Below, piece after piece: positions 1 to 64,000 of a stretch of DNA of 64,000 bases. Below the pieces are notes generated by a model. The model did not search any database, was not told the origin of the DNA, and saw only the letters and a program-made list of their open reading frames with translations. Position numbers and translations under genes: made by a program. The stretch lies in contig NZ_KE384056.1 of assembly GCF_000423585.1 (NCBI RefSeq), positions 107,845-171,844 of the forward strand, read 5' to 3'. Numbering within the stretch: position 1 is the stretch's first letter; each line of letters opens with the position of its first letter. Source of the DNA: Salinimicrobium xinjiangense DSM 19287 (GTDB taxonomy: Bacteria > Bacteroidota > Bacteroidia > Flavobacteriales > Flavobacteriaceae).

Positions 1-41
1 GAACCGTAGGTGCTGGTCAGGTAACTGAAATTTTAGACTAA
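1..41 (+). CDS. tuf: Elongation factor Tu, C-terminal end (partial)
   Basis: Only the last 12 codons and the TAA stop are in the window; the tail reads TVGAGQVTEILD, the usual EF-Tu C-terminus. EF-Tu delivers aminoacyl-tRNA to the ribosome. The order tuf, tRNA-Trp, secE, nusG, rplKAJL, rpoBC is the common bacterial arrangement and supports the call. The rest of the gene lies to the left of the window. Confidence 0.93.
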   Translation, partial: TVGAGQVTEILD

Positions 42-63
42 TTACTGGTTTATTATAAAGTTG

Positions 64-90
64 AGGTTTCCCGTCCTGGGCGGGAAACCT
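64..90 (+). terminator. Hairpin downstream of tuf
   Basis: A perfect 10-bp stem (64-73 with 81-90) closes a 7-nt loop, 23 nt after the tuf stop and 12 nt before tRNA-Trp. The following bases are only moderately T-rich, so it may be a weak terminator or a processing site rather than a full stop. Confidence 0.7.
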
Positions 91-102
91 TGACTTATAT
101 TT

Positions 103-175
103 ACGGGTTTAGCTCAGTTGGTAGAGCACTGGTCTCCAAAACCAGGTGTCGGGAGTTCGAGTCTCTCAACCCGTG
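103..175 (+). tRNA. trnW: tRNA-Trp (anticodon CCA)
   Basis: The 73-nt cloverleaf has a 7-bp acceptor stem (103-109 with 168-174), anticodon loop 134-140 with CCA at 136-138, and a T-arm containing GTTCGAGTC. No CCA tail is encoded (GCG follows the discriminator G), so the tail must be added after transcription. Its place between tuf and secE is typical. Confidence 0.96.
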
Positions 176-311
176 CGCAAGAGTGGTCTTATAAAAACCT
201 CTTTTTCAAAATATATTGATCAACTACAAGGCCACCGAATTCTTTCCGAAGAAAGGGGGTGAAGACGGAGCCGGCACTTAATTTCAGGTTAAGTGAGAAA
301 AAAATTATACC

Positions 312-509
312 ATGGCAGGAATAGCAAATTACATTTCGGAGTCCTATAATGAATTGAAGAACCACGTAACCTGGCCAACCTGGGCAGAAGCTCAGAGACT
401 AACGGTTTTGGTAGCGGTATTTTCTATCATTTTTGCATTGGCTATCTGGGGTGTAGATACTGTGTTCAGTGGGGTGATAGAGCAATATTTTGAGTGGATC
501 AAATCATAA
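312..509 (+). CDS. secE: Preprotein translocase subunit SecE
   Basis: This 65-residue protein is the short single-span bacterial form of SecE, which clamps the two halves of SecY in the SecYEG channel. An amphipathic N-terminal helix containing NELKNHVTWPTWAEA is followed by one membrane segment at about residues 27-50. The WPTW-type element before the membrane helix is characteristic. It lies directly before nusG with a 12-nt gap, as in most bacteria. There is no Shine-Dalgarno motif before the ATG, only an A-rich leader, as is normal in Bacteroidota. Confidence 0.95.
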   Translation: MAGIANYISESYNELKNHVTWPTWAEAQRLTVLVAVFSIIFALAIWGVDTVFSGVIEQYFEWIKS

Positions 510-521
510 AAAATTATTGCA

Positions 522-1073
522 ATGGCAGAGGTTAAAGATAAAAGCTGGTATGTAGTTCGTGCCGTAAGCGGACAGGAGAATAAAGTTAAGGATTATATTG
601 AGCGGGAGATCGCTCATGAAGGCCTTGAAGATTTTGTTGAGCAGGTTCTTGTTCCAACAGAAAAAGTGATCCAGATTCGCAATGGGAAGAAAGTAAACAA
701 AGAACGTGTTTACTTTCCGGGTTATGTAATGATACTTGCCAGTCTTGAAGGTGAGATTCCTCACATTATCAAATCTATTAACGGTGTTATCGGGTTTTTA
801 GGAGAAACAAAAGGAGGAGATCCTGTGCCTTTAAGAAAATCTGAGGTTAACCGTATGCTTGGTAAAGTGGATGAGCTTTCTGTAAAAGCAGACAATGTTG
901 CGATTCCATTTACTATTGGAGAAACTATCAAGGTAATTGACGGTCCTTTCAACGGATTTAACGGTACAGTTGAAAAGATCAATGAGGAGAAGCGTAAGCT
1001 TGAAGTGATGGTGAAGATTTTTGGTAGAAAGACACCGCTCGAGTTAAGCTATATGCAGGTAGAAAAAGTATAA
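522..1073 (+). CDS. nusG: Transcription termination/antitermination factor NusG
   Basis: This 183-residue protein has the two expected domains. An NGN domain (about residues 7-115) starts with the WYVVRAVSGQENKV motif and includes FPGYV at 65-69; a KOW domain (about 130-183) contains GETIKVIDGPFNGFNGTVE. NusG binds the RNA polymerase clamp, supports processivity and Rho action, and couples transcription to translation through S10. It follows secE closely and was probably co-transcribed with it. The length is normal for the family. Confidence 0.97.
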   Translation: MAEVKDKSWYVVRAVSGQENKVKDYIEREIAHEGLEDFVEQVLVPTEKVIQIRNGKKVNKERVYFPGYVMILASLEGEIPHIIKSINGVIGFLGETKGGDPVPLRKSEVNRMLGKVDELSVKADNVAIPFTIGETIKVIDGPFNGFNGTVEKINEEKRKLEVMVKIFGRKTPLELSYMQVEKV

Positions 1074-1094
1074 TAACTGTTACACTATATATTT

Positions 1095-1133
1095 TTGGGT
1101 AGTTTTAGTATGCTTCCACTAACAAAACTATCA
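1095..1133 (+). promoter_or_regulatory. Weak hairpin in the nusG-rplK spacer
   Basis: The 76-nt spacer holds TAGTTTT paired with AAAACTA, with a further AGT/ACT pairing inside. It sits where a leader controlling the L11-L1 genes would be expected. I see no sequence I can match to a known ribosomal-protein leader, so its regulatory role is only a guess. Confidence 0.3.
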
Positions 1134-1149
1134 TCTTAAAATTAATAAA

Positions 1150-1587
1150 ATGGCAAAAGAAGTAAGTAAGGTTGTTAAGTTACAAGTTCGCGGAGGTGCT
1201 GCTAACCCATCACCACCGGTTGGACCAGCTTTAGGTGCTGCCGGAGTAAATATCATGGAATTCTGTAAGCAGTTCAATGCCAGAACCCAGGATAAGCAGG
1301 GGAAAGTATTGCCTGTTGTGATCACAGTTTTTAAAGATAAGTCTTTTGACTTTGTGATCAAAACTCCACCGGCTGCAGTTCAGATTTTAGAAGCTGCGAA
1401 GGCTAAGAAAGGTTCTGGAGAACCAAACCGTAAGAAAGTAGCTAGTGTTTCTTGGGATCAGGTTAAAGCCATTGCTGAAGATAAAATGCAGGATCTAAAT
1501 GCATTTACTCTGGAATCTGCAATGAAGATGGTGGCTGGTACAGCTAGATCTATGGGAGTTACTGTAAAAGGACAGGCACCTTTTTAA
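1150..1587 (+). CDS. rplK: 50S ribosomal protein L11 (uL11)
   Basis: This 145-residue protein is a standard-length L11. The N-terminal domain carries the proline-rich segment [16 protein letters not shown] (about residues 19-34), the site involved in GTPase-centre function and thiopeptide sensitivity. The C-terminal 23S rRNA-binding domain ends with MGVTVKG. It opens the rplK-rplA-rplJ-rplL block, 18 nt before rplA. A short A-rich leader precedes the ATG. Confidence 0.98.
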
Positions 1588-1605
1588 TCCAAAAAGAAAT
1601 TAAAA

Positions 1606-2304
1606 ATGGCAAGATTGACTAAAAAGCAAAAGGAAGCACAGTCTAAAGTTGAAAAAGGTAAAACTTATTCGGTTGCAGAAGCTTCAGCTTTAATAAAAGA
1701 GATTTCTAACGTAAACTTTGATCCATCTGTGGATATCGCCGTTCGTTTGAACGTAGATCCCCGTAAGGCGAATCAAATGGTGCGTGGCGTTGTTACCCTA
1801 CCACATGGTACCGGTAAAGACGTAAAGGTTTTGGCGCTTGTTACTCCAGATAAGGAAGCAGAAGCTAAGGAAGCCGGCGCAGATTACGTTGGTTTAGACG
1901 AGTACCTTGATAAGATCAAAGGTGGCTGGACAGATGTTGATGTGATCATCACTATGCCTAGTGTTATGGGTAAATTAGGACCCCTTGGACGTGTTCTTGG
2001 ACCAAGAGGTTTGATGCCTAACCCTAAGACCGGAACTGTAACTATGGATGTTGCGAAAGCGGTATCTGATGTTAAAGCCGGTAAGATCGACTTCAAGGTA
2101 GATAAGACAGGTATTGTTCACGCTGGTATTGGAAAGGCTTCTTTTGAGGCAGATAAAATAGCAGGAAACGCAAGAGAATTATTAACTACCCTGGTAAAAT
2201 TGAAACCTACGGCTGCTAAAGGTGTTTACATTAAGAGTATTCACATGTCTAGCACTATGAGTCCTAGTGTTGAGATCGATACTAAAAGGTTCACTGAGCA
2301 ATAA
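1606..2304 (+). CDS. rplA: 50S ribosomal protein L1 (uL1)
   Basis: This 232-residue protein matches L1, which forms the mobile stalk near the ribosomal exit site and in many bacteria represses its own operon. The signature region around [21 protein letters not shown] (about residues 125-145) is intact. It lies 18 nt after rplK and 12 nt before rplJ, so the genes are almost certainly one transcription unit. Confidence 0.98.
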
Positions 2305-2316
2305 TATTATTGGATT

Positions 2317-2838
2317 ATGACAAGAGAAGAAAAATCAAGAGTAATTGAAGATTTAACTGCCCAGTTAGCTGATAATACCACTATTTATTTAGCAGATATT
2401 TCAGGCTTGAACGCTTTGAACACAACAAACTTACGTAGAGCTTGTTTTAAAGCAAACGTAAAGCTTGCGGTAGTTAAGAATACACTTCTGGCTAAGGCTA
2501 TGGAGAGTTCAGATAAGGATTTTGGAGAGCTTCCTTCAGTATTGAAAGGAAACACTTCAATCATGTTTTCTGAAACAGGAAATGGACCGGCTAAAGTAAT
2601 TAAAGAATTCAGAAAAAAATCTGACCGCCCTTTACTAAAAGGCGCGTTTATTGAAGAGGCTATATTCATTGGAGATGATAAACTGGATACCCTGGTTAGC
2701 ATCAAATCTAAAGAAGAAGTTATTGGAGATATTGTTGGATTACTACAATCACCTGCCAAAAATGTTATTTCGGCACTTAAATCTGGTGGTGGTAAGATCG
2801 CAGGAATTCTTAAGACCCTTTCTGAAAAAGAAGGATAA
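2317..2838 (+). CDS. rplJ: 50S ribosomal protein L10 (uL10)
   Basis: This 173-residue protein is the base of the L7/L12 stalk. The N-terminal MTREEKSRVIEDLT and the segment NLRRACFKANVKLAVVKNTL are typical; the C-terminal helix binds L7/L12 dimers. The rplA-rplJ gap is only 12 nt, leaving no room for an L10 leader of the kind found in Proteobacteria or Firmicutes. Confidence 0.97.
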   Translation: MTREEKSRVIEDLTAQLADNTTIYLADISGLNALNTTNLRRACFKANVKLAVVKNTLLAKAMESSDKDFGELPSVLKGNTSIMFSETGNGPAKVIKEFRKKSDRPLLKGAFIEEAIFIGDDKLDTLVSIKSKEEVIGDIVGLLQSPAKNVISALKSGGGKIAGILKTLSEKEG

Positions 2839-2895
2839 ACAAGTACGCACTTTTTAACAAACATAAATTACATTACATTTTAAAAACGATAGAAA

Positions 2896-3273
2896 ATGGC
2901 AGATTTAAAAGATTTCGCAGAACAATTGGTTAACTTGACAGTAAAAGAGGTTAATGAGTTAGCTGATATTTTGAAAAACGAATACGGGATTGAGCCTGCT
3001 GCTGCAGCTGTAGTTGCTGGTGGTGGCGCTGCTGCCGGTGGTGAAGAAGCCGCTGAAGAGCAGTCTGAATTTGACGTAATCCTTAAAGCTCCGGGTGGAT
3101 CTAAACTAGCCGTAGTGAAATTAGTAAAAGAACTTACCGGTCTTGGCTTGAAAGATGCTAAAGAATTGGTAGACAGTGCTCCAAAACCTGTTAAAGAAGG
3201 AGTTTCTAAAGACGAAGCTGAAGCATTAAAAGCACAGTTAGAAGAAGCAGGAGCTGAGGTTGAGCTTAAGTAA
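2896..3273 (+). CDS. rplL: 50S ribosomal protein L7/L12 (bL12)
   Basis: This 125-residue protein has an N-terminal dimerisation domain, an Ala/Gly-rich hinge (about residues 35-50), and the conserved C-terminal domain with [21 protein letters not shown]. The C-terminal domain recruits translational GTPases. A strong hairpin follows 22 nt after the stop, before rpoB. Confidence 0.98.
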
Positions 3274-3295
3274 GCTAAACCAACACACTATTATA

Positions 3296-3334
3296 GGTTT
3301 AGACCCCGGGATTTGGTTCCCGGAGGTCTAAACC
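3296..3334 (+). terminator. Strong rplL-rpoB hairpin (attenuator or terminator)
   Basis: The arms 3296-3310 and 3319-3334 form a 15-bp stem with one bulged A (3324) and an 8-nt loop. It is followed by ATTTTG rather than a long T run. The position matches the rplL-rpoB attenuator/processing site of other bacteria, which lowers rpoBC expression relative to the ribosomal proteins. That role here is inference by position. Confidence 0.75.
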
Positions 3335-3403
3335 ATTTTGCGTATATAAATGTTTCCGTTTATTTCGCACCCATTTTTTAATATAACATAATTCCGTCCA
3401 TTG

Positions 3404-6400
3404 ATGTTAGCAACGCAAACTGAAAGATTGAGTTTCTCTTCTGTAAAGAACAGGCCTGCTTACCCCGACTTTCTGGATATCCAGATCAAGTCATTCCAGG
3501 ACTTCTTTCAACTAGAGACAAAATCAGAAGAAAGAGGAAATGAAGGTTTATATAATACCTTCATGGAGAACTTTCCCATTACGGACACCCGTAACCAATT
3601 CGTACTAGAATTTTTAGACTATTTTGTGGACCCGCCGCGATACTCTCTTCAGGAATGTATTGAGCGTGGATTGACCTATAGTGTGCCGCTTAAAGCCCGG
3701 TTAAAGCTTTACTGTACAGATCCCGAACATGAAGATTTTGAAACTATTGTTCAGGATGTGTATCTGGGGACTATTCCTTACATGACCCCAAGTGGTACCT
3801 TTTGTATCAATGGAGCTGAGCGCGTAGTCGTTTCTCAGTTGCACCGGTCTCCCGGAGTATTCTTTGGACAATCCTTCCATGCCAACGGAACGAAACTTTA
3901 TTCTGCCCGTGTGATCCCATTCAAAGGATCCTGGATTGAATTCGCTACCGATATCAACAACGTGATGTACGCGTATATCGATAGGAAGAAAAAATTACCT
4001 GTTACCACACTTTTCCGTGCCATTGGATTTGAGCGAGATAAAGACATTCTTGAGATCTTTGACCTTGCTGAAGAGGTAAAGGTTTCCAAGACTGGACTTA
4101 AGAAAGTGCTTGGTCGTAAACTCGCCGCCCGTGTATTGAATACCTGGTATGAAGATTTTGTAGATGAAGATACGGGAGAGGTAGTTTCTATTGAGCGAAA
4201 TGAGATCATCTTAGATCGTGATACCGTTCTTGAAAAAGAACACATAGAAGAAATAGTAGAAACCGGCTCCAAGACCATTCTTCTTCACAAAGAAGATAAT
4301 CAAACCGGGGATTATGCTATTATCCATAATACATTACAAAAAGATCCAACCAACTCCGAAAAGGAAGCGGTTGAGCATATATACCGTCAACTTCGTAATG
4401 CAGAACCGCCAGATGAGGAAACTGCACGCGGAATCATTGACAAACTCTTCTTCTCAGATCAGCGTTACAGCCTTGGAGAAGTAGGTCGTTACAGAATGAA
4501 CAAAAAACTTGGTCTTGATGTGACCATGGATAAGCAGGTGCTTACCCGTGAGGATATCATCACCATTGTAAAATATCTTATAGAACTTATTAACTCCAAA
4601 GCTGAAGTTGATGATATCGATCACTTGTCTAACCGTCGTGTTCGAACAGTAGGAGAGCAGCTGTCTCAGCAGTTTGGAGTAGGTCTTGCCCGTATGGCGA
4701 GAACTATTCGTGAGCGTATGAACGTACGTGACAACGAGGTGTTTACCCCAATCGATTTGATCAACGCGAAGACACTTTCTTCTGTGATCAACTCTTTCTT
4801 TGGTACCAACCAGTTGTCTCAGTTCATGGACCAGACGAATCCACTTGCAGAGATCACTCACAAGAGAAGATTATCGGCTCTTGGGCCAGGTGGTCTTTCG
4901 CGTGAGCGTGCGGGATTCGAGGTACGTGACGTTCACTATACGCACTACGGAAGACTTTGTCCTATTGAAACTCCTGAAGGACCAAACATCGGTTTGATCT
5001 CTTCTCTTTCATCTTATGCGAAAGTGAATTCCATGGGATTCCTGGAAACTCCTTATCGTGAGGTGATAGATGGTAAAGTGAATACAAAAGATGCGCCTCG
5101 TTATCTAAGTGCTGAAGAAGAAGAAGGAAAATTGATCGCCCAGGCGAACATCCCTATTTCTGATGATGGTACTATTGAGCGCGAGAGGATTACTGCCCGT
5201 GAGGAAGGTGATTTCCCGCTGGTTGAGCCAACAAGTGTTCATTACATTGACGTTGCTCCAAACCAGATCGCTTCTATTTCTGCATCTCTTATTCCATTTT
5301 TGGAGCATGATGATGCGAACCGTGCCTTGATGGGATCGAACATGATGCGCCAGGCCGTGCCTCTGTTGAGAGTTGATTCTCCAATTGTAGGTACCGGACT
5401 GGAAAGACAGGTAGCTACAGATTCACGAGTATTGATCAATGCCGAAGGAGAAGGAACTGTAGAATATGTTGATGCTCAGAAGATCACTATTAAGTATGAC
5501 AGAACCGAGGAAGAGCGCATGGTTAGCTTTGATTCGGATTCCAAGACTTATGAGCTGGTAAAATTCAGAAAAACCAACCAGGGTACCTCCATTAACCTGA
5601 AGCCGATCGTAAGAGTAGGAGACAGGGTAACTAAAGGTCAGGTACTTTGTCAGGGTTATGCTACCGAGGCAGGGGAACTTGCTCTTGGACGCAACATGAA
5701 GGTTGCTTTCATGCCATGGAAAGGTTACAACTTTGAGGATGCGATCGTGATCTCTGAAAAAGTGGTGAGAGATGATATCTTTACCTCTATTCACATTGAT
5801 GAATACGCTCTTGAAGTTAGAGATACCAAACTTGGTAATGAAGAATTGACAAATGACATTCCAAACGTTTCAGAAGAGGCTACTAAGGACCTTGATGAGA
5901 ATGGAATGATTAGAATAGGTGCCGAGGTTAAGCCGGGAGATATTCTTATTGGAAAGATCACTCCTAAAGGAGAAAGTGATCCTACTCCTGAAGAAAAACT
6001 TCTTAGAGCGATCTTTGGTGACAAGGCAGGTGACGTAAAAGATGCTTCTCTAAAAGCTTCTCCATCTTTGAGAGGTGTGGTAATTGATAAGAAATTATTT
6101 GCCCGCGCCATTAAGGATAAACGTAAGAGAGCACAGGATAAGGAAGATGTTGCTGCACTTGAGAAAAAATATGAAGCGAAATTTGCTATTTTAAAGGCAG
6201 AACTGGTTGACAAACTTTTCGCTATCATAGGTGGTAAAACTGCACAGGGTGTAATGAACGATCTTGGGGAAGAGATCCTTCCAAAAGGTAAGAAGTACAC
6301 TCAGAAGATGCTGCATGCAGTTGATGATTACGCTCACCTTACTCAGGGAACCTGGACTACAGATGATCACCTTAACCAGTTAGTTGCAGATCTTCTGCAC

Positions 6401-7216
6401 AACTACAGAATTAAGGAGAATGACATCCAGGGTAACCTTAGGAGAGAGAAATTCACCATCTCTGTTGGAGATGAACTTCCTGCAGGTATTCTTAAACTTG
6501 CCAAGATCTACATCGCTAAAAAGCGTAAGCTTAAGGTAGGAGATAAGATGGCTGGACGTCATGGTAACAAAGGTATTGTTGCCAAGATCGTTCGCCAGGA
6601 AGATATGCCGTTCCTTGAAGATGGTACACCTGTTGATATCGTGTTGAACCCACTGGGGGTACCTTCACGTATGAACATCGGGCAGATCTATGAAACTGTT
6701 CTTGGATGGGCCGGACAGAAGTTGGGTAGAAAATTTGCTACTCCGATTTTCGATGGTGCAACACTTGATCAGATCAATGAATTGACAGATGAGGCGGGCA
6801 TTCCAAGATTTGGTCACACTTATCTTTATGATGGTGGTACCGGAGATCGTTTTGACCAGCCTGCGACTGTTGGGGTGATCTATATGCTTAAGCTTGGTCA
6901 CATGATCGATGATAAGATGCACGCACGTTCAATCGGGCCGTACTCATTGATCACGCAGCAACCTCTTGGAGGTAAAGCTCAATTTGGTGGACAGCGTTTT
7001 GGAGAGATGGAAGTTTGGGCCCTTGAAGCATACGGTGCTTCGGCGACCCTTCGTGAAATCCTTACTGTGAAGTCTGATGATGTAATAGGAAGAGCCAAGA
7101 CTTATGAAGCCATTGTAAAAGGTGAGCCAATGCCAGAACCAGGACTACCTGAATCTTTCAACGTGTTGATGCACGAACTGAAAGGTCTGGGATTAGATAT
7201 TAGATTAGAAGAATAA
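3404..7216 (+). CDS. rpoB: DNA-directed RNA polymerase subunit beta
   Basis: This 1270-residue protein is the beta subunit of the core polymerase. I start it at the ATG at 3404; a TTG lies just upstream in frame but homologues begin MLxxQTER. The rifampicin-binding cluster runs from about residue 467; the residues equivalent to E. coli D516, H526 and S531 are D476, H486 and S491, all the sensitive type. The segment [12 protein letters not shown] starts at about residue 521. It is separated from rplL by a hairpin and from rpoC by an 86-nt spacer holding a heptad-repeat hairpin. Confidence 0.98.
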
Positions 7217-7225
7217 AAAAGTCAC

Positions 7226-7290
7226 CAGTAGGCAGTAAGCAGTATCCGGTACAATTTACTGAATACTGTTTACTGAAAACTGATTACTAC
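7226..7290 (+). repeat. Heptad-period inverted repeat between rpoB and rpoC
   Basis: Four 7-nt units beginning CAGT or CGGT (7226-7253) are followed by four units beginning ACTG (7258-7285). The second set is the reverse complement of the first in its core, so 7233-7245 pairs with 7263-7275 over 13 bp with one G-U pair, and CAGT 7226-7229 also pairs with ACTG 7279-7282. It is not followed by a T run. Confidence 0.85.
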
Positions 7291-7302
7291 ATAAAAAGTA
7301 TT

Positions 7303-10300
7303 ATGGCTAGAAATAATGATAAGAATACAGTACAGAGGTTCAACAAGATCTCTATAGGTTTGGCTTCTCCTGAGTCGATTCTTGCCGAATCACGCGGGGA
7401 GGTCTTAAAGCCTGAAACTATCAATTATCGTACGCACAAGCCCGAGAGGGACGGTCTTTTCTGCGAGCGCATCTTTGGTCCTGTAAAGGATTATGAATGT
7501 GCATGTGGAAAATACAAAAGGATCCGTTACAAGGGAATTGTGTGTGACAGATGTGGTGTAGAGGTGACTGAAAAGAAAGTGCGTAGAGATCGTGTAGGGC
7601 ATATCAACCTTGTGGTTCCTGTTGCACACATCTGGTACTTCCGTTCTTTACCTAACAAAATTGGTTACCTGCTTGGTCTTCCGTCTAAGAAATTAGACAT
7701 GATCATTTACTACGAAAGATACGTGGTAATTCAGCCGGGTATTGCCAAGAATGAAGATGGGTCTCCGTTGAAGAAAATGGATTTCCTAACTGAAGAAGAG
7801 TACCTGAACATATTGGATACCCTTCCGCAGGAAAACCTTTACCTGGATGAAAACGATCCAAACAAATTTATCGCTAAAATGGGTGCAGAGTGTCTTATCG
7901 ACATCCTGCAGCGTATTGATCTTGATGCACTTTCGTATGAATTAAGACATAAAGCGAACAACGAAACTTCAAAACAACGTAAAACTGAAGCTCTTAAAAG
8001 GCTTCAGGTTGTGGAAGCACTTCGTGATGCAAATAAAAACCGCGAGAACCGTCCGGAGTGGATGATTATGAAGGTAATTCCAATCATTCCGCCGGAATTG
8101 CGTCCATTGGTGCCGCTTGATGGAGGACGTTTCGCAACTTCAGACTTGAACGATCTTTACCGTCGTGTAATTATTCGTAACAACCGTTTGAAGCGTTTAA
8201 TGGAGATCAAAGCTCCTGAAGTAATTCTTCGTAACGAAAAGCGTATGCTACAGGAATCTGTGGATTCGTTATTCGATAACACCAGAAAATCTTCAGCAGT
8301 AAAAACCGATTCCAACAGGCCGTTGAAATCCCTTTCAGATTCCTTAAAAGGAAAACAGGGACGTTTCCGTCAAAACCTGCTTGGTAAGCGTGTGGATTAT
8401 TCGGCACGTTCGGTAATTGTTGTAGGACCGGAATTGAAGTTTTACGAGTGTGGTCTTCCAAAAGACATGGCAGCCGAGCTTTATAAACCTTTCGTGATAA
8501 GAAAACTTATCGAAAGAGGAATTGTAAAGACTGTGAAGTCTGCAAAGAAAATTATAGATAAGAAAGAACCTGTTGTTTGGGATATTCTCGAGAACGTGTT
8601 GAAAGGGCACCCTGTGTTGCTAAACCGGGCCCCAACCCTTCACAGACTTGGTATCCAGGCATTCCAGCCAAAACTTATTGAAGGTAAAGCGATCCAGTTG
8701 CACCCACTAGCGTGTACTGCATTCAACGCCGACTTTGATGGGGATCAAATGGCTGTTCACCTTCCGCTGGGACCAGAGGCTATTCTTGAGGCGCAGCTGT
8801 TGATGCTAGGTTCACATAACATTTTGAACCCTGCTAATGGTTCTCCTGTAACAGTACCTTCTCAGGATATGGTTTTGGGACTTTATTATATGACAAAGTC
8901 CAGAAAATCTACTCCCGAAGTGCCAATTAAAGGAGAAGGCCTTACTTTCTATTCAGCCGAAGAGGTAGTGATTGCCTATAACCAGAAAATGGTTGATCTT
9001 AACGCGATCATTAAAATTCGTGCTAAAGATTTCAACGAAGGAGGACATCTGGTAAATCAGATCATTGAGACTACAGTTGGTAGAGTTTTGTTTAACCAGG
9101 CCGTGCCGGAAAAAGCAGGTTTTGTGAACGAAGTTCTTACCAAGAAGTCTTTACGTGATATTATTGGAAATATCCTTAAGGTAACCAGTGTTCCTGAAAC
9201 TGCCGAATTCCTTGATGCTATTAAGGAAATGGGATATGGTTTCGCTTTCCGTGGAGGATTATCTTTCAGTTTGGGAGATATTATTATTCCGGAGGAGAAG
9301 CAATCCATGATCGATGATGCTAATGAGCAGGTAGAATCCATTATTGGAAACTACAACATGGGTCTTATTACAAACAACGAACGTTACAACCAGGTTATTG
9401 ATATCTGGACTTCTACGAACGCCGGCTTAACAGAATTAGCCATGAAGCGTATTCGTGAGGACCAGCAAGGATTTAACTCGGTGTACATGATGCTTGACTC
9501 GGGCGCGAGGGGATCTAAAGAACAGATCCGTCAGTTGACCGGAATGCGTGGTTTGATGGCGAAGCCTAAGAAATCAACCTCGGGTGGTGGTGAGATTATT
9601 GAGAACCCTATTCTTTCCAACTTTAAGGAAGGTCTTTCGATTCTTGAATACTTTATTTCTACTCACGGTGCACGTAAAGGTCTTGCCGATACGGCGCTTA
9701 AAACTGCCGATGCAGGTTACCTGACCCGTCGTCTTGTTGACGTTTCACAGGATGTGATCATCAACGAGGAAGACTGTGGAACATTAAGAGGTGTGGATGT
9801 TTCTCCATTGAAGAAGAACGAAGAGATCGTTGAATCTCTTGGTGAGCGAATTCTTGGTAGAACCGCACTTCATGATGTGTATAATCCATTGACTAACGAG
9901 CTGTTGGTAACTTCGGGGGTTGAGATTGACGAGGAGATCGTTAAAAAGATCACCGAGGCACCAATTGAGAGTGTTGAAGTAAGATCTGCGCTTACCTGTG
10001 AGGCGAAAAAAGGAATATGTGTGAAATGTTACGGCCGTAACCTGGCTACCAATAAAACGGTACAAAAAGGAGAAGCGGTTGGAGTTGTAGCTGCCCAGTC
10101 TATTGGAGAACCGGGAACACAGCTTACCCTTCGTACCTTCCACGTGGGTGGTATTGCAGGAAACATTTCTGAAGAAAATAAATTGATCGCGAAGTTCCCC
10201 GGAATTGCAGAGATCGAAGACCTTAAAACTGTTAAAGGAGAAGCTCCTGATGGTGGTGAGGCTGAGATCGTAATTTCCAGAACTTCCGAACTTAAACTGA

Positions 10301-11604
10301 AAGATGCCAAATCTGGAATTGTTCTTAGTACAAGTAACATTCCTTATGGATCGCAGATATTTATTAAGAACGGGGACAAGGTTGATAAAGACGAAGTGAT
10401 TTGTCAGTGGGATCCTTATAACGGGGTGATCATCTCAGAATTTGCCGGTAAGATCAGGTATGAGAATATTGAGCAAGGGGTGACTTATCAGGTAGAGATC
10501 GATGAGCAAACAGGATTCCAGGAAAAAGTTATTTCTGAATCACGTAACAAGAAGCTTATCCCAACTCTTCAGATCCTTGGTAAAAAAGACGAGGTAATTC
10601 GTTCTTATAACCTTCCTGTTGGAGCTCACCTTATGGTGGATAATGAGGATAAGATCAAGGTAGGTAAGATCCTGGTTAAGATTCCACGTAAGTCTTCCAA
10701 GTCGGGAGATATTACAGGAGGTCTTCCAAGGGTAACCGAGCTTTTCGAAGCCCGTAACCCATCTAACCCTGCTGTTGTAAGTGAGATTGACGGAGTTGTT
10801 TCCTTCGGAAAGATAAAGCGTGGTAACCGTGAGATCATTATTGAATCGAAACTTGGAGAAGTTAAGAAGTATCTTGTGAAACTTTCTAACCAGATCCTTG
10901 TTCAGGAAAATGACTATGTACGTGCGGGAATGCCGCTATCTGACGGGTCTGTAACTCCCGAAGATATCCTTTCAATTAAAGGACCAAGCGCTGTACAACA
11001 GTATCTTGTAAACGAAGTACAGGAAGTGTACCGACTGCAAGGAGTGAAGATCAATGATAAGCACTTCGAGGTAGTTGTGAGACAGATGATGCGTAAGGTA
11101 AGAATCGTCGATCCGGGAGATACCATATTCCTTGAGAATCAACTGGTACACAAGGATGATTTCATTATGGAAAATGATGAGATCTTCGGAATGAAAGTGA
11201 TTGAAGATGCTGGAGATTCAGAAAACCTGAAACCCGGGCAGCTTGTTAGTCCGCGTGAGTTGAGAGATGAGAACTCTATTCTTCGAAGAGAGGATAAGAA
11301 TCTTGCAACTGCGAGAGACGTGACCCCTGCAACGGCTACACCTGTACTACAGGGTATCACCAGGGCATCGCTACAAACCAAGTCGTTTATTTCTGCGGCA
11401 TCCTTCCAGGAAACTACGAAGGTACTCAATGAAGCAGCCGTAAGCGGTAAAGTGGATGAACTTGAAGGACTTAAAGAAAATGTTATTGTTGGACACAGAA
11501 TCCCTGCCGGTACAGGTCTAAGGGAGTACGAACATATCATTGTTGGTTCTAAAGAAGAATTTGACGAAATGCTTGAAAAAAAGCAGGAAGTTAATTATAA
11601 CTAG
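7303..11604 (+). CDS. rpoC: DNA-directed RNA polymerase subunit beta-prime
   Basis: This 1433-residue protein is the catalytic beta-prime subunit. The N-terminal zinc ribbon uses C66, C68, C81 and C84. The magnesium-binding NADFDGD motif has its aspartates at 477, 479 and 481. A second cysteine group ([11 protein letters not shown]) lies near residues 900-910, and the trigger-loop and bridge regions follow the standard order. It was presumably co-transcribed with rpoB and ends at a good intrinsic terminator. Confidence 0.98.
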
Positions 11605-11638
11605 AAGGATGCAATAGCACCTTCCTATGAAGAGAAGA

Positions 11639-11667
11639 ATCCCGACCATAACGGTCGGGATTTTTTT
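11639..11667 (+). terminator. Intrinsic terminator after rpoC
   Basis: A perfect 9-bp GC-rich stem (11639-11647 with 11653-11661) encloses a 5-nt loop and is followed by a run of T. It ends the rpl-rpo transcription unit. Confidence 0.92.
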
Positions 11668-11697
11668 GTACTTTTAAATTGAATTAAAAACATAATA

Positions 11698-12024
11698 ATG
11701 AGCGACGACAATAACAATCCTAAAAAGCAAAAAAAAGGACAGATCAATATAGAACTTGATGAAAAAGTAGCTGAAGGCACTTATTCGAACCTCGCAATAA
11801 TCAATCATTCTGTATCGGAATTTGTAGTTGATTTTGTTAGCATTATGCCCGGAACACCCAAGAGTAAGGTGAAATCGCGTATTATTTTAACTCCGCAACA
11901 TGCAAAGCGCTTATTAAAAGCTCTGGCAGATAATGTCAACAGGTTTGAAAAAGCACATGGTGAAATAAAGGAGTACGACCAGCCGAACATTCCCTTAAAT
12001 TTTGGTCCCACCGGGCAGGCATAA
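11698..12024 (+). CDS. DUF3467 family protein
   Basis: This 108-residue soluble protein matches DUF3467, a small family of unknown function common in Bacteroidota. The body contains the family-like NHSVSEFVVDFVSIMPG segment and a PQHAKRLLKAL helix, after a Lys/Asn-rich disordered N-terminus. There is no signal peptide or membrane span. It begins 31 nt after the rpoC terminator, so it may have its own promoter. No function can be assigned from sequence. Confidence 0.85.
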   Translation: MSDDNNNPKKQKKGQINIELDEKVAEGTYSNLAIINHSVSEFVVDFVSIMPGTPKSKVKSRIILTPQHAKRLLKALADNVNRFEKAHGEIKEYDQPNIPLNFGPTGQA

Positions 12025-12057
12025 ATTCTCTGGGTTATTTTTTTTAAGAATTAGGAT

Positions 12058-12106
12058 TAACGGGTATCTGGAAAAGAAAATCTCTTTTCGTGCCCGTTAC
12101 TTTTTT
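12058..12106 (+). terminator. Terminator-like hairpin after the DUF3467 gene
   Basis: TAACGGG (12058-12064) pairs with CCCGTTA (12093-12099), and GAAAAGA (12071-12077) pairs with TCTTTTC (12083-12089) inside it. A six-T run follows at once. It probably ends transcription of the DUF3467 gene. Confidence 0.7.
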
Positions 12107-12217
12107 GATGACCTCCCGTATTGCTTCTTTTTCAGAAAAGTTTAGTCTTAGTTTAAGATTATATAATTTCATATAAGACTTATTTTTAAGATTTTAAGAA
12201 GGCAAATCTGGTGAAGT

Positions 12218-13672
12218 ATGGCAGAAAAGCAACGAAGAAAAGATTTACCTGAAGCACCAAAAGGAAAAGACAGACTGAAATGGTATGGTCCCGGACTTTT
12301 GTGGATGATTTCGGCAGTTGGATCGGGTTCTGTTCTTTTTACGCCGAGGGTGGGCGCCCGTTATGGTTACGAATTTCTTTGGATGGCCCTTATCTTTATG
12401 TTCTTTATGTGGGTTATGATCCGGGAAGTGGGTAGATATACTGTAGTAACAGGGAATACAATTTTCGAAGGATACAGAGATATTTCCGGTTCCAGTAACT
12501 GGACACTCTATTTCATACTCATTCCCCAAATGGTTGCGGCTGTAGTAACCATTGCCGGGATAGCTGCTCTTGCAGGCAGTACCCTAATGATTGCAGTTCC
12601 ATGGGCCTATGAGATCTATGCCACGGGCCTTATCCTTCTTTGTTTGGTCCTGGTGATTACCGGCACCTATATTGTAATAGAAAGAGTAACTTCTGTCCTT
12701 GCTGCTCTACTGGTAACAGTGGTGATAGTAAGTGCTATAATGGTTTTTCCTGATTCATCTGACTTAATTTCTGGAATACTTCCATCTTTTCCTGAAGATA
12801 CAGACGTTGAGTTTGTCATCCCATGGGTAGGTTTTATTCTCGCGGGAGCCTCCGGAATCATGTGGTTCTCTTACTGGGTTTCAGCACGAGGCTACGGAGG
12901 TGATCTTACCGCTTTGGAAGATGTTAAAACCATCGAACCTAAAGAAAGAAAAAATGAATATAAATCGGCAAAAGAGGACTATAAGGAATTAAAGAGCTGG
13001 TTTTCCACCATGAGTGTTACGGCGGCCATTGGGGTAGTTGGAGGAGGTCTTATCCTCATCTCTTTTCTTATCCTGGGTACAGAACTGTTACGCCCGGAAG
13101 GTACTATTCCCGAAGGGATAACAGTAGCTGAAGATCTCACTAAACTTCTTTCGGGAATTTGGGGTGAGGCCGGTCGCTGGTTTTTGATCGTGGGCATCAT
13201 GATAGCCTTATTAGGAACCATTCTGTCCAACCAGGATGGCTATGGACGTATGTTTGCCGATGGAACGGTCATTCTTGCTATGCCATTTCTTAAGAAGAAG
13301 GAAATGATCGATCCCGAAATTCCCAGTGCTGCCGAGGAAGAAGCTGAACCTCTCGGGGAACAAAGTAAGTTCCGGAAGAAAACCACCAGTATTTTACTCA
13401 ATAAAAAATTGCTACGGCTCTTTTATGCCATTGTGTTTGGGGCTGTTCTACCTATCGCCGCCTTTTTTATGGTAAAAGATCCGGTGCATATCCTTAGCAT
13501 AGCAGGAACCATAGCCGCCGTACATACTCCTGTAGTGGTCTTTCTAACACTGCACCTCAACCGCACCAGGTTACCGGCACCAGTTAAACCAGGGAAGTTC
13601 ATCACCGGCGCAATGTGGTTGTCCGGAATTTCCTATGCGGCATTTGCAATTTATCATTTTACAACCTTATAA
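12218..13672 (+). CDS. Nramp-like divalent metal transporter, noncanonical
   Basis: This 484-residue membrane protein has the length and hydropathy of the Nramp (SLC11) fold, with GPGLLWMISAVGSG at the start of the first span and about ten to eleven spans. Canonical Nramp proteins carry DPGN in TM1 and MPH in TM6; here the DPGN site reads G35-S36-G37-S38, and the TM6 site reads WFSYWVSARGYGG (about 215-228) with no MPH. The metal-binding Asp, Asn and Met are therefore absent. A charged cytoplasmic loop lies at about 235-260. The ion carried cannot be inferred; it may be a distant Nramp branch with another substrate. Confidence 0.75.
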   Translation: MAEKQRRKDLPEAPKGKDRLKWYGPGLLWMISAVGSGSVLFTPRVGARYGYEFLWMALIFMFFMWVMIREVGRYTVVTGNTIFEGYRDISGSSNWTLYFILIPQMVAAVVTIAGIAALAGSTLMIAVPWAYEIYATGLILLCLVLVITGTYIVIERVTSVLAALLVTVVIVSAIMVFPDSSDLISGILPSFPEDTDVEFVIPWVGFILAGASGIMWFSYWVSARGYGGDLTALEDVKTIEPKERKNEYKSAKEDYKELKSWFSTMSVTAAIGVVGGGLILISFLILGTELLRPEGTIPEGITVAEDLTKLLSGIWGEAGRWFLIVGIMIALLGTILSNQDGYGRMFADGTVILAMPFLKKKEMIDPEIPSAAEEEAEPLGEQSKFRKKTTSILLNKKLLRLFYAIVFGAVLPIAAFFMVKDPVHILSIAGTIAAVHTPVVVFLTLHLNRTRLPAPVKPGKFITGAMWLSGISYAAFAIYHFTTL

Positions 13673-13815
13673 TTCAGGAATTCAATGAGGAAAGGCGAAG
13701 AAAATAGAGCTTTAAAATGGCCTTTGGATGTCTACTAAAAAAGCTCTAGCTTCTCCTTTGACTAAATTTTCTATATTTATCTTTTCCCTGCTAAACCTGT
13801 TCTTTAATTTAGTAA

Positions 13816-14049
13816 ATGAAGCCTGTCAGAACTTTCTTTAATTTCACCCGTATCTTCTGGATTATTTCCAGGCTTACTTTGGGTCTTATTTTTTGTTATT
13901 GCGCTATTTTTCTGCTGGAAGCGGCAGATACAATGGATTACATCGCGGCCGGTTTCTTCGGAATAATCGGGATGGTTCTCTTCTGGTGTTTTATCGCCGG
14001 ACTATTTCGGGGGAGTGCTAATAATGGTTTAGGATTCCCACAGGGATGA
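13816..14049 (+). CDS. Small two-span membrane protein, unknown
   Basis: This 77-residue hypothetical protein has two predicted membrane helices (about residues 14-35 and 42-65) and a short Gly/Asn tail. I do not recognise a family. Its TGA stop overlaps the ATG of the next gene (ATGA), which suggests translational coupling and that both are real. A 143-nt spacer with a loose AGAGCTTT/AAAGCTCT inverted repeat separates it from the transporter gene. Confidence 0.5.
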   Translation: MKPVRTFFNFTRIFWIISRLTLGLIFCYCAIFLLEAADTMDYIAAGFFGIIGMVLFWCFIAGLFRGSANNGLGFPQG

Positions 14050-14246
14050 TCCTGATAATCATGGCAATTGCTATGGCATATTCCACCATAGACGTTTTTG
14101 GTGTGAAAGAGGCTGCATTTCTTTTCCTCTTGCCTTTGTGGTTGTTTATGGCTGGTCTTTTTGAATTGATCGGTATTAAAGAGAGAAACAAAAAACCTGA
14201 TGCTATTACGGAATTGTCAGATGTGCCTGTTAAATTAGGATCATAA
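14046..14246 (+). CDS. Small membrane protein, unknown, coupled to the previous gene
   Basis: This 66-residue protein starts within the stop of the preceding small membrane protein (4-nt ATGA overlap). It has two hydrophobic helices (about 2-14 and 22-43) and a polar C-terminus. No family is recognised. The pair could be a two-subunit membrane unit or the remains of one longer gene; coupling favours the former. Confidence 0.5.
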   Translation: MILIIMAIAMAYSTIDVFGVKEAAFLFLLPLWLFMAGLFELIGIKERNKKPDAITELSDVPVKLGS

Positions 14247-14287
14247 CCCTTCAGTAATTCTTCTTTATGCAAGCTTTATAGTTGTTC

Positions 14288-14836
14288 ATGGAAAATGAGA
14301 AGAAACCTGTATCCAGTAAATTTCTGAGCCTAATTCTCAGACATAGACCAGAGATTGTGGGACTTCAGCTGGATCAGCAGGGGTGGGCATTTGTCGAGGA
14401 TCTGATTTCTAAAGTTCAAAAGCATGGAAAACAGCTGGATCTCGAGATCCTTCGGGAAATTGTGGATTCAAATAACAAGAAAAGGTTTAGTTTTAACAAG
14501 GATGCAACAAAAATTAGAGCAAATCAGGGGCATTCCGTGAAGGTGGATCTGGCTTATGAGCCTAAGGTACCGCCTCCAATTCTTTATCACGGTACTGCTG
14601 GAAGAAATGTCTCTTCTATATTAAATACTGGCATTTTGAAACAAATCCGACATCATGTTCATTTAAGCGAAAGCCTTCCCTCCGCTATGGAAGTAGGAGG
14701 AAGACATGGGAAACCTGTAGTTTTCGAAGTACTCGCAGGGAAAATGTTTGAAGAGGGTATTGATTTTTTCAGGTCAGACAATGGAGTGTGGTTAACGGAT
14801 GAAGTACCGGTAAAATTTCTAAAACAAATAGATTGA
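14288..14836 (+). CDS. kptA: RNA 2'-phosphotransferase (Tpt1/KptA family)
   Basis: This 182-residue protein matches Tpt1/KptA, which moves an internal RNA 2'-phosphate onto NAD+, giving ADP-ribose 1'',2''-cyclic phosphate. The N-terminal half has SKFLSLILRHRPE; the C-terminal ADP-ribosyltransferase-like half has LYHGTAGRNV, HVHLSE and the R..GK(P) segment. The family's catalytic R-H-R-R pattern appears complete. I start it at ATG 14288; an upstream TTG would add only two residues. It overlaps the downstream GNAT gene. In bacteria the physiological substrate is unclear because tRNA splicing of the eukaryotic type is absent. Confidence 0.9.
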   Translation: MENEKKPVSSKFLSLILRHRPEIVGLQLDQQGWAFVEDLISKVQKHGKQLDLEILREIVDSNNKKRFSFNKDATKIRANQGHSVKVDLAYEPKVPPPILYHGTAGRNVSSILNTGILKQIRHHVHLSESLPSAMEVGGRHGKPVVFEVLAGKMFEEGIDFFRSDNGVWLTDEVPVKFLKQID

Positions 14837-15294
14837 GTGACCTAAAAATTAAGCACACAACTGCTACAGATCAACATTTCATCAAACTGGTTAAAGAGCT
14901 TGATGAAGAGCTGGCTGTTACCGATGGTGAGGAACATTCTTTTTATGACCAATTTAATAAGTTGGATTCCATAAAACATGTTGTAGTTCTTTTCGAGAAC
15001 GATCTTCCTGTTTCCTGCGGAGCCATTAAGCATTATGATGATAAAACTGCCGAAGTGAAAAGAATGTATACTTCCAGAGAGAGTAGAGGGAAAGGTTATG
15101 CTGCAAAAATTCTTGCAGAGCTGGAACAATGGGCGGGGGAACTCGGTTATGAAAGATGTATTTTGGAAACAGGAATAAATCAGCCGGAGGCAATCAGGCT
15201 TTATCATAAAACCGGCTATCTCAGATTTCCAAATTACGGGCAGTACACCGGAGTGGAAAAGAGTTTTTGCTTTGAGAAATTATTAAAGAAATAA
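14833..15294 (+). CDS. GNAT family N-acetyltransferase
   Basis: This 153-residue protein has the GNAT fold: the acetyl-CoA loop RESRGKGYAAKIL (about residues 76-88) with the R-x-x-G-x-G/A pattern, and the C-terminal ETGINQPEAIRLYHKTGY segment. The start is a TTG at 14833 that overlaps the kptA stop codon, implying translational coupling. The acetyl acceptor is unknown. Co-transcription with kptA is likely but need not imply a shared pathway. Confidence 0.85.
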   Translation: MSDLKIKHTTATDQHFIKLVKELDEELAVTDGEEHSFYDQFNKLDSIKHVVVLFENDLPVSCGAIKHYDDKTAEVKRMYTSRESRGKGYAAKILAELEQWAGELGYERCILETGINQPEAIRLYHKTGYLRFPNYGQYTGVEKSFCFEKLLKK

Positions 15295-15304
15295 AAGGAG
15301 TTAT

Positions 15305-15625
15305 ATGGCAGAGAGAATTCAATCTTACAGGCAGTTTTATCAATATTACCTCACGGAACATCAAAATAAGACCAGCCGGATTTTACATTTTACAGGAACT
15401 TTCCTGGTCTTTGTGTTACTATTTGCAGCTATTTTCTTCGGGTGGGGCTGGGAATGGATCTTTTTACCACTGGTTGGCTACGGATTTGCCTGGGTAGGTC
15501 ATGCTTTTTTTGAAAAGAATAAACCTGCCACTTTCAGATATCCTTTCTGGAGCCTCATTTCTGACTTCAAGCTATTTTTTGAGATCCTCTTAGGGAAAAG
15601 AAGTTTTGATTCCCGGAAGGATTAA
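15305..15625 (+). CDS. DUF962/Mpo1-like membrane protein
   Basis: This 106-residue protein matches the Mpo1-like (DUF962) family, whose yeast member is an iron-dependent 2-hydroxy fatty acid dioxygenase. Conserved histidines are visible in YLTEHQNKTSRILHFTG (two His) and in GHAFFEKNKP, with two hydrophobic segments between. AAAGGAG lies 4 nt before the ATG, one of the few good Shine-Dalgarno-like sites in this window. Enzymatic activity in bacteria is not established. Confidence 0.8.
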   Translation: MAERIQSYRQFYQYYLTEHQNKTSRILHFTGTFLVFVLLFAAIFFGWGWEWIFLPLVGYGFAWVGHAFFEKNKPATFRYPFWSLISDFKLFFEILLGKRSFDSRKD

Positions 15626-15634
15626 GATTAGAAA

Positions 15635-15673
15635 AAAATACCTTTCAAAAATGTCATTTTTGAAAGGTATTTT
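15635..15673. terminator. Bidirectional terminator, 18-bp perfect stem
   Basis: Arms 15635-15652 and 15656-15673 are perfectly complementary over 18 bp with a 3-nt loop, with A runs on the left and T runs on the right. It lies between the converging DUF962 and prfC genes and can serve both strands. Confidence 0.92.
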
Positions 15674-15699
15674 CAGTACTCAATACTAAAATCTCTATA

Positions 15700-17289
15700 C
15701 TACTTAAATTCCGAAACGAAATGGAATTTGATGTGGGGATATTTCTGTTGTGCCATCTGTAGCGAAAAGGCAGAATCGGCAAGAAAAACCAATTGTCCGC
15801 GCTTGTCATGAGCCAGGAATTTTGATTTTACTCTTTTAAAGTCTTTGAATTCTTCACTTTTGGGATCTTCAGGATCTACCCAACATGCCTTGTGTACGTT
15901 CAGGTTTTCATAAGTACATTTTGCTCCATATTCATGCTCCAATCGGTACTGTATCACTTCAAACTGCAGTGCGCCCACAGTTCCAATTACTTTTCTTCCG
16001 TTAAGTTCGAGCGTAAAAAGCTGGGCTACTCCTTCATCCATTAACTGATCAATCCCTTTCTCAAGTTGCTTGGATTTCATGGGATCGGCGTTATTGATAT
16101 AACGGAAATGTTCCGGTGAGAAACTCGGGATTCCTTTGTATTGCAGTTCTTCTCCTTCAGTTAAAGTGTCTCCAATCTTAAAGTTTCCGGTATCGTGAAG
16201 ACCTACGATGTCCCCAGGATAAGAAACATCAACAATTTCCTTCTTTTCAGCAAAAAAGGCATTTGGGCTGGAGAATTTGAGGTTCTTCCCGTGTCGTACA
16301 TGCAGGTACGGCTTATTCCGCTCAAATTTTCCTGAAACAATTTTTATAAAAGCCAGCCTGTCTCTGTGCTTGGGGTCCATGTTAGCGTGGATCTTAAAAA
16401 CAAAGCCGGTAAAATCTTTTTCATCGGGTTCGACTTTCCTGCTGTCACTTTCCTTTGGGCGGGGAGTAGGAGCAATAGTAATAAAACAATCAAGCAATTC
16501 CCGAACTCCAAAGTTGTTCAAAGCCGATCCAAAGAAAACCGGTTGCAGGTTCCCCGCCAGATAAGCTTCTTTGTCAAATTCCGGATATACGCCGTGAACG
16601 AGCTCCAGTTCTTCACGTAAAGTGTTTGCTGCTCTCTCGCCAATGAGTTGATCCAGTTCTTTAGAAGCAAGGTCAGAGATCTCCACAGTTTCTTCTATAT
16701 CCTTTCTTGGATCTCCTGTAAAAAGGTTGACGTTTTGTTCCCAGATATTATAGATCCCTTTGAAATCATAACCCATTCCGATAGGAAAGCTGAGCGGAGT
16801 TACCGTAAGATTCAATTTTTGTTCGATCTCATCAAGCAATTCAAAAGCATCTTTTCCTTCACGGTCAAGTTTATTGATGAAAACGATCATAGGAATATTT
16901 CGCATGCGGCAGACTTCCACAAGTTTTTCAGTTTGCTCCTCGACCCCTTTGGCAACGTCTATTACAACAATCACACTGTCGACTGCCGTGAGCGTTCTAA
17001 AAGTATCTTCAGCAAAATCTTTGTGCCCGGGAGTATCCAGGATATTAATTTTTGTTCCCTCGTATTCAAATGCAAGTACAGAAGTTGCGACCGATATCCC
17101 CCGCTGGCGCTCAATTTCCATAAAGTCACTGGTTGCTCCTTTTTTGATCTTGTTAGACTTCACAGCCCCGGCTTCCTGGATCGCACCTCCAAAAAGGAGC
17201 AGCTTTTCTGTTAATGTGGTTTTACCGGCATCGGGGTGAGAAATGATCCCGAAGGTTCTTCGTCTCTTGATCTCTTCTGAAAATTTCAT
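15700..17289 (-). CDS. prfC: Peptide chain release factor 3
   Basis: This 529-residue GTPase is RF3, which removes RF1/RF2 from the ribosome after termination. It shows SHPDAGKTTLTEKLL (P-loop), the switch I segment with ERQRGISV, DTPGHKDF and NKLD. The start chosen is the ATG at 17289 (MKFSEEIKRRRTFGI); an upstream in-frame extension of 19 residues is not conserved in the family. It converges on the DUF962 gene and diverges from idi. Confidence 0.96.
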   Translation of the reverse strand: MKFSEEIKRRRTFGIISHPDAGKTTLTEKLLLFGGAIQEAGAVKSNKIKKGATSDFMEIERQRGISVATSVLAFEYEGTKINILDTPGHKDFAEDTFRTLTAVDSVIVVIDVAKGVEEQTEKLVEVCRMRNIPMIVFINKLDREGKDAFELLDEIEQKLNLTVTPLSFPIGMGYDFKGIYNIWEQNVNLFTGDPRKDIEETVEISDLASKELDQLIGERAANTLREELELVHGVYPEFDKEAYLAGNLQPVFFGSALNNFGVRELLDCFITIAPTPRPKESDSRKVEPDEKDFTGFVFKIHANMDPKHRDRLAFIKIVSGKFERNKPYLHVRHGKNLKFSSPNAFFAEKKEIVDVSYPGDIVGLHDTGNFKIGDTLTEGEELQYKGIPSFSPEHFRYINNADPMKSKQLEKGIDQLMDEGVAQLFTLELNGRKVIGTVGALQFEVIQYRLEHEYGAKCTYENLNVHKACWVDPEDPKSEEFKDFKRVKSKFLAHDKRGQLVFLADSAFSLQMAQQKYPHIKFHFVSEFK

Positions 17290-17403
17290 ATTCTTCTTTA
17301 AAGCTGCAAAGATAATTATTTGATCGTGAATTCGCTGCTTAGTCACTTACTCCTTTCCGGCTTTTCTAAGTTGTCAAAAAAGGTAATTTCCCGACTGATT
17401 TTG

Positions 17404-17411
17404 TACATTTG
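17404..17411 (+). promoter_or_regulatory. Candidate -7 box for idi
   Basis: TACATTTG fits the Bacteroidota -7 consensus TAnnTTTG exactly and lies 16 nt before the idi ATG. No convincing -33 TTG is placed at the usual distance, so confidence is limited. Confidence 0.4.
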
Positions 17412-17427
17412 GAGTTCAATTTTTGCA

Positions 17428-17946
17428 ATGAAAGAAGAACAAGTAATCCTGGTGAATGAAAAAGATGAGCAGATTGGGTTAATGCCCAAAATGGAAGCTC
17501 ATGAAAAAGCATTGCTACACAGGGCTTTTTCGGTTTTTGTGTTCAATGACAGGAATGAGCTCATGATCCAGCGAAGGGCACTCGGTAAATATCATTCCCC
17601 GGGACTATGGACCAATACCTGCTGTAGCCATCAACGGGAAGGGGAAAGCAATATAGCTGCCGGAAAAAGAAGACTTCAGGAAGAAATGGGCTTTACTACA
17701 GATTTAAAGGAAACGGTTTCATTTATTTATAAAGCCCCTTTTGACAACGGGTTAACCGAACATGAATTTGACCATATTCTTGTAGGTTATTATAACGAGG
17801 AGCCCAACTTGAATCCCGAAGAAGCCGATGATTATAAATGGGTAGGTCTGGAAGAGTTAAAGGAGGATATGAAGAAAAATCCTGAGCTTTATACTGAATG
17901 GTTTAAGATTATCTTTGATAAATATTATAAACACATCCGGCAATGA
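17428..17946 (+). CDS. idi: Isopentenyl-diphosphate delta-isomerase, type 1
   Basis: This 172-residue Nudix-fold enzyme interconverts isopentenyl and dimethylallyl diphosphate. It has the catalytic Cys in TNTCCSHQREGE (C65/C66) and the acid in EHEFDHIL. The start is the ATG at 17428; a longer in-frame reading from 17320 overlaps the prfC promoter region and is not family-like. It overlaps queD by 4 nt (ATGA). The linkage to a pterin enzyme is probably only operon packing. Confidence 0.95.
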   Translation: MKEEQVILVNEKDEQIGLMPKMEAHEKALLHRAFSVFVFNDRNELMIQRRALGKYHSPGLWTNTCCSHQREGESNIAAGKRRLQEEMGFTTDLKETVSFIYKAPFDNGLTEHEFDHILVGYYNEEPNLNPEEADDYKWVGLEELKEDMKKNPELYTEWFKIIFDKYYKHIRQ

Positions 17947-18353
17947 AAGTAACGGTCCACAGGAAGGCTCATTTCAATGCTGCTCACCGGTTGCATCGCA
18001 GGGACTGGGATGAGGAAAAGAACAGGAAAGTCTTTGGTAAATGCAGCAATCCGCATTATCACGGACATAACTATGAACTTATAGTTGCAGTGACAGGAGA
18101 GATCAATGAAGAGACTGGCTTTGTAATGGACCTTAAGGATCTTAAAGAGCTTATATACCAGAAGATCGAACTTGCTTTTGACCACAAGAATCTCAATGAA
18201 GAAGTTCCGGAATTTAAGGAACTCAATCCTACTGCCGAGAATATTTCTGTGATAATCTGGAGAAAGTTGAGGTCTGAACTGGGTTTACACCTTGATCTGG
18301 AGGTTACTTTATATGAAACTCCCAGAAATTTTGTGACTTACAGAGGGGAGTAA
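17943..18353 (+). CDS. queD: 6-pyruvoyl-tetrahydropterin synthase/QueD family protein
   Basis: This 136-residue protein belongs to the PTPS/QueD family. Zinc ligands are visible as HRKAHFNAAH (second His of the pair) and NPHYHGHNY, the CxNxHGH-type motif; a C-terminal LYETPRNFV segment holds the family Glu. QueD makes 6-carboxy-tetrahydropterin for queuosine synthesis; other members make 6-pyruvoyl-tetrahydropterin. Sequence alone does not exclude the second role. It is coupled to idi by ATGA. Confidence 0.88.
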   Translation: MKVTVHRKAHFNAAHRLHRRDWDEEKNRKVFGKCSNPHYHGHNYELIVAVTGEINEETGFVMDLKDLKELIYQKIELAFDHKNLNEEVPEFKELNPTAENISVIIWRKLRSELGLHLDLEVTLYETPRNFVTYRGE

Positions 18354-18423
18354 TTTTTTTTCAAATTAGTGTTCTTTGAATCGGGAAATAACGTAAATTC
18401 GCTGCTGAAAAATTTGTGAAGCG

Positions 18424-18690
18424 ATGGCGAACAGAAGAACATTAAAAAGAGATATCAATTACGTTTTTGGAGATATTATCGAGGCGGCTTACCTGCATCA
18501 GATAACTCATCCTAAAGAAGATCCTGCAAAATCTGAAGAGATCGTTGAAGAGGCAATTTCAGAATTTGATGAATTGATCGGTAAGATGAACCAAAAAGAT
18601 GTTGAGAATAGAAAGCAGCATTTTAAAGGAATAGAAAATGAATTCGAGGCTAAGGCCAGAGATCTTGTAGAAAAAATAAACGCTCTGTAG
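18424..18690 (+). CDS. Conserved small alpha-helical protein, unknown
   Basis: This 88-residue acidic/basic helical protein begins MANRRTLKRDINYVFGDI. I do not assign a family, though a protein of this type appears common in flavobacteria. It has no signal peptide or membrane span, and its even charge pattern suggests a helical bundle. The upstream TAAATTCG (18394-18401) resembles a -7 box. Confidence 0.7.
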   Translation: MANRRTLKRDINYVFGDIIEAAYLHQITHPKEDPAKSEEIVEEAISEFDELIGKMNQKDVENRKQHFKGIENEFEAKARDLVEKINAL

Positions 18691-18703
18691 ATACAGAGTC
18701 TTT

Positions 18704-18777
18704 GCCGATGTAGCTCAGCTGGCTAGAGCAGCTGATTTGTAATCAGCAGGTCGTGGGTTCGAGTCCCTCCATCGGCT
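18704..18777 (+). tRNA. trnT: tRNA-Thr (anticodon TGT)
   Basis: The 74-nt cloverleaf has acceptor stem 18704-18710 with 18770-18776, anticodon loop 18736-18742 with TGT at 18738-18740, and GGTTCGAGTCC in the T-arm. CCA is not encoded. Confidence 0.96.
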
Positions 18778-18780
18778 CAA

Positions 18781-18807
18781 AAAAAGCTTCCTTTTCGGAA
18801 GCTTTTT
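18781..18807 (+). terminator. Terminator after tRNA-Thr
   Basis: AAAAAGCTTCC pairs perfectly with GGAAGCTTTTT around a 5-nt loop, with seven T at the end. It starts 3 nt after the tRNA. Confidence 0.9.
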
Positions 18808-18810
18808 TTA

Positions 18811-18840
18811 TTCAAAGTTCAAAATTCAAGGTTCAAAAAA
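18811..18840 (+). repeat. Short heptad tract (TTCAAAG type)
   Basis: TTCAAAG, TTCAAAA, TTCAAGG, TTCAAAA follow one another without gaps directly after the tRNA-Thr terminator. The same heptads recur at 28321 and 51323. Confidence 0.8.
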
Positions 18841-18940
18841 TTTCTTCCGCTTACTGCCGCCACTATTCACTGCGCGGTTCTTACCGTATCCTAATTAAGA
18901 ATTAGTTCCGGTTTTTCTGAAATTCTTTTTATTTTTTTAA

Positions 18941-18989
18941 TCTCAAATCTCAAATCTCAAATCTCAAATCTCAAATCTCATGTCTCAAA
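18941..18989 (+). repeat. Heptad tandem array (TCTCAAA)7
   Basis: Seven consecutive 7-nt units, six of them exactly TCTCAAA and one TCTCATG, end 3 nt before the mqo stop codon on the other strand. This is the cleanest heptad array in the window. Confidence 0.95.
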
Positions 18990-18991
18990 TC

Positions 18992-20497
18992 TTAATGAAG
19001 CACATCAAGTTTCAGAAGTTCTGAAGCTTCTGCCTGTACCTTTTTAAATTCAGTTTCGTAATTACGAATATCTCTGTTCCAAAAAGGGACCATTAGGTCA
19101 AGTTTTTTTTGCCATTGGGTGGAAGCCAGTTTTTCAGGAAAAACGATCTCAAGTACTTCCAGCATGATCTTCACCGAAACCGATGCTCCGGGAGAAGCCC
19201 CAAGCAGAGCTGTAATAGAACCATCCCTGCTGTTAATAACATCTGTCCCAAATTCAAGAACTCCACCTTGTTCCTGGTCCCTTTTTATGATCTGTACTCT
19301 TTGGCCCGCGACCTGCAGCTCCCAATCTTCAGGCTTTGCATCTTTTATAAAGATCCGCAGTTCTTCTATTCTGTCTTGATGGGTCATACTAACCTGTTCA
19401 ATGAGATATTTTGTAAGGTCCAGATTGTGCCAAAAAACTCCCCACATTGACGGAAGATTGCTTAGGTTGAGAGATCTTGGAAGGTCTGTTCTTGAACCTT
19501 CTTTAAGGAATTTTGTACTGAAGCCTGCAAAGGGACCAAACATCAATTCCTTCTTTCCGTCTATATAACGTGTGTCAAGATGAGGAACAGACATTGGAGG
19601 CGAACCCACTTCGGCTTTGCTGTACACTTTTCCAGAATGCTGCTTTATAAGTTCTTCGTTTTTACAGAATAACCACTGTCCGCTAATAGGAAATCCGCCG
19701 TAACCGTGTTTGGCATCAATTTCTACCCTTTGGAGCAGGGGCAGAGCACCACCTCCGGCACCTATAAATACATTTTTTGCATCATAATAGGTTTTATCCC
19801 CGGTATTAAGATCCTGTATTTCTGCCAGCCATTTGTCTTTGCGTCCCGGATCGATGTCCAGAACTTCATGTTCGAGAAGTACCGGAACATCGAAAGTTTC
19901 CCGAAGAATGGCAAAGATCTTTCGGGTTAAAGCTCCAAAGTTAACCCCTGTCCCTAGTTCCATTCTTGTAGCAGCCAGTTTTTCGTCTTTGGAACGTTCA
20001 TTCATGATCAAAGGAAACCAGGATTTCATTATGTCATGGTCCTCTGTATATTTCATGCTCTCAAACATAAAATGAGAGTTCATGGCTTCAAAACGATCTT
20101 TTAAAAATTTGACATTTTTTTCTCCGGGCACCCAGGCGTGATGTGGAATACTGTTGATGAATTCATCCGGATTATGAAGCATTCCGACCTTTACAAGATA
20201 TGACCAGAACTGCTTGGAAATTTCGAATTCCTCAAATATTCTTACGGCCTTAGAGGTATCAATGCTTCCATCTACTTTTCGGGGAGTATAATTCAGTTCG
20301 CAAAAAGCTGAATGTCCTGTACCCGCATTATTTTCTGCAGCCGAACTCTCCAGCGCAACTTCATCCAGTTTTTCAAAAATTACAATTTTGAGATCCGGTT
20401 CCAGGATTTTCAGCATAAGTGCCAGAGTTGCACTCATAATTCCTCCGCCGACGCATATAAAGTCATACTCCCTGTTAATCTCAAAATTCTTTTTCAT
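18992..20497 (-). CDS. mqo: Malate:quinone oxidoreductase
   Basis: This 501-residue FAD protein matches Mqo, the membrane-associated enzyme that oxidises malate to oxaloacetate and passes electrons to quinone. It has the dinucleotide-binding motif ICVGGGIMSATLA (about residues 14-26) and the ENNAGTGHSAFCELNYTP segment typical of the family. The start is the ATG at 20497 (MKKNFEINREYDF). It probably acts beside or instead of NAD-dependent malate dehydrogenase. A TCTCAAA array abuts its 3' end. Confidence 0.96.
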   Translation of the reverse strand: MKKNFEINREYDFICVGGGIMSATLALMLKILEPDLKIVIFEKLDEVALESSAAENNAGTGHSAFCELNYTPRKVDGSIDTSKAVRIFEEFEISKQFWSYLVKVGMLHNPDEFINSIPHHAWVPGEKNVKFLKDRFEAMNSHFMFESMKYTEDHDIMKSWFPLIMNERSKDEKLAATRMELGTGVNFGALTRKIFAILRETFDVPVLLEHEVLDIDPGRKDKWLAEIQDLNTGDKTYYDAKNVFIGAGGGALPLLQRVEIDAKHGYGGFPISGQWLFCKNEELIKQHSGKVYSKAEVGSPPMSVPHLDTRYIDGKKELMFGPFAGFSTKFLKEGSRTDLPRSLNLSNLPSMWGVFWHNLDLTKYLIEQVSMTHQDRIEELRIFIKDAKPEDWELQVAGQRVQIIKRDQEQGGVLEFGTDVINSRDGSITALLGASPGASVSVKIMLEVLEIVFPEKLASTQWQKKLDLMVPFWNRDIRNYETEFKKVQAEASELLKLDVLH

Positions 20498-20578
20498 GGT
20501 TCTGCTTTGCCACAAAATAAGAATTCTGAAAAAAAGGTATTCCTAATGAACTACTAAAGCTGTTTAAAATGCCCTTAA

Positions 20579-20606
20579 ATAAAAATCCCGCCGGGTAGGG
20601 CGGGAT
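20579..20606 (-). terminator. Terminator for the DUF4369-like lipoprotein gene
   Basis: ATCCCGCC (20585-20592) pairs with GGCGGGAT (20599-20606); the A run at 20580-20584 reads as T on the minus strand. It lies 25 nt beyond the lipoprotein stop. Confidence 0.85.
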
Positions 20607-20630
20607 AATATATTCTGACATCTTTTAGGA

Positions 20631-21368
20631 TCAGGATTCCTGATTGGAAGAAGTTGAATTGCTTTTTTCCATTTCTCTTCTTTCCTCGAGGAACTCCTCA
20701 AGACTTTTTCCATAATATGATTCCTTAATTTCCGGGGTAAGTGAGGAATAAATGGTATCAAGATATTTCAAGTTAGCATCAAAAATTTCAGAGATTGCGA
20801 GGTAGGGAGCTATCTCCCTGTCATTGTTATTCAGCGCAAAATTCACTGTGTACAGATATCTTCTTTTAATTAAGCTTTCGAATTCTTTATTCGTAGAGTC
20901 CAGTGTCTCATTATCTTCGAGCTGCTGGGCTTCAATATTCTTTTGGATAAGCTCAAGATTCCTGGTATTGAAACGCTGCATCATGGCTTCATATTCCATT
21001 AGCTTTTTTTGATTCTCGGAACCTTCGACCACAACATCCCCTTCAAAATTTTTGAGAGTGGTATTAACGATCATCTTTCCCGGTTCGGCAAAGAATAAAA
21101 TTCTGTCATTATAATTACTATTATCCTTTTTATTGAGATACAGGTACATTACCTGCGGGCTTTCAATAAAGGTTTTAAAAGTGAAATTTTCATTCCCTTT
21201 TATAATCACGCTGTCAATTGTTACAAGCGTAGTATCTTCTATTTTCTGAAGAAAAATGGTCCCTTTTTTAAGTCCCTGTACCTTGCCCTGTATTTCAAGG
21301 TTAGTCTGTTCACCGGAGCAGGCAACAATCAGGGATAGTAAAAGAATAAATAATCCGAATCTTTTCAT
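20631..21368 (-). CDS. DUF4369-like lipoprotein
   Basis: This 245-residue protein has a lipoprotein signal (MKRFGLFILLLSLIVAC, lipid Cys at about 17). The N-terminal half (about 22-125) is a beta-rich domain of the DUF4369 type, with LEIQGKVQGLKKGTIFLQKI. The C-terminal half is helical. In many Bacteroidota proteins a DUF4369 domain precedes a TlpA-like thioredoxin; no CxxC is present here, so this is a thioredoxin-less form. It is expected in the periplasm or on the outer membrane. Function unknown. Confidence 0.75.
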   Translation of the reverse strand: MKRFGLFILLLSLIVACSGEQTNLEIQGKVQGLKKGTIFLQKIEDTTLVTIDSVIIKGNENFTFKTFIESPQVMYLYLNKKDNSNYNDRILFFAEPGKMIVNTTLKNFEGDVVVEGSENQKKLMEYEAMMQRFNTRNLELIQKNIEAQQLEDNETLDSTNKEFESLIKRRYLYTVNFALNNNDREIAPYLAISEIFDANLKYLDTIYSSLTPEIKESYYGKSLEEFLEERREMEKSNSTSSNQES

Positions 21369-21424
21369 GTTTTGTGTTGAGGTATAAATGCGCGCAAAGA
21401 TGCTAAAAATTTAGGTTTTGAAGC

Positions 21425-22690
21425 TTATCCGCCGGCGGCCATTTGCATAAGAATTGTACTTAATATAGCACCATAGGTTCCTACTACATAGCCAAAGACT
21501 GCAAGCAATACTCCCACTGTTGCCAGGGAAGGGTGGAAAGCTGCGGCCACAACCGGGGCAGAGGCTGCACCTCCAACATTGGCCTGGCTGCCTACAGCAA
21601 GAAAGAAGTAAGGCGCTTTAATTATTTTTGCTACGAGAACGAGCAGGCCGGCGTGTATTGACATCCACACCAAACCAATAGCAATAAGTCCGGGATTATC
21701 AAAAACCATCGTTAGATCCATTTTCATTCCGATAGTAGCTACCAGAAAATATATAAATACACTTCCCAACTTACTGGCTCCCGCACCTTCATATTCTTTT
21801 GCCCGGGTGAAGGAAAGAATGATACCAACAGCTGTGGCAATAGAGATCATCCAGAAAAAATTTGATGAGAAGGAGGAGAGAGCAGATTTATTATCGCTGA
21901 AGACCTCATAATTTGCAGAAAGATAGGAGGAAATACCATCGGCTCCCCAGTGTGCAAAGCCAACTGCTCCAAAAGCTAAAGCCAGCATAATCATTAGATC
22001 TGCAAGGGAAGGATTTCTGGTCACACTTTCGGCATAAGCGGTAACTTTCTTTTTAAGGTTTTCTATTGCTGTATTATCGGCCTGCAACCACCTGTCAATC
22101 TTTTCACTTTTTCCGATACCCATAAGCAGTACCGCCATCAAAAGGTTAGCGACTACGATATCAACAAGCACCATTCCTCCGTAAAGGTCAGGATTGTATT
22201 CAAATATCTCGAGCATGGCAGCCTGGTTGGCGCCACCACCAATCCAGCTACCGGCAAGAGTTGACAAACCACGCCATACAGCATCGGGACCGACTCCTCC
22301 AACCGTTTCCGGAGAAAAAATGGATATAAGAAGAATAGCTAAAGGTCCTCCAATGATAATCCCTATTGTCCCGGTAAAGAACATAATTAGCGCCTTAGGT
22401 CCCAGGTTAAAAATTGCCTTAAGATCAATGCTCAGGGTCATTAAAACAAGAGAGGCCGGCAGGAGGTATCGGCTGGCAACGTAATAAAGGCGGGAAGTTT
22501 CATCGGAAATAATATTCAGAGAATTAAATATAGCCGGAAGAAGGTAACACATTAATAAAGCCGGTACTACCTTGTAAAATTTATACCAAAACCCTTTCTG
22601 TTTGGAAGAGGTAAAGAATACAAAACCAAGAGAAAGCATCAATACTCCGAGTACTATCGCGTCGTTGGTAAAGAGGGGGGGATTTTCCAT
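21425..22690 (-). CDS. DUF819 family membrane protein
   Basis: This 421-residue protein has about eleven to twelve hydrophobic segments and matches DUF819. Typical stretches are STLAGSWIGGGANQAA and GSQANVGGAASAPVVAAAF, two similar Gly/Ala-rich re-entrant-like motifs that suggest an internal repeat as in secondary transporters. The substrate is unknown. It stands alone between two minus-strand genes. Confidence 0.85.
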   Translation of the reverse strand: MENPPLFTNDAIVLGVLMLSLGFVFFTSSKQKGFWYKFYKVVPALLMCYLLPAIFNSLNIISDETSRLYYVASRYLLPASLVLMTLSIDLKAIFNLGPKALIMFFTGTIGIIIGGPLAILLISIFSPETVGGVGPDAVWRGLSTLAGSWIGGGANQAAMLEIFEYNPDLYGGMVLVDIVVANLLMAVLLMGIGKSEKIDRWLQADNTAIENLKKKVTAYAESVTRNPSLADLMIMLALAFGAVGFAHWGADGISSYLSANYEVFSDNKSALSSFSSNFFWMISIATAVGIILSFTRAKEYEGAGASKLGSVFIYFLVATIGMKMDLTMVFDNPGLIAIGLVWMSIHAGLLVLVAKIIKAPYFFLAVGSQANVGGAASAPVVAAAFHPSLATVGVLLAVFGYVVGTYGAILSTILMQMAAGG

Positions 22691-22750
22691 ATATAGCCTT
22701 TAAGGCCGGCAAAATACAATTTTTAGCAGTGTCTTAAAAATTTATTAAAA

Positions 22751-23563
22751 TCAGAAAAGGTTAAAAAGTTCCTGCCGGCTAATCGCCACCCCATCTTCTT
22801 TTCCGTGCCCGGTGATCTTTTTAGCTATCTTAAGAATTTTCGGTTTGGCATTTCCCACGGCGATACCCATACCAACTGCCTTAAGCATTTCATAATCATT
22901 AAAATTATCTCCAAATGCTATACTTTCCTGAAGGTTGAAGTTAAAATGGGAATCCAGTAAAACTTTTATGGCTGTAAGTTTAGATACTTCCTTATTCGCT
23001 ATTTCAAGGTAAGTGTCTTTCGAACGATACAGGTGCAGGTGGTTTTTATAATTGCTGAAGAGGAATTTTTCAAGTGCATCAATAATATCAGGCTCACCCA
23101 TAGCCTGAATCTTGTGAGCTCCTTTTCCTGATTTTTTCCAATCCCGGAGAACCTCTCCGACCGGTTTTACCTGCGGAATAACTTTAGTATTGTTCTGTTC
23201 TCTTTTTGCCCAAAAATCCATTTGGGGAACATACCATTCAGTATCATTAAAAAGGCTGAGGTGGCACCCGAAATTCTTATTGAAAGTGTGTAATTTCCAT
23301 ATGGTCTCCCATGGAATTTCAGTGGAGCTTACAGTCTCTCCGTTCACAATAACCTGCCCTCCATTATAGCAAATTAGCGGTTGATGACCAATATGCAGTT
23401 CCTCCTGCAGGTGTTGCATAGCCTGCGGCATTCGGGATGAAATAAGAACAACGGGTACCTGCTTTTGAAGCTTGCGAATTACGCGCAGGGTTAGAGGAGA
23501 AAGCTCTCTGTCCTTGTTTAATAAAGTTCCGTCAATGTCTGAGAATACAATTTTATAATTCAT
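22751..23563 (-). CDS. Cof-type HAD hydrolase
   Basis: This 270-residue protein is a class IIB (Cof-type) HAD phosphatase. The nucleophile motif is D9-I-D11-G-T, motif III has K195, and motif IV is GDNFND at 218-223. Such enzymes usually dephosphorylate sugar phosphates, nucleotides or cofactor intermediates. Its ATG overlaps the stop of the upstream alpha/beta hydrolase by 4 nt, so the two are translationally coupled. Confidence 0.9.
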   Translation of the reverse strand: MNYKIVFSDIDGTLLNKDRELSPLTLRVIRKLQKQVPVVLISSRMPQAMQHLQEELHIGHQPLICYNGGQVIVNGETVSSTEIPWETIWKLHTFNKNFGCHLSLFNDTEWYVPQMDFWAKREQNNTKVIPQVKPVGEVLRDWKKSGKGAHKIQAMGEPDIIDALEKFLFSNYKNHLHLYRSKDTYLEIANKEVSKLTAIKVLLDSHFNFNLQESIAFGDNFNDYEMLKAVGMGIAVGNAKPKILKIAKKITGHGKEDGVAISRQELFNLF

Positions 23564-24492
23564 TCAATGCTTCGTACAAATTCTACCAGTTGAGGTATCA
23601 ATTCCGGGTGCAGGGGTTGTCCCGGTTCATTATAAGACTTATTGTTCATTAGGTCATCCCCCTCTATTTTTCGAAGGATGTGGTTCATGTTTTCAAAAAG
23701 TGCCAGTTGTGCTTTGGGATAAGCATGTTTTAGAAGTTCTGCTTCTGTTTCACTGACCTGGAGGTCGTTAGTGCCGTTAATTATAAGTACAGGTATATCA
23801 AGACTGGAAATTTCTTCCTGTGGGTGATATTTCATCCAGGACAGGATAAAGGGCTGAACCGAAGGGCGAAAAATAGACTCCAGTACCGGATTATAACTTG
23901 AGGTGCTACCATGGCTCCTCAATTCAGAAAAAGCCTGCTGCACATTTTCTTTCAGGCCCGGCAATTGCGCTGCTACCTGTGTTGTCAAAACCGAATCAAT
24001 GGGTTGGGCAAGGCCGGCGACAGAAATAAAAGCATCTGCACGATCTTTTGCAGCAATCATTCCTACGAGAGATCCCTGACTGTGACCCAGAACTATGATT
24101 TTGGAAAAATCAGGTTCAGTCTTAAAATGGTCTATGGCAGTGATTGCATCGGTAACGAAGTCATCAAACCTCATGTCCTGTTCCTTAATTCCCAGCCGCT
24201 GCACCTGAAAGATCCTTTTATCATAGCGATAACTCGCAATGCCTTCTTCTGCAAGGGCATGAGCAAGTTTCTTCAATGCGTCGTTTTTTAAAAAAGATTG
24301 ATTACCATCGCGGTCTGTAGGCCCCGATCCCTGTAAAATTAAGACCAAAGGTGCTTTCTCATTATTTCCGGGAGTAACGAGAGTACCCTTGATATATTCA
24401 TTAATATCGAGACCGACAGATTGATAGTTGTTTTCCTGTGCTGCACTTATAGAACAGACCAATAATAGTAGGACAAAAATGCTGTTTTTCAT
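23560..24492 (-). CDS. Secreted alpha/beta hydrolase
   Basis: This 310-residue protein has a signal peptide (about 1-18, ending SAAQ) and an alpha/beta hydrolase fold. The nucleophile elbow is GHSQGS with S138; likely triad partners are D243 (GTND) and H271 (MNH). The oxyanion region is LQGSGPTDRDGN (about 53-64). It resembles esterases/acyl hydrolases of the DUF3887- and BAAT-linked kind, but the substrate cannot be named. It is coupled to the HAD gene downstream and overlaps the gene upstream by 4 nt. Confidence 0.87.
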   Translation of the reverse strand: MKNSIFVLLLLVCSISAAQENNYQSVGLDINEYIKGTLVTPGNNEKAPLVLILQGSGPTDRDGNQSFLKNDALKKLAHALAEEGIASYRYDKRIFQVQRLGIKEQDMRFDDFVTDAITAIDHFKTEPDFSKIIVLGHSQGSLVGMIAAKDRADAFISVAGLAQPIDSVLTTQVAAQLPGLKENVQQAFSELRSHGSTSSYNPVLESIFRPSVQPFILSWMKYHPQEEISSLDIPVLIINGTNDLQVSETEAELLKHAYPKAQLALFENMNHILRKIEGDDLMNNKSYNEPGQPLHPELIPQLVEFVRSIE

Positions 24493-24971
24493 GTTTTTCT
24501 ATATAGGTTAATGATGTCTTCGGCAGCCCGGGGCCGCTGAGTTCCAATGAGAAAGTTTCCGCTATTGTAGGTCTTGATCTGGATGCCATCTGTACCGTAA
24601 ATATGGTAAGCTTTGTCCATAGTTCCTAATCCGCGAATGCCCCAGCCTCCATATTCTTTTCTGGCATTCACTTTTCGTACATGACATTTCTCTATCTCAC
24701 TCCAGTTAAAAAACTTTTTGGTGAACCCAAAGGGTTGGAATTGTGTTGTTATCCCTGTTTTATCAATCCTTGTCTCAAGGCGTAGGTATGCGAGTGCGAA
24801 AACTACAGGCATGGTGATTGCCAGACTAATGAGGGAAACAATAACCGCCGTATCTTCATGTGCCTTTAAAGTCGCATAATAGGCAGTGCCTACGACAATG
24901 ACAATTATGGCAAGCATGAACATTAACAACCACCATCTTTTGACAAATTGCTTCTCCTGAAAGATTTTCAT
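24489..24971 (-). CDS. Two-span membrane protein with a PH-like domain
   Basis: This 160-residue protein has two N-terminal membrane segments (about 14-35 and 43-62) followed by a soluble beta-rich C-terminus containing TRIDKTGITTQFQPF and WSEIEKC. That arrangement resembles small bacterial PH-domain membrane proteins (YdbT/DUF304-like), but I do not assign a family firmly. It heads a three-gene coupled run with the hydrolase and HAD genes. Confidence 0.7.
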   Translation of the reverse strand: MKIFQEKQFVKRWWLLMFMLAIIVIVVGTAYYATLKAHEDTAVIVSLISLAITMPVVFALAYLRLETRIDKTGITTQFQPFGFTKKFFNWSEIEKCHVRKVNARKEYGGWGIRGLGTMDKAYHIYGTDGIQIKTYNSGNFLIGTQRPRAAEDIINLYRKT

Positions 24972-25085
24972 AACCTGATTTTAACCTTCGGAAAGTTACA
25001 ATTTCCCCCGTGTACACACAACTTTCCAAAAATGTAAAAATTAGGCAGGATTTTTGAAAAACACGGAAAAACCTCCTCCTTTTTC

Positions 25086-25093
25086 TATCTTTG
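25086..25093 (+). promoter_or_regulatory. Candidate -7 box of the S1/P1 nuclease gene
   Basis: TATCTTTG matches the Bacteroidota TAnnTTTG consensus and lies 21 nt before the ATG. The nearest TTTTG upstream is 29 nt away, farther than usual, so the -33 box is uncertain. Confidence 0.45.
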
Positions 25094-25114
25094 AGGACAT
25101 AAAAATTTACACAC

Positions 25115-25894
25115 ATGAAAATTTACTTTTTGGCTGCAGCCTTTCTTCTTTCTTCTTTCAGTTTTGCTTCTGAAGGTGACTGGGGTAGAACCGGCCATCG
25201 TGCTACCGGCGAAGTGGCAGAGCAGCATCTTACAAAAAAAGCAAAACAAAAGGTTCGTGAGATCCTGGATGGACAAAATCTCGCTTTTGTATCAACTTAC
25301 GCAGATGATATAAAAAGTGATCCTGCATACCGCAAACATAATCCGTGGCATTATGTGAACCTGGAGCCTGGAGAAACCCAATACACTGCTGAAAAAGCAA
25401 ATCCCGATGGAGATCTTATCTATGCGATTAATAAAAGCATTGAAGTTTTGAAGGATAAAAATGCATCCCGTGAGGATAAAGCTTTCTTTCTTAAGATGCT
25501 GGTCCATTTCGTCGGAGACCTACACCAGCCATTGCACGCCGGTCGTGGAGAAGATAAAGGTGGTAATGATATCCAGGTGAGATGGTTTGGGCAAGGTTCT
25601 AACCTTCATCGTGTTTGGGATAGCGGTATGATCAATGACTTCCAGATGAGCTACACAGAATTAGCTCATAATTCAGATGAACTAACAAAAGAAGAGATTA
25701 GGAGAATTCAGCAGGGATCTGTTCTGGACTGGATGTATGAATCCAAAGCTTTAGCCAATAAAGTCTATGATTCTGCAGAAGTAGGAGAAAAACTTGGTTA
25801 TGAATATATGTATAAATGGTTTCCGGTAGTTCACGATCAACTTCAGAAGGGTGGTTTAAGACTGGCTAAAATCCTCAATGGTATTTTTGCATAG
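25115..25894 (+). CDS. S1/P1-type nuclease, secreted
   Basis: This 259-residue protein matches the zinc-dependent S1/P1 nuclease family, which degrades single-stranded DNA and RNA. The signal peptide is residues 1-19 (ending FAS). Zinc ligands expected in the family are visible: W23 near the mature N-terminus, H28 in GRTGHR, an Asp in TYADDIK, HNPWHYVN, HFVGDLHQPLH, and NLHRVWDSG. The likely role is nutrient (phosphate, nucleoside) recovery outside the cell. It has a good terminator and stands alone. Confidence 0.92.
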   Translation: MKIYFLAAAFLLSSFSFASEGDWGRTGHRATGEVAEQHLTKKAKQKVREILDGQNLAFVSTYADDIKSDPAYRKHNPWHYVNLEPGETQYTAEKANPDGDLIYAINKSIEVLKDKNASREDKAFFLKMLVHFVGDLHQPLHAGRGEDKGGNDIQVRWFGQGSNLHRVWDSGMINDFQMSYTELAHNSDELTKEEIRRIQQGSVLDWMYESKALANKVYDSAEVGEKLGYEYMYKWFPVVHDQLQKGGLRLAKILNGIFA

Positions 25895-25918
25895 ATTGCT
25901 AATTATAAAATATTCTGG

Positions 25919-25946
25919 AAAGCCTGAACGAAAGTTCAGGCTTTTT
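25919..25946 (+). terminator. Terminator after the S1/P1 nuclease gene
   Basis: AAAGCCTGAAC (25919-25929) pairs with GTTCAGGCTTT (25934-25944) around a GAAA tetraloop and runs into T. Confidence 0.9.
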
Positions 25947-25977
25947 CTTTGAGAGTTACTTTTTCTTTGAGAGTTAC
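25942..25977 (+). repeat. Perfect 18-bp tandem duplication
   Basis: TTTTTCTTTGAGAGTTAC occurs twice with no gap (25942-25959 and 25960-25977). The first copy begins in the terminator T run, so it looks like a recent slippage or copying event of terminator-distal DNA. Confidence 0.9.
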
Positions 25978-26034
25978 TGTCTGTAATGATGTTAATAAAC
26001 TTTTATAAAATTTATTACGATAATCTTTTTTTTC

Positions 26035-26064
26035 TTGCATAAGACGCTAAAAATAAATAATTTG
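26035..26064 (+). promoter_or_regulatory. Candidate promoter of the hybrid kinase gene
   Basis: TTG at 26035-26037 and TAATTTG at 26058-26064 are separated by 20 nt, close to the Bacteroidota primary sigma pattern. A nearly identical pair, including the following GCAG, precedes rpmB. Confidence 0.45.
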
Positions 26065-26098
26065 CAGCGCCCTATGTTACGAACTTAACCGTCATAAT

Positions 26099-28300
26099 TT
26101 GAGAAAAAACTACCTCTTAAATGTTATTGGTGTTCTATTTTGTTTTTCAGTGGCGGGCCAGAACCCTCCTGAAACTTACAAAGACAGTACCTATAAATTA
26201 GCTAAGGCAGCCGGTGAAGCTCTGGGAAGTTATGATTTCAATAATTCCATTGGGCAATCTCTTCAACTGATAGAACTTGCGTCTAAAAGAGATGATTATC
26301 ACCAGTTAAACCATGGATATAATCTTCTTGGGATCACTTATGAAATGCTGGAAGATACTATAAGAGCAAAAGAGAATTATCTCAAAGCTCTGGAATATGC
26401 ACGGTCCAGTCAAAATGATACTTTATTATGGTACGCCTATAATAATCTGGGCAACATTTATTCTTCAAATAAAAATACTGTTAGCAAAGGACTGGATTAT
26501 TACCAGAGAGCCATTGATATAGTATCTAAAGATCCGGGACAGGCTCAGACCTATACTCCTGTGGTAAATATTGCATGGACCTATCTCGAGAACAATATGG
26601 GTGACAGGGCTTTTCCCTACCTGGAAAAAGCATCAAAGATGCTGGAAGAAGAGAAAGAGGTAACTGCAGTTGATCGTAGCAATATTAATACGCTGTATGG
26701 TATGTATCACTCAGGTAAAAATGATTTTGCTACCTCGAGAAAATATTTTGATCAGGGAATTTCAATTGCAGAAAAAGATTCCCTTATAGTTGAAGCTTCT
26801 TTTGCTTTTGAGGAATTTGCCAAAATGCTTCAGAAGAGTGGAAATTCACATGAGGCATATGCAGCGCTTCAGCAGCATCAGGAGTACAGGGAACAAATAT
26901 TCTCCATGGAAAAAAATTTGCAGCGGGAGGCAGTATATGAACGTTTTCAAACCGAAGAGTTTAAAAAAGATCTCGAGGCGGCAAGACAGGAGCAGCTGTA
27001 TAAAGATCAGGTGCTGGAAAAAACCCAGCAACTTTCTGCAATAATGGTGATCTCGCTGGTGGTCATGTTTTTCTTCCTGGTGCTATTATTCCGGAATAAC
27101 CGGATAAGAAAAAAACTAATAGGACAACTTAAAGACAAGAATATTGAATTAAAGGCAGCGAAAGATGAAGCAGAACGCCTGTCCAGTCTTAAAACCAGAT
27201 TTTTTTCTACAGTGAGTCACGAGCTGCGGACTCCCCTGTATGGAGTAGTGGGTTTAGCATCTCTATTACTTGAAGAGAATCGCAATAAGGAGCAGGAAGA
27301 AGATCTTAGATCCTTAAAATTTTCTGCAGATTATCTTTTGGCGTTGATCAATGATGTTCTTCAAATGAATAAAATGGAATCTAATTTGGTTCACCTTGAG
27401 AACAGCACCTTTAATATCAACGATCTTTTCAACGGGATTGTTAAAACTTTTGAGACCACAAGGAATAATAAATGTGTGGATATCGAACTCGATGTTGATC
27501 CCAACATACCTTATCTGGTTGGGGATTCGATGAGGCTTTCTCAAATCATGATGAACCTGCTCGGGAACGCCGTAAAATTTACCGAGAAAGGAAAAGTGTG
27601 GATCAAGGCAAAAAATCTTTACTGTGAAGAGGGAAGTTGCAGGATTTATTTCGAGGTGGGAGATACAGGAATTGGTATCCCGCAAAATAAAATAGAAGAG
27701 ATCTTTGAGGAGTTTTCCCAGTTGAAGATACAGAACCTTAGCTATCAGGGAACCGGATTAGGCTTGCCTATAGTGAAAAAGCTTTTAGCTCTTTTCAATT
27801 CAGAAATAAAGGTTTCCAGTGTGGAGGGGCAGGGATCTGTATTTAGTTTTGAAATTCTGTTCGAACAAGGTGCAGCAACTGAAAGTATAAAACATCTTGA
27901 AGTTGAAGCTCCGAAAAATATACCTTCTCTTGTGAGGAAGGTGCTTATAGTGGATGATAACCGTATTAACCAGGTGGTTACCCAAAGAATTCTTGAGAAA
28001 AAAGATTTTGAATGCCAGTTAGCTTCCAGTGGGGAAGAAGCGCTTGAAATTTTAAAAGCTCAGGAGATGGATTTGATCCTGATGGATGTGAATATGCCCG
28101 GGATGAATGGAATGGAAACCACCATGAAAATCAGGGAATTCAATCGGGAAGTGCCGGTGATAGCTTTAACTGCCGTAGAAGTGGGAGAAATGAGGGAGGA
28201 GATATTAAAAGCCGGAATGAATGACATCATCAACAAGCCTTACGATATACCAAAGTTCTTCAGTACCATCTTCAGGAATATGCTGCAACCGGTAGCGTAG
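26099..28300 (+). CDS. TPR-containing hybrid sensor histidine kinase/response regulator
   Basis: This 733-residue protein starts at a TTG, which gives a signal peptide (about 1-20); no in-frame ATG occurs for about 80 codons. The periplasmic part (about 45-270) is built of TPR-like helices, followed by a coiled coil, one membrane span (about 313-331), a HisKA domain with phospho-accepting H374 (SHELRTPL), an HATPase domain (N490, DTGIGIP at 522-528, GTGLGL), and a receiver domain with D663 (LMDVNMPGMNG) and K713. There is no HTH output and no Hpt domain, so phosphate must be passed on. The Hpt protein at 49.7 kb is a possible partner; that link is inference. Confidence 0.92.
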   Translation: MRKNYLLNVIGVLFCFSVAGQNPPETYKDSTYKLAKAAGEALGSYDFNNSIGQSLQLIELASKRDDYHQLNHGYNLLGITYEMLEDTIRAKENYLKALEYARSSQNDTLLWYAYNNLGNIYSSNKNTVSKGLDYYQRAIDIVSKDPGQAQTYTPVVNIAWTYLENNMGDRAFPYLEKASKMLEEEKEVTAVDRSNINTLYGMYHSGKNDFATSRKYFDQGISIAEKDSLIVEASFAFEEFAKMLQKSGNSHEAYAALQQHQEYREQIFSMEKNLQREAVYERFQTEEFKKDLEAARQEQLYKDQVLEKTQQLSAIMVISLVVMFFFLVLLFRNNRIRKKLIGQLKDKNIELKAAKDEAERLSSLKTRFFSTVSHELRTPLYGVVGLASLLLEENRNKEQEEDLRSLKFSADYLLALINDVLQMNKMESNLVHLENSTFNINDLFNGIVKTFETTRNNKCVDIELDVDPNIPYLVGDSMRLSQIMMNLLGNAVKFTEKGKVWIKAKNLYCEEGSCRIYFEVGDTGIGIPQNKIEEIFEEFSQLKIQNLSYQGTGLGLPIVKKLLALFNSEIKVSSVEGQGSVFSFEILFEQGAATESIKHLEVEAPKNIPSLVRKVLIVDDNRINQVVTQRILEKKDFECQLASSGEEALEILKAQEMDLILMDVNMPGMNGMETTMKIREFNREVPVIALTAVEVGEMREEILKAGMNDIINKPYDIPKFFSTIFRNMLQPVA

Positions 28301-28320
28301 CCGCCTTCGGCCGTCTTGGG

Positions 28321-28369
28321 TTCAAAGTTCAAAGTTCAAAGTTCAAGATTCAGGATTCAAGATTAAAGG
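28321..28369 (+). repeat. Heptad tandem array (TTCAAAG/TTCAAGA)
   Basis: Seven consecutive 7-nt units: TTCAAAG three times, then TTCAAGA, TTCAGGA, TTCAAGA, TTAAAGG. It lies 20 nt after the hybrid kinase stop. A looser heptad-like stretch (ACTTCTA type) follows to about 28425, before the shared terminator. Confidence 0.92.
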
Positions 28370-28433
28370 CTCCACCTCATTCTTCTAGACTCATACTTTA
28401 ACTCGTACTTCTAACTTCTAATTTATCTCAATA

Positions 28434-28473
28434 AAAAAAGCCGCTTCACCGATTTGTGGGAAGCGGCTTTTTT
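28434..28473. terminator. Bidirectional terminator between the hybrid kinase gene and htpG
   Basis: A 14-bp perfect stem (28434-28447 with 28460-28473) carries A and T runs at both ends. It serves both converging genes. Confidence 0.92.
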
Positions 28474-28487
28474 ATAACTATCAAATT

Positions 28488-30374
28488 TTACTTGATCATC
28501 TCAAAGCTTCTCTTAATAAAGGAGGTCAGTTCTTCTCCTTTCAAGAGGTTCTGGGAAAGACGTGCAAGATCGAGGGATTGCTTTATTAATCTTTCCTGTT
28601 TCTTTTCGGTTTTGGTGTTGAGGATCTCAGTAATAAGTGGATGGTTGGTATTTACCACCAGGTTATACATCTCGGGCATGTTGCCCATTCCAAACATTCC
28701 GCCGCCGCCGGTTTGTTGCATTTCCTTCATTCTTCTCATAAACTCGGGTTGAGTTATAATAAGAGGGGCTGCATTACTATCCATTGATTCCAGTTGGACA
28801 GTATATTTTTCTTTAGGAATTACTTTTTCAAAGTCGGCTTTTAGCTTTTCCTTTTCCTCTTCGTTAAGCTTAGAGATCTTCTCTTCATCTTTTTTAATGA
28901 GATTGTCTACATGATCTGCATCTACGCGTGCAAAAGATACTTTCTCTTCTCCCATTTCAAGTTTTTGAAGTAGGTGAGATACAATTGGAGAATCCAGAAG
29001 CAGTACTTCATAACCTTTTTCCTTAGCTGCCTCTATGTAGCTGTGTTGATCATCTTTATTTGAAGCATAAAGGATCACTCTGTTTCCATCCTTGTCGGTT
29101 TGATTATCCTTGATCTTTTCAATAAACTCCTCAAAAGTGAAATAGTTATCATCTACAGTTGGATATAAAGCAAAGTCTTTAGCTTTCTCAAAGAATTTAT
29201 CTTCAGATAACATTCCGTATTCAATGACGATCTTGATATCATTCCATTTCTTTTCAAAATCCTCACGATTATTGTTAAACAGAGACTTCAGTTTATCTGC
29301 AACCTTCCGGGTGATATAACTGGATATCTTTTTTACGGCTCCGTCTGCCTGCAGGTAAGAACGAGAAACGTTCAGCGGGATATCGGGAGAATCAATTACA
29401 CCGCGTAGCATGGTTAGGAATTCTGGTACTATTCCTTCCACATTGTCTGTGACAAATACCTGATTTTGATAGAGCTGTATCTTATCCTTCTGAATGTTCA
29501 TATCCTGAGACATCTTTGGGAAATACAGAATTCCGGTAAGATTGAACGGATAATCTACATTAAGGTGGATATGGAACAAAGGCTCTTCGAATTGCATAGG
29601 GTAAAGTTCCCTATAGAACTCCTTGTAGTCCTTATCCTCCTGATCTGTCGGCTGCTTTGTCCAGGCAGGATTGGTATTGTTGACAATATTGTCTACCGTC
29701 TTTGTTTCGGGTTTTGCATCCTCCGGTGCATCTTCCGGTAATTCAAGAGTTTCTTCACGTGTTCCAAACTTGATAGGAATTGGCATAAACTTGTTGTACT
29801 TCACAAGCAGTTGCTCAATCCTGTTCTCTTCAAGAAATTCCTTATCATCTTCATTGATGTGAAGAATAATGTCTGTACCATGCGTTTTTTTGTCGGCCTC
29901 TTCCAGAGTAAACTCGGTGGTACCTTCACACACCCAGTGCGCTGCAGGCTCATCTTTATATGATTTGGTAATGATCTCTACCTTGTTCGCAACCATAAAG
30001 GCCGAATAGAATCCAAGTCCAAAATGACCAATGATCCCACTGTCTTTAGCAGAATCCTTATATTTTTCTAAAAATTCTTCAGCGCCCGAAAATGCTACCT
30101 GATTGATATATTTTTCAACCTCTTCTTTAGTCATTCCAATTCCCTGGTCGCTGATGATTAGTTGCTTCTTCTCCTTATCGATCTTAACTTCGATGACAGG
30201 ATTGCCATATTCTACCTTAGCCTCACCAATAGTCGCAAGGTGTTTTAATTTAAGGGTAGCATCTGTGGCGTTGGAGATCAATTCCCGTAAAAAGATCTCG
30301 TGATCACTGTATAAAAACTTCTTTATTAAAGGAAAGATGTTTTCAACAGATACATTAATGTTTCCGGTTGCCAT
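28488..30374 (-). CDS. htpG: Chaperone protein HtpG (Hsp90)
   Basis: This 628-residue protein is bacterial Hsp90, an ATP-driven chaperone dimer. The N-terminal GHKL ATPase domain has LRELISNATDA, SDQGIGMT and GHFGLGFYSAFMV; the middle domain carries the catalytic Arg in NVSRSYLQ, and the C-terminal dimerisation domain follows. The acidic insertion around DAPEDAKPETKTVDN (about 215-230) is a short linker. The gene is monocistronic and diverges from the TetR gene across a 222-nt spacer. Confidence 0.97.
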   Translation of the reverse strand: MATGNINVSVENIFPLIKKFLYSDHEIFLRELISNATDATLKLKHLATIGEAKVEYGNPVIEVKIDKEKKQLIISDQGIGMTKEEVEKYINQVAFSGAEEFLEKYKDSAKDSGIIGHFGLGFYSAFMVANKVEIITKSYKDEPAAHWVCEGTTEFTLEEADKKTHGTDIILHINEDDKEFLEENRIEQLLVKYNKFMPIPIKFGTREETLELPEDAPEDAKPETKTVDNIVNNTNPAWTKQPTDQEDKDYKEFYRELYPMQFEEPLFHIHLNVDYPFNLTGILYFPKMSQDMNIQKDKIQLYQNQVFVTDNVEGIVPEFLTMLRGVIDSPDIPLNVSRSYLQADGAVKKISSYITRKVADKLKSLFNNNREDFEKKWNDIKIVIEYGMLSEDKFFEKAKDFALYPTVDDNYFTFEEFIEKIKDNQTDKDGNRVILYASNKDDQHSYIEAAKEKGYEVLLLDSPIVSHLLQKLEMGEEKVSFARVDADHVDNLIKKDEEKISKLNEEEKEKLKADFEKVIPKEKYTVQLESMDSNAAPLIITQPEFMRRMKEMQQTGGGGMFGMGNMPEMYNLVVNTNHPLITEILNTKTEKKQERLIKQSLDLARLSQNLLKGEELTSFIKRSFEMIK

Positions 30375-30596
30375 ATATTTTGGTTTATTAAAATTTTACG
30401 TTCCCCCAGAGAAGTCAAAAAAAGTACCAAGTCACCGGCGCTGACAAACTGACAGCGATTGGTAATTATTTCGAAGTTTTACCGACTACTTCTGCGACTT
30501 CCGATATGTCAGAAAACATTTAACAGGTTATTGTTTAAGTTTTAATACAAAAATATAAACAATATTTGTAGATTTGAAATATTAAAGAAAAAGAAA

Positions 30597-31268
30597 ATGG
30601 CCAAAGTAAAGCAGAAAACTCAGAGTAACAATGAACTTTCTAAAGACAGACTCATAGAGCTGTATATGAACTATGTATTGGAAAATGAAGAAGAGCCGGG
30701 AACAGTTTACAAATTTTGTAAAGAAAATGATATTACAGAAGCTGAATTTTATAATTTCTTCGGAAGCTTTGACGGGTTGAAAAAAGGGATCTGGGAACGA
30801 TTTTTTGAACACACTCTCGGTGTGATGCAAAGCAGTAAAGAGTATATGGCTTTTAATAACCGGGAGAAAATGCTCACCCTATACTATACCTTTTTTGAAA
30901 TGCTCACTGCGAATCGAAGCTATGTGCTGTTTACTCTTAAAAATGAGGGGCCCATGCTCAAGAATGCCGGGCAGTTAAAAGGACTGCGAAAAGAAGTCAA
31001 AAATTATACTGCAGAGCTCATTCGCCAGGGGAACGAAGAGAAACAGGCGAAAATTCTTAAAAGATCTGAAACAATATTTTCTGAGGCAGCATGGGTGCAG
31101 CTCATGTTCCTTATCAAATTCTGGATGGACGATAATTCCCCGCAATTTGAAAGTACAGATGTGGCTATCGAGAAATCTGTCAATACTGTTTTTGATCTTT
31201 TTGAGAACACTCCTTTAGAAAGCGTTCTCGATCTGGGAAAATTTCTCTGGAAAGAAAAGATGGCGTAA
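30597..31268 (+). CDS. TetR-like regulator
   Basis: This 223-residue protein has an N-terminal TetR-type helix-turn-helix (about residues 14-62; the recognition region is DITEAEFYNFFGSFDGLKKGIW) and an all-helical ligand-binding C-terminus. It sits 83 nt upstream of an AarF/UbiB-like kinase gene on the same strand, a pairing I recall in other flavobacteria. The effector is unknown. A terminator-like stem between the two genes means they may not be fully co-transcribed. Confidence 0.82.
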   Translation: MAKVKQKTQSNNELSKDRLIELYMNYVLENEEEPGTVYKFCKENDITEAEFYNFFGSFDGLKKGIWERFFEHTLGVMQSSKEYMAFNNREKMLTLYYTFFEMLTANRSYVLFTLKNEGPMLKNAGQLKGLRKEVKNYTAELIRQGNEEKQAKILKRSETIFSEAAWVQLMFLIKFWMDDNSPQFESTDVAIEKSVNTVFDLFENTPLESVLDLGKFLWKEKMA

Positions 31269-31275
31269 AATTAAT

Positions 31276-31340
31276 TCCTGATGCATCAGGATAATGCCCG
31301 AGGCCGATTTACCCCCTACTACTCCGGGCCCCGGGCTTTT
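31276..31340 (+). terminator. Palindrome plus GC-rich terminator-like stem
   Basis: A perfect 16-bp palindrome (31276-31291, TCCTGATGCATCAGGA) is followed by a 10-bp stem with one mismatch (31296-31305 with 31327-31336) and TTTT. The second stem looks like a weak terminator. The palindrome could be an operator for the adjacent regulator, or a scattered REP-like piece. Confidence 0.6.
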
Positions 31341-31351
31341 ATAAGAAGCAA

Positions 31352-32659
31352 ATGAAAACTATAGATAAAATTCCTACCGGCAAAATTGGTCGAACGGGAA
31401 AGATGGTACAGACCGGAATAAAGGTTGGAGGTAATTACCTTAAGTACTACTCAAAAAAGGCACTTAACGGGGAGCCTTCCCGTGAAGAACTGGATGAAAG
31501 TAATGCAGAGGATATTTATAACGGACTAAAAAGCCTTAAGGGAAGTGCGTTGAAAGTTGCGCAAATGCTCTCTATGGAAAAGAGCCTTTTACCTAATGCC
31601 TATGTCGAAAAATTCAGTCTTGCGCAATTCAGTGTTCCGCCACTTTCTGCCCCCCTGGTAAGGAAGACCTTTAAAAAATACCATGGGCAATATCCCGATG
31701 AACTTTTTGACAAATTTAATCTTGAATCTGTTAATGCAGCGAGTATCGGTCAGGTGCATAGAGCTACCAAGGATGGAAAGGAACTGGCTGTTAAGATACA
31801 ATATCCCGGAGTGGCCGATAGTATTAGTTCAGATCTTGCAATGGTCAAGCCAATCGCCATCAAAATGTTTAACCTGCAGGGAAAAGATTCTGAAAGATAT
31901 TTTAAGGAGGTGGAGGGTAAGCTGCTGGAAGAAACAGATTATCTACTGGAAGTGAAGCAGAGCATAGAGATCTCCAAAGCCTGCAGTCACATTCCTCACC
32001 TTAAATTTCCTGAATATTACCCGTCCCTTTCCAGCGAAAGGATCATTACCATGGATTGGATGGAAGGCTTGCACTTGAGAGATTTTGCCAGACAGAATAA
32101 AGATCAGGACACAGCAAATAAACTGGGACAGGCATTATGGGATTTTTACATGTACCAGATGCATATTCTTAAGGCAGTACATGCAGATCCTCATCCCGGT
32201 AACTTTTTAGTGGACGAAAAGACAAATTTAATTGCCATTGATTTTGGCTGTATTAAGCAAGTGCCCCAGGATTTTTACAAGCCTTATTTTGAGTTGGCCG
32301 ATAAAGATAAGATCAATGATCCTGGAATTTTTAATGCAAAACTCTTTGAGCTGGAGATTCTGAGAAAAGAGGATTCTGAAAAAGAGATCGAATTTTTCTC
32401 AGAATTATTTTACCAAATGCTTAGCCTGTTTACAGCTCCTTTTCAGGGGGAAGAATTTGATTTTTCAGATGAAGGCTTCTGGACTTCGATCACTACATTG
32501 AGCGAGAAGTACAGCAAAGACCAGGAATTGAGAAAAATGAACGGCAACCGGGGAAGCAAACATTTTCTCTACATCAACCGTACTTTCTTTGGTCTTTTTA
32601 ACCTGTTGCATGATCTTGGTGCCACAGTGAAGATCAATAACTTCAGGCAATACTCCTGA
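31352..32659 (+). CDS. AarF/UbiB (ABC1) kinase-like protein
   Basis: This 435-residue protein matches the ABC1/ADCK atypical kinase family, linked to ubiquinone/menaquinone and lipid metabolism. It has the Ala-rich loop NAASIGQVHRA (about 129-139), the VAIK-like LAVKIQYPGV, the catalytic HADPHPGNFLV and the metal-binding IDFGC. The family KxGQ motif reads K68-V-A-Q71, with Ala for the invariant Gly. No membrane span is evident. It probably acts in a quinone- or lipid-related process under the TetR-like regulator; that is inference. Confidence 0.88.
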   Translation: MKTIDKIPTGKIGRTGKMVQTGIKVGGNYLKYYSKKALNGEPSREELDESNAEDIYNGLKSLKGSALKVAQMLSMEKSLLPNAYVEKFSLAQFSVPPLSAPLVRKTFKKYHGQYPDELFDKFNLESVNAASIGQVHRATKDGKELAVKIQYPGVADSISSDLAMVKPIAIKMFNLQGKDSERYFKEVEGKLLEETDYLLEVKQSIEISKACSHIPHLKFPEYYPSLSSERIITMDWMEGLHLRDFARQNKDQDTANKLGQALWDFYMYQMHILKAVHADPHPGNFLVDEKTNLIAIDFGCIKQVPQDFYKPYFELADKDKINDPGIFNAKLFELEILRKEDSEKEIEFFSELFYQMLSLFTAPFQGEEFDFSDEGFWTSITTLSEKYSKDQELRKMNGNRGSKHFLYINRTFFGLFNLLHDLGATVKINNFRQYS

Positions 32660-32686
32660 TCGGGTTAAAATTTTCAGAATAAATAC

Positions 32687-32713
32687 ACCGGGATCTTACG
32701 TCCCGGTTTTTTG
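32687..32713 (+). terminator. Terminator after the AarF-like gene
   Basis: ACCGGGA (32687-32693) pairs with TCCCGGT (32701-32707), followed by TTTTTT. Confidence 0.85.
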
Positions 32714-32839
32714 TTCCTGTTAGAATTAGTTTAAATTCCAAACCACGCCTGTTAAAAAGATTAAAGTGCTTTAAATCAATGATTTTGCACTTTAAATTGA
32801 GGTTCGATTGAAAATGAAGTTGAACTAAAAAATGAAAAA

Positions 32840-33376
32840 ATGAAAACATTAAAAGGAACCTTTTTAGCTTTATGTGTCACTTTCGGAACCGCAGTTTATG
32901 CTCAGGACATTAATAATAATTTTAATACCTATGACTCAGACAGGGATGGAAGATTGAACCAAACAGAGTTTAATGAAAGAAATGATCAGCAGTATGATAC
33001 CTGGGATACCAACAGAGATGGAAATATAGATTCCGGCGAATTTTCAGAAAGAGCCTACCAAAGCTTTGATCGTAATAGAGACGCTTTTATTGATGAAAAT
33101 GAATGGAATGAAGGAATTAGTACTAATGCAGGTCAATTTTTAAAAGCCCGGGATTACACAGTGTTCGATACTAACAGAGACAGGAGACTGGACACCGAAG
33201 AATGGAGTACAGGTTTGGAAAATAGTCCCTGGTTCAATAATTTTGATCGCAACCAGGATGGGTACATCGACAGTGAAGAGTGGAATCAGACAACATTTAG
33301 TGATCTCGACCTTAATGATGACAATTTTGTAGATGAAGATGAATTCACAGATAATAATCCATTCCGTAACTGGTAA
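32840..33376 (+). CDS. Secreted six-EF-hand calcium-binding protein
   Basis: This 178-residue protein has a signal peptide (1-21) and then six canonical 12-residue EF-hand loops starting at D32, D56, D77, D110, D136 and D157, each ending in Glu (E43, E67, E88, E121, E147, E168). Loops 3 and 4 have Ala or Arg instead of the central Gly. The mature protein is little else. A role in extracellular or periplasmic calcium binding or buffering is likely; no enzyme domain is present. Confidence 0.9.
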   Translation: MKTLKGTFLALCVTFGTAVYAQDINNNFNTYDSDRDGRLNQTEFNERNDQQYDTWDTNRDGNIDSGEFSERAYQSFDRNRDAFIDENEWNEGISTNAGQFLKARDYTVFDTNRDRRLDTEEWSTGLENSPWFNNFDRNQDGYIDSEEWNQTTFSDLDLNDDNFVDEDEFTDNNPFRNW

Positions 33377-33398
33377 AATTAAATATAGCAGAAAATGA

Positions 33399-33427
33399 AA
33401 AAAGCCCGCAAATTAGCGGGCTTTTTC
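33399..33427. terminator. Bidirectional terminator, EF-hand gene and S9 peptidase gene
   Basis: AAAAAGCCCGC (33399-33409) pairs with GCGGGCTTTTT (33416-33426) around a 6-nt loop. It lies between the converging genes. Confidence 0.9.
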
Positions 33428-33447
33428 GTTGATATACGATCTGTCCA

Positions 33448-35913
33448 TTAATTCTGAAACTCTGGCGTTGTTTGCTGAATATTTGCTTCAGTCTGCTCTC
33501 TGTTCTTTACATACTTTTCGAGCCACTGGTCCTGTTCCCATAAAACATGCAGCACAGATTCCTTGGCACTATAGCCATGGCTTTCCTTTGGAAGCATTAC
33601 CAGTCTTGCAGTAGCACCGAGGCCTTTCAAAGCGTTAAAATAGCGCTCACTTTGCATAGGATAAGTTCCTGAGTTATTATCGGCTTCTCCGTGGATAAGT
33701 AGCAGCGGAGTTTTCATTTTGTCGGCATGCATGAATGGAGACATGTTGTAATAAACTTCAGGTGCTTCCCAGTAATTTCTTTCTTCACTCTGGAATCCGA
33801 ATGGTGTAAGCGTACGGTTATAGGCTCCGCTTCGGGCAATTCCGGCAGCAAAAAGATTGGAGTGGGAGAGGAGGTTGGCTGTCATAAAGGCTCCATAGCT
33901 GTGTCCGCCTACAGCAACTCTGTCTCTGTCAATATAACCCATTGCATCAACTGCATCAATAGCTGCCTTTCCATTGGCTACTAACTGTTCTCTAAAGCTG
34001 TCATTCGGCTCTTCTTCACCTTCACCAACTATGGGGAAAGATGCGTCATCAAGCACCACATAACCGCGGTTTACCCAATAGATCGGAGAACCGTAATAAG
34101 GATAAGTGAAATCATTGGCATTGGATGTATTTTGGGATGCCGAATTTTTATCCTTGAATTCTCTCGGGTAAGCCCAGACGATCATGGGAAGCTTTTCAGG
34201 ATTTTCTTTATCATAACCTTCCGGAAGATAAAGCGTTCCATTTAGCTCAAGGCCATCCTCCCTTTCATAAGTAATAACTTCTTTTGTGACATTTTCCAGG
34301 CTCTTAAAAGGATTTTCGAAATTGGTCACTCTTGTGAGATCTTCTTCATTGTCGATGTCTCTGATAAAGTAATTTGGATATTCGGCCGAAGCTTCAATTC
34401 TCACCAGGATCTTTCCTTCCTCCAGGTCGATAGCATCAACAAGGGTTTCTTTTTTGTTATTATAGCTGGATTGGTAGAGTCTCTTTGTGTCTCCGCTCTC
34501 AAGCTCCAGACGGTCAATAAAAGGGAACTGTCCTTCAGGTGTAAATCCGGCGCCCATTAAAAAGGCATTATCATTTGACATTTTCAGCACATATTGTCCG
34601 TAGTCATTTTTTTCAGTAACAAAATTTCCGGGATCACTGTATTGATCCTGATAGTTTCTGTCAAATAGCACTTCAGGATTCTGTCCGGGATTGGAAGGAT
34701 CAAAGACGTAAGTACGGGTATTTCTTGTATTCCACCAGTAATCATTTGCGATAGCCGTATTGTCATCTCCCCAGATGATGCCGCTATACCTGTCTTTGGT
34801 CTTAAGAATTGATTTTCCTTCTCCTTTAAATGGTGCATCCAGCAGGAACACTTCGTCTCTAAAGGCAACTTCATTTTCGGGATCTCCACCATCAAGGGCT
34901 TCGGCATAAACAAGGCTTGCAGGAGCATCGTTTCTCCAGTTAAGGCTTCTTCTGCCTTCCCTTACAGCCATAAAACCTTTAGGAAGATCTTCAATAAGTG
35001 GTACATCGTTTACCCTTGTCACAAGCTGGCCATCTCTGGTATAGATGGTAGTTTCTGAAGGGAACCTGCTATAAGGTACCAGGTATGAGAATGGTTTTTT
35101 AATGTGATCAACCATGACATATTTCCCATCTGGCGAAAAAGAAATACTGCTGTACATTTTTGGCTCCAGCCATTTTGCTGTACTGCCGTTGAGGTTTACT
35201 TTGACCAGTTCGGCACGGGCCAGTTGCTCAAAATTAAATTCATCATTTGGATTTTTCAACAGATCCTGATAGGTCCTGTTCTGGGCCTCCTTTCCATCAC
35301 TCACAGAAACTGTAGGCCCTGTGGGTACAGCAGTTTCAGGATTAATGAGTTTTTTTCTATCCTGCGGAAGCATCTTCACAAGTATTGCCGAATTATCCCT
35401 GTACCAGTTGATCACGTCCCGCATATTTGCATTAAGATTTGGACCGGTTAGCTTTTTGGCTGTTGCTGTCCCAAGATCTGCAACCCAAAGTTCCACACCT
35501 TCTGAAGTTGTGTGTGTAAATGCCATTTTTGACTCATCTGGTGACCAGCTGAAGTTAGTAAGGCGTGGATTCTGTGGAAGCCCTTTTACCTGCGTCGGCT
35601 GGTCTGCTTTCATATCCTTCACCTGAATATTGTTGAAATATGTAGCACGGCTGCTAATGTTAGTTACAGGATTGATCCTGAGGCCGGCAAGGCGCAATTC
35701 TTCTTCACTTAATTCGGCTATAGATTTGTATTGATCTCTATAAAGGAAAACGATTCTTTTTGCATCGCTGTCAATAAGAGTGGAAGGGGCCAAAGGAACA
35801 TCAACCAGTTCCAGGATCTCCTGCGGAGGTTTTTGATAAGTGAGGTTTTCCTGTCCAATACTTGCTCCGGTAAAGCAAAGAAAGGAAAGAAGGCTTAAAA
35901 AGGCTTTTTTCAT
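33448..35913 (-). CDS. S9 family serine peptidase, secreted
   Basis: This 821-residue protein has a signal peptide (about 1-20), a large beta-propeller-like N-terminal region, and a C-terminal prolyl-oligopeptidase alpha/beta hydrolase domain. The catalytic Ser is S672 in GGHSYGAFM; a downstream Asp in HGEADNN and His in ESHGY complete the triad. The sequence best fits the glutamyl-endopeptidase-like S9D group, typical of Bacteroidota. It probably digests peptides in the periplasm. Confidence 0.9.
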   Translation of the reverse strand: MKKAFLSLLSFLCFTGASIGQENLTYQKPPQEILELVDVPLAPSTLIDSDAKRIVFLYRDQYKSIAELSEEELRLAGLRINPVTNISSRATYFNNIQVKDMKADQPTQVKGLPQNPRLTNFSWSPDESKMAFTHTTSEGVELWVADLGTATAKKLTGPNLNANMRDVINWYRDNSAILVKMLPQDRKKLINPETAVPTGPTVSVSDGKEAQNRTYQDLLKNPNDEFNFEQLARAELVKVNLNGSTAKWLEPKMYSSISFSPDGKYVMVDHIKKPFSYLVPYSRFPSETTIYTRDGQLVTRVNDVPLIEDLPKGFMAVREGRRSLNWRNDAPASLVYAEALDGGDPENEVAFRDEVFLLDAPFKGEGKSILKTKDRYSGIIWGDDNTAIANDYWWNTRNTRTYVFDPSNPGQNPEVLFDRNYQDQYSDPGNFVTEKNDYGQYVLKMSNDNAFLMGAGFTPEGQFPFIDRLELESGDTKRLYQSSYNNKKETLVDAIDLEEGKILVRIEASAEYPNYFIRDIDNEEDLTRVTNFENPFKSLENVTKEVITYEREDGLELNGTLYLPEGYDKENPEKLPMIVWAYPREFKDKNSASQNTSNANDFTYPYYGSPIYWVNRGYVVLDDASFPIVGEGEEEPNDSFREQLVANGKAAIDAVDAMGYIDRDRVAVGGHSYGAFMTANLLSHSNLFAAGIARSGAYNRTLTPFGFQSEERNYWEAPEVYYNMSPFMHADKMKTPLLLIHGEADNNSGTYPMQSERYFNALKGLGATARLVMLPKESHGYSAKESVLHVLWEQDQWLEKYVKNREQTEANIQQTTPEFQN

Positions 35914-36039
35914 GATAAAGTAATTTGGTTTATAAATGCGGCAATGTCAAAATGTTAATCTTTCTTATATTGCGCAGCAACTTTTTATTAATTGCCTAAA
36001 TTTAAGAGAAATAATTTACCGAAGCCTAAAAATTAATAG

Positions 36040-37050
36040 ATGTATCAATCAAAGATAGCGGGTCTGGGATTTTATGTGCCCGAAAATGTGGTCACTAATG
36101 ATGATCTCGCCAAAATTATGGACACTAATGACGCCTGGATTCAGGAGAGAACAGGGATCAAAGAAAGACGCCACATCAAAAAAGGCGACGGAAATTCTAC
36201 TGCCGTAATGGGGGTCAAGGCTGCCAAGATAGCCATTGATCGAGCAAATATTTCAAAAGATGATATTGACCTTATCGTTTTTGCGACCTTGAGTCCCGAT
36301 TATTATTTTCCGGGAGGTGGGGTGCAGGTCCAGGAAATGCTGGATATTCACACCTGCCCTGCACTCGATGTTCGCAACCAGTGTAGCGGATTCATTTATG
36401 GACTTTCTGTCGCAGATCAATATATCAAAACAGGAATGTATAAAAACGTACTTCTCATTGGTAGCGAAAACCACAGCGGCGGACTCGATTTTACAACCCG
36501 CGGTCGTAACGTATCGGTGATATTTGGAGACGGGGCAGGAGCGGCAGTACTTTCCCGAAGTGACCATAACGGGCAGGGAATACTTTCCACACATCTACAT
36601 TCTGAAGGAAAACATGCGCTTGAACTTTCTCTAAAAGGCCCAAGCACTATGCATTGGGTTCCGCAGATCATTGAGGAGAATCCTCAGGGGGATGATATCA
36701 TATATTACCCTTACATGAACGGACAGTTCGTTTTCAAGAATGCGGTGGTCCGTTTTTCAGAAGTAATTAAGGAAGGACTGCAGGCAAACGGGCTGGAGGT
36801 CAAGGATATTGATATGCTCATTCCACACCAGGCTAATCTGCGGATCTCACAATTTATTCAGCAGAAGTTTAAGCTGAACGATGAGCAGGTTTACAATAAT
36901 ATTCAGAGGTATGGAAATACTACAGCGGCCTCCATACCTATTGCTTTAACTGAAGCCTGGGAAGAAGGAAAGATCAAAGAGGGAGACACTGTAGTGCTCG
37001 CTGCATTTGGTAGTGGATTTACCTGGGCCAGTGCCATTATTAAATGGTAA
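36040..37050 (+). CDS. 3-oxoacyl-ACP synthase III family protein (FabH-like)
   Basis: This 336-residue thiolase-fold enzyme has the KAS III triad: C115 in VRNQCSGFIYG, H263 in IPHQANLR and N293 in GNTTAASIP. FabH condenses acetyl-CoA with malonyl-ACP to start fatty acid synthesis. It stands alone, outside the usual plsX-fabH cluster, so it could be a second paralogue with another acyl substrate (for example branched-chain primers or a secondary lipid). Confidence 0.9.
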   Translation: MYQSKIAGLGFYVPENVVTNDDLAKIMDTNDAWIQERTGIKERRHIKKGDGNSTAVMGVKAAKIAIDRANISKDDIDLIVFATLSPDYYFPGGGVQVQEMLDIHTCPALDVRNQCSGFIYGLSVADQYIKTGMYKNVLLIGSENHSGGLDFTTRGRNVSVIFGDGAGAAVLSRSDHNGQGILSTHLHSEGKHALELSLKGPSTMHWVPQIIEENPQGDDIIYYPYMNGQFVFKNAVVRFSEVIKEGLQANGLEVKDIDMLIPHQANLRISQFIQQKFKLNDEQVYNNIQRYGNTTAASIPIALTEAWEEGKIKEGDTVVLAAFGSGFTWASAIIKW

Positions 37051-37059
37051 TTTAAAAAA

Positions 37060-37087
37060 TTCAGGAAGCAAGAGACAAGAACCGCGA
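37060..37087 (+). repeat. Short degenerate heptad tract
   Basis: TTCAGGA, AGCAAGA, GACAAGA, ACCGCGA share the frame and pattern nnCAnGA, matching units at 28349 and 51337. It lies 9 nt after the FabH-like gene. Confidence 0.6.
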
Positions 37088-37114
37088 CAGATTTATATAA
37101 AGCCTTAAAAATGT

Positions 37115-37146
37115 AAAAATCCGCAGCTTTTCAGTTGCGGATTTTT
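37115..37146. terminator. Terminator after the FabH-like gene
   Basis: AAAAATCCGCA (37115-37125) pairs with TGCGGATTTTT (37136-37146). It can also serve the converging barrel-protein gene. Confidence 0.9.
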
Positions 37147-37166
37147 TGGCTAATCAAACAAATCTA

Positions 37167-39533
37167 TTAGAACAATCCTCCTCCTGTGTTTGTGTTTTCG
37201 TCTCTTTGTTTTCTATCCAAAGCCTTGTTCTTTCCTCCTCCAAAGCTATAGGAGAAGCCCACATAAACATTTTGAGAATCTCCCCGGAAAGTTCCTTTTT
37301 GAGAATAGGGGACATCACTGTAGAAGGAGAATTCGCGGGTGTCAAAGATGTCATTAAAGTTTAGGCTTAAAGTAGCTTTGTCGTTCAGAAAGCTGTAGCG
37401 TGCGCCGGCATTTACAAAATAGAATTCTTCCGGATTGATCTGCAGCATTTCACTACTGCTTCGGTAAAGACCAAACATTTGCAGTGTGAGCTTTTTAGTC
37501 ACATTAAAACTCTGATTTAACCTGAAACTGTAAGCGGGGCTCTCAACTTCACGATACACATCTCCCACAACCCCTTTTTCTGTACTGTAATAGTATTCAA
37601 AACTTGGATTAATGCTCCACCACCTGAAAGGTTTGTATCTGGCGCTTAATTCCACTCCGTAAGCAGTATTATCATCCCAGTTCTCGAAAGTAAGCAGGAA
37701 CCTCGAAGGATCTTCGGGATCAATAATCAACACCTGACTGATTTCATCTTCAATTAACCTGTAAAAAACGCCACCGGTAAAACTTCCTTTATTAAAGTTA
37801 TGGGTGTAGTTCATTTCAAGGGAATTGGTGAATTGAGGATCAAGTTCGGGATTTCCTACTCCTGTAAGACGTGGAGTGGAGAACTCTCTCACAGGGTTTA
37901 CCTGGTGTAGTCCCGGCCTGTCAACCCTTCTTCCATAGCTCAATTGAAGCGTCTTCATATCATCGAATTTATAGGAAATGAATGCAGAAGGGTATAGTGT
38001 TAAATAATCTGTTTCGTAAATACGCTCCCCGTCAAGAATTGCCTCTACATCATAACTTTCAAATCTTGCTCCCAGCTGGTAGGACCATTTTGTGAAATTT
38101 TGACCAAAAGTGGAGTAGAAAGAATATATGTTATTGTCGTAATTATATAATGCATTGTCCAGATTTGGATTAGTGGTACGGTAATCATTAGAACTTCTTC
38201 TGAATCTTGCTTCTGCTCCCAGTTCAAGTTTTGAAACATCAGATAATGGATTTTCATAATCCAGGTTGAGATTGGTGTTGGTAATGTCATCCTCTACATT
38301 ATCACGATATGATTGGTATTCACCGGCTCCTTCTCCCGAATATTCAAAGCGGGCAACTTCCGTATCATCTGTAATGCTGTGATTCGCTTCGAGGATTATA
38401 TTATGTCCTTCTTTATCAAAATCTCTTTTGAATACTCCGTTATAGGTTTGGGTTTTGTTATCATTGATAAGAAAGAATTCCTGAAAAATATTTCCCGTGG
38501 CAGGTGAGTCAAAAATAATATTTGCTTCCCCACGAGGTTCTCCGTCATAATAATTTTGATTTGTATAAAATGAGAAAGTGTTCTTGTCATTTATATAGTA
38601 ATCAAAACCAACTTTAAAAAGATAAGCTTCGCTGTCATTAAAAAGTCCGATGTTTTGAGTGTAGTTCTGGGTAAAGTTCTCAATGATTCCATAGTTATCC
38701 CTTTTTCCTCCGTTGGTTCCCAGGTTAGTAAAGAAGTTTACTTTGCCACGGCGGTAGTTCATGTTAAGAGAGCCGTTGTACCGCACGTTTTCGCCCACTG
38801 TGACTCCTGTATTTAAATTTCCGTTGAATCCCAGGTTAGAATTCTTATGAAGCACTATGTTGATGATACCACTCATTCCTTCCGGATTATATTTGGCTGA
38901 AGGATTGGTGATCAATTCAATACTCTTAATGGAAGTGCTGGGAATTTGTTTCAGGAGCTGTGCCGCAGGAATATTGGTGGGTTTTCCGTCTACCAAAATC
39001 CTTACGTTATCATTGCCCCTCATGGAGATATTTCCATCCTGGTCAACTGCAAGACTTGGAATGTTATTCATGATCTCACTGGCTGTAGCTCCTGCTGTGG
39101 TAAGATCCTTTCCAACATTGACAATTTTTCGGTCAATACGTTGTTCTATAGTAGATCTTTCTGCAACAACATCTACACTATCCAGCTGAGCTACTTCAGC
39201 TTCAAGAAAGATAGTGCCAATGGTAATGTCCCTGTTTCCGCCCGCTACCTTGACTTCTCGTGAAAAAGATTTGTAACCCATGAATTGTACTTTGAAAAGA
39301 TAAACTCCATCCTTAAGTTTTTCCACCCTGAAACTGCCATCTGCAGAGCTGACTGCTCCGGTGACCATTTCTCCCTGAGGTGTCGTGACGGTAATTGTAG
39401 CATAGGGAATTGGTTCCTCAAATTCCTTGTCCATAACCTGGCCGGTTATGTTGCCCAGTTCATTGGTGTTGTTGTTCGCCATGGCAGACAAGGTTCCAAC
39501 TGTAAGTGCAAGAATTAAAATTAAATGTTTCAT
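37167..39533 (-). CDS. Outer-membrane beta-barrel protein, TonB-receptor-like
   Basis: This 788-residue protein has a signal peptide (about 1-19), an N-terminal carboxypeptidase-regulatory-like domain (about 26-110; ITGQVMDKEFEEPIPYATITV), a plug-like domain (about 125-230; IMNNIPSLAVDQDGNISMRGNDNVRILVDGKP) and a large beta barrel with an FSYSFGGG end. It fits the outer membrane beta-barrel family related to TonB receptors. The start is the ATG at 39533, where MKHLILIL begins the signal; an upstream in-frame extension is not signal-like. No SusD-like partner is next to it, so it is not a complete PUL transporter. Confidence 0.88.
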   Translation of the reverse strand: MKHLILILALTVGTLSAMANNNTNELGNITGQVMDKEFEEPIPYATITVTTPQGEMVTGAVSSADGSFRVEKLKDGVYLFKVQFMGYKSFSREVKVAGGNRDITIGTIFLEAEVAQLDSVDVVAERSTIEQRIDRKIVNVGKDLTTAGATASEIMNNIPSLAVDQDGNISMRGNDNVRILVDGKPTNIPAAQLLKQIPSTSIKSIELITNPSAKYNPEGMSGIINIVLHKNSNLGFNGNLNTGVTVGENVRYNGSLNMNYRRGKVNFFTNLGTNGGKRDNYGIIENFTQNYTQNIGLFNDSEAYLFKVGFDYYINDKNTFSFYTNQNYYDGEPRGEANIIFDSPATGNIFQEFFLINDNKTQTYNGVFKRDFDKEGHNIILEANHSITDDTEVARFEYSGEGAGEYQSYRDNVEDDITNTNLNLDYENPLSDVSKLELGAEARFRRSSNDYRTTNPNLDNALYNYDNNIYSFYSTFGQNFTKWSYQLGARFESYDVEAILDGERIYETDYLTLYPSAFISYKFDDMKTLQLSYGRRVDRPGLHQVNPVREFSTPRLTGVGNPELDPQFTNSLEMNYTHNFNKGSFTGGVFYRLIEDEISQVLIIDPEDPSRFLLTFENWDDNTAYGVELSARYKPFRWWSINPSFEYYYSTEKGVVGDVYREVESPAYSFRLNQSFNVTKKLTLQMFGLYRSSSEMLQINPEEFYFVNAGARYSFLNDKATLSLNFNDIFDTREFSFYSDVPYSQKGTFRGDSQNVYVGFSYSFGGGKNKALDRKQRDENTNTGGGLF

Positions 39534-39879
39534 TGTTTGATTGATTTTTGATGATGATTGTTTAAAGCCTAATACCTTGCAATACATAATATAAAAACAA
39601 ATGTTTCTAAAAGTTTGTACTTCAGGGTATATACCTAAGAGACTAGAGAAAGACATAATTGTTACAGAAAGGAATAAACTTTAACCTTTGAGTGAGGCTT
39701 TTCCTATAAGTTTCTGATTAAAAAAACCCACACATAAATTATGCATGGGTTTAGCATGGGGCTCTTTTAACACTAACCATCAATGTTTTTTCAAATCGCG
39801 CCCATGCGGGAAATATTTCTTATCTTAAAGACTGCAGAGGCGCAGCTTTTGTTACACTTATTGAAAAAATTATTAAGAA
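39534..39879. other. 346-nt divergent spacer
   Basis: This holds the upstream regions of two divergent genes. The only structure I see is a hairpin with arms AAACCCA (39724-39730) and TGGGTTT (39746-39752) and an inner CATAA/TTATG pairing; it resembles a terminator although no gene ends nearby. No recognisable RNA gene or riboswitch is visible. Confidence 0.5.
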
Positions 39880-40242
39880 ATGACGAAAAAAACATTGGTT
39901 CTGGGAGCTTCCACAAATCCGGGACGATATGCTTATATAGCCATAAATCGATTACAAAGAGCTAACATTCCTACTGTTGCATTGGGATTAAGAAAAGGAG
40001 AGGTGGCCGGAGTGAATATTGAGACCGAAAAGATCCCTTTTGAAGATGTCCATACTGTCACCCTATATCTTGGACCTCCACGGCAGGAGGAATACTATGA
40101 TTATATCCTGTCTCTCAACCCAAAGCGCGTAATATTTAATCCGGGTACAGAAAATCCTGAATTTTACCGCCTGCTTCAGGAAAATAATATAGAGGTTGAG
40201 GTAGCCTGTACTTTGATCCTTTTATCTACGCAGCAGTACTAA
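39880..40242 (+). CDS. CoA-binding domain protein (YccU-like)
   Basis: This 120-residue protein is a stand-alone Rossmann-type CoA-binding domain (CoA_binding_2). It starts KKTLVLGASTNPGRYAYIA, with the Gly-rich turn, and has the FNPGTENPEF segment of the family. Its 3' end overlaps the 3' end of the converging symporter gene by 21 bp. Function is not known beyond nucleotide/CoA binding. Confidence 0.9.
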   Translation: MTKKTLVLGASTNPGRYAYIAINRLQRANIPTVALGLRKGEVAGVNIETEKIPFEDVHTVTLYLGPPRQEEYYDYILSLNPKRVIFNPGTENPEFYRLLQENNIEVEVACTLILLSTQQY

Positions 40243-41658
40243 ACCAAGGAAGGTAAGCAGTCCGTTAAGGATAAGAACAAAAAAGCCAAATTCAAACCCG
40301 AACCAAACCAGGCTGTTCATACTAATGAAGTAGGTAAGAACAGGGGAAAGTATTGCCACAATGGGTACAAGTTTATCTCTTACCTGCATTTTAGTAAAAA
40401 GTCCGAAGCTGTAAAGACCTAAGAGAGGTCCATAGGTGTAACCTGCAAATACAAATAATTTAGCTATCACGCTTTCATCTCGTATAATATATTTGAAAGC
40501 TATGATCACGAGGATAAGTACTATGGATACTCCCACATGAATGATCTTCCTCACCGTTTCCTGTTTTTTAGGAGCGTATCGTTTTTCGATATCCAGGATA
40601 TCGATACTAAAAGAAGTGGTGAGGGAGGTCAAAGCACTGTCGGCACTACTATAAGCCGCTGCGATCAATCCAAGAATAAAGAAAACTGCTATTCCAAATC
40701 CCAGCTCTCCTGATGTTGCTATCACCGGGAAAAGGTCATCCTTTGCTGCGTCAATGCCATTGGCGCGGGCATATTCGGTGAGCAACACTCCTAATGCCAT
40801 AAAGAAAAGGTTTACAAAGACCAGAACTATGGTGAACCAGAACATGTTTTTCTGGGCATCTCCAAGATTCCGGCAGGTAAGATTTTTCTGCATCATGTCT
40901 TGATCAAGACCCGTCATTACGATAGCTATAAAGGCACCAGAAATGAATTGCTTCCAGAAATAATCGGCACTTTTAACATCATCAAAAAAGAACATTTTTG
41001 ACAGCTCACTATTGGAAATATGGGAAATCAAATTTCCGCCCTGAATTCCGAGATCTTCAGAAACATAATAAATACTTACACCAACGGCAATTAGCATACA
41101 GAGGGTTTGTAAAGTGTCTGTATACACAATGGTTTTTATCCCCGATCTAAAGGTGTATAACCATATGAGCAGAATTGTCATAATGACCGTCGCCCAAAAA
41201 GGGATTCCTAGGGTGTCAAACAAAATTATTTGCAAGACGTTTGCTACCAGGAATAAACGAAAACTTGCACCAACCACCCGCGAGAGAAGGAAAAAGGAAG
41301 CCCCGGTCTTATAGGAATAATTTCCAAACCTGTCTTCCAGGTAAGTGTAGATGGAGGTGAGATTCATCCGGTAATACAGAGGCAGCAGGACAAGACCAAT
41401 AACTGCATAGCCCACCACATATCCCAATACCACCTGCATGTAACTAAACTGGCTCGCCTCTACCCAACCCGGAACAGAAATAAATGTGACCCCGCTAAGA
41501 GAAGCTCCAATCATCCCAAAAGCTACGACGTACCATGGGGATTGTCGATTCGCCTTAAAGAATGTACTGTTGTCTGAATTTTTTCCCGTTAGCCAGGAAA
41601 TTAAAATGAGCGTAATAAAATAAACGGCAATTAGAAGGAGTATGTAGGAGGGCTGCAT
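40222..41658 (-). CDS. Sodium:solute symporter family protein
   Basis: This 478-residue protein has about thirteen membrane segments and matches the SSS family. TM1 and TM2 regions include ISWLTGKNSDNSTFFKANR and GASLSGVTFISVPG, and the Na+-site region is YSSADSALTSL (about 336-346). Many relatives carry sialic acid, proline, or other organic solutes; none can be chosen here. The convergent overlap with the CoA-binding gene means no terminator separates them. Confidence 0.92.
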   Translation of the reverse strand: MQPSYILLLIAVYFITLILISWLTGKNSDNSTFFKANRQSPWYVVAFGMIGASLSGVTFISVPGWVEASQFSYMQVVLGYVVGYAVIGLVLLPLYYRMNLTSIYTYLEDRFGNYSYKTGASFFLLSRVVGASFRLFLVANVLQIILFDTLGIPFWATVIMTILLIWLYTFRSGIKTIVYTDTLQTLCMLIAVGVSIYYVSEDLGIQGGNLISHISNSELSKMFFFDDVKSADYFWKQFISGAFIAIVMTGLDQDMMQKNLTCRNLGDAQKNMFWFTIVLVFVNLFFMALGVLLTEYARANGIDAAKDDLFPVIATSGELGFGIAVFFILGLIAAAYSSADSALTSLTTSFSIDILDIEKRYAPKKQETVRKIIHVGVSIVLILVIIAFKYIIRDESVIAKLFVFAGYTYGPLLGLYSFGLFTKMQVRDKLVPIVAILSPVLTYFISMNSLVWFGFEFGFFVLILNGLLTFLGLVLLRR

Positions 41659-41751
41659 GGGCTAAAATTTCGGGAGCAAAATACAAAACTTACCGATATC
41701 TGCTGCATAGCTTAAACAGCTACTTTTTAGGAGAATTATTTTAAAAAGAAG

Positions 41752-41759
41752 TAATTTTG
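41752..41759 (+). promoter_or_regulatory. Candidate -7 box of recR
   Basis: TAATTTTG matches TAnnTTTG perfectly and ends only 4 nt before the ATG at 41764. If used, transcription would begin at or within the first codon, giving a leaderless mRNA. Confidence 0.4.
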
Positions 41760-41763
41760 GTAT

Positions 41764-42381
41764 ATGGAATTTTCATCTAAATTATTACAGGCTGCCGTAG
41801 ACGAAATGTCTCAGCTTCCCGGGATAGGCCGAAGGACAGCGTTGAGACTGGTGCTGCACCTTTTAAAACAACCCGAATCTCAAACTGTGGCCCTAAGCAA
41901 AGCATTACTCGATCTTAAAACTGAAGCGAAATTCTGCAGCAATTGCCATAACATTAGTGATACTGAACTTTGTGAGATTTGTGCAAATAAAAACAGGCAA
42001 AAGGAAATGGTTTGTGTAGTTGAAGATATCCGCGACGTGATGGCTATAGAAAATACCAGTCAGTACCGCGGGCTGTATCATGTATTAGGTGGCAAGATCA
42101 ATCCCATGGAAGGAATTGGTCCGTCGCAGCTCACTATAAAGTCTCTTATTGAGAAGGCTCGGAAAGGTGAAATTGAAGAAATCATTTTTGCCCTTAGCAG
42201 CACTCTTGAAGGGGATACTACCAATTTTTACATTTTTAAGCAGCTGGAAGGTCTTAATATAAGGACAAGTACGATCGCCCGCGGTATTTCTGTAGGTGAC
42301 GAATTGGAATATGCAGATGAGGTCACCCTTGGGCGAAGTATCACCAACCGAATTCCTTTTGAAAATTCACTCAGGAATTAA
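41764..42381 (+). CDS. recR: Recombination mediator protein RecR
   Basis: This 205-residue protein matches RecR, which works with RecO (and RecF) to load RecA at gaps. An N-terminal helix-hairpin-helix ([17 protein letters not shown]) precedes the Cys4 zinc finger (C58, C61, C70, C73), then a Toprim domain starting VCVVEDIRD. The length is normal. It stands alone. Confidence 0.96.
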
Positions 42382-42586
42382 CCTCTGGAAGTGCTTTTTA
42401 AATTTCCATAATTGCTGGCCGATTCCATTACTGAATAAAAATTGTAATTTTACTCCGGAATTCGGCTGAAAATCAGCAGTCAAAACAGATAAGATTTATT
42501 TTGCTGCTGAACTTTTATTATTAAAAGAGGTGAATTTTTAGTAAATTCGCAGTCAAATTAATGTAGAACATCTTCGAAATAAGAAT

Positions 42587-43909
42587 ATGGCAAAGTTTGA
42601 GCTTAAGTTACCCAAGATGGGTGAAAGTGTTGCAGAAGCGACCATTACAAATTGGTTAAAGGAAGTGGGAGATACCATTGAAGCCGATGAGGCTATTCTT
42701 GAAATTGCTACCGATAAAGTGGACAGTGAAGTTCCCAGTGAAGTTGATGGGGTTTTGGTAGAAAAGCTTTTTAATGCAGATGATGTTGTACAGGTAGGCC
42801 AAACCATTGCTATTATTGAAACCGAAGGAGAAGGAGCAGTAGATGTGACGCCGGTGGCCGATCAACAGGTGCCTTCACCCGAGTTCGAAGAAGCTGTTGC
42901 TGCCGCAGAAAGCAGGGTGGAAGAAGCTAAAAGCATCAGTACTTCAGATTATGCCGACAGTAACAGGTTCTATTCTCCATTAGTAAAAAATATAGCCAAA
43001 GAAGAAGGAATTTCCTTTGAAGAACTGGAGCAGATCCAGGGATCTGGCAAAGAAGGAAGGGTGACTAAAAATGATATTTTAGGATACCTTGAAAACCGCT
43101 CTTCTCAACCTGCTTCGCAGGCACAACAGCCACAACAAACTCAACCTTCTCAACAACAGGCAGCACCACAACCTGCTAAAACTCCATTAAGCGTGAGCGG
43201 GGAAGATGAGATCATTGAAATGACCCGTATGGGAAAAATGATCGCCCATCACATGGTGGACAGTGTGCAAACCTCTGCTCACGTACAGTCTTTCATTGAG
43301 GTGGATGTGACCAACATCTGGAACTGGAGAAAGAAAAACAAAGATGCTTTCGAAAAGAGAGAAGGAGAGAAACTTACTTTTACTCCAATCTTTATGGAAG
43401 CCGTAGCCAAGGCGATAAAAGATTTTCCTTTGATCAACATTTCTGTTGACGGGGATAAGATCATTAAAAGAAAGAATATTAACCTTGGAATGGCAGCAGC
43501 CCTTCCTGATGGTAACCTTATTGTTCCGGTGATCAAAAATGCCGACCAGCTCAATCTGGTAGGAATGGCAAAAGCCGTGAACGACCTGGCGAACCGTGCA
43601 AGATTGAATAAGCTCAAACCCGATGATATACAGGGAGGAACCTATACGGTGACGAACGTGGGAACCTTTGGGAGCATCATGGGAACGCCGATTATTAATC
43701 AGCCGCAGGTAGGGATCCTTGCCCTTGGAGCTATTAGAAAAGTTCCGGCTGTTATTGAAACTCCCGAGGGAGATTTTATCGGTATCCGTTTCAAAATGTT
43801 CTTATCTCACAGTTATGACCACCGTGTGGTGAATGGAGCTCTGGGAGGTCAGTTTGTACAAAGAGTAGCACAATACCTGGAGAAATTTGATCCTAAGAGA
43901 GACCTTTAA
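42587..43909 (+). CDS. 2-oxoacid dehydrogenase E2 component (dihydrolipoyl acyltransferase)
   Basis: This 440-residue protein has one lipoyl domain (K44 in EIATDKVDSE), an E3/E1-binding domain (about 135-175; SPLVKNIAKEEGISFEELEQIQGSGKEG broken up by position), a Gln/Pro-rich linker (about 180-200) and a catalytic domain ending in the SHSYDHRVVNG motif. The sequence fits the branched-chain or 2-oxoglutarate type rather than pyruvate-type with several lipoyl domains. The E1 and E3 genes are not adjacent. Confidence 0.9.
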   Translation: MAKFELKLPKMGESVAEATITNWLKEVGDTIEADEAILEIATDKVDSEVPSEVDGVLVEKLFNADDVVQVGQTIAIIETEGEGAVDVTPVADQQVPSPEFEEAVAAAESRVEEAKSISTSDYADSNRFYSPLVKNIAKEEGISFEELEQIQGSGKEGRVTKNDILGYLENRSSQPASQAQQPQQTQPSQQQAAPQPAKTPLSVSGEDEIIEMTRMGKMIAHHMVDSVQTSAHVQSFIEVDVTNIWNWRKKNKDAFEKREGEKLTFTPIFMEAVAKAIKDFPLINISVDGDKIIKRKNINLGMAAALPDGNLIVPVIKNADQLNLVGMAKAVNDLANRARLNKLKPDDIQGGTYTVTNVGTFGSIMGTPIINQPQVGILALGAIRKVPAVIETPEGDFIGIRFKMFLSHSYDHRVVNGALGGQFVQRVAQYLEKFDPKRDL

Positions 43910-43930
43910 TCGGCATTATAAAATGTAAAC

Positions 43931-43960
43931 AAAACCACAGCATTTTCGCTGTGGTTTTTC
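43931..43960 (+). terminator. Terminator after the E2 gene
   Basis: AAAACCACAGC (43931-43941) pairs perfectly with GCTGTGGTTTT (43948-43958), then continues in T. Confidence 0.9.
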
Positions 43961-44136
43961 TTTTGCCATAGATTTTTTTGCCGCGAATTCACGAATAACT
44001 ACATGATCAGGGAGCAACAGAATTGTAAGACCTGATCTCTTTGTGTTCTTTATTTTTCTTTGTGGTCTCTGCGTGAAATAACATGGAATCTTAAATAAAT
44101 CCAATTCACAGACTTCTGAAACAGCAATTTCCCATC

Positions 44137-44202
44137 TGCCGTACCTACGGCACTCTAACCCGAACTGTCACTCCTTCTACCAATCTATCGTTCCTACGGA
44201 AC
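44137..44202 (+). repeat. Bipartite hairpin element, copy A
   Basis: Hairpin 1 is TGCCGTA-CC-TACGGCA (44137-44152); hairpin 2 is GTTCC-TAC-GGAAC (44190-44202). Both share the CCTACGG core. The linker before hairpin 2 contains TTCTACCAATCTATC, similar to the linker of copy B at 51948. Confidence 0.7.
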
Positions 44203-44320
44203 TTATATTCCTACGCTCTTAAACCCTTACTACTTCTACTTCCTCCTGATTCTTTTTTCCTGACTTCGGGAGCAAAGCGTCTTTTTTCACACTGCCTGCT
44301 TAAAACTACGTAATGCCCAC

Positions 44321-44358
44321 TTCTGATTCTGACCACTGATCACTGACCACTGACCACT
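44321..44358 (+). repeat. Heptad tandem array (ACTGACC)
   Basis: TTCTGAT, TCTGACC, ACTGATC, ACTGACC, ACTGACC, ACT follow in one 7-nt frame. It lies 38 nt before the exonuclease ATG. Confidence 0.9.
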
Positions 44359-44395
44359 ACTTTTACTATCTTTACCAAAACTGAATGATATTGTA

Positions 44396-45175
44396 ATGGA
44401 GTTGAAGCTTACCAAACCCTTATGTTTTTTTGATATTGAAGCCACCGGAACCAACGTGGCAAAAGACAGGATCGTAGAGATCTCTATTCTCAAGATCTAT
44501 CCTAATGGCAATCGCGAAAGCAGAACCTGGCTGGTGAATCCTACTGTACCCATTTCAAAAGAAGTAGTGGCCGTACACGGGATCACCAATGAAAAAGTAG
44601 CCAATGAGCCTACTTTTAAAGAACTCGCCGGGACAGTGTATGAGATGATCAAAGGCTGTGATCTGGCAGGGTACAACTCCAACAGATATGATATCCCTTT
44701 GCTTGCTGAAGAAATGCTGCGGGCCGGTGTCGATTTTGACATGAAAAACTCCCTTGCCGTTGATGTGCAAACCATTTTCCATAAAATGGAGCAACGTACA
44801 CTTTCTGCTGCCTATAAATTTTACTGTGGAAAAGAACTCGAAGGAGCTCATGGTGCTGAAGCCGATACCTTAGCTACTTTTGAAGTGCTTAAATCCCAGT
44901 TGGACATGTATGACGAGAAACTACAGAACGATGTAAAATGGCTTGCAGAATTCAGTTCTCAAAAAAATTGTGCAGACATAGCAGGTCTTATCGCTTTCGA
45001 CAAAAAAGGTCGGGAAGTATTCACCTTTGGAAAATATAAAGGCAAAAGTGTGGAGGACATCCTGGAACAGGAACCCGGATACTTTGGCTGGTTCCAGAAT
45101 GCCGATTTCCCGCTTTACACCAAAAAGGTGCTTACGGCAATTAAACTGCGAAAGTTGAATACGAAATTAAAATAG
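44396..45175 (+). CDS. DEDDh 3'-5' exonuclease (DnaQ/ExoX-like)
   Basis: This 259-residue protein has a DnaQ-type exonuclease domain: D13 and E15 in FFDIEATG, an Asp in NSNRYDIPLL (second Exo site) and HGAEADT (His and Asp of Exo III). The C-terminal part (about 195-245) has FGKYKGKSVEDILEQEPGYFGW, the ExoX-like C-terminal module. It is a stand-alone proofreading-type or repair exonuclease, not part of the polymerase III alpha subunit. Confidence 0.92.
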   Translation: MELKLTKPLCFFDIEATGTNVAKDRIVEISILKIYPNGNRESRTWLVNPTVPISKEVVAVHGITNEKVANEPTFKELAGTVYEMIKGCDLAGYNSNRYDIPLLAEEMLRAGVDFDMKNSLAVDVQTIFHKMEQRTLSAAYKFYCGKELEGAHGAEADTLATFEVLKSQLDMYDEKLQNDVKWLAEFSSQKNCADIAGLIAFDKKGREVFTFGKYKGKSVEDILEQEPGYFGWFQNADFPLYTKKVLTAIKLRKLNTKLK

Positions 45176-45181
45176 TTTCTT

Positions 45182-46747
45182 TTATTCAAAATTCACATTG
45201 TGTCCCGCCGTTACCTTCTGGGCATTCAAGGCTGTATTATCTGGTCTTGTAATTATCGCAACCACCTCAAAATTGTTAGGGTTGTAAAAATTACCCGGAG
45301 CAGAATAAGAAAACTGAGATAGATCAACCGTTCCAAATTTAAAGCTGACTTCTTCCAAAGCTGAAATAGCATTCAGTTCATCACCAAAAACATTTGTGAG
45401 AGAGGCCTGTAACACATCGTCATGAATAAAATCTTTTATAGGCTCACCTTTTTGGTACCAGCGACTTTGGGGATCGTTGTTCAGGTAGTTTTCCTGGGGA
45501 AAGATCACACCGTTCTGTAACAAATACACTACTAATTTATAGCCTTGAGGTATTTGGACTTCAGAGACAAGTTTTACCTCAATATCAAGCTTATCATTAT
45601 TCAGTTCAGTATTAATTGCAATACTATAAGGAGATTCTTCTCCTGCAGTATTTAATACGAGCAACAGCTGTTCTTCTTCATCTTCGGGAAAGGGGATCTG
45701 CGAAACTCTGTTCAATCTGGCGTGAGGATAAAACTCCACTTCAAAATGTGCCACCAGGTCTTTTGACTCATCTATCATCATTTTATCCTGAAAATGAATG
45801 GCAACAACGGCCAGGTCCTCTGTTCTTTCCTTAAGGAGTAAGATAGCATTTGTGACCCTTGGGCACCAGCCGCACCAGGTTCCGGTGTAATCTTCAAACA
45901 ATGCTTTTCTTTTTGGAGTAAAGACTTCAAAAGTTTTTGGTTCAGTTTCCTCTCCACTTGCAGCTTTAGCGGTTACTTCAAAACTTCCTTCTGTATCAGA
46001 TTGAAAACTATTCCCATTTACAGCACTTCCATTTACGTAGAAAGTAGCATCTGCTGTAGCATCTTCACCGTTGGATCCAAAAAATTGAAAATTAACCTCC
46101 TGGCCTTTTAAAGCTTTATCACGGCTAACAGTCAAATAATTGGATGAAGATACCTGTATGGAAAGTGTGTTACTATTCAGTTCATTAAAACTGGCAATAA
46201 CGTCGTGCTCACCACCCTGGTTGAAAGTGTATTGATTTCCGCTTATGGTTTCTCCATTTATCTGAATTGTACTTAGAGAGGTATATTCAAATCCATTGTC
46301 TCCCAATACCCGGAATATGACATTTTTATTAATATCTGTTTTTGATGATTCAAGGTTGGAGGTGAGTGTGATTGCGTCAGGTTGAGAGGCAATTTGAGGT
46401 TTTTTTACATTAATGGAGATCTTATTACTGGTAAGCTTGTTCATCTTTGCGGTGAATTCATGAGTGCCACTCCCGCTAAACTGAAAGCTTTTTCGTTCCA
46501 GTGCCTCTCCGGCAAGATAGATTGTACTTTGGCTGGTATAATCCTTACCATCGTTTCCTTCTACTTTGAAGTAAACTGTTTCATTTACAGCTGCAGTACC
46601 CGTACTGTTATTTGTGCTGAGTTGTATGGAACCTGGTCCGCTTGTATTACCTCCTTCTCCGGAAGCATCGTCGCTGCTGCAGGAAAAAAGAAAAATAACT
46701 GTAATAATTAAACCGGCTAAACTGTTAAATGACTGTGAATATTTCAT
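45182..46747 (-). CDS. Omp28-like lipoprotein with thioredoxin-type CxxC
   Basis: This 521-residue protein has a lipoprotein signal (lipid Cys at C23, LFSC), a Ser/Gly linker, three similar Ig-like repeats of about 75-80 residues (about 40-115, 123-200, 203-277; each with an N-G-x-x-Y/D-T/A pattern) and a C-terminal Omp28-like domain. This domain begins FEDYTGTWCGWCPR, with C292 and C295 in the same place as a thioredoxin active site. It is expected on the outer membrane. It diverges from a TlpA/DUF6029 pair, a grouping that suggests an exported thiol or disulfide process. Confidence 0.87.
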   Translation of the reverse strand: MKYSQSFNSLAGLIITVIFLFSCSSDDASGEGGNTSGPGSIQLSTNNSTGTAAVNETVYFKVEGNDGKDYTSQSTIYLAGEALERKSFQFSGSGTHEFTAKMNKLTSNKISINVKKPQIASQPDAITLTSNLESSKTDINKNVIFRVLGDNGFEYTSLSTIQINGETISGNQYTFNQGGEHDVIASFNELNSNTLSIQVSSSNYLTVSRDKALKGQEVNFQFFGSNGEDATADATFYVNGSAVNGNSFQSDTEGSFEVTAKAASGEETEPKTFEVFTPKRKALFEDYTGTWCGWCPRVTNAILLLKERTEDLAVVAIHFQDKMMIDESKDLVAHFEVEFYPHARLNRVSQIPFPEDEEEQLLLVLNTAGEESPYSIAINTELNNDKLDIEVKLVSEVQIPQGYKLVVYLLQNGVIFPQENYLNNDPQSRWYQKGEPIKDFIHDDVLQASLTNVFGDELNAISALEEVSFKFGTVDLSQFSYSAPGNFYNPNNFEVVAIITRPDNTALNAQKVTAGHNVNFE

Positions 46748-46885
46748 GACTCCCCCAATTTTGATTTATGAATTTAAACTAAAATTTTATAATAAATTAA
46801 ATTTTCCTAAAATTATTACACTAATTATTAGGGAGTTAAGAGTTTTATGTATAAATTTCTTTCTTAAATTTTTTAAAAAAAGAGA

Positions 46886-47365
46886 ATGAACAAGTGGTGG
46901 AGCCTGATTTTTTGTTTCGTAATTCAATACGGCTTTTCACAGGCCGAGATGCCGCAATTTGTTTTAAAAGATCTTGAGGGAAAGCAGGTTGATCTGCAAA
47001 AAATATCTGAAGAGAAAACAGTTATCCTTTCTTTATGGGCTACCTGGTGTGTACCCTGCATCAATGAATTGGAAGCTATTACTCTCCACTATGAAGATTG
47101 GCAAAATGAATTTGACCTTCAGCTCTATGCCATTTCTATAGATGATCCACGAACCGTTAACCGGGTACGCCCTATGGTAAGGGGGAAAGGCTGGAAGTAC
47201 AAGGTGCTGCTGGATACCAATAATGACCTGAGAAGAGCCCTGGGTGCGGCAACTGTTCCTTTAACCCTGGTTGTGAGAAATAATAAAATTCTGTACAAAC
47301 ATTCCGGTTATTCTCCCGGATCTGAAGATATTTTGTATGAAAAACTGCTGGAATTTTCCCGATAA
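46886..47365 (+). CDS. TlpA-family thiol:disulfide protein
   Basis: This 159-residue protein has a signal peptide (about 1-19) and a thioredoxin-like fold with the active site WATWCVPC (C55, C58) and the cis-Pro in AATVPLTLVV. It resembles TlpA/ResA-type periplasmic reductases. It is 18 nt upstream of the DUF6029 gene and probably in one operon with it, and it diverges from the Omp28-like lipoprotein gene. Confidence 0.93.
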   Translation: MNKWWSLIFCFVIQYGFSQAEMPQFVLKDLEGKQVDLQKISEEKTVILSLWATWCVPCINELEAITLHYEDWQNEFDLQLYAISIDDPRTVNRVRPMVRGKGWKYKVLLDTNNDLRRALGAATVPLTLVVRNNKILYKHSGYSPGSEDILYEKLLEFSR

Positions 47366-47383
47366 CATCATTAGGGACCGGGT

Positions 47384-49033
47384 ATGAGGAAAACTCTTTA
47401 TTTCGTCATGCTTCTTTACCTGCCATTCCTGGCCTTCTCTCAGGAAAACCTAAACTTTTATGGCAGTCTCGAATCCAATTCTCAATGGTTACAGGATGAT
47501 GAGGAATTAGAATTCACGGCTCCTCCCGAAAATTTCCGATCAAATAATTATTTCACTTTCAATTTTGAATATCAGGGTTTCACGGCGGGCCTGCAGTATG
47601 AAGCTTATCTCCCCACTCCCTTACTCGGTTACGATCCCCGGCTGGAGGGAAATGAAATTGCCTCTTATTACGCAGGCTATAAAAATGAGATTTTGGATGT
47701 GACAGCAGGATATTTTTATGAGCAGTTTGGCAGCGGTTTAATTCTGAGGTTTTGGGAGGACAGGCAGCTGGGGATTAATAATGCTATGAAAGGTATAAGA
47801 TTAGGCTTTAGGGGAATTGAACATCTTGAGCTAACAGCATTATTTGGTGAACAAAGAGTCGGCTTTGAAACATCCGAAGGAACCATTGGGGGCTTAGATG
47901 TTAATCTTGATCTATCTTCCTGGGCAGGAGCCGAAGCTTATGATCTCGGTTTAGGTGCAAGTGTGGTAAACAGATTCCAAAATGCAGGAGAATTTGAAAA
48001 TGTACCTGCTTCTGTCACCGCTTTTTCAGGAAGAGTGAATTTTAATTTCGCTAATTTCTTTTCTGAATTGGAAGCAGTATATAAACAGCCTGATGTTTTG
48101 GTGTATAACCGGTCCATAACTAATCAACGGGAAACTTTTGGAGGATCTGCCTGGCTTCTGAATTTTGGATATGCAATTCCCGGCTTCGGAATTAATGCGA
48201 CTTTAAGAAGACTGGAAAACTTCAGTTTTTATTCAGACAGACTGGCCGAGGGCAATCAATATAACCGCCAGCTTATAAATTATGTTCCAGCCCTCACCAA
48301 ACAGCATGATTATCTGCTCAACAACATATATGTTTACAGCTCCCAACCACGACTCTTGCTTTTAACTTCTCAAAGACAGGCGGGAGAGATTGGAGCTCAA
48401 ATAGATCTATTTTTTTCTCTGCCTAAAAAGTCATTTTTAGGCGGGAAGTATGGAACTAAATTTGAATTCAATTATTCAAATTGGGCCGGACTGGACTCAA
48501 AATTTGACATTCCTGATAATACCTATACTTCGGAATTTTTTTCCAGAGGAGAGACCTACTTCAGGGAAGTGGGCTTTAGTGTCAGAAAACGATGGAATAA
48601 GGAATGGAGCGGGATATATTCCATAACAGATATTAAAATTGATGAGGGGGTAACTATAGGTAGTCCGCTGGGATTTTATTTCATCAATGCCGGTATTGGA
48701 GTAATTGAAAACACCTATAGATTAGGAAGAGGTAGATCTGTACGGCTGGAACTTCAGCATCTCTGGACAAAGAATGATCGTGGAAATTGGGCTGGAGGCT
48801 TATTGGAATATAATTTTTCCCCAACAATTGGAATTTATGCAGCCGATTCGTGGAATTACGGCGGGGACCCCGCTTTTCATTACTACAATTTTGGAGGAAG
48901 CTATTCGCATGGAAGTGCGAGAATAGCATTTAACTATGGAAGGCAAAGAGGAGGGCTTATTTGTATTGGCGGCGTATGCCGTTATGTGCCGGAGAATACC
49001 GGTCTCTCTGTGAATCTTCAGTTAAGCTTCTAA
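47384..49033 (+). CDS. DUF6029-like outer-membrane barrel protein
   Basis: This 549-residue protein has a signal peptide (about 1-19) and a long run of alternating beta strands ending in Phe (LQLSF), the outer-membrane barrel signature. It fits the DUF6029 family. The only two cysteines of the whole protein are C527 and C532, in the last turn (GGLICIGGVCRYVPE) before the final strand. A disulfide there could be the substrate of the adjacent TlpA-like protein. The function of the family is unknown to me. Confidence 0.8.
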   Translation: MRKTLYFVMLLYLPFLAFSQENLNFYGSLESNSQWLQDDEELEFTAPPENFRSNNYFTFNFEYQGFTAGLQYEAYLPTPLLGYDPRLEGNEIASYYAGYKNEILDVTAGYFYEQFGSGLILRFWEDRQLGINNAMKGIRLGFRGIEHLELTALFGEQRVGFETSEGTIGGLDVNLDLSSWAGAEAYDLGLGASVVNRFQNAGEFENVPASVTAFSGRVNFNFANFFSELEAVYKQPDVLVYNRSITNQRETFGGSAWLLNFGYAIPGFGINATLRRLENFSFYSDRLAEGNQYNRQLINYVPALTKQHDYLLNNIYVYSSQPRLLLLTSQRQAGEIGAQIDLFFSLPKKSFLGGKYGTKFEFNYSNWAGLDSKFDIPDNTYTSEFFSRGETYFREVGFSVRKRWNKEWSGIYSITDIKIDEGVTIGSPLGFYFINAGIGVIENTYRLGRGRSVRLELQHLWTKNDRGNWAGGLLEYNFSPTIGIYAADSWNYGGDPAFHYYNFGGSYSHGSARIAFNYGRQRGGLICIGGVCRYVPENTGLSVNLQLSF

Positions 49034-49052
49034 TGCAGGTCCTTAAAATTTA

Positions 49053-49060
49053 TATCTTTG
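49053..49060 (+). promoter_or_regulatory. Candidate -7 box for the FAH-Hpt-CinA run
   Basis: TATCTTTG matches TAnnTTTG and lies 57 nt before the ATG of the FAH-family gene. No clear -33 box was found. Confidence 0.35.
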
Positions 49061-49117
49061 AAACCGGGAACCAAAAATCCCAGATGAAATAACCAAAAAC
49101 CTCTATATTTTTCTTTA

Positions 49118-49732
49118 ATGAAAATAATCTGTATTGGCCGCAACTACACCGAACATATCGCTGAACTTAAAAACGAGCGGCCAGAGGAGCCGGTGATATT
49201 TTTAAAGCCCGATTCCGCAATTCTTCTTAAGAAGCAACCTTTCTTTATTCCTCCGTTTTCGAACGACATTCATTACGAGGTAGAGTTGCTGGTAAGGATC
49301 AACAAGATCGGGAAACACATTCAGCAGAAATTCGCACATAAATATTATGATGAATTAGGACTGGGAATTGATTTTACTGCGAGGGACCTTCAGAAGAAAT
49401 TAAAGGAAAAAGGTTTGCCCTGGGAAAAAGCCAAGGCTTTTGACGGTTCGGCTGTAATAGGAGAAAAGTGGATCGAAAAATCCCATTTTAAAGACCTTAA
49501 CAACATTAACTTCAGTCTTGAGAAGAATGCTGAGGTGGTGCAAACAGGCACAACTTCTCACATGTTATGGAAGATTGACGAAATAATTGAATATATTTCG
49601 CAGTATTTTACGCTGAAGATAGGGGATGTGATTTTTACGGGAACTCCCGCAGGAGTAGGACCGGTGGCGATAAATGATGTACTCACCGGGTTTATAGAAG
49701 ACAAACAAATATTTTCAATACAGGTAAAATGA
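49118..49732 (+). CDS. Fumarylacetoacetate hydrolase family protein
   Basis: This 204-residue protein matches the short FAH family, which hydrolyses or decarboxylates acylpyruvate-type compounds. It begins IICIGRNYTEHIAE and has metal-binding acids in HYEVELLV and GIDFTARDLQ, and the C-terminal GDVIFTGTPAGVGP. The physiological substrate is open (acylpyruvate or oxaloacetate are usual). Its stop overlaps the Hpt gene by 4 nt. Confidence 0.9.
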   Translation: MKIICIGRNYTEHIAELKNERPEEPVIFLKPDSAILLKKQPFFIPPFSNDIHYEVELLVRINKIGKHIQQKFAHKYYDELGLGIDFTARDLQKKLKEKGLPWEKAKAFDGSAVIGEKWIEKSHFKDLNNINFSLEKNAEVVQTGTTSHMLWKIDEIIEYISQYFTLKIGDVIFTGTPAGVGPVAINDVLTGFIEDKQIFSIQVK

Positions 49733-50067
49733 GCAACTACAATTTAGAAGGTGTCGAGGAAATGGCCGGTGGCGACCAGGATTTTGTCAAAGTCGTGGTA
49801 CAGACCTTTCTCGAAGAAATCCCGCCAGATCTTGAAGGGATGAACCAGGCTATCATTGAAGGCAATGCACCTCAGGCTTATCAATACGCACACAAAATGA
49901 AGCCCAATTTTCAAATGTTCGGGCTGGGTCTCATGCCTCAGATAAAAATTATTGAAGAATGGTCAAAGGCCGGAAAAAATGAAGCTGAAGTTCATGAAGC
50001 CGGTCGTATTATTACAGATAAATACAAAAAAGCAGAAAGAGAACTGAAGGAAGATTTTGACTTGTAA
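49729..50067 (+). CDS. Stand-alone histidine phosphotransfer (Hpt) protein
   Basis: This 112-residue protein is a four-helix Hpt domain. The phosphorylatable His is H55 in [14 protein letters not shown]. No kinase or receiver is attached or next to it. It overlaps the FAH gene by 4 nt upstream and the cinA start by 1 nt (TAATG) downstream, so the three are translated together. It could carry phosphate from the hybrid kinase at 26.1 kb to another regulator; that is inference. Confidence 0.9.
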
Positions 50068-51317
50068 TGACTGCAGAAATTATTACCATTGGAGATGAAA
50101 TACTTATAGGACAAATAGTAGATTCCAACTCCGCTTTTATTGCAAGGGAGCTTAACCTTATAGGTATTTCGGTTTGCCAGATCACTTCAATTCAGGATGA
50201 AAAGCAGCATATTTTAACAGCTTTAAAAGAAGCTTCGGGCAGGGCAGACATAATCATTCTTACCGGGGGTCTTGGCCCCACCAAAGATGACGTTACCAAA
50301 TATACTTTTTCCGAATATTTCGATGATGAGCTGGTGGTGAATGAAAAGGTGCTGGCGCATATCGAAGAGCTTTTTAAAAAGTATAAGAAAACCCCGATTT
50401 CCGATCTCAACCGGGAACAGGCCATGGTCCCGTCAAAAGCCAGGGTGCTTCATAATAAATATGGTACGGCACCGGGAATGTGGATGGAAATGGGAAATAA
50501 AGTTTTTATCTCCTTACCCGGCGTGCCTTATGAGATGAATAATCTCATGGAAGTGGAGGTGATCCCAAGGCTTCAGGAAAAATACCACCGACCTTTTATT
50601 TATCACAAGACCATTCTCACCAGGGGAGAAGGTGAGAGCGCTATAGCCAATAAGCTTGCCGCTTACGAAGAGAAATTACCCTCACATATCAAACTTGCGT
50701 ACCTGCCCGATCTCGGAAGTGTTCGTTTGCGTCTCTCGGGAAAGGGGAAAAATGAAGAAGAACTCATTAGTTCTGTAGAAAAACAGGTGGAGGGACTTTA
50801 TGAATTGTTAGGGGATCTTATCGCCGATGAGCAGGAGGAAGATGAAAAAATCGCGGTGCAGATAAGCAAACTGCTTAGCTCCCGGAAAGAATTCCTTTCG
50901 GCAGCCGAAAGCTGTACCGGCGGGGCCCTTGCAGCCGAATTTACCACACACCCCGGAGCATCGGCCTGTTTTAAAGGAGGGATCGTTTCTTATGCGACTC
51001 AAATTAAAATAGAAACTCTGGGAGTAAGAAAAGAACTGATTGAAAAATTTAGTGTAGTCAGTGCTGAAGTGGCCGAAGCCATGGCAAAAAATGCCAGAAA
51101 ACTCTTTAAAACAGATTATGCACTTTCCACTACCGGAAATGCAGGACCTACAAAAGGAGACAGCGAGGCCGAAGTAGGCACAGTATATATAGGTCTTGCC
51201 ACACCCGAAAAAGTATATTCTAAAAAGTTCCTTTTTGGGAACAGCCGGGATCAGGTGGTGAAACAGACTGTACAAAAATCCTTCGAGATGATCCTGAAGG
51301 AAATTACCAAGGATTAA
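50067..51317 (+). CDS. cinA: CinA family protein (competence/damage-inducible; NMN amidase)
   Basis: This 416-residue protein has the N-terminal molybdopterin-binding-like domain ([27 protein letters not shown]) and the C-terminal CinA amidase domain (about 262-410; [15 protein letters not shown], with the S...K catalytic pair). CinA proteins hydrolyse ADP-ribose and/or deamidate nicotinamide mononucleotide in pyridine-nucleotide recycling. It is the last gene of a coupled three-gene run and is followed by the repeat island. Confidence 0.94.
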
Positions 51318-51322
51318 AAGTA

Positions 51323-51357
51323 TTCAAGATTTAAAATTCAGGATTCAAAATTAGTGT
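51323..51357 (+). repeat. Heptad tract (TTCAAGA/TTCAGGA)
   Basis: TTCAAGA, TTTAAAA, TTCAGGA, TTCAAAA, TTAGTGT run in one 7-nt frame, starting 6 nt after the cinA stop. A related stretch AGAATCA, AGGATCA, AGATTTT follows near 51390. Confidence 0.85.
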
Positions 51358-51481
51358 TGACGGGAAAAGAATCAGGATCTCTGCGCTGCCAGAATCAAGG
51401 ATCAAGATTTTCCTTAAAATACCGGGTCAACTCTACTATAGAAATTTCAGTTCTCGAAAATATATAGAAAGAGAGGAAGCC

Positions 51482-51609
51482 AAACCTGCAAGGTCTTTTT
51501 TTAGTCCTTGTAGGTTTTTCTCTTTAAAACACCGATACAAAGATATTTTCTAATTTGCCTGGGAAACTAATATAACCCTGTCAGCGGCTTGAAGCCCTGA
51601 CAGCGGTTT
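51482..51609 (+). repeat. Composite REP element, copy 1
   Basis: AAACCTGCAAGG (51482-51493) pairs with CCTTGTAGGTTT (51506-51517) with one G-U; about 57 nt later CTGTCAG (51578-51584) pairs with CTGACAG (51597-51603), enclosing a small GGCTT-GA-AGCC hairpin. The spacer contains CACCGATACAAAGATATTTT. Confidence 0.8.
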
Positions 51610-51660
51610 ATTTGGTGGACCGGTTGACGAAAAAACAAAAACAGGTCATTGGAAACGGAC

Positions 51661-51788
51661 TAACCTGCAAGGGTCTTTTTAGTCCTTGGAGGTTTTCTCC
51701 TTAAGCCACAGATGCACAGATATTTTTTCAGTAGAAGAGGAAGTTGATGTCTACCCTGTCAGCGGCTTGAGGCCCTGACAGTGGTTTT
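51661..51788 (+). repeat. Composite REP element, copy 2
   Basis: This has the same order as copy 1: a CTGCAAGG hairpin (51662-51695), a spacer with CACAGATGCACAGATATTTTTT, then CTGTCAG...CTGACAG (51756-51781). The distance from first to second hairpin is within 1 nt of copy 1. Confidence 0.8.
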
Positions 51789-51814
51789 GCCTTCTGCAAC
51801 TTTAGTCTGGATTT

Positions 51815-51850
51815 AACCCTGTCAGCGGCTTGAAGCCCTGACAGCGGTTT
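51815..51850 (+). repeat. CTGTCAG hairpin, third copy
   Basis: AACCCTGTCAGCGGCTTGAA continues to ACAGCGGTTT and matches copy 1 of this hairpin closely. It is followed by TCTGTTCTTCTTCTG, which also follows the fourth copy. Confidence 0.85.
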
Positions 51851-51947
51851 AAACAAAAAAATCTGTTCTTCTTCTGAAACCAAGAATGGTCTTTTGGCCT
51901 CAAAAATGTCATACTTCATAGGTCTTTACCTGTTCCATTTTTATATT

Positions 51948-52016
51948 CCGTACCTAAAGGCACGGTTATCACTACGAAAATTTAAATTCTACCGATATGT
52001 TGTCCCTAAAGGGACA
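51948..52016 (+). repeat. Bipartite hairpin element, copy B
   Basis: Hairpin 1 is CCGTACC-TAAA-GGCACGG (51948-51965, one mismatch); hairpin 2 is TGTCCC-TAAA-GGGACA (52001-52016). The linker has TTCTACCGATATG. The first-base spacing of the two hairpins is 53 nt, as in copy A. Confidence 0.75.
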
Positions 52017-52123
52017 GGAAAATATGCATTAATCATTATTTTAATTATTTCAGGATAAAAGAATTCAGGTGCTTTAACCAGATTTGTAGCTTGGTATTTT
52101 AAAATTTCCCATAATATAAAAAA

Positions 52124-52186
52124 GTCCCATAGGTTAATATAGGTAGAGGGAAATCGGCCAGTTGGAACCTGTGCCTTTAGGTACAG
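52124..52186 (-). repeat. Bipartite hairpin element, copy C, reversed
   Basis: CTGTGCC-TTTA-GGTACAG (52169-52186 region) is the reverse complement of hairpin 1 of copy B; further left, GTCCCATAGGTTAATATAGGTAG is a decayed hairpin 2 plus linker in the same reversed orientation. Confidence 0.6.
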
Positions 52187-52334
52187 AATTTAATATTCGA
52201 CAGGTTTGAATAACTAAGGTTTATCAAATTCAGGTTTATGGGTGATATTTGAAATCCTATTGAAAAAGCAAATCTTCAAATCAGCTCATCTTCAAATCAT
52301 TTCAGCAATTCTCCTGGCTCCTGGTTCTAAATTT

Positions 52335-52370
52335 AACCCTGTCAGCGGCTTAAAAGTCCTGACAGTGGTT
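52335..52370 (+). repeat. CTGTCAG hairpin, fourth copy (diverged)
   Basis: CTGTCAG and CTGACAG are kept, but the inner part reads CGGCTTAAAAGTC instead of CGGCTTGAAGCC. The same ATTTAACCCTG precedes it as precedes the third copy. Confidence 0.8.
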
Positions 52371-52559
52371 GGATATAAAAAAACCTATTCTTCTTCTGCT
52401 TCAGGCGTTTTGAAAATGCTTCAGGAGTCGGCTTCAGAATTTTTTTTCTTTCGAAGAAATATAAAAGCTTCAGGAAGAGGTGTCAAAAGTGCCATTTTTG
52501 GGAGGTTTTTCCGAAGCAATGTTAAAGAGGAGTTTCAAAAAATATTTTTTGTTTCCTTA

Positions 52560-52590
52560 TTGGCTATTAGGTAAAAAAATCGTTAATTTG
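52560..52590 (+). promoter_or_regulatory. Candidate promoter of rpmB
   Basis: TTG (52560-52562) and TAATTTG (52584-52590) are 21 nt apart. The -7 region and the GCAG after it match the candidate promoter of the hybrid kinase gene. Confidence 0.45.
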
Positions 52591-52627
52591 CAGCCTGTTT
52601 TGAAATAACGAGTTAAAGTATAGAGCA

Positions 52628-52867
52628 ATGTCAAGAGTTTGTGAACTTACAGGTAAGAAAGCAATGGTAGGAAACAATGTTTCCCACGCGATGAACAAAA
52701 CAAAACGTAAATTTGACGCCAATTTGGTTAAAAAACGTTTTTATATCCCTGAGGAAGATAAATGGATCACTTTGAAAGTATCTACTTCTGCAATTAAGAC
52801 AATTAATAAAAAAGGAATTGCTGCAGTAATTAAAGATGCCCGCGCAAAAGGCTTTTTAAACAAGTAG
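52628..52867 (+). CDS. rpmB: 50S ribosomal protein L28 (bL28)
   Basis: This 79-residue protein begins MSRVCELTGKKAMVGNNVSHA, the L28 signature, and ends in a basic tail. It lies 27 nt before rpmG, in the order rpmB-rpmG-DUF4295-ftsY typical of Bacteroidota. Confidence 0.97.
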   Translation: MSRVCELTGKKAMVGNNVSHAMNKTKRKFDANLVKKRFYIPEEDKWITLKVSTSAIKTINKKGIAAVIKDARAKGFLNK

Positions 52868-52894
52868 TAAATCTAATATCTAAGACGCAGTAAA

Positions 52895-53077
52895 ATGGCA
52901 AAGAAAGGTAACAGAGTTCAGGTTATATTAGAGTGTACAGAACACAAGACATCCGGAAAACCGGGTACTTCAAGATATATTACAACCAAAAACAAAAAGA
53001 ACACGCCAGATAGAATGGAGTTGAAGAAATTCAATCCTATTCTAAAGAAGATGACGGTTCATAAAGAAATTAAATAA
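52895..53077 (+). CDS. rpmG: 50S ribosomal protein L33 (bL33)
   Basis: This 60-residue protein matches L33: [34 protein letters not shown]. Only one Cys is present, so it is the zinc-free (C-minus) form. It lies between rpmB and the DUF4295 gene. Confidence 0.97.
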
Positions 53078-53084
53078 GTAGGTC

Positions 53085-53237
53085 ATGGCAAAGAAATCAG
53101 TAGCAACATTACAGACAGGGTCAAAAAGGTTAACTAAAGCCATTAAGATGGTAAAGTCACCTAAGACCGGTTCCTATACATTTGTGGAAGCTATTATGGC
53201 TCCTGAAATGGTAAATGACTTCCTGAATAAAAAATAA
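53085..53237 (+). CDS. DUF4295 family small basic protein
   Basis: This 50-residue protein begins MAKKSVATLQTGSKRLTKAI and ends FLNKK. It is rich in Lys and follows rpmG by 7 nt, inside a ribosomal protein cluster. It matches DUF4295, a Bacteroidota-specific family. I recall that a new large-subunit protein (bL38) was described in a flavobacterial ribosome structure and may be this family, but I cannot verify that here. Location and charge fit a ribosomal protein. Confidence 0.88.
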   Translation: MAKKSVATLQTGSKRLTKAIKMVKSPKTGSYTFVEAIMAPEMVNDFLNKK

Positions 53238-53255
53238 GTTATTTCGAATTATTTT

Positions 53256-53289
53256 AAAGCCGTCCCGGTAGCTATCGGGACGGCTTTTT
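53256..53289 (+). terminator. Terminator after the rpmB-rpmG-DUF4295 cluster
   Basis: AAAGCCGTCCCG (53256-53267) pairs perfectly with CGGGACGGCTTT (53276-53287); the loop GTAGCTAT can extend the stem. T residues follow. Confidence 0.92.
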
Positions 53290-53367
53290 GTTTTTGTGTA
53301 TATTTACCTCCGGTGAGCTTCTCTTGCAGGCGGTACCGGTTTGTTTAAATAAAGACCTAATCAAATA

Positions 53368-54324
53368 ATGAGTTTATTTAAAAAAATGTTCTCCCGGGAG
53401 AAAAAGGAGAATCTTGATAAAGGCCTCGAAAAATCAAAAAATGATTTCTTTTCCAAACTTGGTAAAGCCGTTGCCGGAAAATCCAAAGTTGATGATGAGG
53501 TACTTGATGACCTTGAAGATATACTGGTAAGTAGTGATGTGGGTGTGGGTACCACCGTAAAGATCATTAACCGTATTGAGGAACGCGTGGCCCGGGACAG
53601 ATTTTTGGGTACAGATGAACTTAACAAGATCCTGCGGGAGGAAATTGCAGCCCTGATGGCCGAAACCAATTCGGGCGAAGCTACTGATTTTTATGTACCT
53701 ACAGATGTTAAGCCGTATGTGATCATGGTAGTGGGAGTCAACGGAGTGGGTAAAACCACGACAATTGGAAAGCTTGCATATCAGTTTAAGAAAGAGGGTA
53801 AAAAGGTAGTTCTCGGTGCAGCCGATACCTTTAGAGCTGCCGCCATTGACCAGTTACAGGTATGGGCAGACAGGGTTGACGTGCCTATCGTGAAACAGAA
53901 AATGGGAAGCGATCCTGCTTCCGTGGCTTTTGACTCGGTTCAGAGCGCAGTAAAGCAGAATGCAGATGTGGTGATCATCGATACCGCCGGCCGACTCCAC
54001 AATAAGGTGAATCTTATGAATGAGCTTACCAAAGTGAAGAGAGTGATGCAAAAGGTAGTGGATAATGCTCCTCATGAAGTCCTTCTGGTGCTCGATGGTT
54101 CTACAGGGCAGAATGCTTTTGAGCAGGCCAAACAATTTACCGCCGCCACTGAAGTTACATCCCTTGCCGTTACAAAACTCGACGGTACAGCAAAAGGTGG
54201 TGTAGTAATAGGTATAAGCGACCAATTCCAGATCCCTGTGAAATACATAGGAGTTGGAGAAGGAGTGGAAGATCTCCAGGTTTTCAATAAATACGAATTT
54301 GTAGACTCTTTCTTTAAAAAATAA
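53368..54324 (+). CDS. ftsY: Signal recognition particle receptor FtsY
   Basis: This 318-residue SRP GTPase has the NG domain with the P-loop VVGVNGVGKTTTIGKLA (121-137), DTFRAAAIDQL, DTAGR and TKLDGTAKGG. The N-terminal acidic A domain of E. coli is absent; only a short basic region precedes the N domain, as in many bacteria. It receives ribosome-SRP complexes at the membrane. Confidence 0.97.
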   Translation: MSLFKKMFSREKKENLDKGLEKSKNDFFSKLGKAVAGKSKVDDEVLDDLEDILVSSDVGVGTTVKIINRIEERVARDRFLGTDELNKILREEIAALMAETNSGEATDFYVPTDVKPYVIMVVGVNGVGKTTTIGKLAYQFKKEGKKVVLGAADTFRAAAIDQLQVWADRVDVPIVKQKMGSDPASVAFDSVQSAVKQNADVVIIDTAGRLHNKVNLMNELTKVKRVMQKVVDNAPHEVLLVLDGSTGQNAFEQAKQFTAATEVTSLAVTKLDGTAKGGVVIGISDQFQIPVKYIGVGEGVEDLQVFNKYEFVDSFFKK

Positions 54325-54336
54325 ACTCCCTTCTCC

Positions 54337-56007
54337 ATGAAAAAAATTTACCTGCTATTCGTTTTTAGTGCCATAATCTTTTCCTGCAAAGTAGATCCCA
54401 AACAGGGAGAAACCGAAGTAGCTCCCCAGGTTCGCTGGGAGGCAGAAGATGAAACGGCCGAGCTTGAAGAACAAGAGACTCATGAGGTCGAAAGAATGCG
54501 CTTTAAATTGATCAATTCAAAATATCTCGACAAGAACAACATTTGGGCTCCTTTTGAAGCAGATCTCGCAAACTTTTCTTCGGAAAAATATGAAAGGTTG
54601 AAGCCAATTGTCCTTGAAAGAACAATTCCTGAATTACAGCGGTCCATAAAGGCAGGAGAACTTACCTATGAAGATCTTACGCTCTTTTACATTTACCGTA
54701 TCAGGCAGATTGAAAGCGACAACAACAAATCATTAAATGCAGTTATCGCCCTTAATCCCAATGTAGTGGAGGAGGCCAGACAGCTGGATCAAAGGGGCGC
54801 ACCGGCGGTGAATGAAAATTCCATTTATGGAATGCCAATTCTGCTAAAGGATAATATTAATACGGCAAACATGAAGACCACTGCGGGAGCTTTAGCCCTG
54901 GCCGAAAATCAGCCTGTAAAAGATGCATTTATAGTGGATCGCCTGGAAAGACATAAGGCTCTTGTTCTTGGCAAGGTGAATCTAAGTGAATGGGCATATT
55001 ACTTCTGTGACGGCTGTCCGTTAGGCTATAGTGCCATTGGCGGCCAAACTTTGAACCCCTACGGAAGAAAACAGTTCGAAACCGGTGGTTCCAGTGCCGG
55101 TAGCGGAGTTGCCGTTGCTGCCAATTATGCCGTAGCTGCGATAGGTACTGAAACAGCGGGGTCGATACTTTCTCCTGCCTCCAAGAATTCAGTAGTAGGT
55201 TTAAAACCCACCATCGGATTATTAAGCCGCACCGGGATTGTTCCTATTTCCAGTACCCTTGACACACCCGGACCCATGACTAAATCGGTAATTGATAATG
55301 CAATTTTACTGAATGCTTTAACCGGAAAAGACGTGGAAGATTTCGCTTCTGTAGAAGGAGGAAAGGATTACGTAAAAGGTCTTTCTTCTGGAGCACTTAA
55401 AGGAAAAAGAATTGGAGTAATGAAATCTCTCCTTACAGATTCCTTATACAATTCCGCCGTAGAGCAAATGAGAAATGAAGGCGCGGTAATCATTGAATTT
55501 GAGGCACCCCGGGTGCCACTTGATAATTTTCTGACCCTTTTAAATGCGGATATGAAGAAGGATATGCAGGAATATCTTTCTAAACAGGCGGGTGAGGAAG
55601 TTACCTTCAAGAACGTCGAAGCTATAGTGAAGTACAATGAGAAGGATACTCTGTTGAGAGCTCCTTACGGACAGCAGCTATTTCATAATGTAGTAGCCGA
55701 TACCACGAGTGCAGAAGAGCTGGAGCGGATCTCTGCTGAACTTGAGAAAAACGGAAGAAGGTTCTTTGACGAACCCATGCAGCAGCATAATCTGGATGCA
55801 GTAGCTTCCATGAATAATTACCATGCAGCCTATGCCGCTGTGGCTAAATATCCAGCGCTTGCGGTTCCTGCGGGTCTTGAGAAAACAGGTGAGCCAAAAA
55901 GTATCACCTTTATAGTCAAACCTTTTGAAGAAGAAAAACTGTTGCAGATAGGCTATGGCTTCGAACAGCAGACGAATCTAAGGCAGGCACCAAAAAATTA
56001 CAGGTAA
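54337..56007 (+). CDS. Amidase-signature lipoprotein
   Basis: This 556-residue protein has a lipoprotein signal (lipid Cys C17, IIFSC), a Glu-rich linker (about 25-50) and an amidase-signature domain. The catalytic Ser-cisSer-Lys triad is visible as LLKDN (Lys), GGSSAGSG (cis-Ser) and ETAGSI (nucleophile Ser). The family hydrolyses amides. Being exported and lipid-anchored, it may act on peptides or amides in the periplasm; the substrate is not known. Confidence 0.9.
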   Translation: MKKIYLLFVFSAIIFSCKVDPKQGETEVAPQVRWEAEDETAELEEQETHEVERMRFKLINSKYLDKNNIWAPFEADLANFSSEKYERLKPIVLERTIPELQRSIKAGELTYEDLTLFYIYRIRQIESDNNKSLNAVIALNPNVVEEARQLDQRGAPAVNENSIYGMPILLKDNINTANMKTTAGALALAENQPVKDAFIVDRLERHKALVLGKVNLSEWAYYFCDGCPLGYSAIGGQTLNPYGRKQFETGGSSAGSGVAVAANYAVAAIGTETAGSILSPASKNSVVGLKPTIGLLSRTGIVPISSTLDTPGPMTKSVIDNAILLNALTGKDVEDFASVEGGKDYVKGLSSGALKGKRIGVMKSLLTDSLYNSAVEQMRNEGAVIIEFEAPRVPLDNFLTLLNADMKKDMQEYLSKQAGEEVTFKNVEAIVKYNEKDTLLRAPYGQQLFHNVVADTTSAEELERISAELEKNGRRFFDEPMQQHNLDAVASMNNYHAAYAAVAKYPALAVPAGLEKTGEPKSITFIVKPFEEEKLLQIGYGFEQQTNLRQAPKNYR

Positions 56008-56010
56008 TTT

Positions 56011-56289
56011 ATGTCACACAGAAACCTGGTGATCATTACCAAGATCATTCTTTTTTACAGTCTGTTCTATATAGTAATGAAGGCGATTGTGATCTTTGGT
56101 GAAGCCTGGCTTATTCCAAATTTACTATTGATGATCCCTTACTTTATTCTGGCCGGCATTGGCTGGATGCATTTAAAGCGGGATGATTACTCCTGGTGGT
56201 ACGTGGGGATAGGGTCGGCAGTGATCATCCTCACCAGAATCTATGAGAGTCAGTTTTCACTATGGGTGCAGCAGCAGGTGGTTTCCTGA
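56011..56289 (+). CDS. Small three-span membrane protein, unknown
   Basis: This 92-residue protein has three hydrophobic helices (about 8-30, 34-51, 64-82), with Trp-rich edges (SWWYVGIG). It starts 4 nt after the amidase stop and is probably co-transcribed with it. I do not recognise a family. Confidence 0.7.
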   Translation: MSHRNLVIITKIILFYSLFYIVMKAIVIFGEAWLIPNLLLMIPYFILAGIGWMHLKRDDYSWWYVGIGSAVIILTRIYESQFSLWVQQQVVS

Positions 56290-56311
56290 GAATTCATTTT
56301 GTGCAAAATAT

Positions 56312-56346
56312 AAAGGCGGTTGGAATTTTTTCCAGCCGCTTTTTTG
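56312..56346 (+). terminator. Terminator after the amidase operon
   Basis: GGCGGTTGGAA pairs with TTCCAGCCGCT with G-U pairs and a 4-nt T loop, followed by TTTTTT. Confidence 0.82.
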
Positions 56347-56544
56347 TTACACAACAATCACCTCCCAAAAATGGCATTTTAGAAGCGCATTTACAACAGC
56401 TAATTTTCTGAAGTTTCACCACTTATTTACGGATTTCCGTAATCTTCTTTAACAAAATTTTAATAGATTTACTTTAAGGATAATATTCTTCTCTGTTCTT
56501 CCAGAAGAAGAGAAAATAAATGTATTTAACCAAAACTAAACCCA

Positions 56545-57015
56545 ATGAAAAAATCTTTTGTAATCATTGCTCTGGCCTTCGTACAATATTTGTCATTTAG
56601 TCAAAACTTCAACCAATTAGCTAATTATGAATTTAAAACCATAGAAAGCTATGAAACAGAAAAGAACAATGTATTAATGGCGGCAAATTTTCTCTTTGAA
56701 AATCCTGCGGATCAGGCAGAGCTAAATAGATTAACCTCCATTCAATACATACTGAAATGGATGCAGGGAACACCTGAATATACTTTTGATATTGGGGAGC
56801 AGGCTATGGAACTAACAAAAGGGAATCCCGATTTGCTGGGATTATATTTGGCAGCAATGTCAAAAGTTGTTCTGGAAAATCGAGATACGGCATTGAATAA
56901 AGAAGAAATCTATACCAGGGCAGAAGAAATATTAGTTGATTATTGTGCTGTTTCCAGTAATAACATGAAGCCGTCAAAAAAAATAAAGAAATTGATCAAA
57001 AGCAGGAAGATTTAA
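56545..57015 (+). CDS. Secreted helical protein, unknown
   Basis: This 156-residue protein has a signal peptide (about 1-19, ending SFSQ) and an all-helical mature part containing NVLMAANFLFENP and IQYILKWMQGTPEYTFDIG. A protein of this type occurs in other Bacteroidota as far as I recall; no function is known. It begins a run of small secreted proteins. Confidence 0.75.
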   Translation: MKKSFVIIALAFVQYLSFSQNFNQLANYEFKTIESYETEKNNVLMAANFLFENPADQAELNRLTSIQYILKWMQGTPEYTFDIGEQAMELTKGNPDLLGLYLAAMSKVVLENRDTALNKEEIYTRAEEILVDYCAVSSNNMKPSKKIKKLIKSRKI

Positions 57016-57091
57016 ATTTATCTGGTTCATTTCAAATGAAATTCCCCGCTAATATATCAAATGCCTCAGTCCAATTTATAACCACCCAAAA

Positions 57092-57820
57092 ATGAAAAAT
57101 AATTTACTCCTGCTTATTATCCTGATGACCACTTTTTCAGGTTTTTCCCAGAAACTGTACAAAGCAGTAGAAAAGGAAAACCTCTCAAAAGTTGAAAAAC
57201 TTCTGGCTAAAGGAGAAGATCCAAATGAATTCAGTGAAAATGGTCTTTTCCCTTTATGGAGAGCAACAGCCGATAACAGTTATGAAATAGCAGCATTACT
57301 CATTAAAAATGGAGCAGATGTCAATCTCGAAAATAAAGTTCCTCCTGGAAATTCCACTCCCATTATTCTCCCATGTCAGGAAGGGTATACCGAAATTGTC
57401 AGGCTTTTGGTGGAGAGTGGAGCAGATGTGAATTATGAAGGCTTCAGAGGATTTACTCCAATAAGAATAGCAGCAAGAAACGGCCATATCGAAATAGTAA
57501 AGTATTTGGCCGAAAAAGGTGCTGATATTGACAAAAAAGCCATGGACGGAGCAACCCCTTTAGAACATGCGGCATCTGTAGGTCATTATGAAATTGTAAA
57601 GTTTTTGATTGAACAGGGTGCCGATGTTAATAATGTTGATGAAGAAGGTGACTTCCCGGTTGGAGAAGCAGCGAGATATGGGCATACTGCTATAGTAAAG
57701 TTGTTGATCGAAAATGGAGCAAATCTAACGCTAAAAAACAAAGAAAATAAGTCCGCGTATGATCTGGCCCTGGAAACAGGTCAAACAGAAGCAGCCGATT
57801 TAATTAAGGTTCATTTGTAA
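57092..57820 (+). CDS. Secreted ankyrin-repeat protein
   Basis: This 242-residue protein has a signal peptide (about 1-19, ending GFSQ) and about six ankyrin repeats covering residues 25-240. Repeats such as GFTPIRIAARNGHIEIVKYL and GATPLEHAASVGHYEIVKFL show the family G-x-TPLxxAA-x-xGHxEIVKxLL pattern. It is expected in the periplasm as a protein-binding scaffold. It lies between the secreted helical protein and a frameshifted lipoprotein gene. Confidence 0.9.
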   Translation: MKNNLLLLIILMTTFSGFSQKLYKAVEKENLSKVEKLLAKGEDPNEFSENGLFPLWRATADNSYEIAALLIKNGADVNLENKVPPGNSTPIILPCQEGYTEIVRLLVESGADVNYEGFRGFTPIRIAARNGHIEIVKYLAEKGADIDKKAMDGATPLEHAASVGHYEIVKFLIEQGADVNNVDEEGDFPVGEAARYGHTAIVKLLIENGANLTLKNKENKSAYDLALETGQTEAADLIKVHL

Positions 57821-57900
57821 AATATGTTGGAAGCATTTTTTAATAGCAGTGAGTGAATCAAAGCGAATTTCAGGAAACCCTGTTTACTAAACCGTTCGAA

Positions 57901-58454
57901 ATGAAAAAGATCCTGTTTTTTCTTCTATTGATGCTTTCTGGTTGCGCAATGAAGAAAACCTTTGACAAGACCGATATTCATACCTATTATCCAATAGGTT
58001 CAGAAAATTCTACTTTCAATTATACTGATTCCAATGCTTTTGTGAACCACAAGGACATTTCACGTACAAAGCAAATCAATGGAAAAAGCTATAGTACCCG
58101 AATTATAGAATATTCCTGGGGTAAAAAAGTAGAAACTTTTTATAGAATTGAAAACGGTAGTGTTCTTTACTATGATACAAAATCAGAAACCGAAAATTTA
58201 ATTATGCCAAAAAATCCGACGGTCGGTTATACATGGGTAAATTCGGACCAATCGTGGGAATATGAAATAGTTGAGCTTAACGGTGAATTGGAAACACCGG
58301 AAAGAAATATTCAGGTTTGTTAGTTATGAAAGCTCGTCAATTAAAAAACAGAGATGAGACAAAGTTGACCGAATACCTTAATTATTACCAGCGAAACGTG
58401 GGTAAAGTTGCAAGTTTCGGGAATGGTGAATTAATGACTTATAGAGCATATTAG
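57901..58454 (+). pseudogene. Lipoprotein gene split by a frameshift
   Basis: The first part (57901-58323, 140 codons) has a lipoprotein signal (MKKILFFLLLMLSGC, C15) and a beta-rich body. It stops at TAG 58321-58323. In the -1 frame (codons in register with 58323) the reading continues with GLLVMKARQLKNRDETKLTEY and ends FGNGELMTYRAY at TAG 58452-58454, a clearly protein-like tail. One missing base near 58311-58322, most simply one G in CAGGTTTG, would give a single protein of about 184 residues. It could be a real mutation or a sequencing error. A longer upstream start at GTG 57853 is not needed because the signal peptide starts at 57901. Confidence 0.75.
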
Positions 58455-58476
58455 AAAGCAGTCAAAAATTTAAATA

Positions 58477-59391
58477 TTGAGAAAAATTTTGCTTTTAGTT
58501 TTCCTGGCACTAATCGGTGCAAAACTATCCAATGCACAGGAATTAAAATTAAATCTGTTAATCAATGAGTCGTACTATCACAACAACACGACACATGTAA
58601 AGATGACTCAGGATATTCAGGGAGAATTATCTGTGACAGATGCTATCTACGGCGGGAAAATGCGTTTTAAGGTAAAAGAAAAAACAGATTCATTATATCG
58701 CCTTGAAATATACTTTCAGACTGTGCACTTTTCAGCAAGTATGGGTGATACTACATTTTCGGCAGATACTGAAAAAACAGATTCCCTGAGTGTCTTCGAC
58801 CTGATCATGAAAGAAATGACCAAATCACCCTTTGAGGCATCTATTTCCGAATATGGTATAGTTAAAGATGTTGAAATGGAAAATCTTTTTGACAACTTGC
58901 TAGGTCTGGATTTGGATATTCCCAAACTTGATCAGGCTCATGCTGTATATACTTTGAAACAGACCTTTGGAGAAAAAGCTATGAAAGGTTCACTTGAAAT
59001 GTTTACAGCAATATATCCAAAAGGGCCGGTCACAGTCGGTGATGTCTGGAATAATACAATCAGGCTTGAAACCATCTCCGGCGTAACCTTAAACAACCAG
59101 TTTGAGCTTCTGGAGAGGGATCAAAACCAAACAATAATTAAAATAAATTCTGAAACTGTATCTGATAAAAATGAGTCATTTACAGAAATGAATGGAGAGT
59201 TTTTCAGGATTAGTTCAAACGGAAATATGGTAGCAACCTATATTCTGGATTCTGAAACCGGCTGGATCATAGAATCTGAAATTGTCCAGGAAATAACAGG
59301 ATTAAATGAAAAAAAATGGAGAGAGGATTCAGCTATTATAATTAAGATCCCTTTTACATATGAGGGCTTAATTAAACTGGAATCTGATTAA
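58477..59391 (+). CDS. Secreted DUF6263-like protein
   Basis: This 304-residue protein starts at a TTG (TTGAGAAAAA, like the hybrid kinase gene), which yields a signal peptide (about 1-20, ending NAQ). The mature part is a beta-rich domain with repeated strands and segments such as SEYGIVKDVE and YPKGPVTVGDVWN. It resembles DUF6263, though I hold the family name loosely. Function unknown. It follows the broken lipoprotein gene by 22 nt. Confidence 0.75.
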   Translation: MRKILLLVFLALIGAKLSNAQELKLNLLINESYYHNNTTHVKMTQDIQGELSVTDAIYGGKMRFKVKEKTDSLYRLEIYFQTVHFSASMGDTTFSADTEKTDSLSVFDLIMKEMTKSPFEASISEYGIVKDVEMENLFDNLLGLDLDIPKLDQAHAVYTLKQTFGEKAMKGSLEMFTAIYPKGPVTVGDVWNNTIRLETISGVTLNNQFELLERDQNQTIIKINSETVSDKNESFTEMNGEFFRISSNGNMVATYILDSETGWIIESEIVQEITGLNEKKWREDSAIIIKIPFTYEGLIKLESD

Positions 59392-59439
59392 ACAGCTCAA
59401 AAGTTTAGCTACTTAAGAACCTAAAAAAATTAAAGATAT

Positions 59440-59712
59440 ATGGGCGGCGAAGGAAGTATGTCTCAGGCGAACCAGAGCCTTAAATACAACAGGGGACAAC
59501 TGGGCAAGAGAAAATTCAGAGATATAAAAGACCTGATAAGATCTCAATCGGGTAAGACTAAAATCGAATTTGATAAGATTGATCCTCAGGAGTTAAAAAG
59601 AATTAAAGAAGAGATCAGGCTTAAAGCTAAGAAAGAAAAAAGGAAGTTAATATTGGCTTTCATCCTATCGGTTATTCTCACAGCCGCATTTTTCACCTTA
59701 ATTTTACTTTAA
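59440..59712 (+). CDS. Small tail-anchored membrane protein, unknown
   Basis: This 90-residue protein has a polar, Lys-rich N-terminus and helix (about 20-66) and one C-terminal membrane span (about 69-90). The start MGGEGSMSQANQSLKYNRG looks like a conserved flavobacterial N-terminus. It may be tail-anchored. Function unknown. Confidence 0.75.
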   Translation: MGGEGSMSQANQSLKYNRGQLGKRKFRDIKDLIRSQSGKTKIEFDKIDPQELKRIKEEIRLKAKKEKRKLILAFILSVILTAAFFTLILL

Positions 59713-59805
59713 AATCAGAATAAACAGACTTCTTCCTTAGCTACTCTTCACCTGTTTTTTCTTCTCCCAATTACTTATATTTAAACCTTCCAAAATTCAG
59801 ATTTC

Positions 59806-62800
59806 ATGAAAAGATTTTTCCTGGCAATTTTTATTGCCATTTTTTCAACTTCAGTGACTGCGCAGGAGGCGGCGCACTGGCTGCGTTTTCCAAGTATTTC
59901 CCCTGACGGGAATACCATTATTTTCAGCTACATGGGTAACCTGTATCGGGTGGCTCAAAATGGCGGTACAGCCGTGCCCATTACTACCGGAGATGCCTAT
60001 GATGGCTGGCCGGTATGGAGCAACGATGGGAAAACCATTGCCTTTGCCAGCGACCGTTACGGGAATTTTGACGTCTTCACCATGCCCGCCACGGGTGGTG
60101 CACCGGTAAGACTGACATTTAACAGCACAGATGACCTGCCATACGATTTCACTGCAGAGGATGCAAAAGTGCTCTTTGGCAGTGGTCGTAATGCACCGGC
60201 AGAAAGTGTAAGATTTCCGAGCCCGGGACTATTTAAAAACCTTTATACCATTCCTGTAAAAGGAGGAAGACCACTACTACTTACCGCAGCCGGGGCCGAT
60301 GATGCGAACTTCAGCAAAGACGGTTCTCAACTGGTTTTTGAAGACCGCAAAGGCTATGAAGACGACCTGAGAAAGCACCATACTTCTTCGGTCACCAGGG
60401 ACATCTGGTTGTTCGATATTAATAATAACACCTATAAACAACTCAGCAGTTTTGAAGGTGAAAACAGGGAGCCTGTTTTTAGTGCAGATGCTTCCGCAGT
60501 ATTTTATCTAAACGAAAAGAGCGGCACACAAAACCTTTATAAAATGTCACTTTCGGGAGGTAATGAAGAGCAGCTAACACAATTCGAGGATTTTCCGGTT
60601 AGGCATTTGACAATCTCAGATGATAATAAACTCGCGTTTTCCTGGAAGGGAGACATCTACACCTTGAGTCCGGGCGCAAAGGCTCAGAAGGTGGAGGTAA
60701 AGGTGATGAGTGATTCGGGTTATGAGCCTGTGAAGAATATGGATATCAATTCTGTTACAGAATTTGCGGTGTCTCCAAATAATAAAGAGATCGCCTTCGT
60801 GAACCGCGGAGAAGTGTTCGTAACCGGTGTGGATGATTCCCGTACTAAAAGGGTCACTAATACTCCGGAGCAGGAAAGGATGATCAGCTGGTCTGAAGAC
60901 GGAAAGACCTTGTTGTTTTCCGGTGAAAGAGAGGGCAGCTGGAATGTGTATAAAGTTACTCTGTCACGTCCCGAAGAGCAATATTTCTATGCCTCTACAG
61001 TGCTTAAATCTGAACCTGTAATTGCTACGGAAGCAGAAGAATTTCAGCCGAAATATTCGCCCGATGGGAAGAAAATCGCTTTTATAGAAGAAAGGAACAT
61101 CCTGAAAGTGCTTGACCTTGATTCCGGGAAGAAATCCACTGTTCATCCTGAAGGCAGAAACTACTCCTACAGTGATGGGGACTGGTCGTACAGTTGGAGC
61201 CCAGACAGCCGCTGGTTGCTTATTGATGATCAAAAAGGCTACTTTTTCAACAACAATGTGGCTTTAATTAAAGCAGACGGATCTGGTGAGATCTTCCATC
61301 CAATAAACAGCGGGTTTGGTGAGTCCAACGCTAAATGGGCAATGGACGGAAAAATGATGACCTACGAGAGCAGCAAGGAAGGAAGAAAATCTCTGGCACT
61401 TCAAGGCAGCAGGGAAGTGGATATCTACGGGGTTTTCTTTGATCAGGAAGCTTACGATAAGTTCAAACTGAGCAAGGAAGAATTTGAGCTACTAACTACC
61501 AAAGAGAAAAAGGAGAAAGAAGAGGAGGAGAAGAAAGCAAAGGAAGAGGAAGAAAAAAAACCCAAAAAGAAAAAAGAGAAGCCTGAAGATAAAAAGCCGC
61601 TCGTACTGAATCTCGACAATCTGGAGTACCGTAGAGAGAAGTTGACCATCAACAGTGCCAGTATCAGCGATTATGTGCTCAACAAGGACGCCAGCAAAGT
61701 CTATTATCTGGCATCTTTTGAAAAGGGCTATGACCTTTGGGTGACAGAGCCGCGTACGAGAGACACAAAGATCCTTGCGAAATTGGGTGGCTCTCCTAGT
61801 GGTATTGAGATCAGTGAAGATGACAAGACTATATTTTTGAGCAACAACGGAAAGCTTGTTAAGGTTGATGCAGAAAGTGGTGAAGTGAAGAATATTACCA
61901 TTGCCGGAGATATGCTGGTGGATGCCGAAGCCGAAAGAAAATATATGTTCGACCATATATGGCGGCAGGTCAAGAAGAAATTCTATGACCCTGAATTGCA
62001 CGGTGTGGATTGGGAGATGTATAAGGAAGAGTATTCGAAGTTCCTGCCTTACATCAATAACAACTATGACTATCAGCAGCTGCTGAGTGAGATGTTGGGC
62101 GAACTCAATGCCTCTCATACCGGTGGCAGATACCGTCCCGAGAATAACGGACTCAAATCTGCTGCTCTTGGTTTGCTTTTCGACGAAAAGTACTCCGGCG
62201 AGGGAATAAAGATTTCTGAAGTACTTGCGGGAGGACCCTTAGATAAGGCCACTTCCAAAGTAAAGGCAGGCGATGTAATTGTGAAGATCAATGGAGAGGA
62301 AATTGCTGCCAATGACAACTGGAACAAATACCTCCTGGGTCTCAATGACAAGAATACACTACTTACAATTAAGAGAGGAAATAGCACTTTCGATGAGAAA
62401 GTGCAGCCGTTTTCTACCGGAGAGGAGAGCCAGTTAATGTACAGAAGATGGGTTAATATGATGGAGGAGATGGTAGACTCTTTGAGTAACGGGCAACTGG
62501 GTTACCTTCACATCCGCGGAATGAACGACAGCAGCTTCAGGGATGTGTATGAAAATGCCCTCGGAAGAAATATTGACAAAAAAGCCCTGGTAGTAGATAC
62601 CAGATTCAACGGCGGCGGATGGTTGCATGATGATCTCAACACCTTCCTTAGCGGAAAAGAATATCTGAAGTTCGCCCCACAGGGCAATGTGGTGAAAGGC
62701 GGAGAGCCGATGGCCAGGTGGACCAAACCGAGTATTGTGGTGATGGGAGAAGGGAATTACAGTGATGCTTTTATTTTTCCTTATGTCTACAAACAAAATG

Positions 62801-63054
62801 ACCTGGGGAAACTTGTCGGAATGCCCGTTCCCGGCACCGGAACCGCAGTTTGGTGGGAAAGACAAATTGATCCTACCATCGTCTTCGGAATTCCCATGGT
62901 AGCCACAATTGGCGCTGAAGGAAGACCTACAGAAAACCTGCAGCTGGAACCGGATATCATGGTACCATTGCCTTACAATGATTTTCTTAATGGAAAGGAT
63001 CCACAGATTGAAACCGCAGTGCGGGAGTTGGAAAAGGAATTAGCACAGGAATAG
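59806..63054 (+). CDS. Tricorn-like S41 family peptidase, secreted
   Basis: This 1082-residue protein has a signal peptide (about 1-19), two beta-propeller regions (about 25-330 and 335-560) of TolB/PD40-like repeats (SPDGNTI, SNDGKTI, SPDGKKI), a Lys/Glu-rich segment (about 564-600), a tricorn C1-like region, a PDZ domain (about 785-865) and an S41 core with S986 (EGNYSDAF). The order matches the bacterial tricorn protease. The family degrades oligopeptides. Here the mature protein is exported, so it should act in the periplasm. Confidence 0.92.
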   Translation: MKRFFLAIFIAIFSTSVTAQEAAHWLRFPSISPDGNTIIFSYMGNLYRVAQNGGTAVPITTGDAYDGWPVWSNDGKTIAFASDRYGNFDVFTMPATGGAPVRLTFNSTDDLPYDFTAEDAKVLFGSGRNAPAESVRFPSPGLFKNLYTIPVKGGRPLLLTAAGADDANFSKDGSQLVFEDRKGYEDDLRKHHTSSVTRDIWLFDINNNTYKQLSSFEGENREPVFSADASAVFYLNEKSGTQNLYKMSLSGGNEEQLTQFEDFPVRHLTISDDNKLAFSWKGDIYTLSPGAKAQKVEVKVMSDSGYEPVKNMDINSVTEFAVSPNNKEIAFVNRGEVFVTGVDDSRTKRVTNTPEQERMISWSEDGKTLLFSGEREGSWNVYKVTLSRPEEQYFYASTVLKSEPVIATEAEEFQPKYSPDGKKIAFIEERNILKVLDLDSGKKSTVHPEGRNYSYSDGDWSYSWSPDSRWLLIDDQKGYFFNNNVALIKADGSGEIFHPINSGFGESNAKWAMDGKMMTYESSKEGRKSLALQGSREVDIYGVFFDQEAYDKFKLSKEEFELLTTKEKKEKEEEEKKAKEEEEKKPKKKKEKPEDKKPLVLNLDNLEYRREKLTINSASISDYVLNKDASKVYYLASFEKGYDLWVTEPRTRDTKILAKLGGSPSGIEISEDDKTIFLSNNGKLVKVDAESGEVKNITIAGDMLVDAEAERKYMFDHIWRQVKKKFYDPELHGVDWEMYKEEYSKFLPYINNNYDYQQLLSEMLGELNASHTGGRYRPENNGLKSAALGLLFDEKYSGEGIKISEVLAGGPLDKATSKVKAGDVIVKINGEEIAANDNWNKYLLGLNDKNTLLTIKRGNSTFDEKVQPFSTGEESQLMYRRWVNMMEEMVDSLSNGQLGYLHIRGMNDSSFRDVYENALGRNIDKKALVVDTRFNGGGWLHDDLNTFLSGKEYLKFAPQGNVVKGGEPMARWTKPSIVVMGEGNYSDAFIFPYVYKQNDLGKLVGMPVPGTGTAVWWERQIDPTIVFGIPMVATIGAEGRPTENLQLEPDIMVPLPYNDFLNGKDPQIETAVRELEKELAQE

Positions 63055-63113
63055 TTTTCAAATAATTTCTAAACTGGAAAATAGCCTTTCGTTAATTCGA
63101 AGGGCTTTTTTTA

Positions 63114-63190
63114 AAGTCTAAGGTCTGAGGTCTAAGGTTTAAAATTGAAGGTTTCCGGGTTCCAGGTTCCAGGTTTCCAGCTTCAATTTT
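63114..63190 (+). repeat. Heptad array, 11 units, closing in an inverted repeat
   Basis: Eleven 7-nt units run without a break (AAGTCTA, AGGTCTG, AGGTCTA, AGGTTTA, AAATTGA, AGGTTTC, CGGGTTC, CAGGTTC, CAGGTTT, CCAGCTT, CAATTTT). AAAATTGAAG (63141-63150) is the exact reverse complement of CTTCAATTTT (63181-63190). Confidence 0.92.
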
Positions 63191-63229
63191 GAATAATCTC
63201 TTTGCGCTAAAGCTTTGCGGCCTTTGCGA

Positions 63230-63530
63230 GAAACCTTTTTAATTGTATAATGTATATTGAATATTGTATAATTTATTAGTAAAAAAGGGGTTGGTGAGTT
63301 CTTTTGAAATAATAGAAGTTGCAGCAAATTGAGTAGTCCTTTCTTTGTGCTCTTAATTTTTAACTTTTTTTGCTTTGTGTGAAACCTTTTTTAATTGTAT
63401 AATGTATATTGAATATGGTATAAGTTATCAGTAAAAAAGGGGATTGGAGAGTTCTTTTGAAATTTTAGGTTGCAGCAATGGAGTAACCATTTCTTCGTGC
63501 TCTTAAGTTTTTGCTTTGTTTGCTTCATGT
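63230..63530 (+). repeat. Tandem imperfect duplication of ~150 bp
   Basis: GAAACCTTTTTAATTGTATA begins copy 1 (63230-63380) and GAAACCTTTTTTAATTGTAT begins copy 2 (63381-63530). Shared landmarks are AATGTATATTGAATAT, GTAAAAAAGGGG, GAGTTCTTTTGAAAT, GTTGCAGCAA and CGTGCTCTTAA/TGTGCTCTTAA. A third GAAACCTT starts at 63531. Inside copy 1 the units GTATAAT, GTATATT, GAATATT, GTATAAT also have a 7-nt period. Confidence 0.85.
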
Positions 63531-63690
63531 GAAACCTTGAGTACTCCGATCGAAAAACACCAAATTTTTAGTGAGACAAAATTCTTTTCACAGCTTACAA
63601 AAAACGGCCGCATATATCAAGAACAAATCCGGGAATATTAGAATTTATTTAAATGCCCTTCCGTAAATTCGGAAAGTGTTTTTAAACCAG

Positions 63691-64000
63691 ATGAAGAACA
63701 AAAAAAACTACCCCTCCGAAGTCTACCTAAACGGCAATTGGATGCCTCCTCAGGAAGCAACAGTTTCTGTATTCGACCGAGCCTTCATGTTTGGCGACGG
63801 GATCTATGAGGTAACACCTTTTTACCGCGGAAAACCTTTCAGATTGCAGGATCATTTGGATCGGCTGAAGTACTGCCTGGGAGAAATAAAAATTCCTTTC
63901 GATTTTAGCATTTTAGAGACCTTAATGTTCGAAGTCCTTTCCCGCGCCGGACTGTCAGATTCTGATGCTGCGGTCTATATCCAGGTTTCACGTGGTGCCG
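63691..64000 (+). CDS. Class IV aminotransferase, N-terminal part
   Basis: About 103 codons are present; the gene runs off the window. The start MKNKKNYPSEVYLNGNWMPP and SVFDRAFMFGDGIYEVTPFY match the pyridoxal-phosphate fold IV aminotransferases (D-alanine aminotransferase or 4-amino-4-deoxychorismate lyase group). The catalytic Lys lies beyond the window edge, so the exact activity cannot be chosen; D-amino acid aminotransferase is the most likely. Confidence 0.88.
   Translation, partial: MKNKKNYPSEVYLNGNWMPPQEATVSVFDRAFMFGDGIYEVTPFYRGKPFRLQDHLDRLKYCLGEIKIPFDFSILETLMFEVLSRAGLSDSDAAVYIQVSRGA

Follow-up and report, generated by a model that had tools for sequence, protein, structure and literature searches.

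Intergenic tracts with a 7-nt step in Salinimicrobium xinjiangense as possible arms of intercistronic elements akin to 23S rRNA IVSs

The stretch of DNA analysed here, hereafter the window, comprises 64,000 nt of a contig of Salinimicrobium xinjiangense DSM 19287 and contains ten heptamer tracts. The 86-nt spacer between rpoB and rpoC holds an ORF-less hairpin (7226..7288, plus strand) with heptamer arms CAGTAAG... and ...TTTACTG; a preliminary description of this DNA had recorded a heptameric tract there, which it is, although its two halves are inverted. A solo TTCAAAG tract with a 7-nt step (18811..18837, no strand assigned) is followed by an AATCTCA tract (18939..18992, minus strand) that abuts the stop of a minus-strand gene and is G-rich on the sense strand of that gene. 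Further along lie a GTTCAAA tract 19 nt past a stop (28320..28368, plus strand), a weak and probably decayed tract also past a stop (37060..37090, plus strand), a CTGACCA tract (44329..44358, no strand assigned) which is C-rich on the plus strand, stands 37 nt ahead of the next plus-strand gene and resembles a 3' arm, and the heptamer tract ATTCAAGATTCAGG (51322..51352, no strand assigned), 4 nt past a stop. Finally, a mosaic tract passing from AAGGTCT to AGGTTCC (63112..63194, plus strand) is located 3' of a terminator-like hairpin and precedes two TGTATAA tracts (63244..63276 and 63396..63432, both plus strand), the second of which had been missed earlier and was found by a local detector. 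Eight of the nine tracts initially named are clearly heptameric (lag-7 identity 0.62-0.91) while the one at 37060 falls below threshold (0.50); the same junction was found in four relatives, two of which (G005 and G008) have a clean AAGAGTC-type tract. The tracts are not strictly gapless as first stated, two rows in 63149-63184 having 7% and 15% indels. Words do change between tracts under a shared step, and the view that they do not descend from one repeat is supported, but TTCAAAG-type words occur in three tracts and the words are therefore not all unrelated.

The lag-7 autocorrelation proposed as a check was run and partly confirmed the initial observation: a 7-nt repeat, also visible at 14 and 21, is much stronger in intergenic DNA than the signal at other lags, in shuffled sequence or in coding DNA. 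Relative to 100 dinucleotide shuffles, the 8.8 kb of intergenic DNA of the window gave match-fraction z scores of 4.2 at lag 7, 4.3 at lag 14 and 3.1 at lag 21, with z never exceeding 2.1 at the remaining lags from 4 to 25. Outside the window we sampled 20 stretches of 20 kb from the same genome (58.7 kb intergenic), of which L111-L116 adjoin the window and the other 14 represent a non-random choice from eight other contigs. This sample contains 19, 32 and 15 exact runs of at least 9 at lags 7, 14 and 21, compared with 0-4 at each remaining lag between 4 and 30 and a lag-7 shuffle mean of 0.8; lag-7 runs were intergenic in 19 cases and coding in 1, in agreement with the reported location outside genes. 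Over window and sample together, the local detector picked up 51 lag-7 segments, compared with 1-6 for lags 4-6 and 8-13; one shuffle yielded none at lag 7. The tandem 7-nt step thus exceeds chance, as in heptanucleotide simple sequence repeats. Such intergenic repeats have long been noted, and the proposal reported for them is slippage, heptamers expanding since DNA polymerase grips ~7 bp (Mrazek 2007, as relayed in PMC4679880 and PMC4692102). Plain replication slippage, with tracts persisting under weak selection and IVP genes (see below) merely located in such spots, would fit the differing words and imperfect copies, as well as the 7-nt indels by which Cyanothece strains are stated to differ (PMC4679880); we nevertheless hold it to be an unlikely account in view of the arms, placement and polarity described below.

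Beyond the window, the genome encodes 12 proteins of the 23S_rRNA_IVP / four-helix-bundle family (PF05635) that score over the model cut-off, one of them with an internal stop, and inverted 7-nt tracts enclose most of these genes. Lag-7 tracts flank 7 of the 12 on both sides, compared with 1 of 355 control genes. The family is present in 157 of 198 sampled Bacteroidota genomes. For the analysis of arms 109 Bacteroidota loci, mainly best-scoring matches and not a random draw, were taken; L179 and L182 were dropped, and 72 of the resulting 107 are non-redundant. This set was used because a cross-element control within the genus was inflated by orthologues. A lag-7 or lag-8 tract accompanies 66 of these 72 loci, while lags 4-6 and 9-12 are each found in at most 4. 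Inverted arms occur at 59/72, against 20/355 control genes, and the 5' arm has more G than C in 50 of the 59. Arms within one element have a common word, which varies from element to element: the true 3' arm ranked first of 72 in 28 cases and among the top three in 48. Arms of 8 nt replace those of 7 nt at some IVPs. Slippage predicts neither matched inverted arms around one gene family nor 8-nt arms. On plasmids of other phyla, mostly cyanobacterial, 15 of 18 IVP loci (18 of 41 records, the arms of L305 and L314 being nearly identical) also have inverted arms. Lag-7 density near the IVP loci of the phylum (9 per 3126 intergenic bases) is only ~3 times that elsewhere (8 per 9405). With these results the preliminary account gains a partner protein family in PF05635, a design of two arms in inverted orientation, and a polarity by strand.

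Several features of the arms did not hold up. AG is the top recurring dinucleotide (43/67 arms), yet base composition accounts for it and a conserved AG core was rejected. Units number most commonly 4-5, as a pentamer would have it, but the detection threshold drops shorter tracts and no claim is therefore made on unit number. At nine thiolase-linked IVPs, concerted change was not retained: the own 3' arm ranks only 1-4 of 9 because near relatives have words in common.

Placement and polarity were examined on free tracts, with gene ends taken from an ORF caller (at least 100 aa) rather than curated annotation. Orientation tests were confined to the 51 of 57 free tracts that have a neighbouring gene on each side, 6 being left out; the 51 fall in 30 spacers and are therefore not independent. 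As the preliminary description had it, tracts gather near stop codons: 18/51 lie within 9 nt of one (3.4 expected), an abutment that slippage does not predict. None is in a divergent spacer and 28 are in convergent spacers, where there is no downstream start; among co-directional spacers, 16 of 23 tracts are closer to the upstream stop. Only 7/51 are closer to a downstream start, so the start-codon placement of the TAACTGA network is not seen here. Accordingly, translation control at sites preceding start codons, the role suggested for TAACTGA in Beggiatoaceae, makes a highly improbable explanation, for which the TAACTGA-like units present in the sample (L129 18075) would speak. Free tracts carry the G-rich polarity of 5' arms: taking one tract per spacer at most 60 nt from a stop, G exceeds C in 19, is exceeded in 2 and equals it in 3, again not as slippage would predict. 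At all distances in convergent spacers the ratio is only 16:9. The figures of congeners, 21:4 and 20/46, favour reading the tracts as arms. Polarity is absent from a Nostoc plasmid, which has a lag-7 peak (10 vs 1) and 5 of its 14 tracts in divergent spacers, and at 29 Flavobacteriales rpoB loci only 2/26 tracts are within 9 nt of a stop.

Free tracts also draw on the vocabulary of the arms, 52% of their heptamers being found in arms of the genome's own IVPs against 15% after column permutation. Among window tracts, every heptamer of the one at 44329 is found there, followed by those at 63244 (85%), 18811 (65%), 63396 (61%), 28320 (51%) and 63112 (14%). Three of the ten window tracts, including those at 18939 and 51322, have none, which counts against the arm reading. 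No IVP ORF lies between window tracts, the window lacking an IVP homologue and thereby the ORF of an IVS, and an inverted partner exists in only 4 of the 30 tract-bearing spacers. The 464 kb holding the 57 free tracts contain no IVP homologue, whole or broken, near them, an absence of relics that sits well with slippage. In 10 other genomes, free-tract density does not clearly follow IVP number: the four genomes without IVP yielded a single tract in 26.7 kb of intergenic DNA, the one with a single IVP none in 5.2 kb, and the five with 10-15 IVPs six in 36.9 kb, five of these six being in G044 and none in the IVP-rich G114, G076 and G135 (4.8-9.1 kb intergenic each).

Comparison of orthologous junctions showed that the same gene pair may, in different relatives, be separated by a lone arm, by hairpins of heptamers that lack an ORF, by an IVP element, or by none of these. 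Where the junction is the same, the word tracks IVP identity (rho 0.90); between different junctions the link is not clear (rho 0.05, p 0.09). Complete elements may occupy the very spacer that is ORF-less here, as in the rpoB-IVP-rpoC arrangement with heptamer arms of L106. All 11 rpoB-rpoC spacers examined in the genus have a hairpin, of the 7226 type in 5 and of an unrelated kind in the other 6. In the former, 98.1% of stem cells are paired; the 5 sequences have five one-sided changes, all to wobble pairs, two broken cells and zero two-sided changes, hence no covariation. The hairpin in every spacer and the retained wobble pairs, together with polarity and stop-codon placement, are what could be expected of selected 3'-UTR or intercistronic RNA elements (for stability, processing or terminator-like action) with an evolution independent of IVPs, whose genes would have been captured between two of them. 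Such an origin appears distinctly unlikely to us, since an independent 3' UTR of an IVP gene should be G-rich on the sense strand whereas arms on the 3' side are C-rich and match the 5' arm of the same element, and since cassette and word change together at one junction. IVP arms have no excess of G.U (38 G.U and 55 A.C, composition predicting about equal numbers), and RNA-level selection on those arms is therefore unsupported.

We lean, with modest confidence, towards viewing the window tracts as arms, either solo or without an ORF, of intercistronic elements that resemble the 23S rRNA IVS. The lack of IVP relics near free tracts and of a clear tie to IVP number weighs against it. A complete element occupies the space from a stop codon to the following gene, in many cases inside an operon, and consists of a G-rich arm of few imperfect heptamers, the PF05635 ORF and a complementary C-rich arm; given this complementarity, the transcript could fold back into a long stem whose loop holds the ORF. 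Bare hairpins, such as that between rpoB and rpoC, and single arms behind stops would be its ORF-less forms, the only ones in the window, and free tracts may descend from, or be produced by, such elements. An IVP oligomer, possibly a ring, could bind one unit per subunit and so set the 7-nt, sometimes 8-nt, step while the word drifts. Slippage and hairpin-templated correction might keep units and arms alike, and the stem may be excised from mRNA as IVSs are from rRNA by RNase III. More speculatively, and probably too broadly, the heptamer repeats of Bacteroidota and Cyanobacteria, perhaps also of Beggiatoaceae and Xanthomonas, would all be arms of one superfamily of IVP-ring hairpins, each cassette having its own word in both arms, each subunit of a ring reading a single unit of 7 or 8 nt, comparable to TRAP, which reads evenly spaced triplets, hence the conserved spacing, and lone arms being 3'-UTR footprints.

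The preliminary interpretation, a common mechanism such as templating or selection for spacing, is partly supported. That a reverse transcriptase or primase-polymerase cooperates with IVP in templated synthesis, in the manner of Avd and the DGR reverse transcriptase, is nonetheless very unlikely: Avd belongs to a related four-helix-bundle family, PF05635 being termed Avd-like in the portion of PMC10053308 available, but the match is weak, all four IVPs tested scoring 20.8-32.9 bits, under the Avd cut-off of 80.

Our literature search found no partner protein for heptanucleotide repeats, one rRNA case apart, nor a role for the common four-helix-bundle / IVP family. Were the favoured explanation true, a repeat class would gain a partner protein and a polarity, an orphan family a likely substrate, and IVS elements would be more than an rRNA curiosity, standing between operon genes, for instance those for ATP synthase and for histidine synthesis and, in one lineage, rpoBC. 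The link between IVP and arms would also yield a simple binding test.

REP sequences with RAYT transposases offer a parallel, a gene between inverted short repeats that also stand alone intergenically; the elements described here share flanking repeats and solo copies but involve another protein, and their words vary among elements of one genome. Contrary to the earlier statement that no named family covers the tracts, heptanucleotide simple repeats have been described in Bacteroidetes, Cyanobacteria, Beggiatoaceae and Xanthomonas (LSSR / STRR, TAACTGA, PMC4679880; GGGAATC, GGGGATT, PMC4692102), mixed heptamers in Bacteroidetes included. They share the 7-nt step, intergenic location and imperfect copies, while these accounts, in their accessible parts, include no partner gene, IVP two-arm design or stop-codon polarity. 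Among the near parallels are also 23S rRNA IVSs, with an inverted-repeat stem and an S23/IVP ORF in the loop, both of which the complete IVP loci outside the window possess; the Coxiella IVS, according to the part of PMC4990558 available, also has tandem heptamers at its S23 ORF, at the RNase III cut site. Unlike IVSs, complete elements with an identified upstream gene (J2-J4, L106) are located between protein genes and not in 23S rRNA, their words vary by element, ORF-less and single-arm forms exist, and excision is putative.

Eight of the nine period-7 tracts named in the preliminary description were recovered by Tandem Repeats Finder and direct inspection; the ninth, at 37060, is weak, with a lag-7 identity of 0.50. 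The match fraction in intergenic DNA of the window is raised at lags 7, 14 and 21 (z of 4.2, 4.3 and 3.1, respectively), every other lag from 4 to 25 giving a z of at most 2.1. Outside the window, twenty 20-kb stretches of the S. xinjiangense genome contain 19, 32 and 15 exact runs of at least 9 at lags 7, 14 and 21, against 0-4 at other lags, a lag-7 shuffle mean of 0.8 and 1 run in coding DNA. Lag-7 counts are likewise raised over shuffles in congeners (18 stretches, 7 vs 0.2), Flavobacteriales (29 loci, 12 vs 2.4) and other Bacteroidota (51 loci, 12 vs 0.8). By these window, genome and relatives' counts, the proposed 7-nt step holds against the possibility of an intergenic signal no higher than other lags or shuffled sequence.

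Exact lag-14 runs outnumber lag-7 runs in the genome sample (32 vs 19), the window (7 vs 4) and congeners (12 vs 7), as though each unit resembled the next but one more than its neighbour; this surplus is absent from the other Bacteroidota loci. Near-identical TGTATAA tracts at 63244-63276 and 63396-63432 lie 152 nt apart in one spacer. The spacer at 43905-44395 is a mosaic of CTTTGTG/CTCTGCGTGAAA words and CGTTCCTACGGAAC-type palindromes, and merely 113 nt separate its flanking genes in relatives G005 and G008.

Cyanobacteria are known for heptamers. The claim that no named family covers such tracts is not supported, heptanucleotide repeats being an already known kind in the passages of PMC4679880 and PMC4692102 that treat them. 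The former (MacGregor 2015) deals with the TAACTGA repeats of Beggiatoaceae, Cyanobacteria and five Bacteroidetes. It credits Mrazek 2007 with finding that, among long simple repeats, heptanucleotides are the most abundant in most genomes, and with the proposal of polymerase slippage. The latter (Rehm 2015) covers the Xanthomonas repeat GGGAATC and the Nostoc repeat GGGGA(T/C)T, with a citation for heptamers of Calothrix; heptamer-derived families are also noted in part of the Subirana-type satellite work (PMC6749651).

The tract at 7226 is a hairpin with heptamer arms in the rpoB-rpoC spacer. A hairpin occupies this spacer in all 11 genus genomes examined: five have the CAGT heptamer type and six an unrelated one; at loci L004, L005, L006, L009, L011 and L012 a strong unrelated hairpin directly after rpoB replaces the heptamer one. 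Both gene ends were located in 76 of 80 Bacteroidota loci, 8 of which carry a lag-7 segment, with various words. At one rpoB-rpoC locus, L106, inverted heptamer arms in a 480-nt spacer enclose a 115-aa ORF of PF05635, the 23S rRNA intervening-sequence protein (IVP) family. The hairpin arms in the L103 and L098 rpoB-rpoC spacers, judged by eye, apparently repeat at an 8-nt step (GAATGAGT, TTTCGGAC).

PF05635 matches number 12 in the S. xinjiangense genome (one with an internal stop) and 0 in 14 control genomes. A lag-7 tract lies within 150 nt of 10 of these 12 genes, and on both sides of 7; among 355 control genes, such a tract lies to the left of 22, to the right of 21 and on both sides of 1. 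In a non-redundant set of 72 IVP loci (12 own, 21 genus, 39 phylum), 66 carry a lag-7 or lag-8 tract, with lag 7 at 52 (both sides at 31) and each of lags 4-6 and 9-12 at no more than 4. When upstream flanks were aligned locally with reverse-complemented downstream flanks, inverted arms (score of at least 11) emerged at 59 of the 72 loci vs 20 of the 355 control genes. Words vary among elements (CTAGAGT, CAGTGTT, GGTTTAA, GAGTTAT, TTAGAAG, TGTATAA and others) and match within one, the true 3' arm ranking first of 72 in 28 elements and among the top three in 48. The 5' arm has more G than C at 50 of the 59 loci, equal amounts at 4 and the reverse at 5. In both Flavobacterium columnare strains of PMC5524665 (Table 5), a four helix bundle protein, classed there among phage elements, is flanked by the genes for guanylate kinase and nicotinate nucleotide adenylyltransferase.

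IVP genes were also found by tblastn in 41 plasmid records, 35 of them cyanobacterial (including 14 from Nostoc and 4 from Calothrix). All 18 loci examined in detail carry a lag-7 or lag-8 tract, and 15 have inverted arms scoring above the maximum of 50 shuffles, L304, L315 and L317 being without convincing ones; the 5' arm is G-rich in 14 of the 15. Loci from Azospirillum (7 nt) and Gemmatirosa (8 nt) plasmids behave alike. At plasmid loci L300, L303 and L301, the IVP gene is flanked by cas6 and cas4 in Pseudanabaena and Anabaena, and in Nostoc edaphicum it lies in antisense orientation amid ribonucleotide reductase genes.

Four junctions holding an IVP gene in S. xinjiangense were traced through 12 genus genomes. 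Pfam identifies the upstream genes of J2, J3 and J4 as SRP (ffh), ATP synthase alpha/beta and glutamine amidotransferase; genes at the junctions are probably atpA, atpG, folD, hisH and hisA. J1, located in 11 genomes, holds an IVP in all of them, of lineages 33-57% identical, with arm words CTAGAGT (4), TGTATAA (3), GAGATTT (2) and GAGTATT (2). J2 holds one in 9 of 12 and none in 3. J3 has an IVP in 6 of 12, IVP-less TATTGAG/CTCAATA tracts in 3 (the two folded form hairpins, z of -5.1 and -5.4), a short form in 1 and neither in 2; J4 has an IVP in 6 of 12, IVP-less heptamer tracts of other words in 4 and no tract found in 2. Word similarity tracks IVP identity among 117 same-junction pairs (rho 0.90), words being shared by 46/46 pairs above 75% identity and 5/51 below 60%. 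Arms and ORF are thus passed on and replaced as a unit, with words changing fast. Between junctions the two are not clearly linked (rho 0.05, p 0.09), and 46% of 26 such pairs at 50-60% identity share some words.

Intergenic tracts lacking an IVP gene, hereafter free tracts, share vocabulary with these arms: 52% of their heptamers in S. xinjiangense are also found in arms belonging to its 12 IVP loci (15% with unit columns permuted) and 66% in congeneric arms (28% permuted), and no sharing was seen with arms of other genera (27% vs 29%). Seven of 10 window tracts have heptamers common to IVP arms and three have none. Convergent spacers hold 28 of 51 free tracts (p 5e-6) and divergent spacers none, though the latter make up 22% of bases (p 4e-6), tracts in one spacer not being independent in either test. 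Eighteen of the 51 lie within 9 nt of a stop codon (expected 3.4; maximum 10 in 2000 random placements). Near gene 3' ends free tracts are G-rich in the sense direction: in convergent spacers the ratio is 12:1 within 60 nt and 16:9 when every distance is counted, and behind upstream stops it is 12:2. Tracts ahead of starts are unbiased (3:4). Counting a single tract for each spacer, within 60 nt of a stop, yields 19:2 and 3 ties. Polarity and proximity (within 9 nt) recur in congeners (21:4; 20/46) and other Bacteroidota rpoB loci (7:2; 10/26), Flavobacteriales rpoB loci giving only 3:1 and 2/26. The position and polarity of free tracts are those of the 5' arm of the IVP element, and they look like the same class as IVP arms.

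That free tracts derive from, or are made by, IVP elements is a further step, which we infer. Several results speak against it: the 464 kb holding free tracts contain no IVP homologue, free tracts are mostly single arms (inverted partner in 4/30 spacers), the stretches sampled from three IVP-rich genomes have no free tracts, tract density near phylum IVP genes is only about threefold that elsewhere, IVP arms show no G.U excess, and tracts of a Nostoc plasmid have no polarity. We therefore lean only slightly towards our best reading, an element resembling the intervening sequence (IVS) of 23S rRNA, of which the window tracts would be ORF-less or solo arms. Such an element would consist of stem arms with the IVP ORF in the loop, sited behind a stop codon.

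Five chains are present in each of the solved relatives, 2gsc and 2rld, and the title of the 2gsc paper reportedly speaks of five four-helix bundles; from these we infer that an IVP ring may read evenly spaced units, which, if true, would account for a constant step with a free word. Coxiella provided the only link between heptamers and IVP found in a literature search of mostly open-access papers, so the link may already be in print. In the Coxiella 23S IVS (PMC4990558) the S23 ORF is preceded by tandem heptamers, the first of which holds the RNase III site, a likeness at an IVP ORF independent of the present elements.
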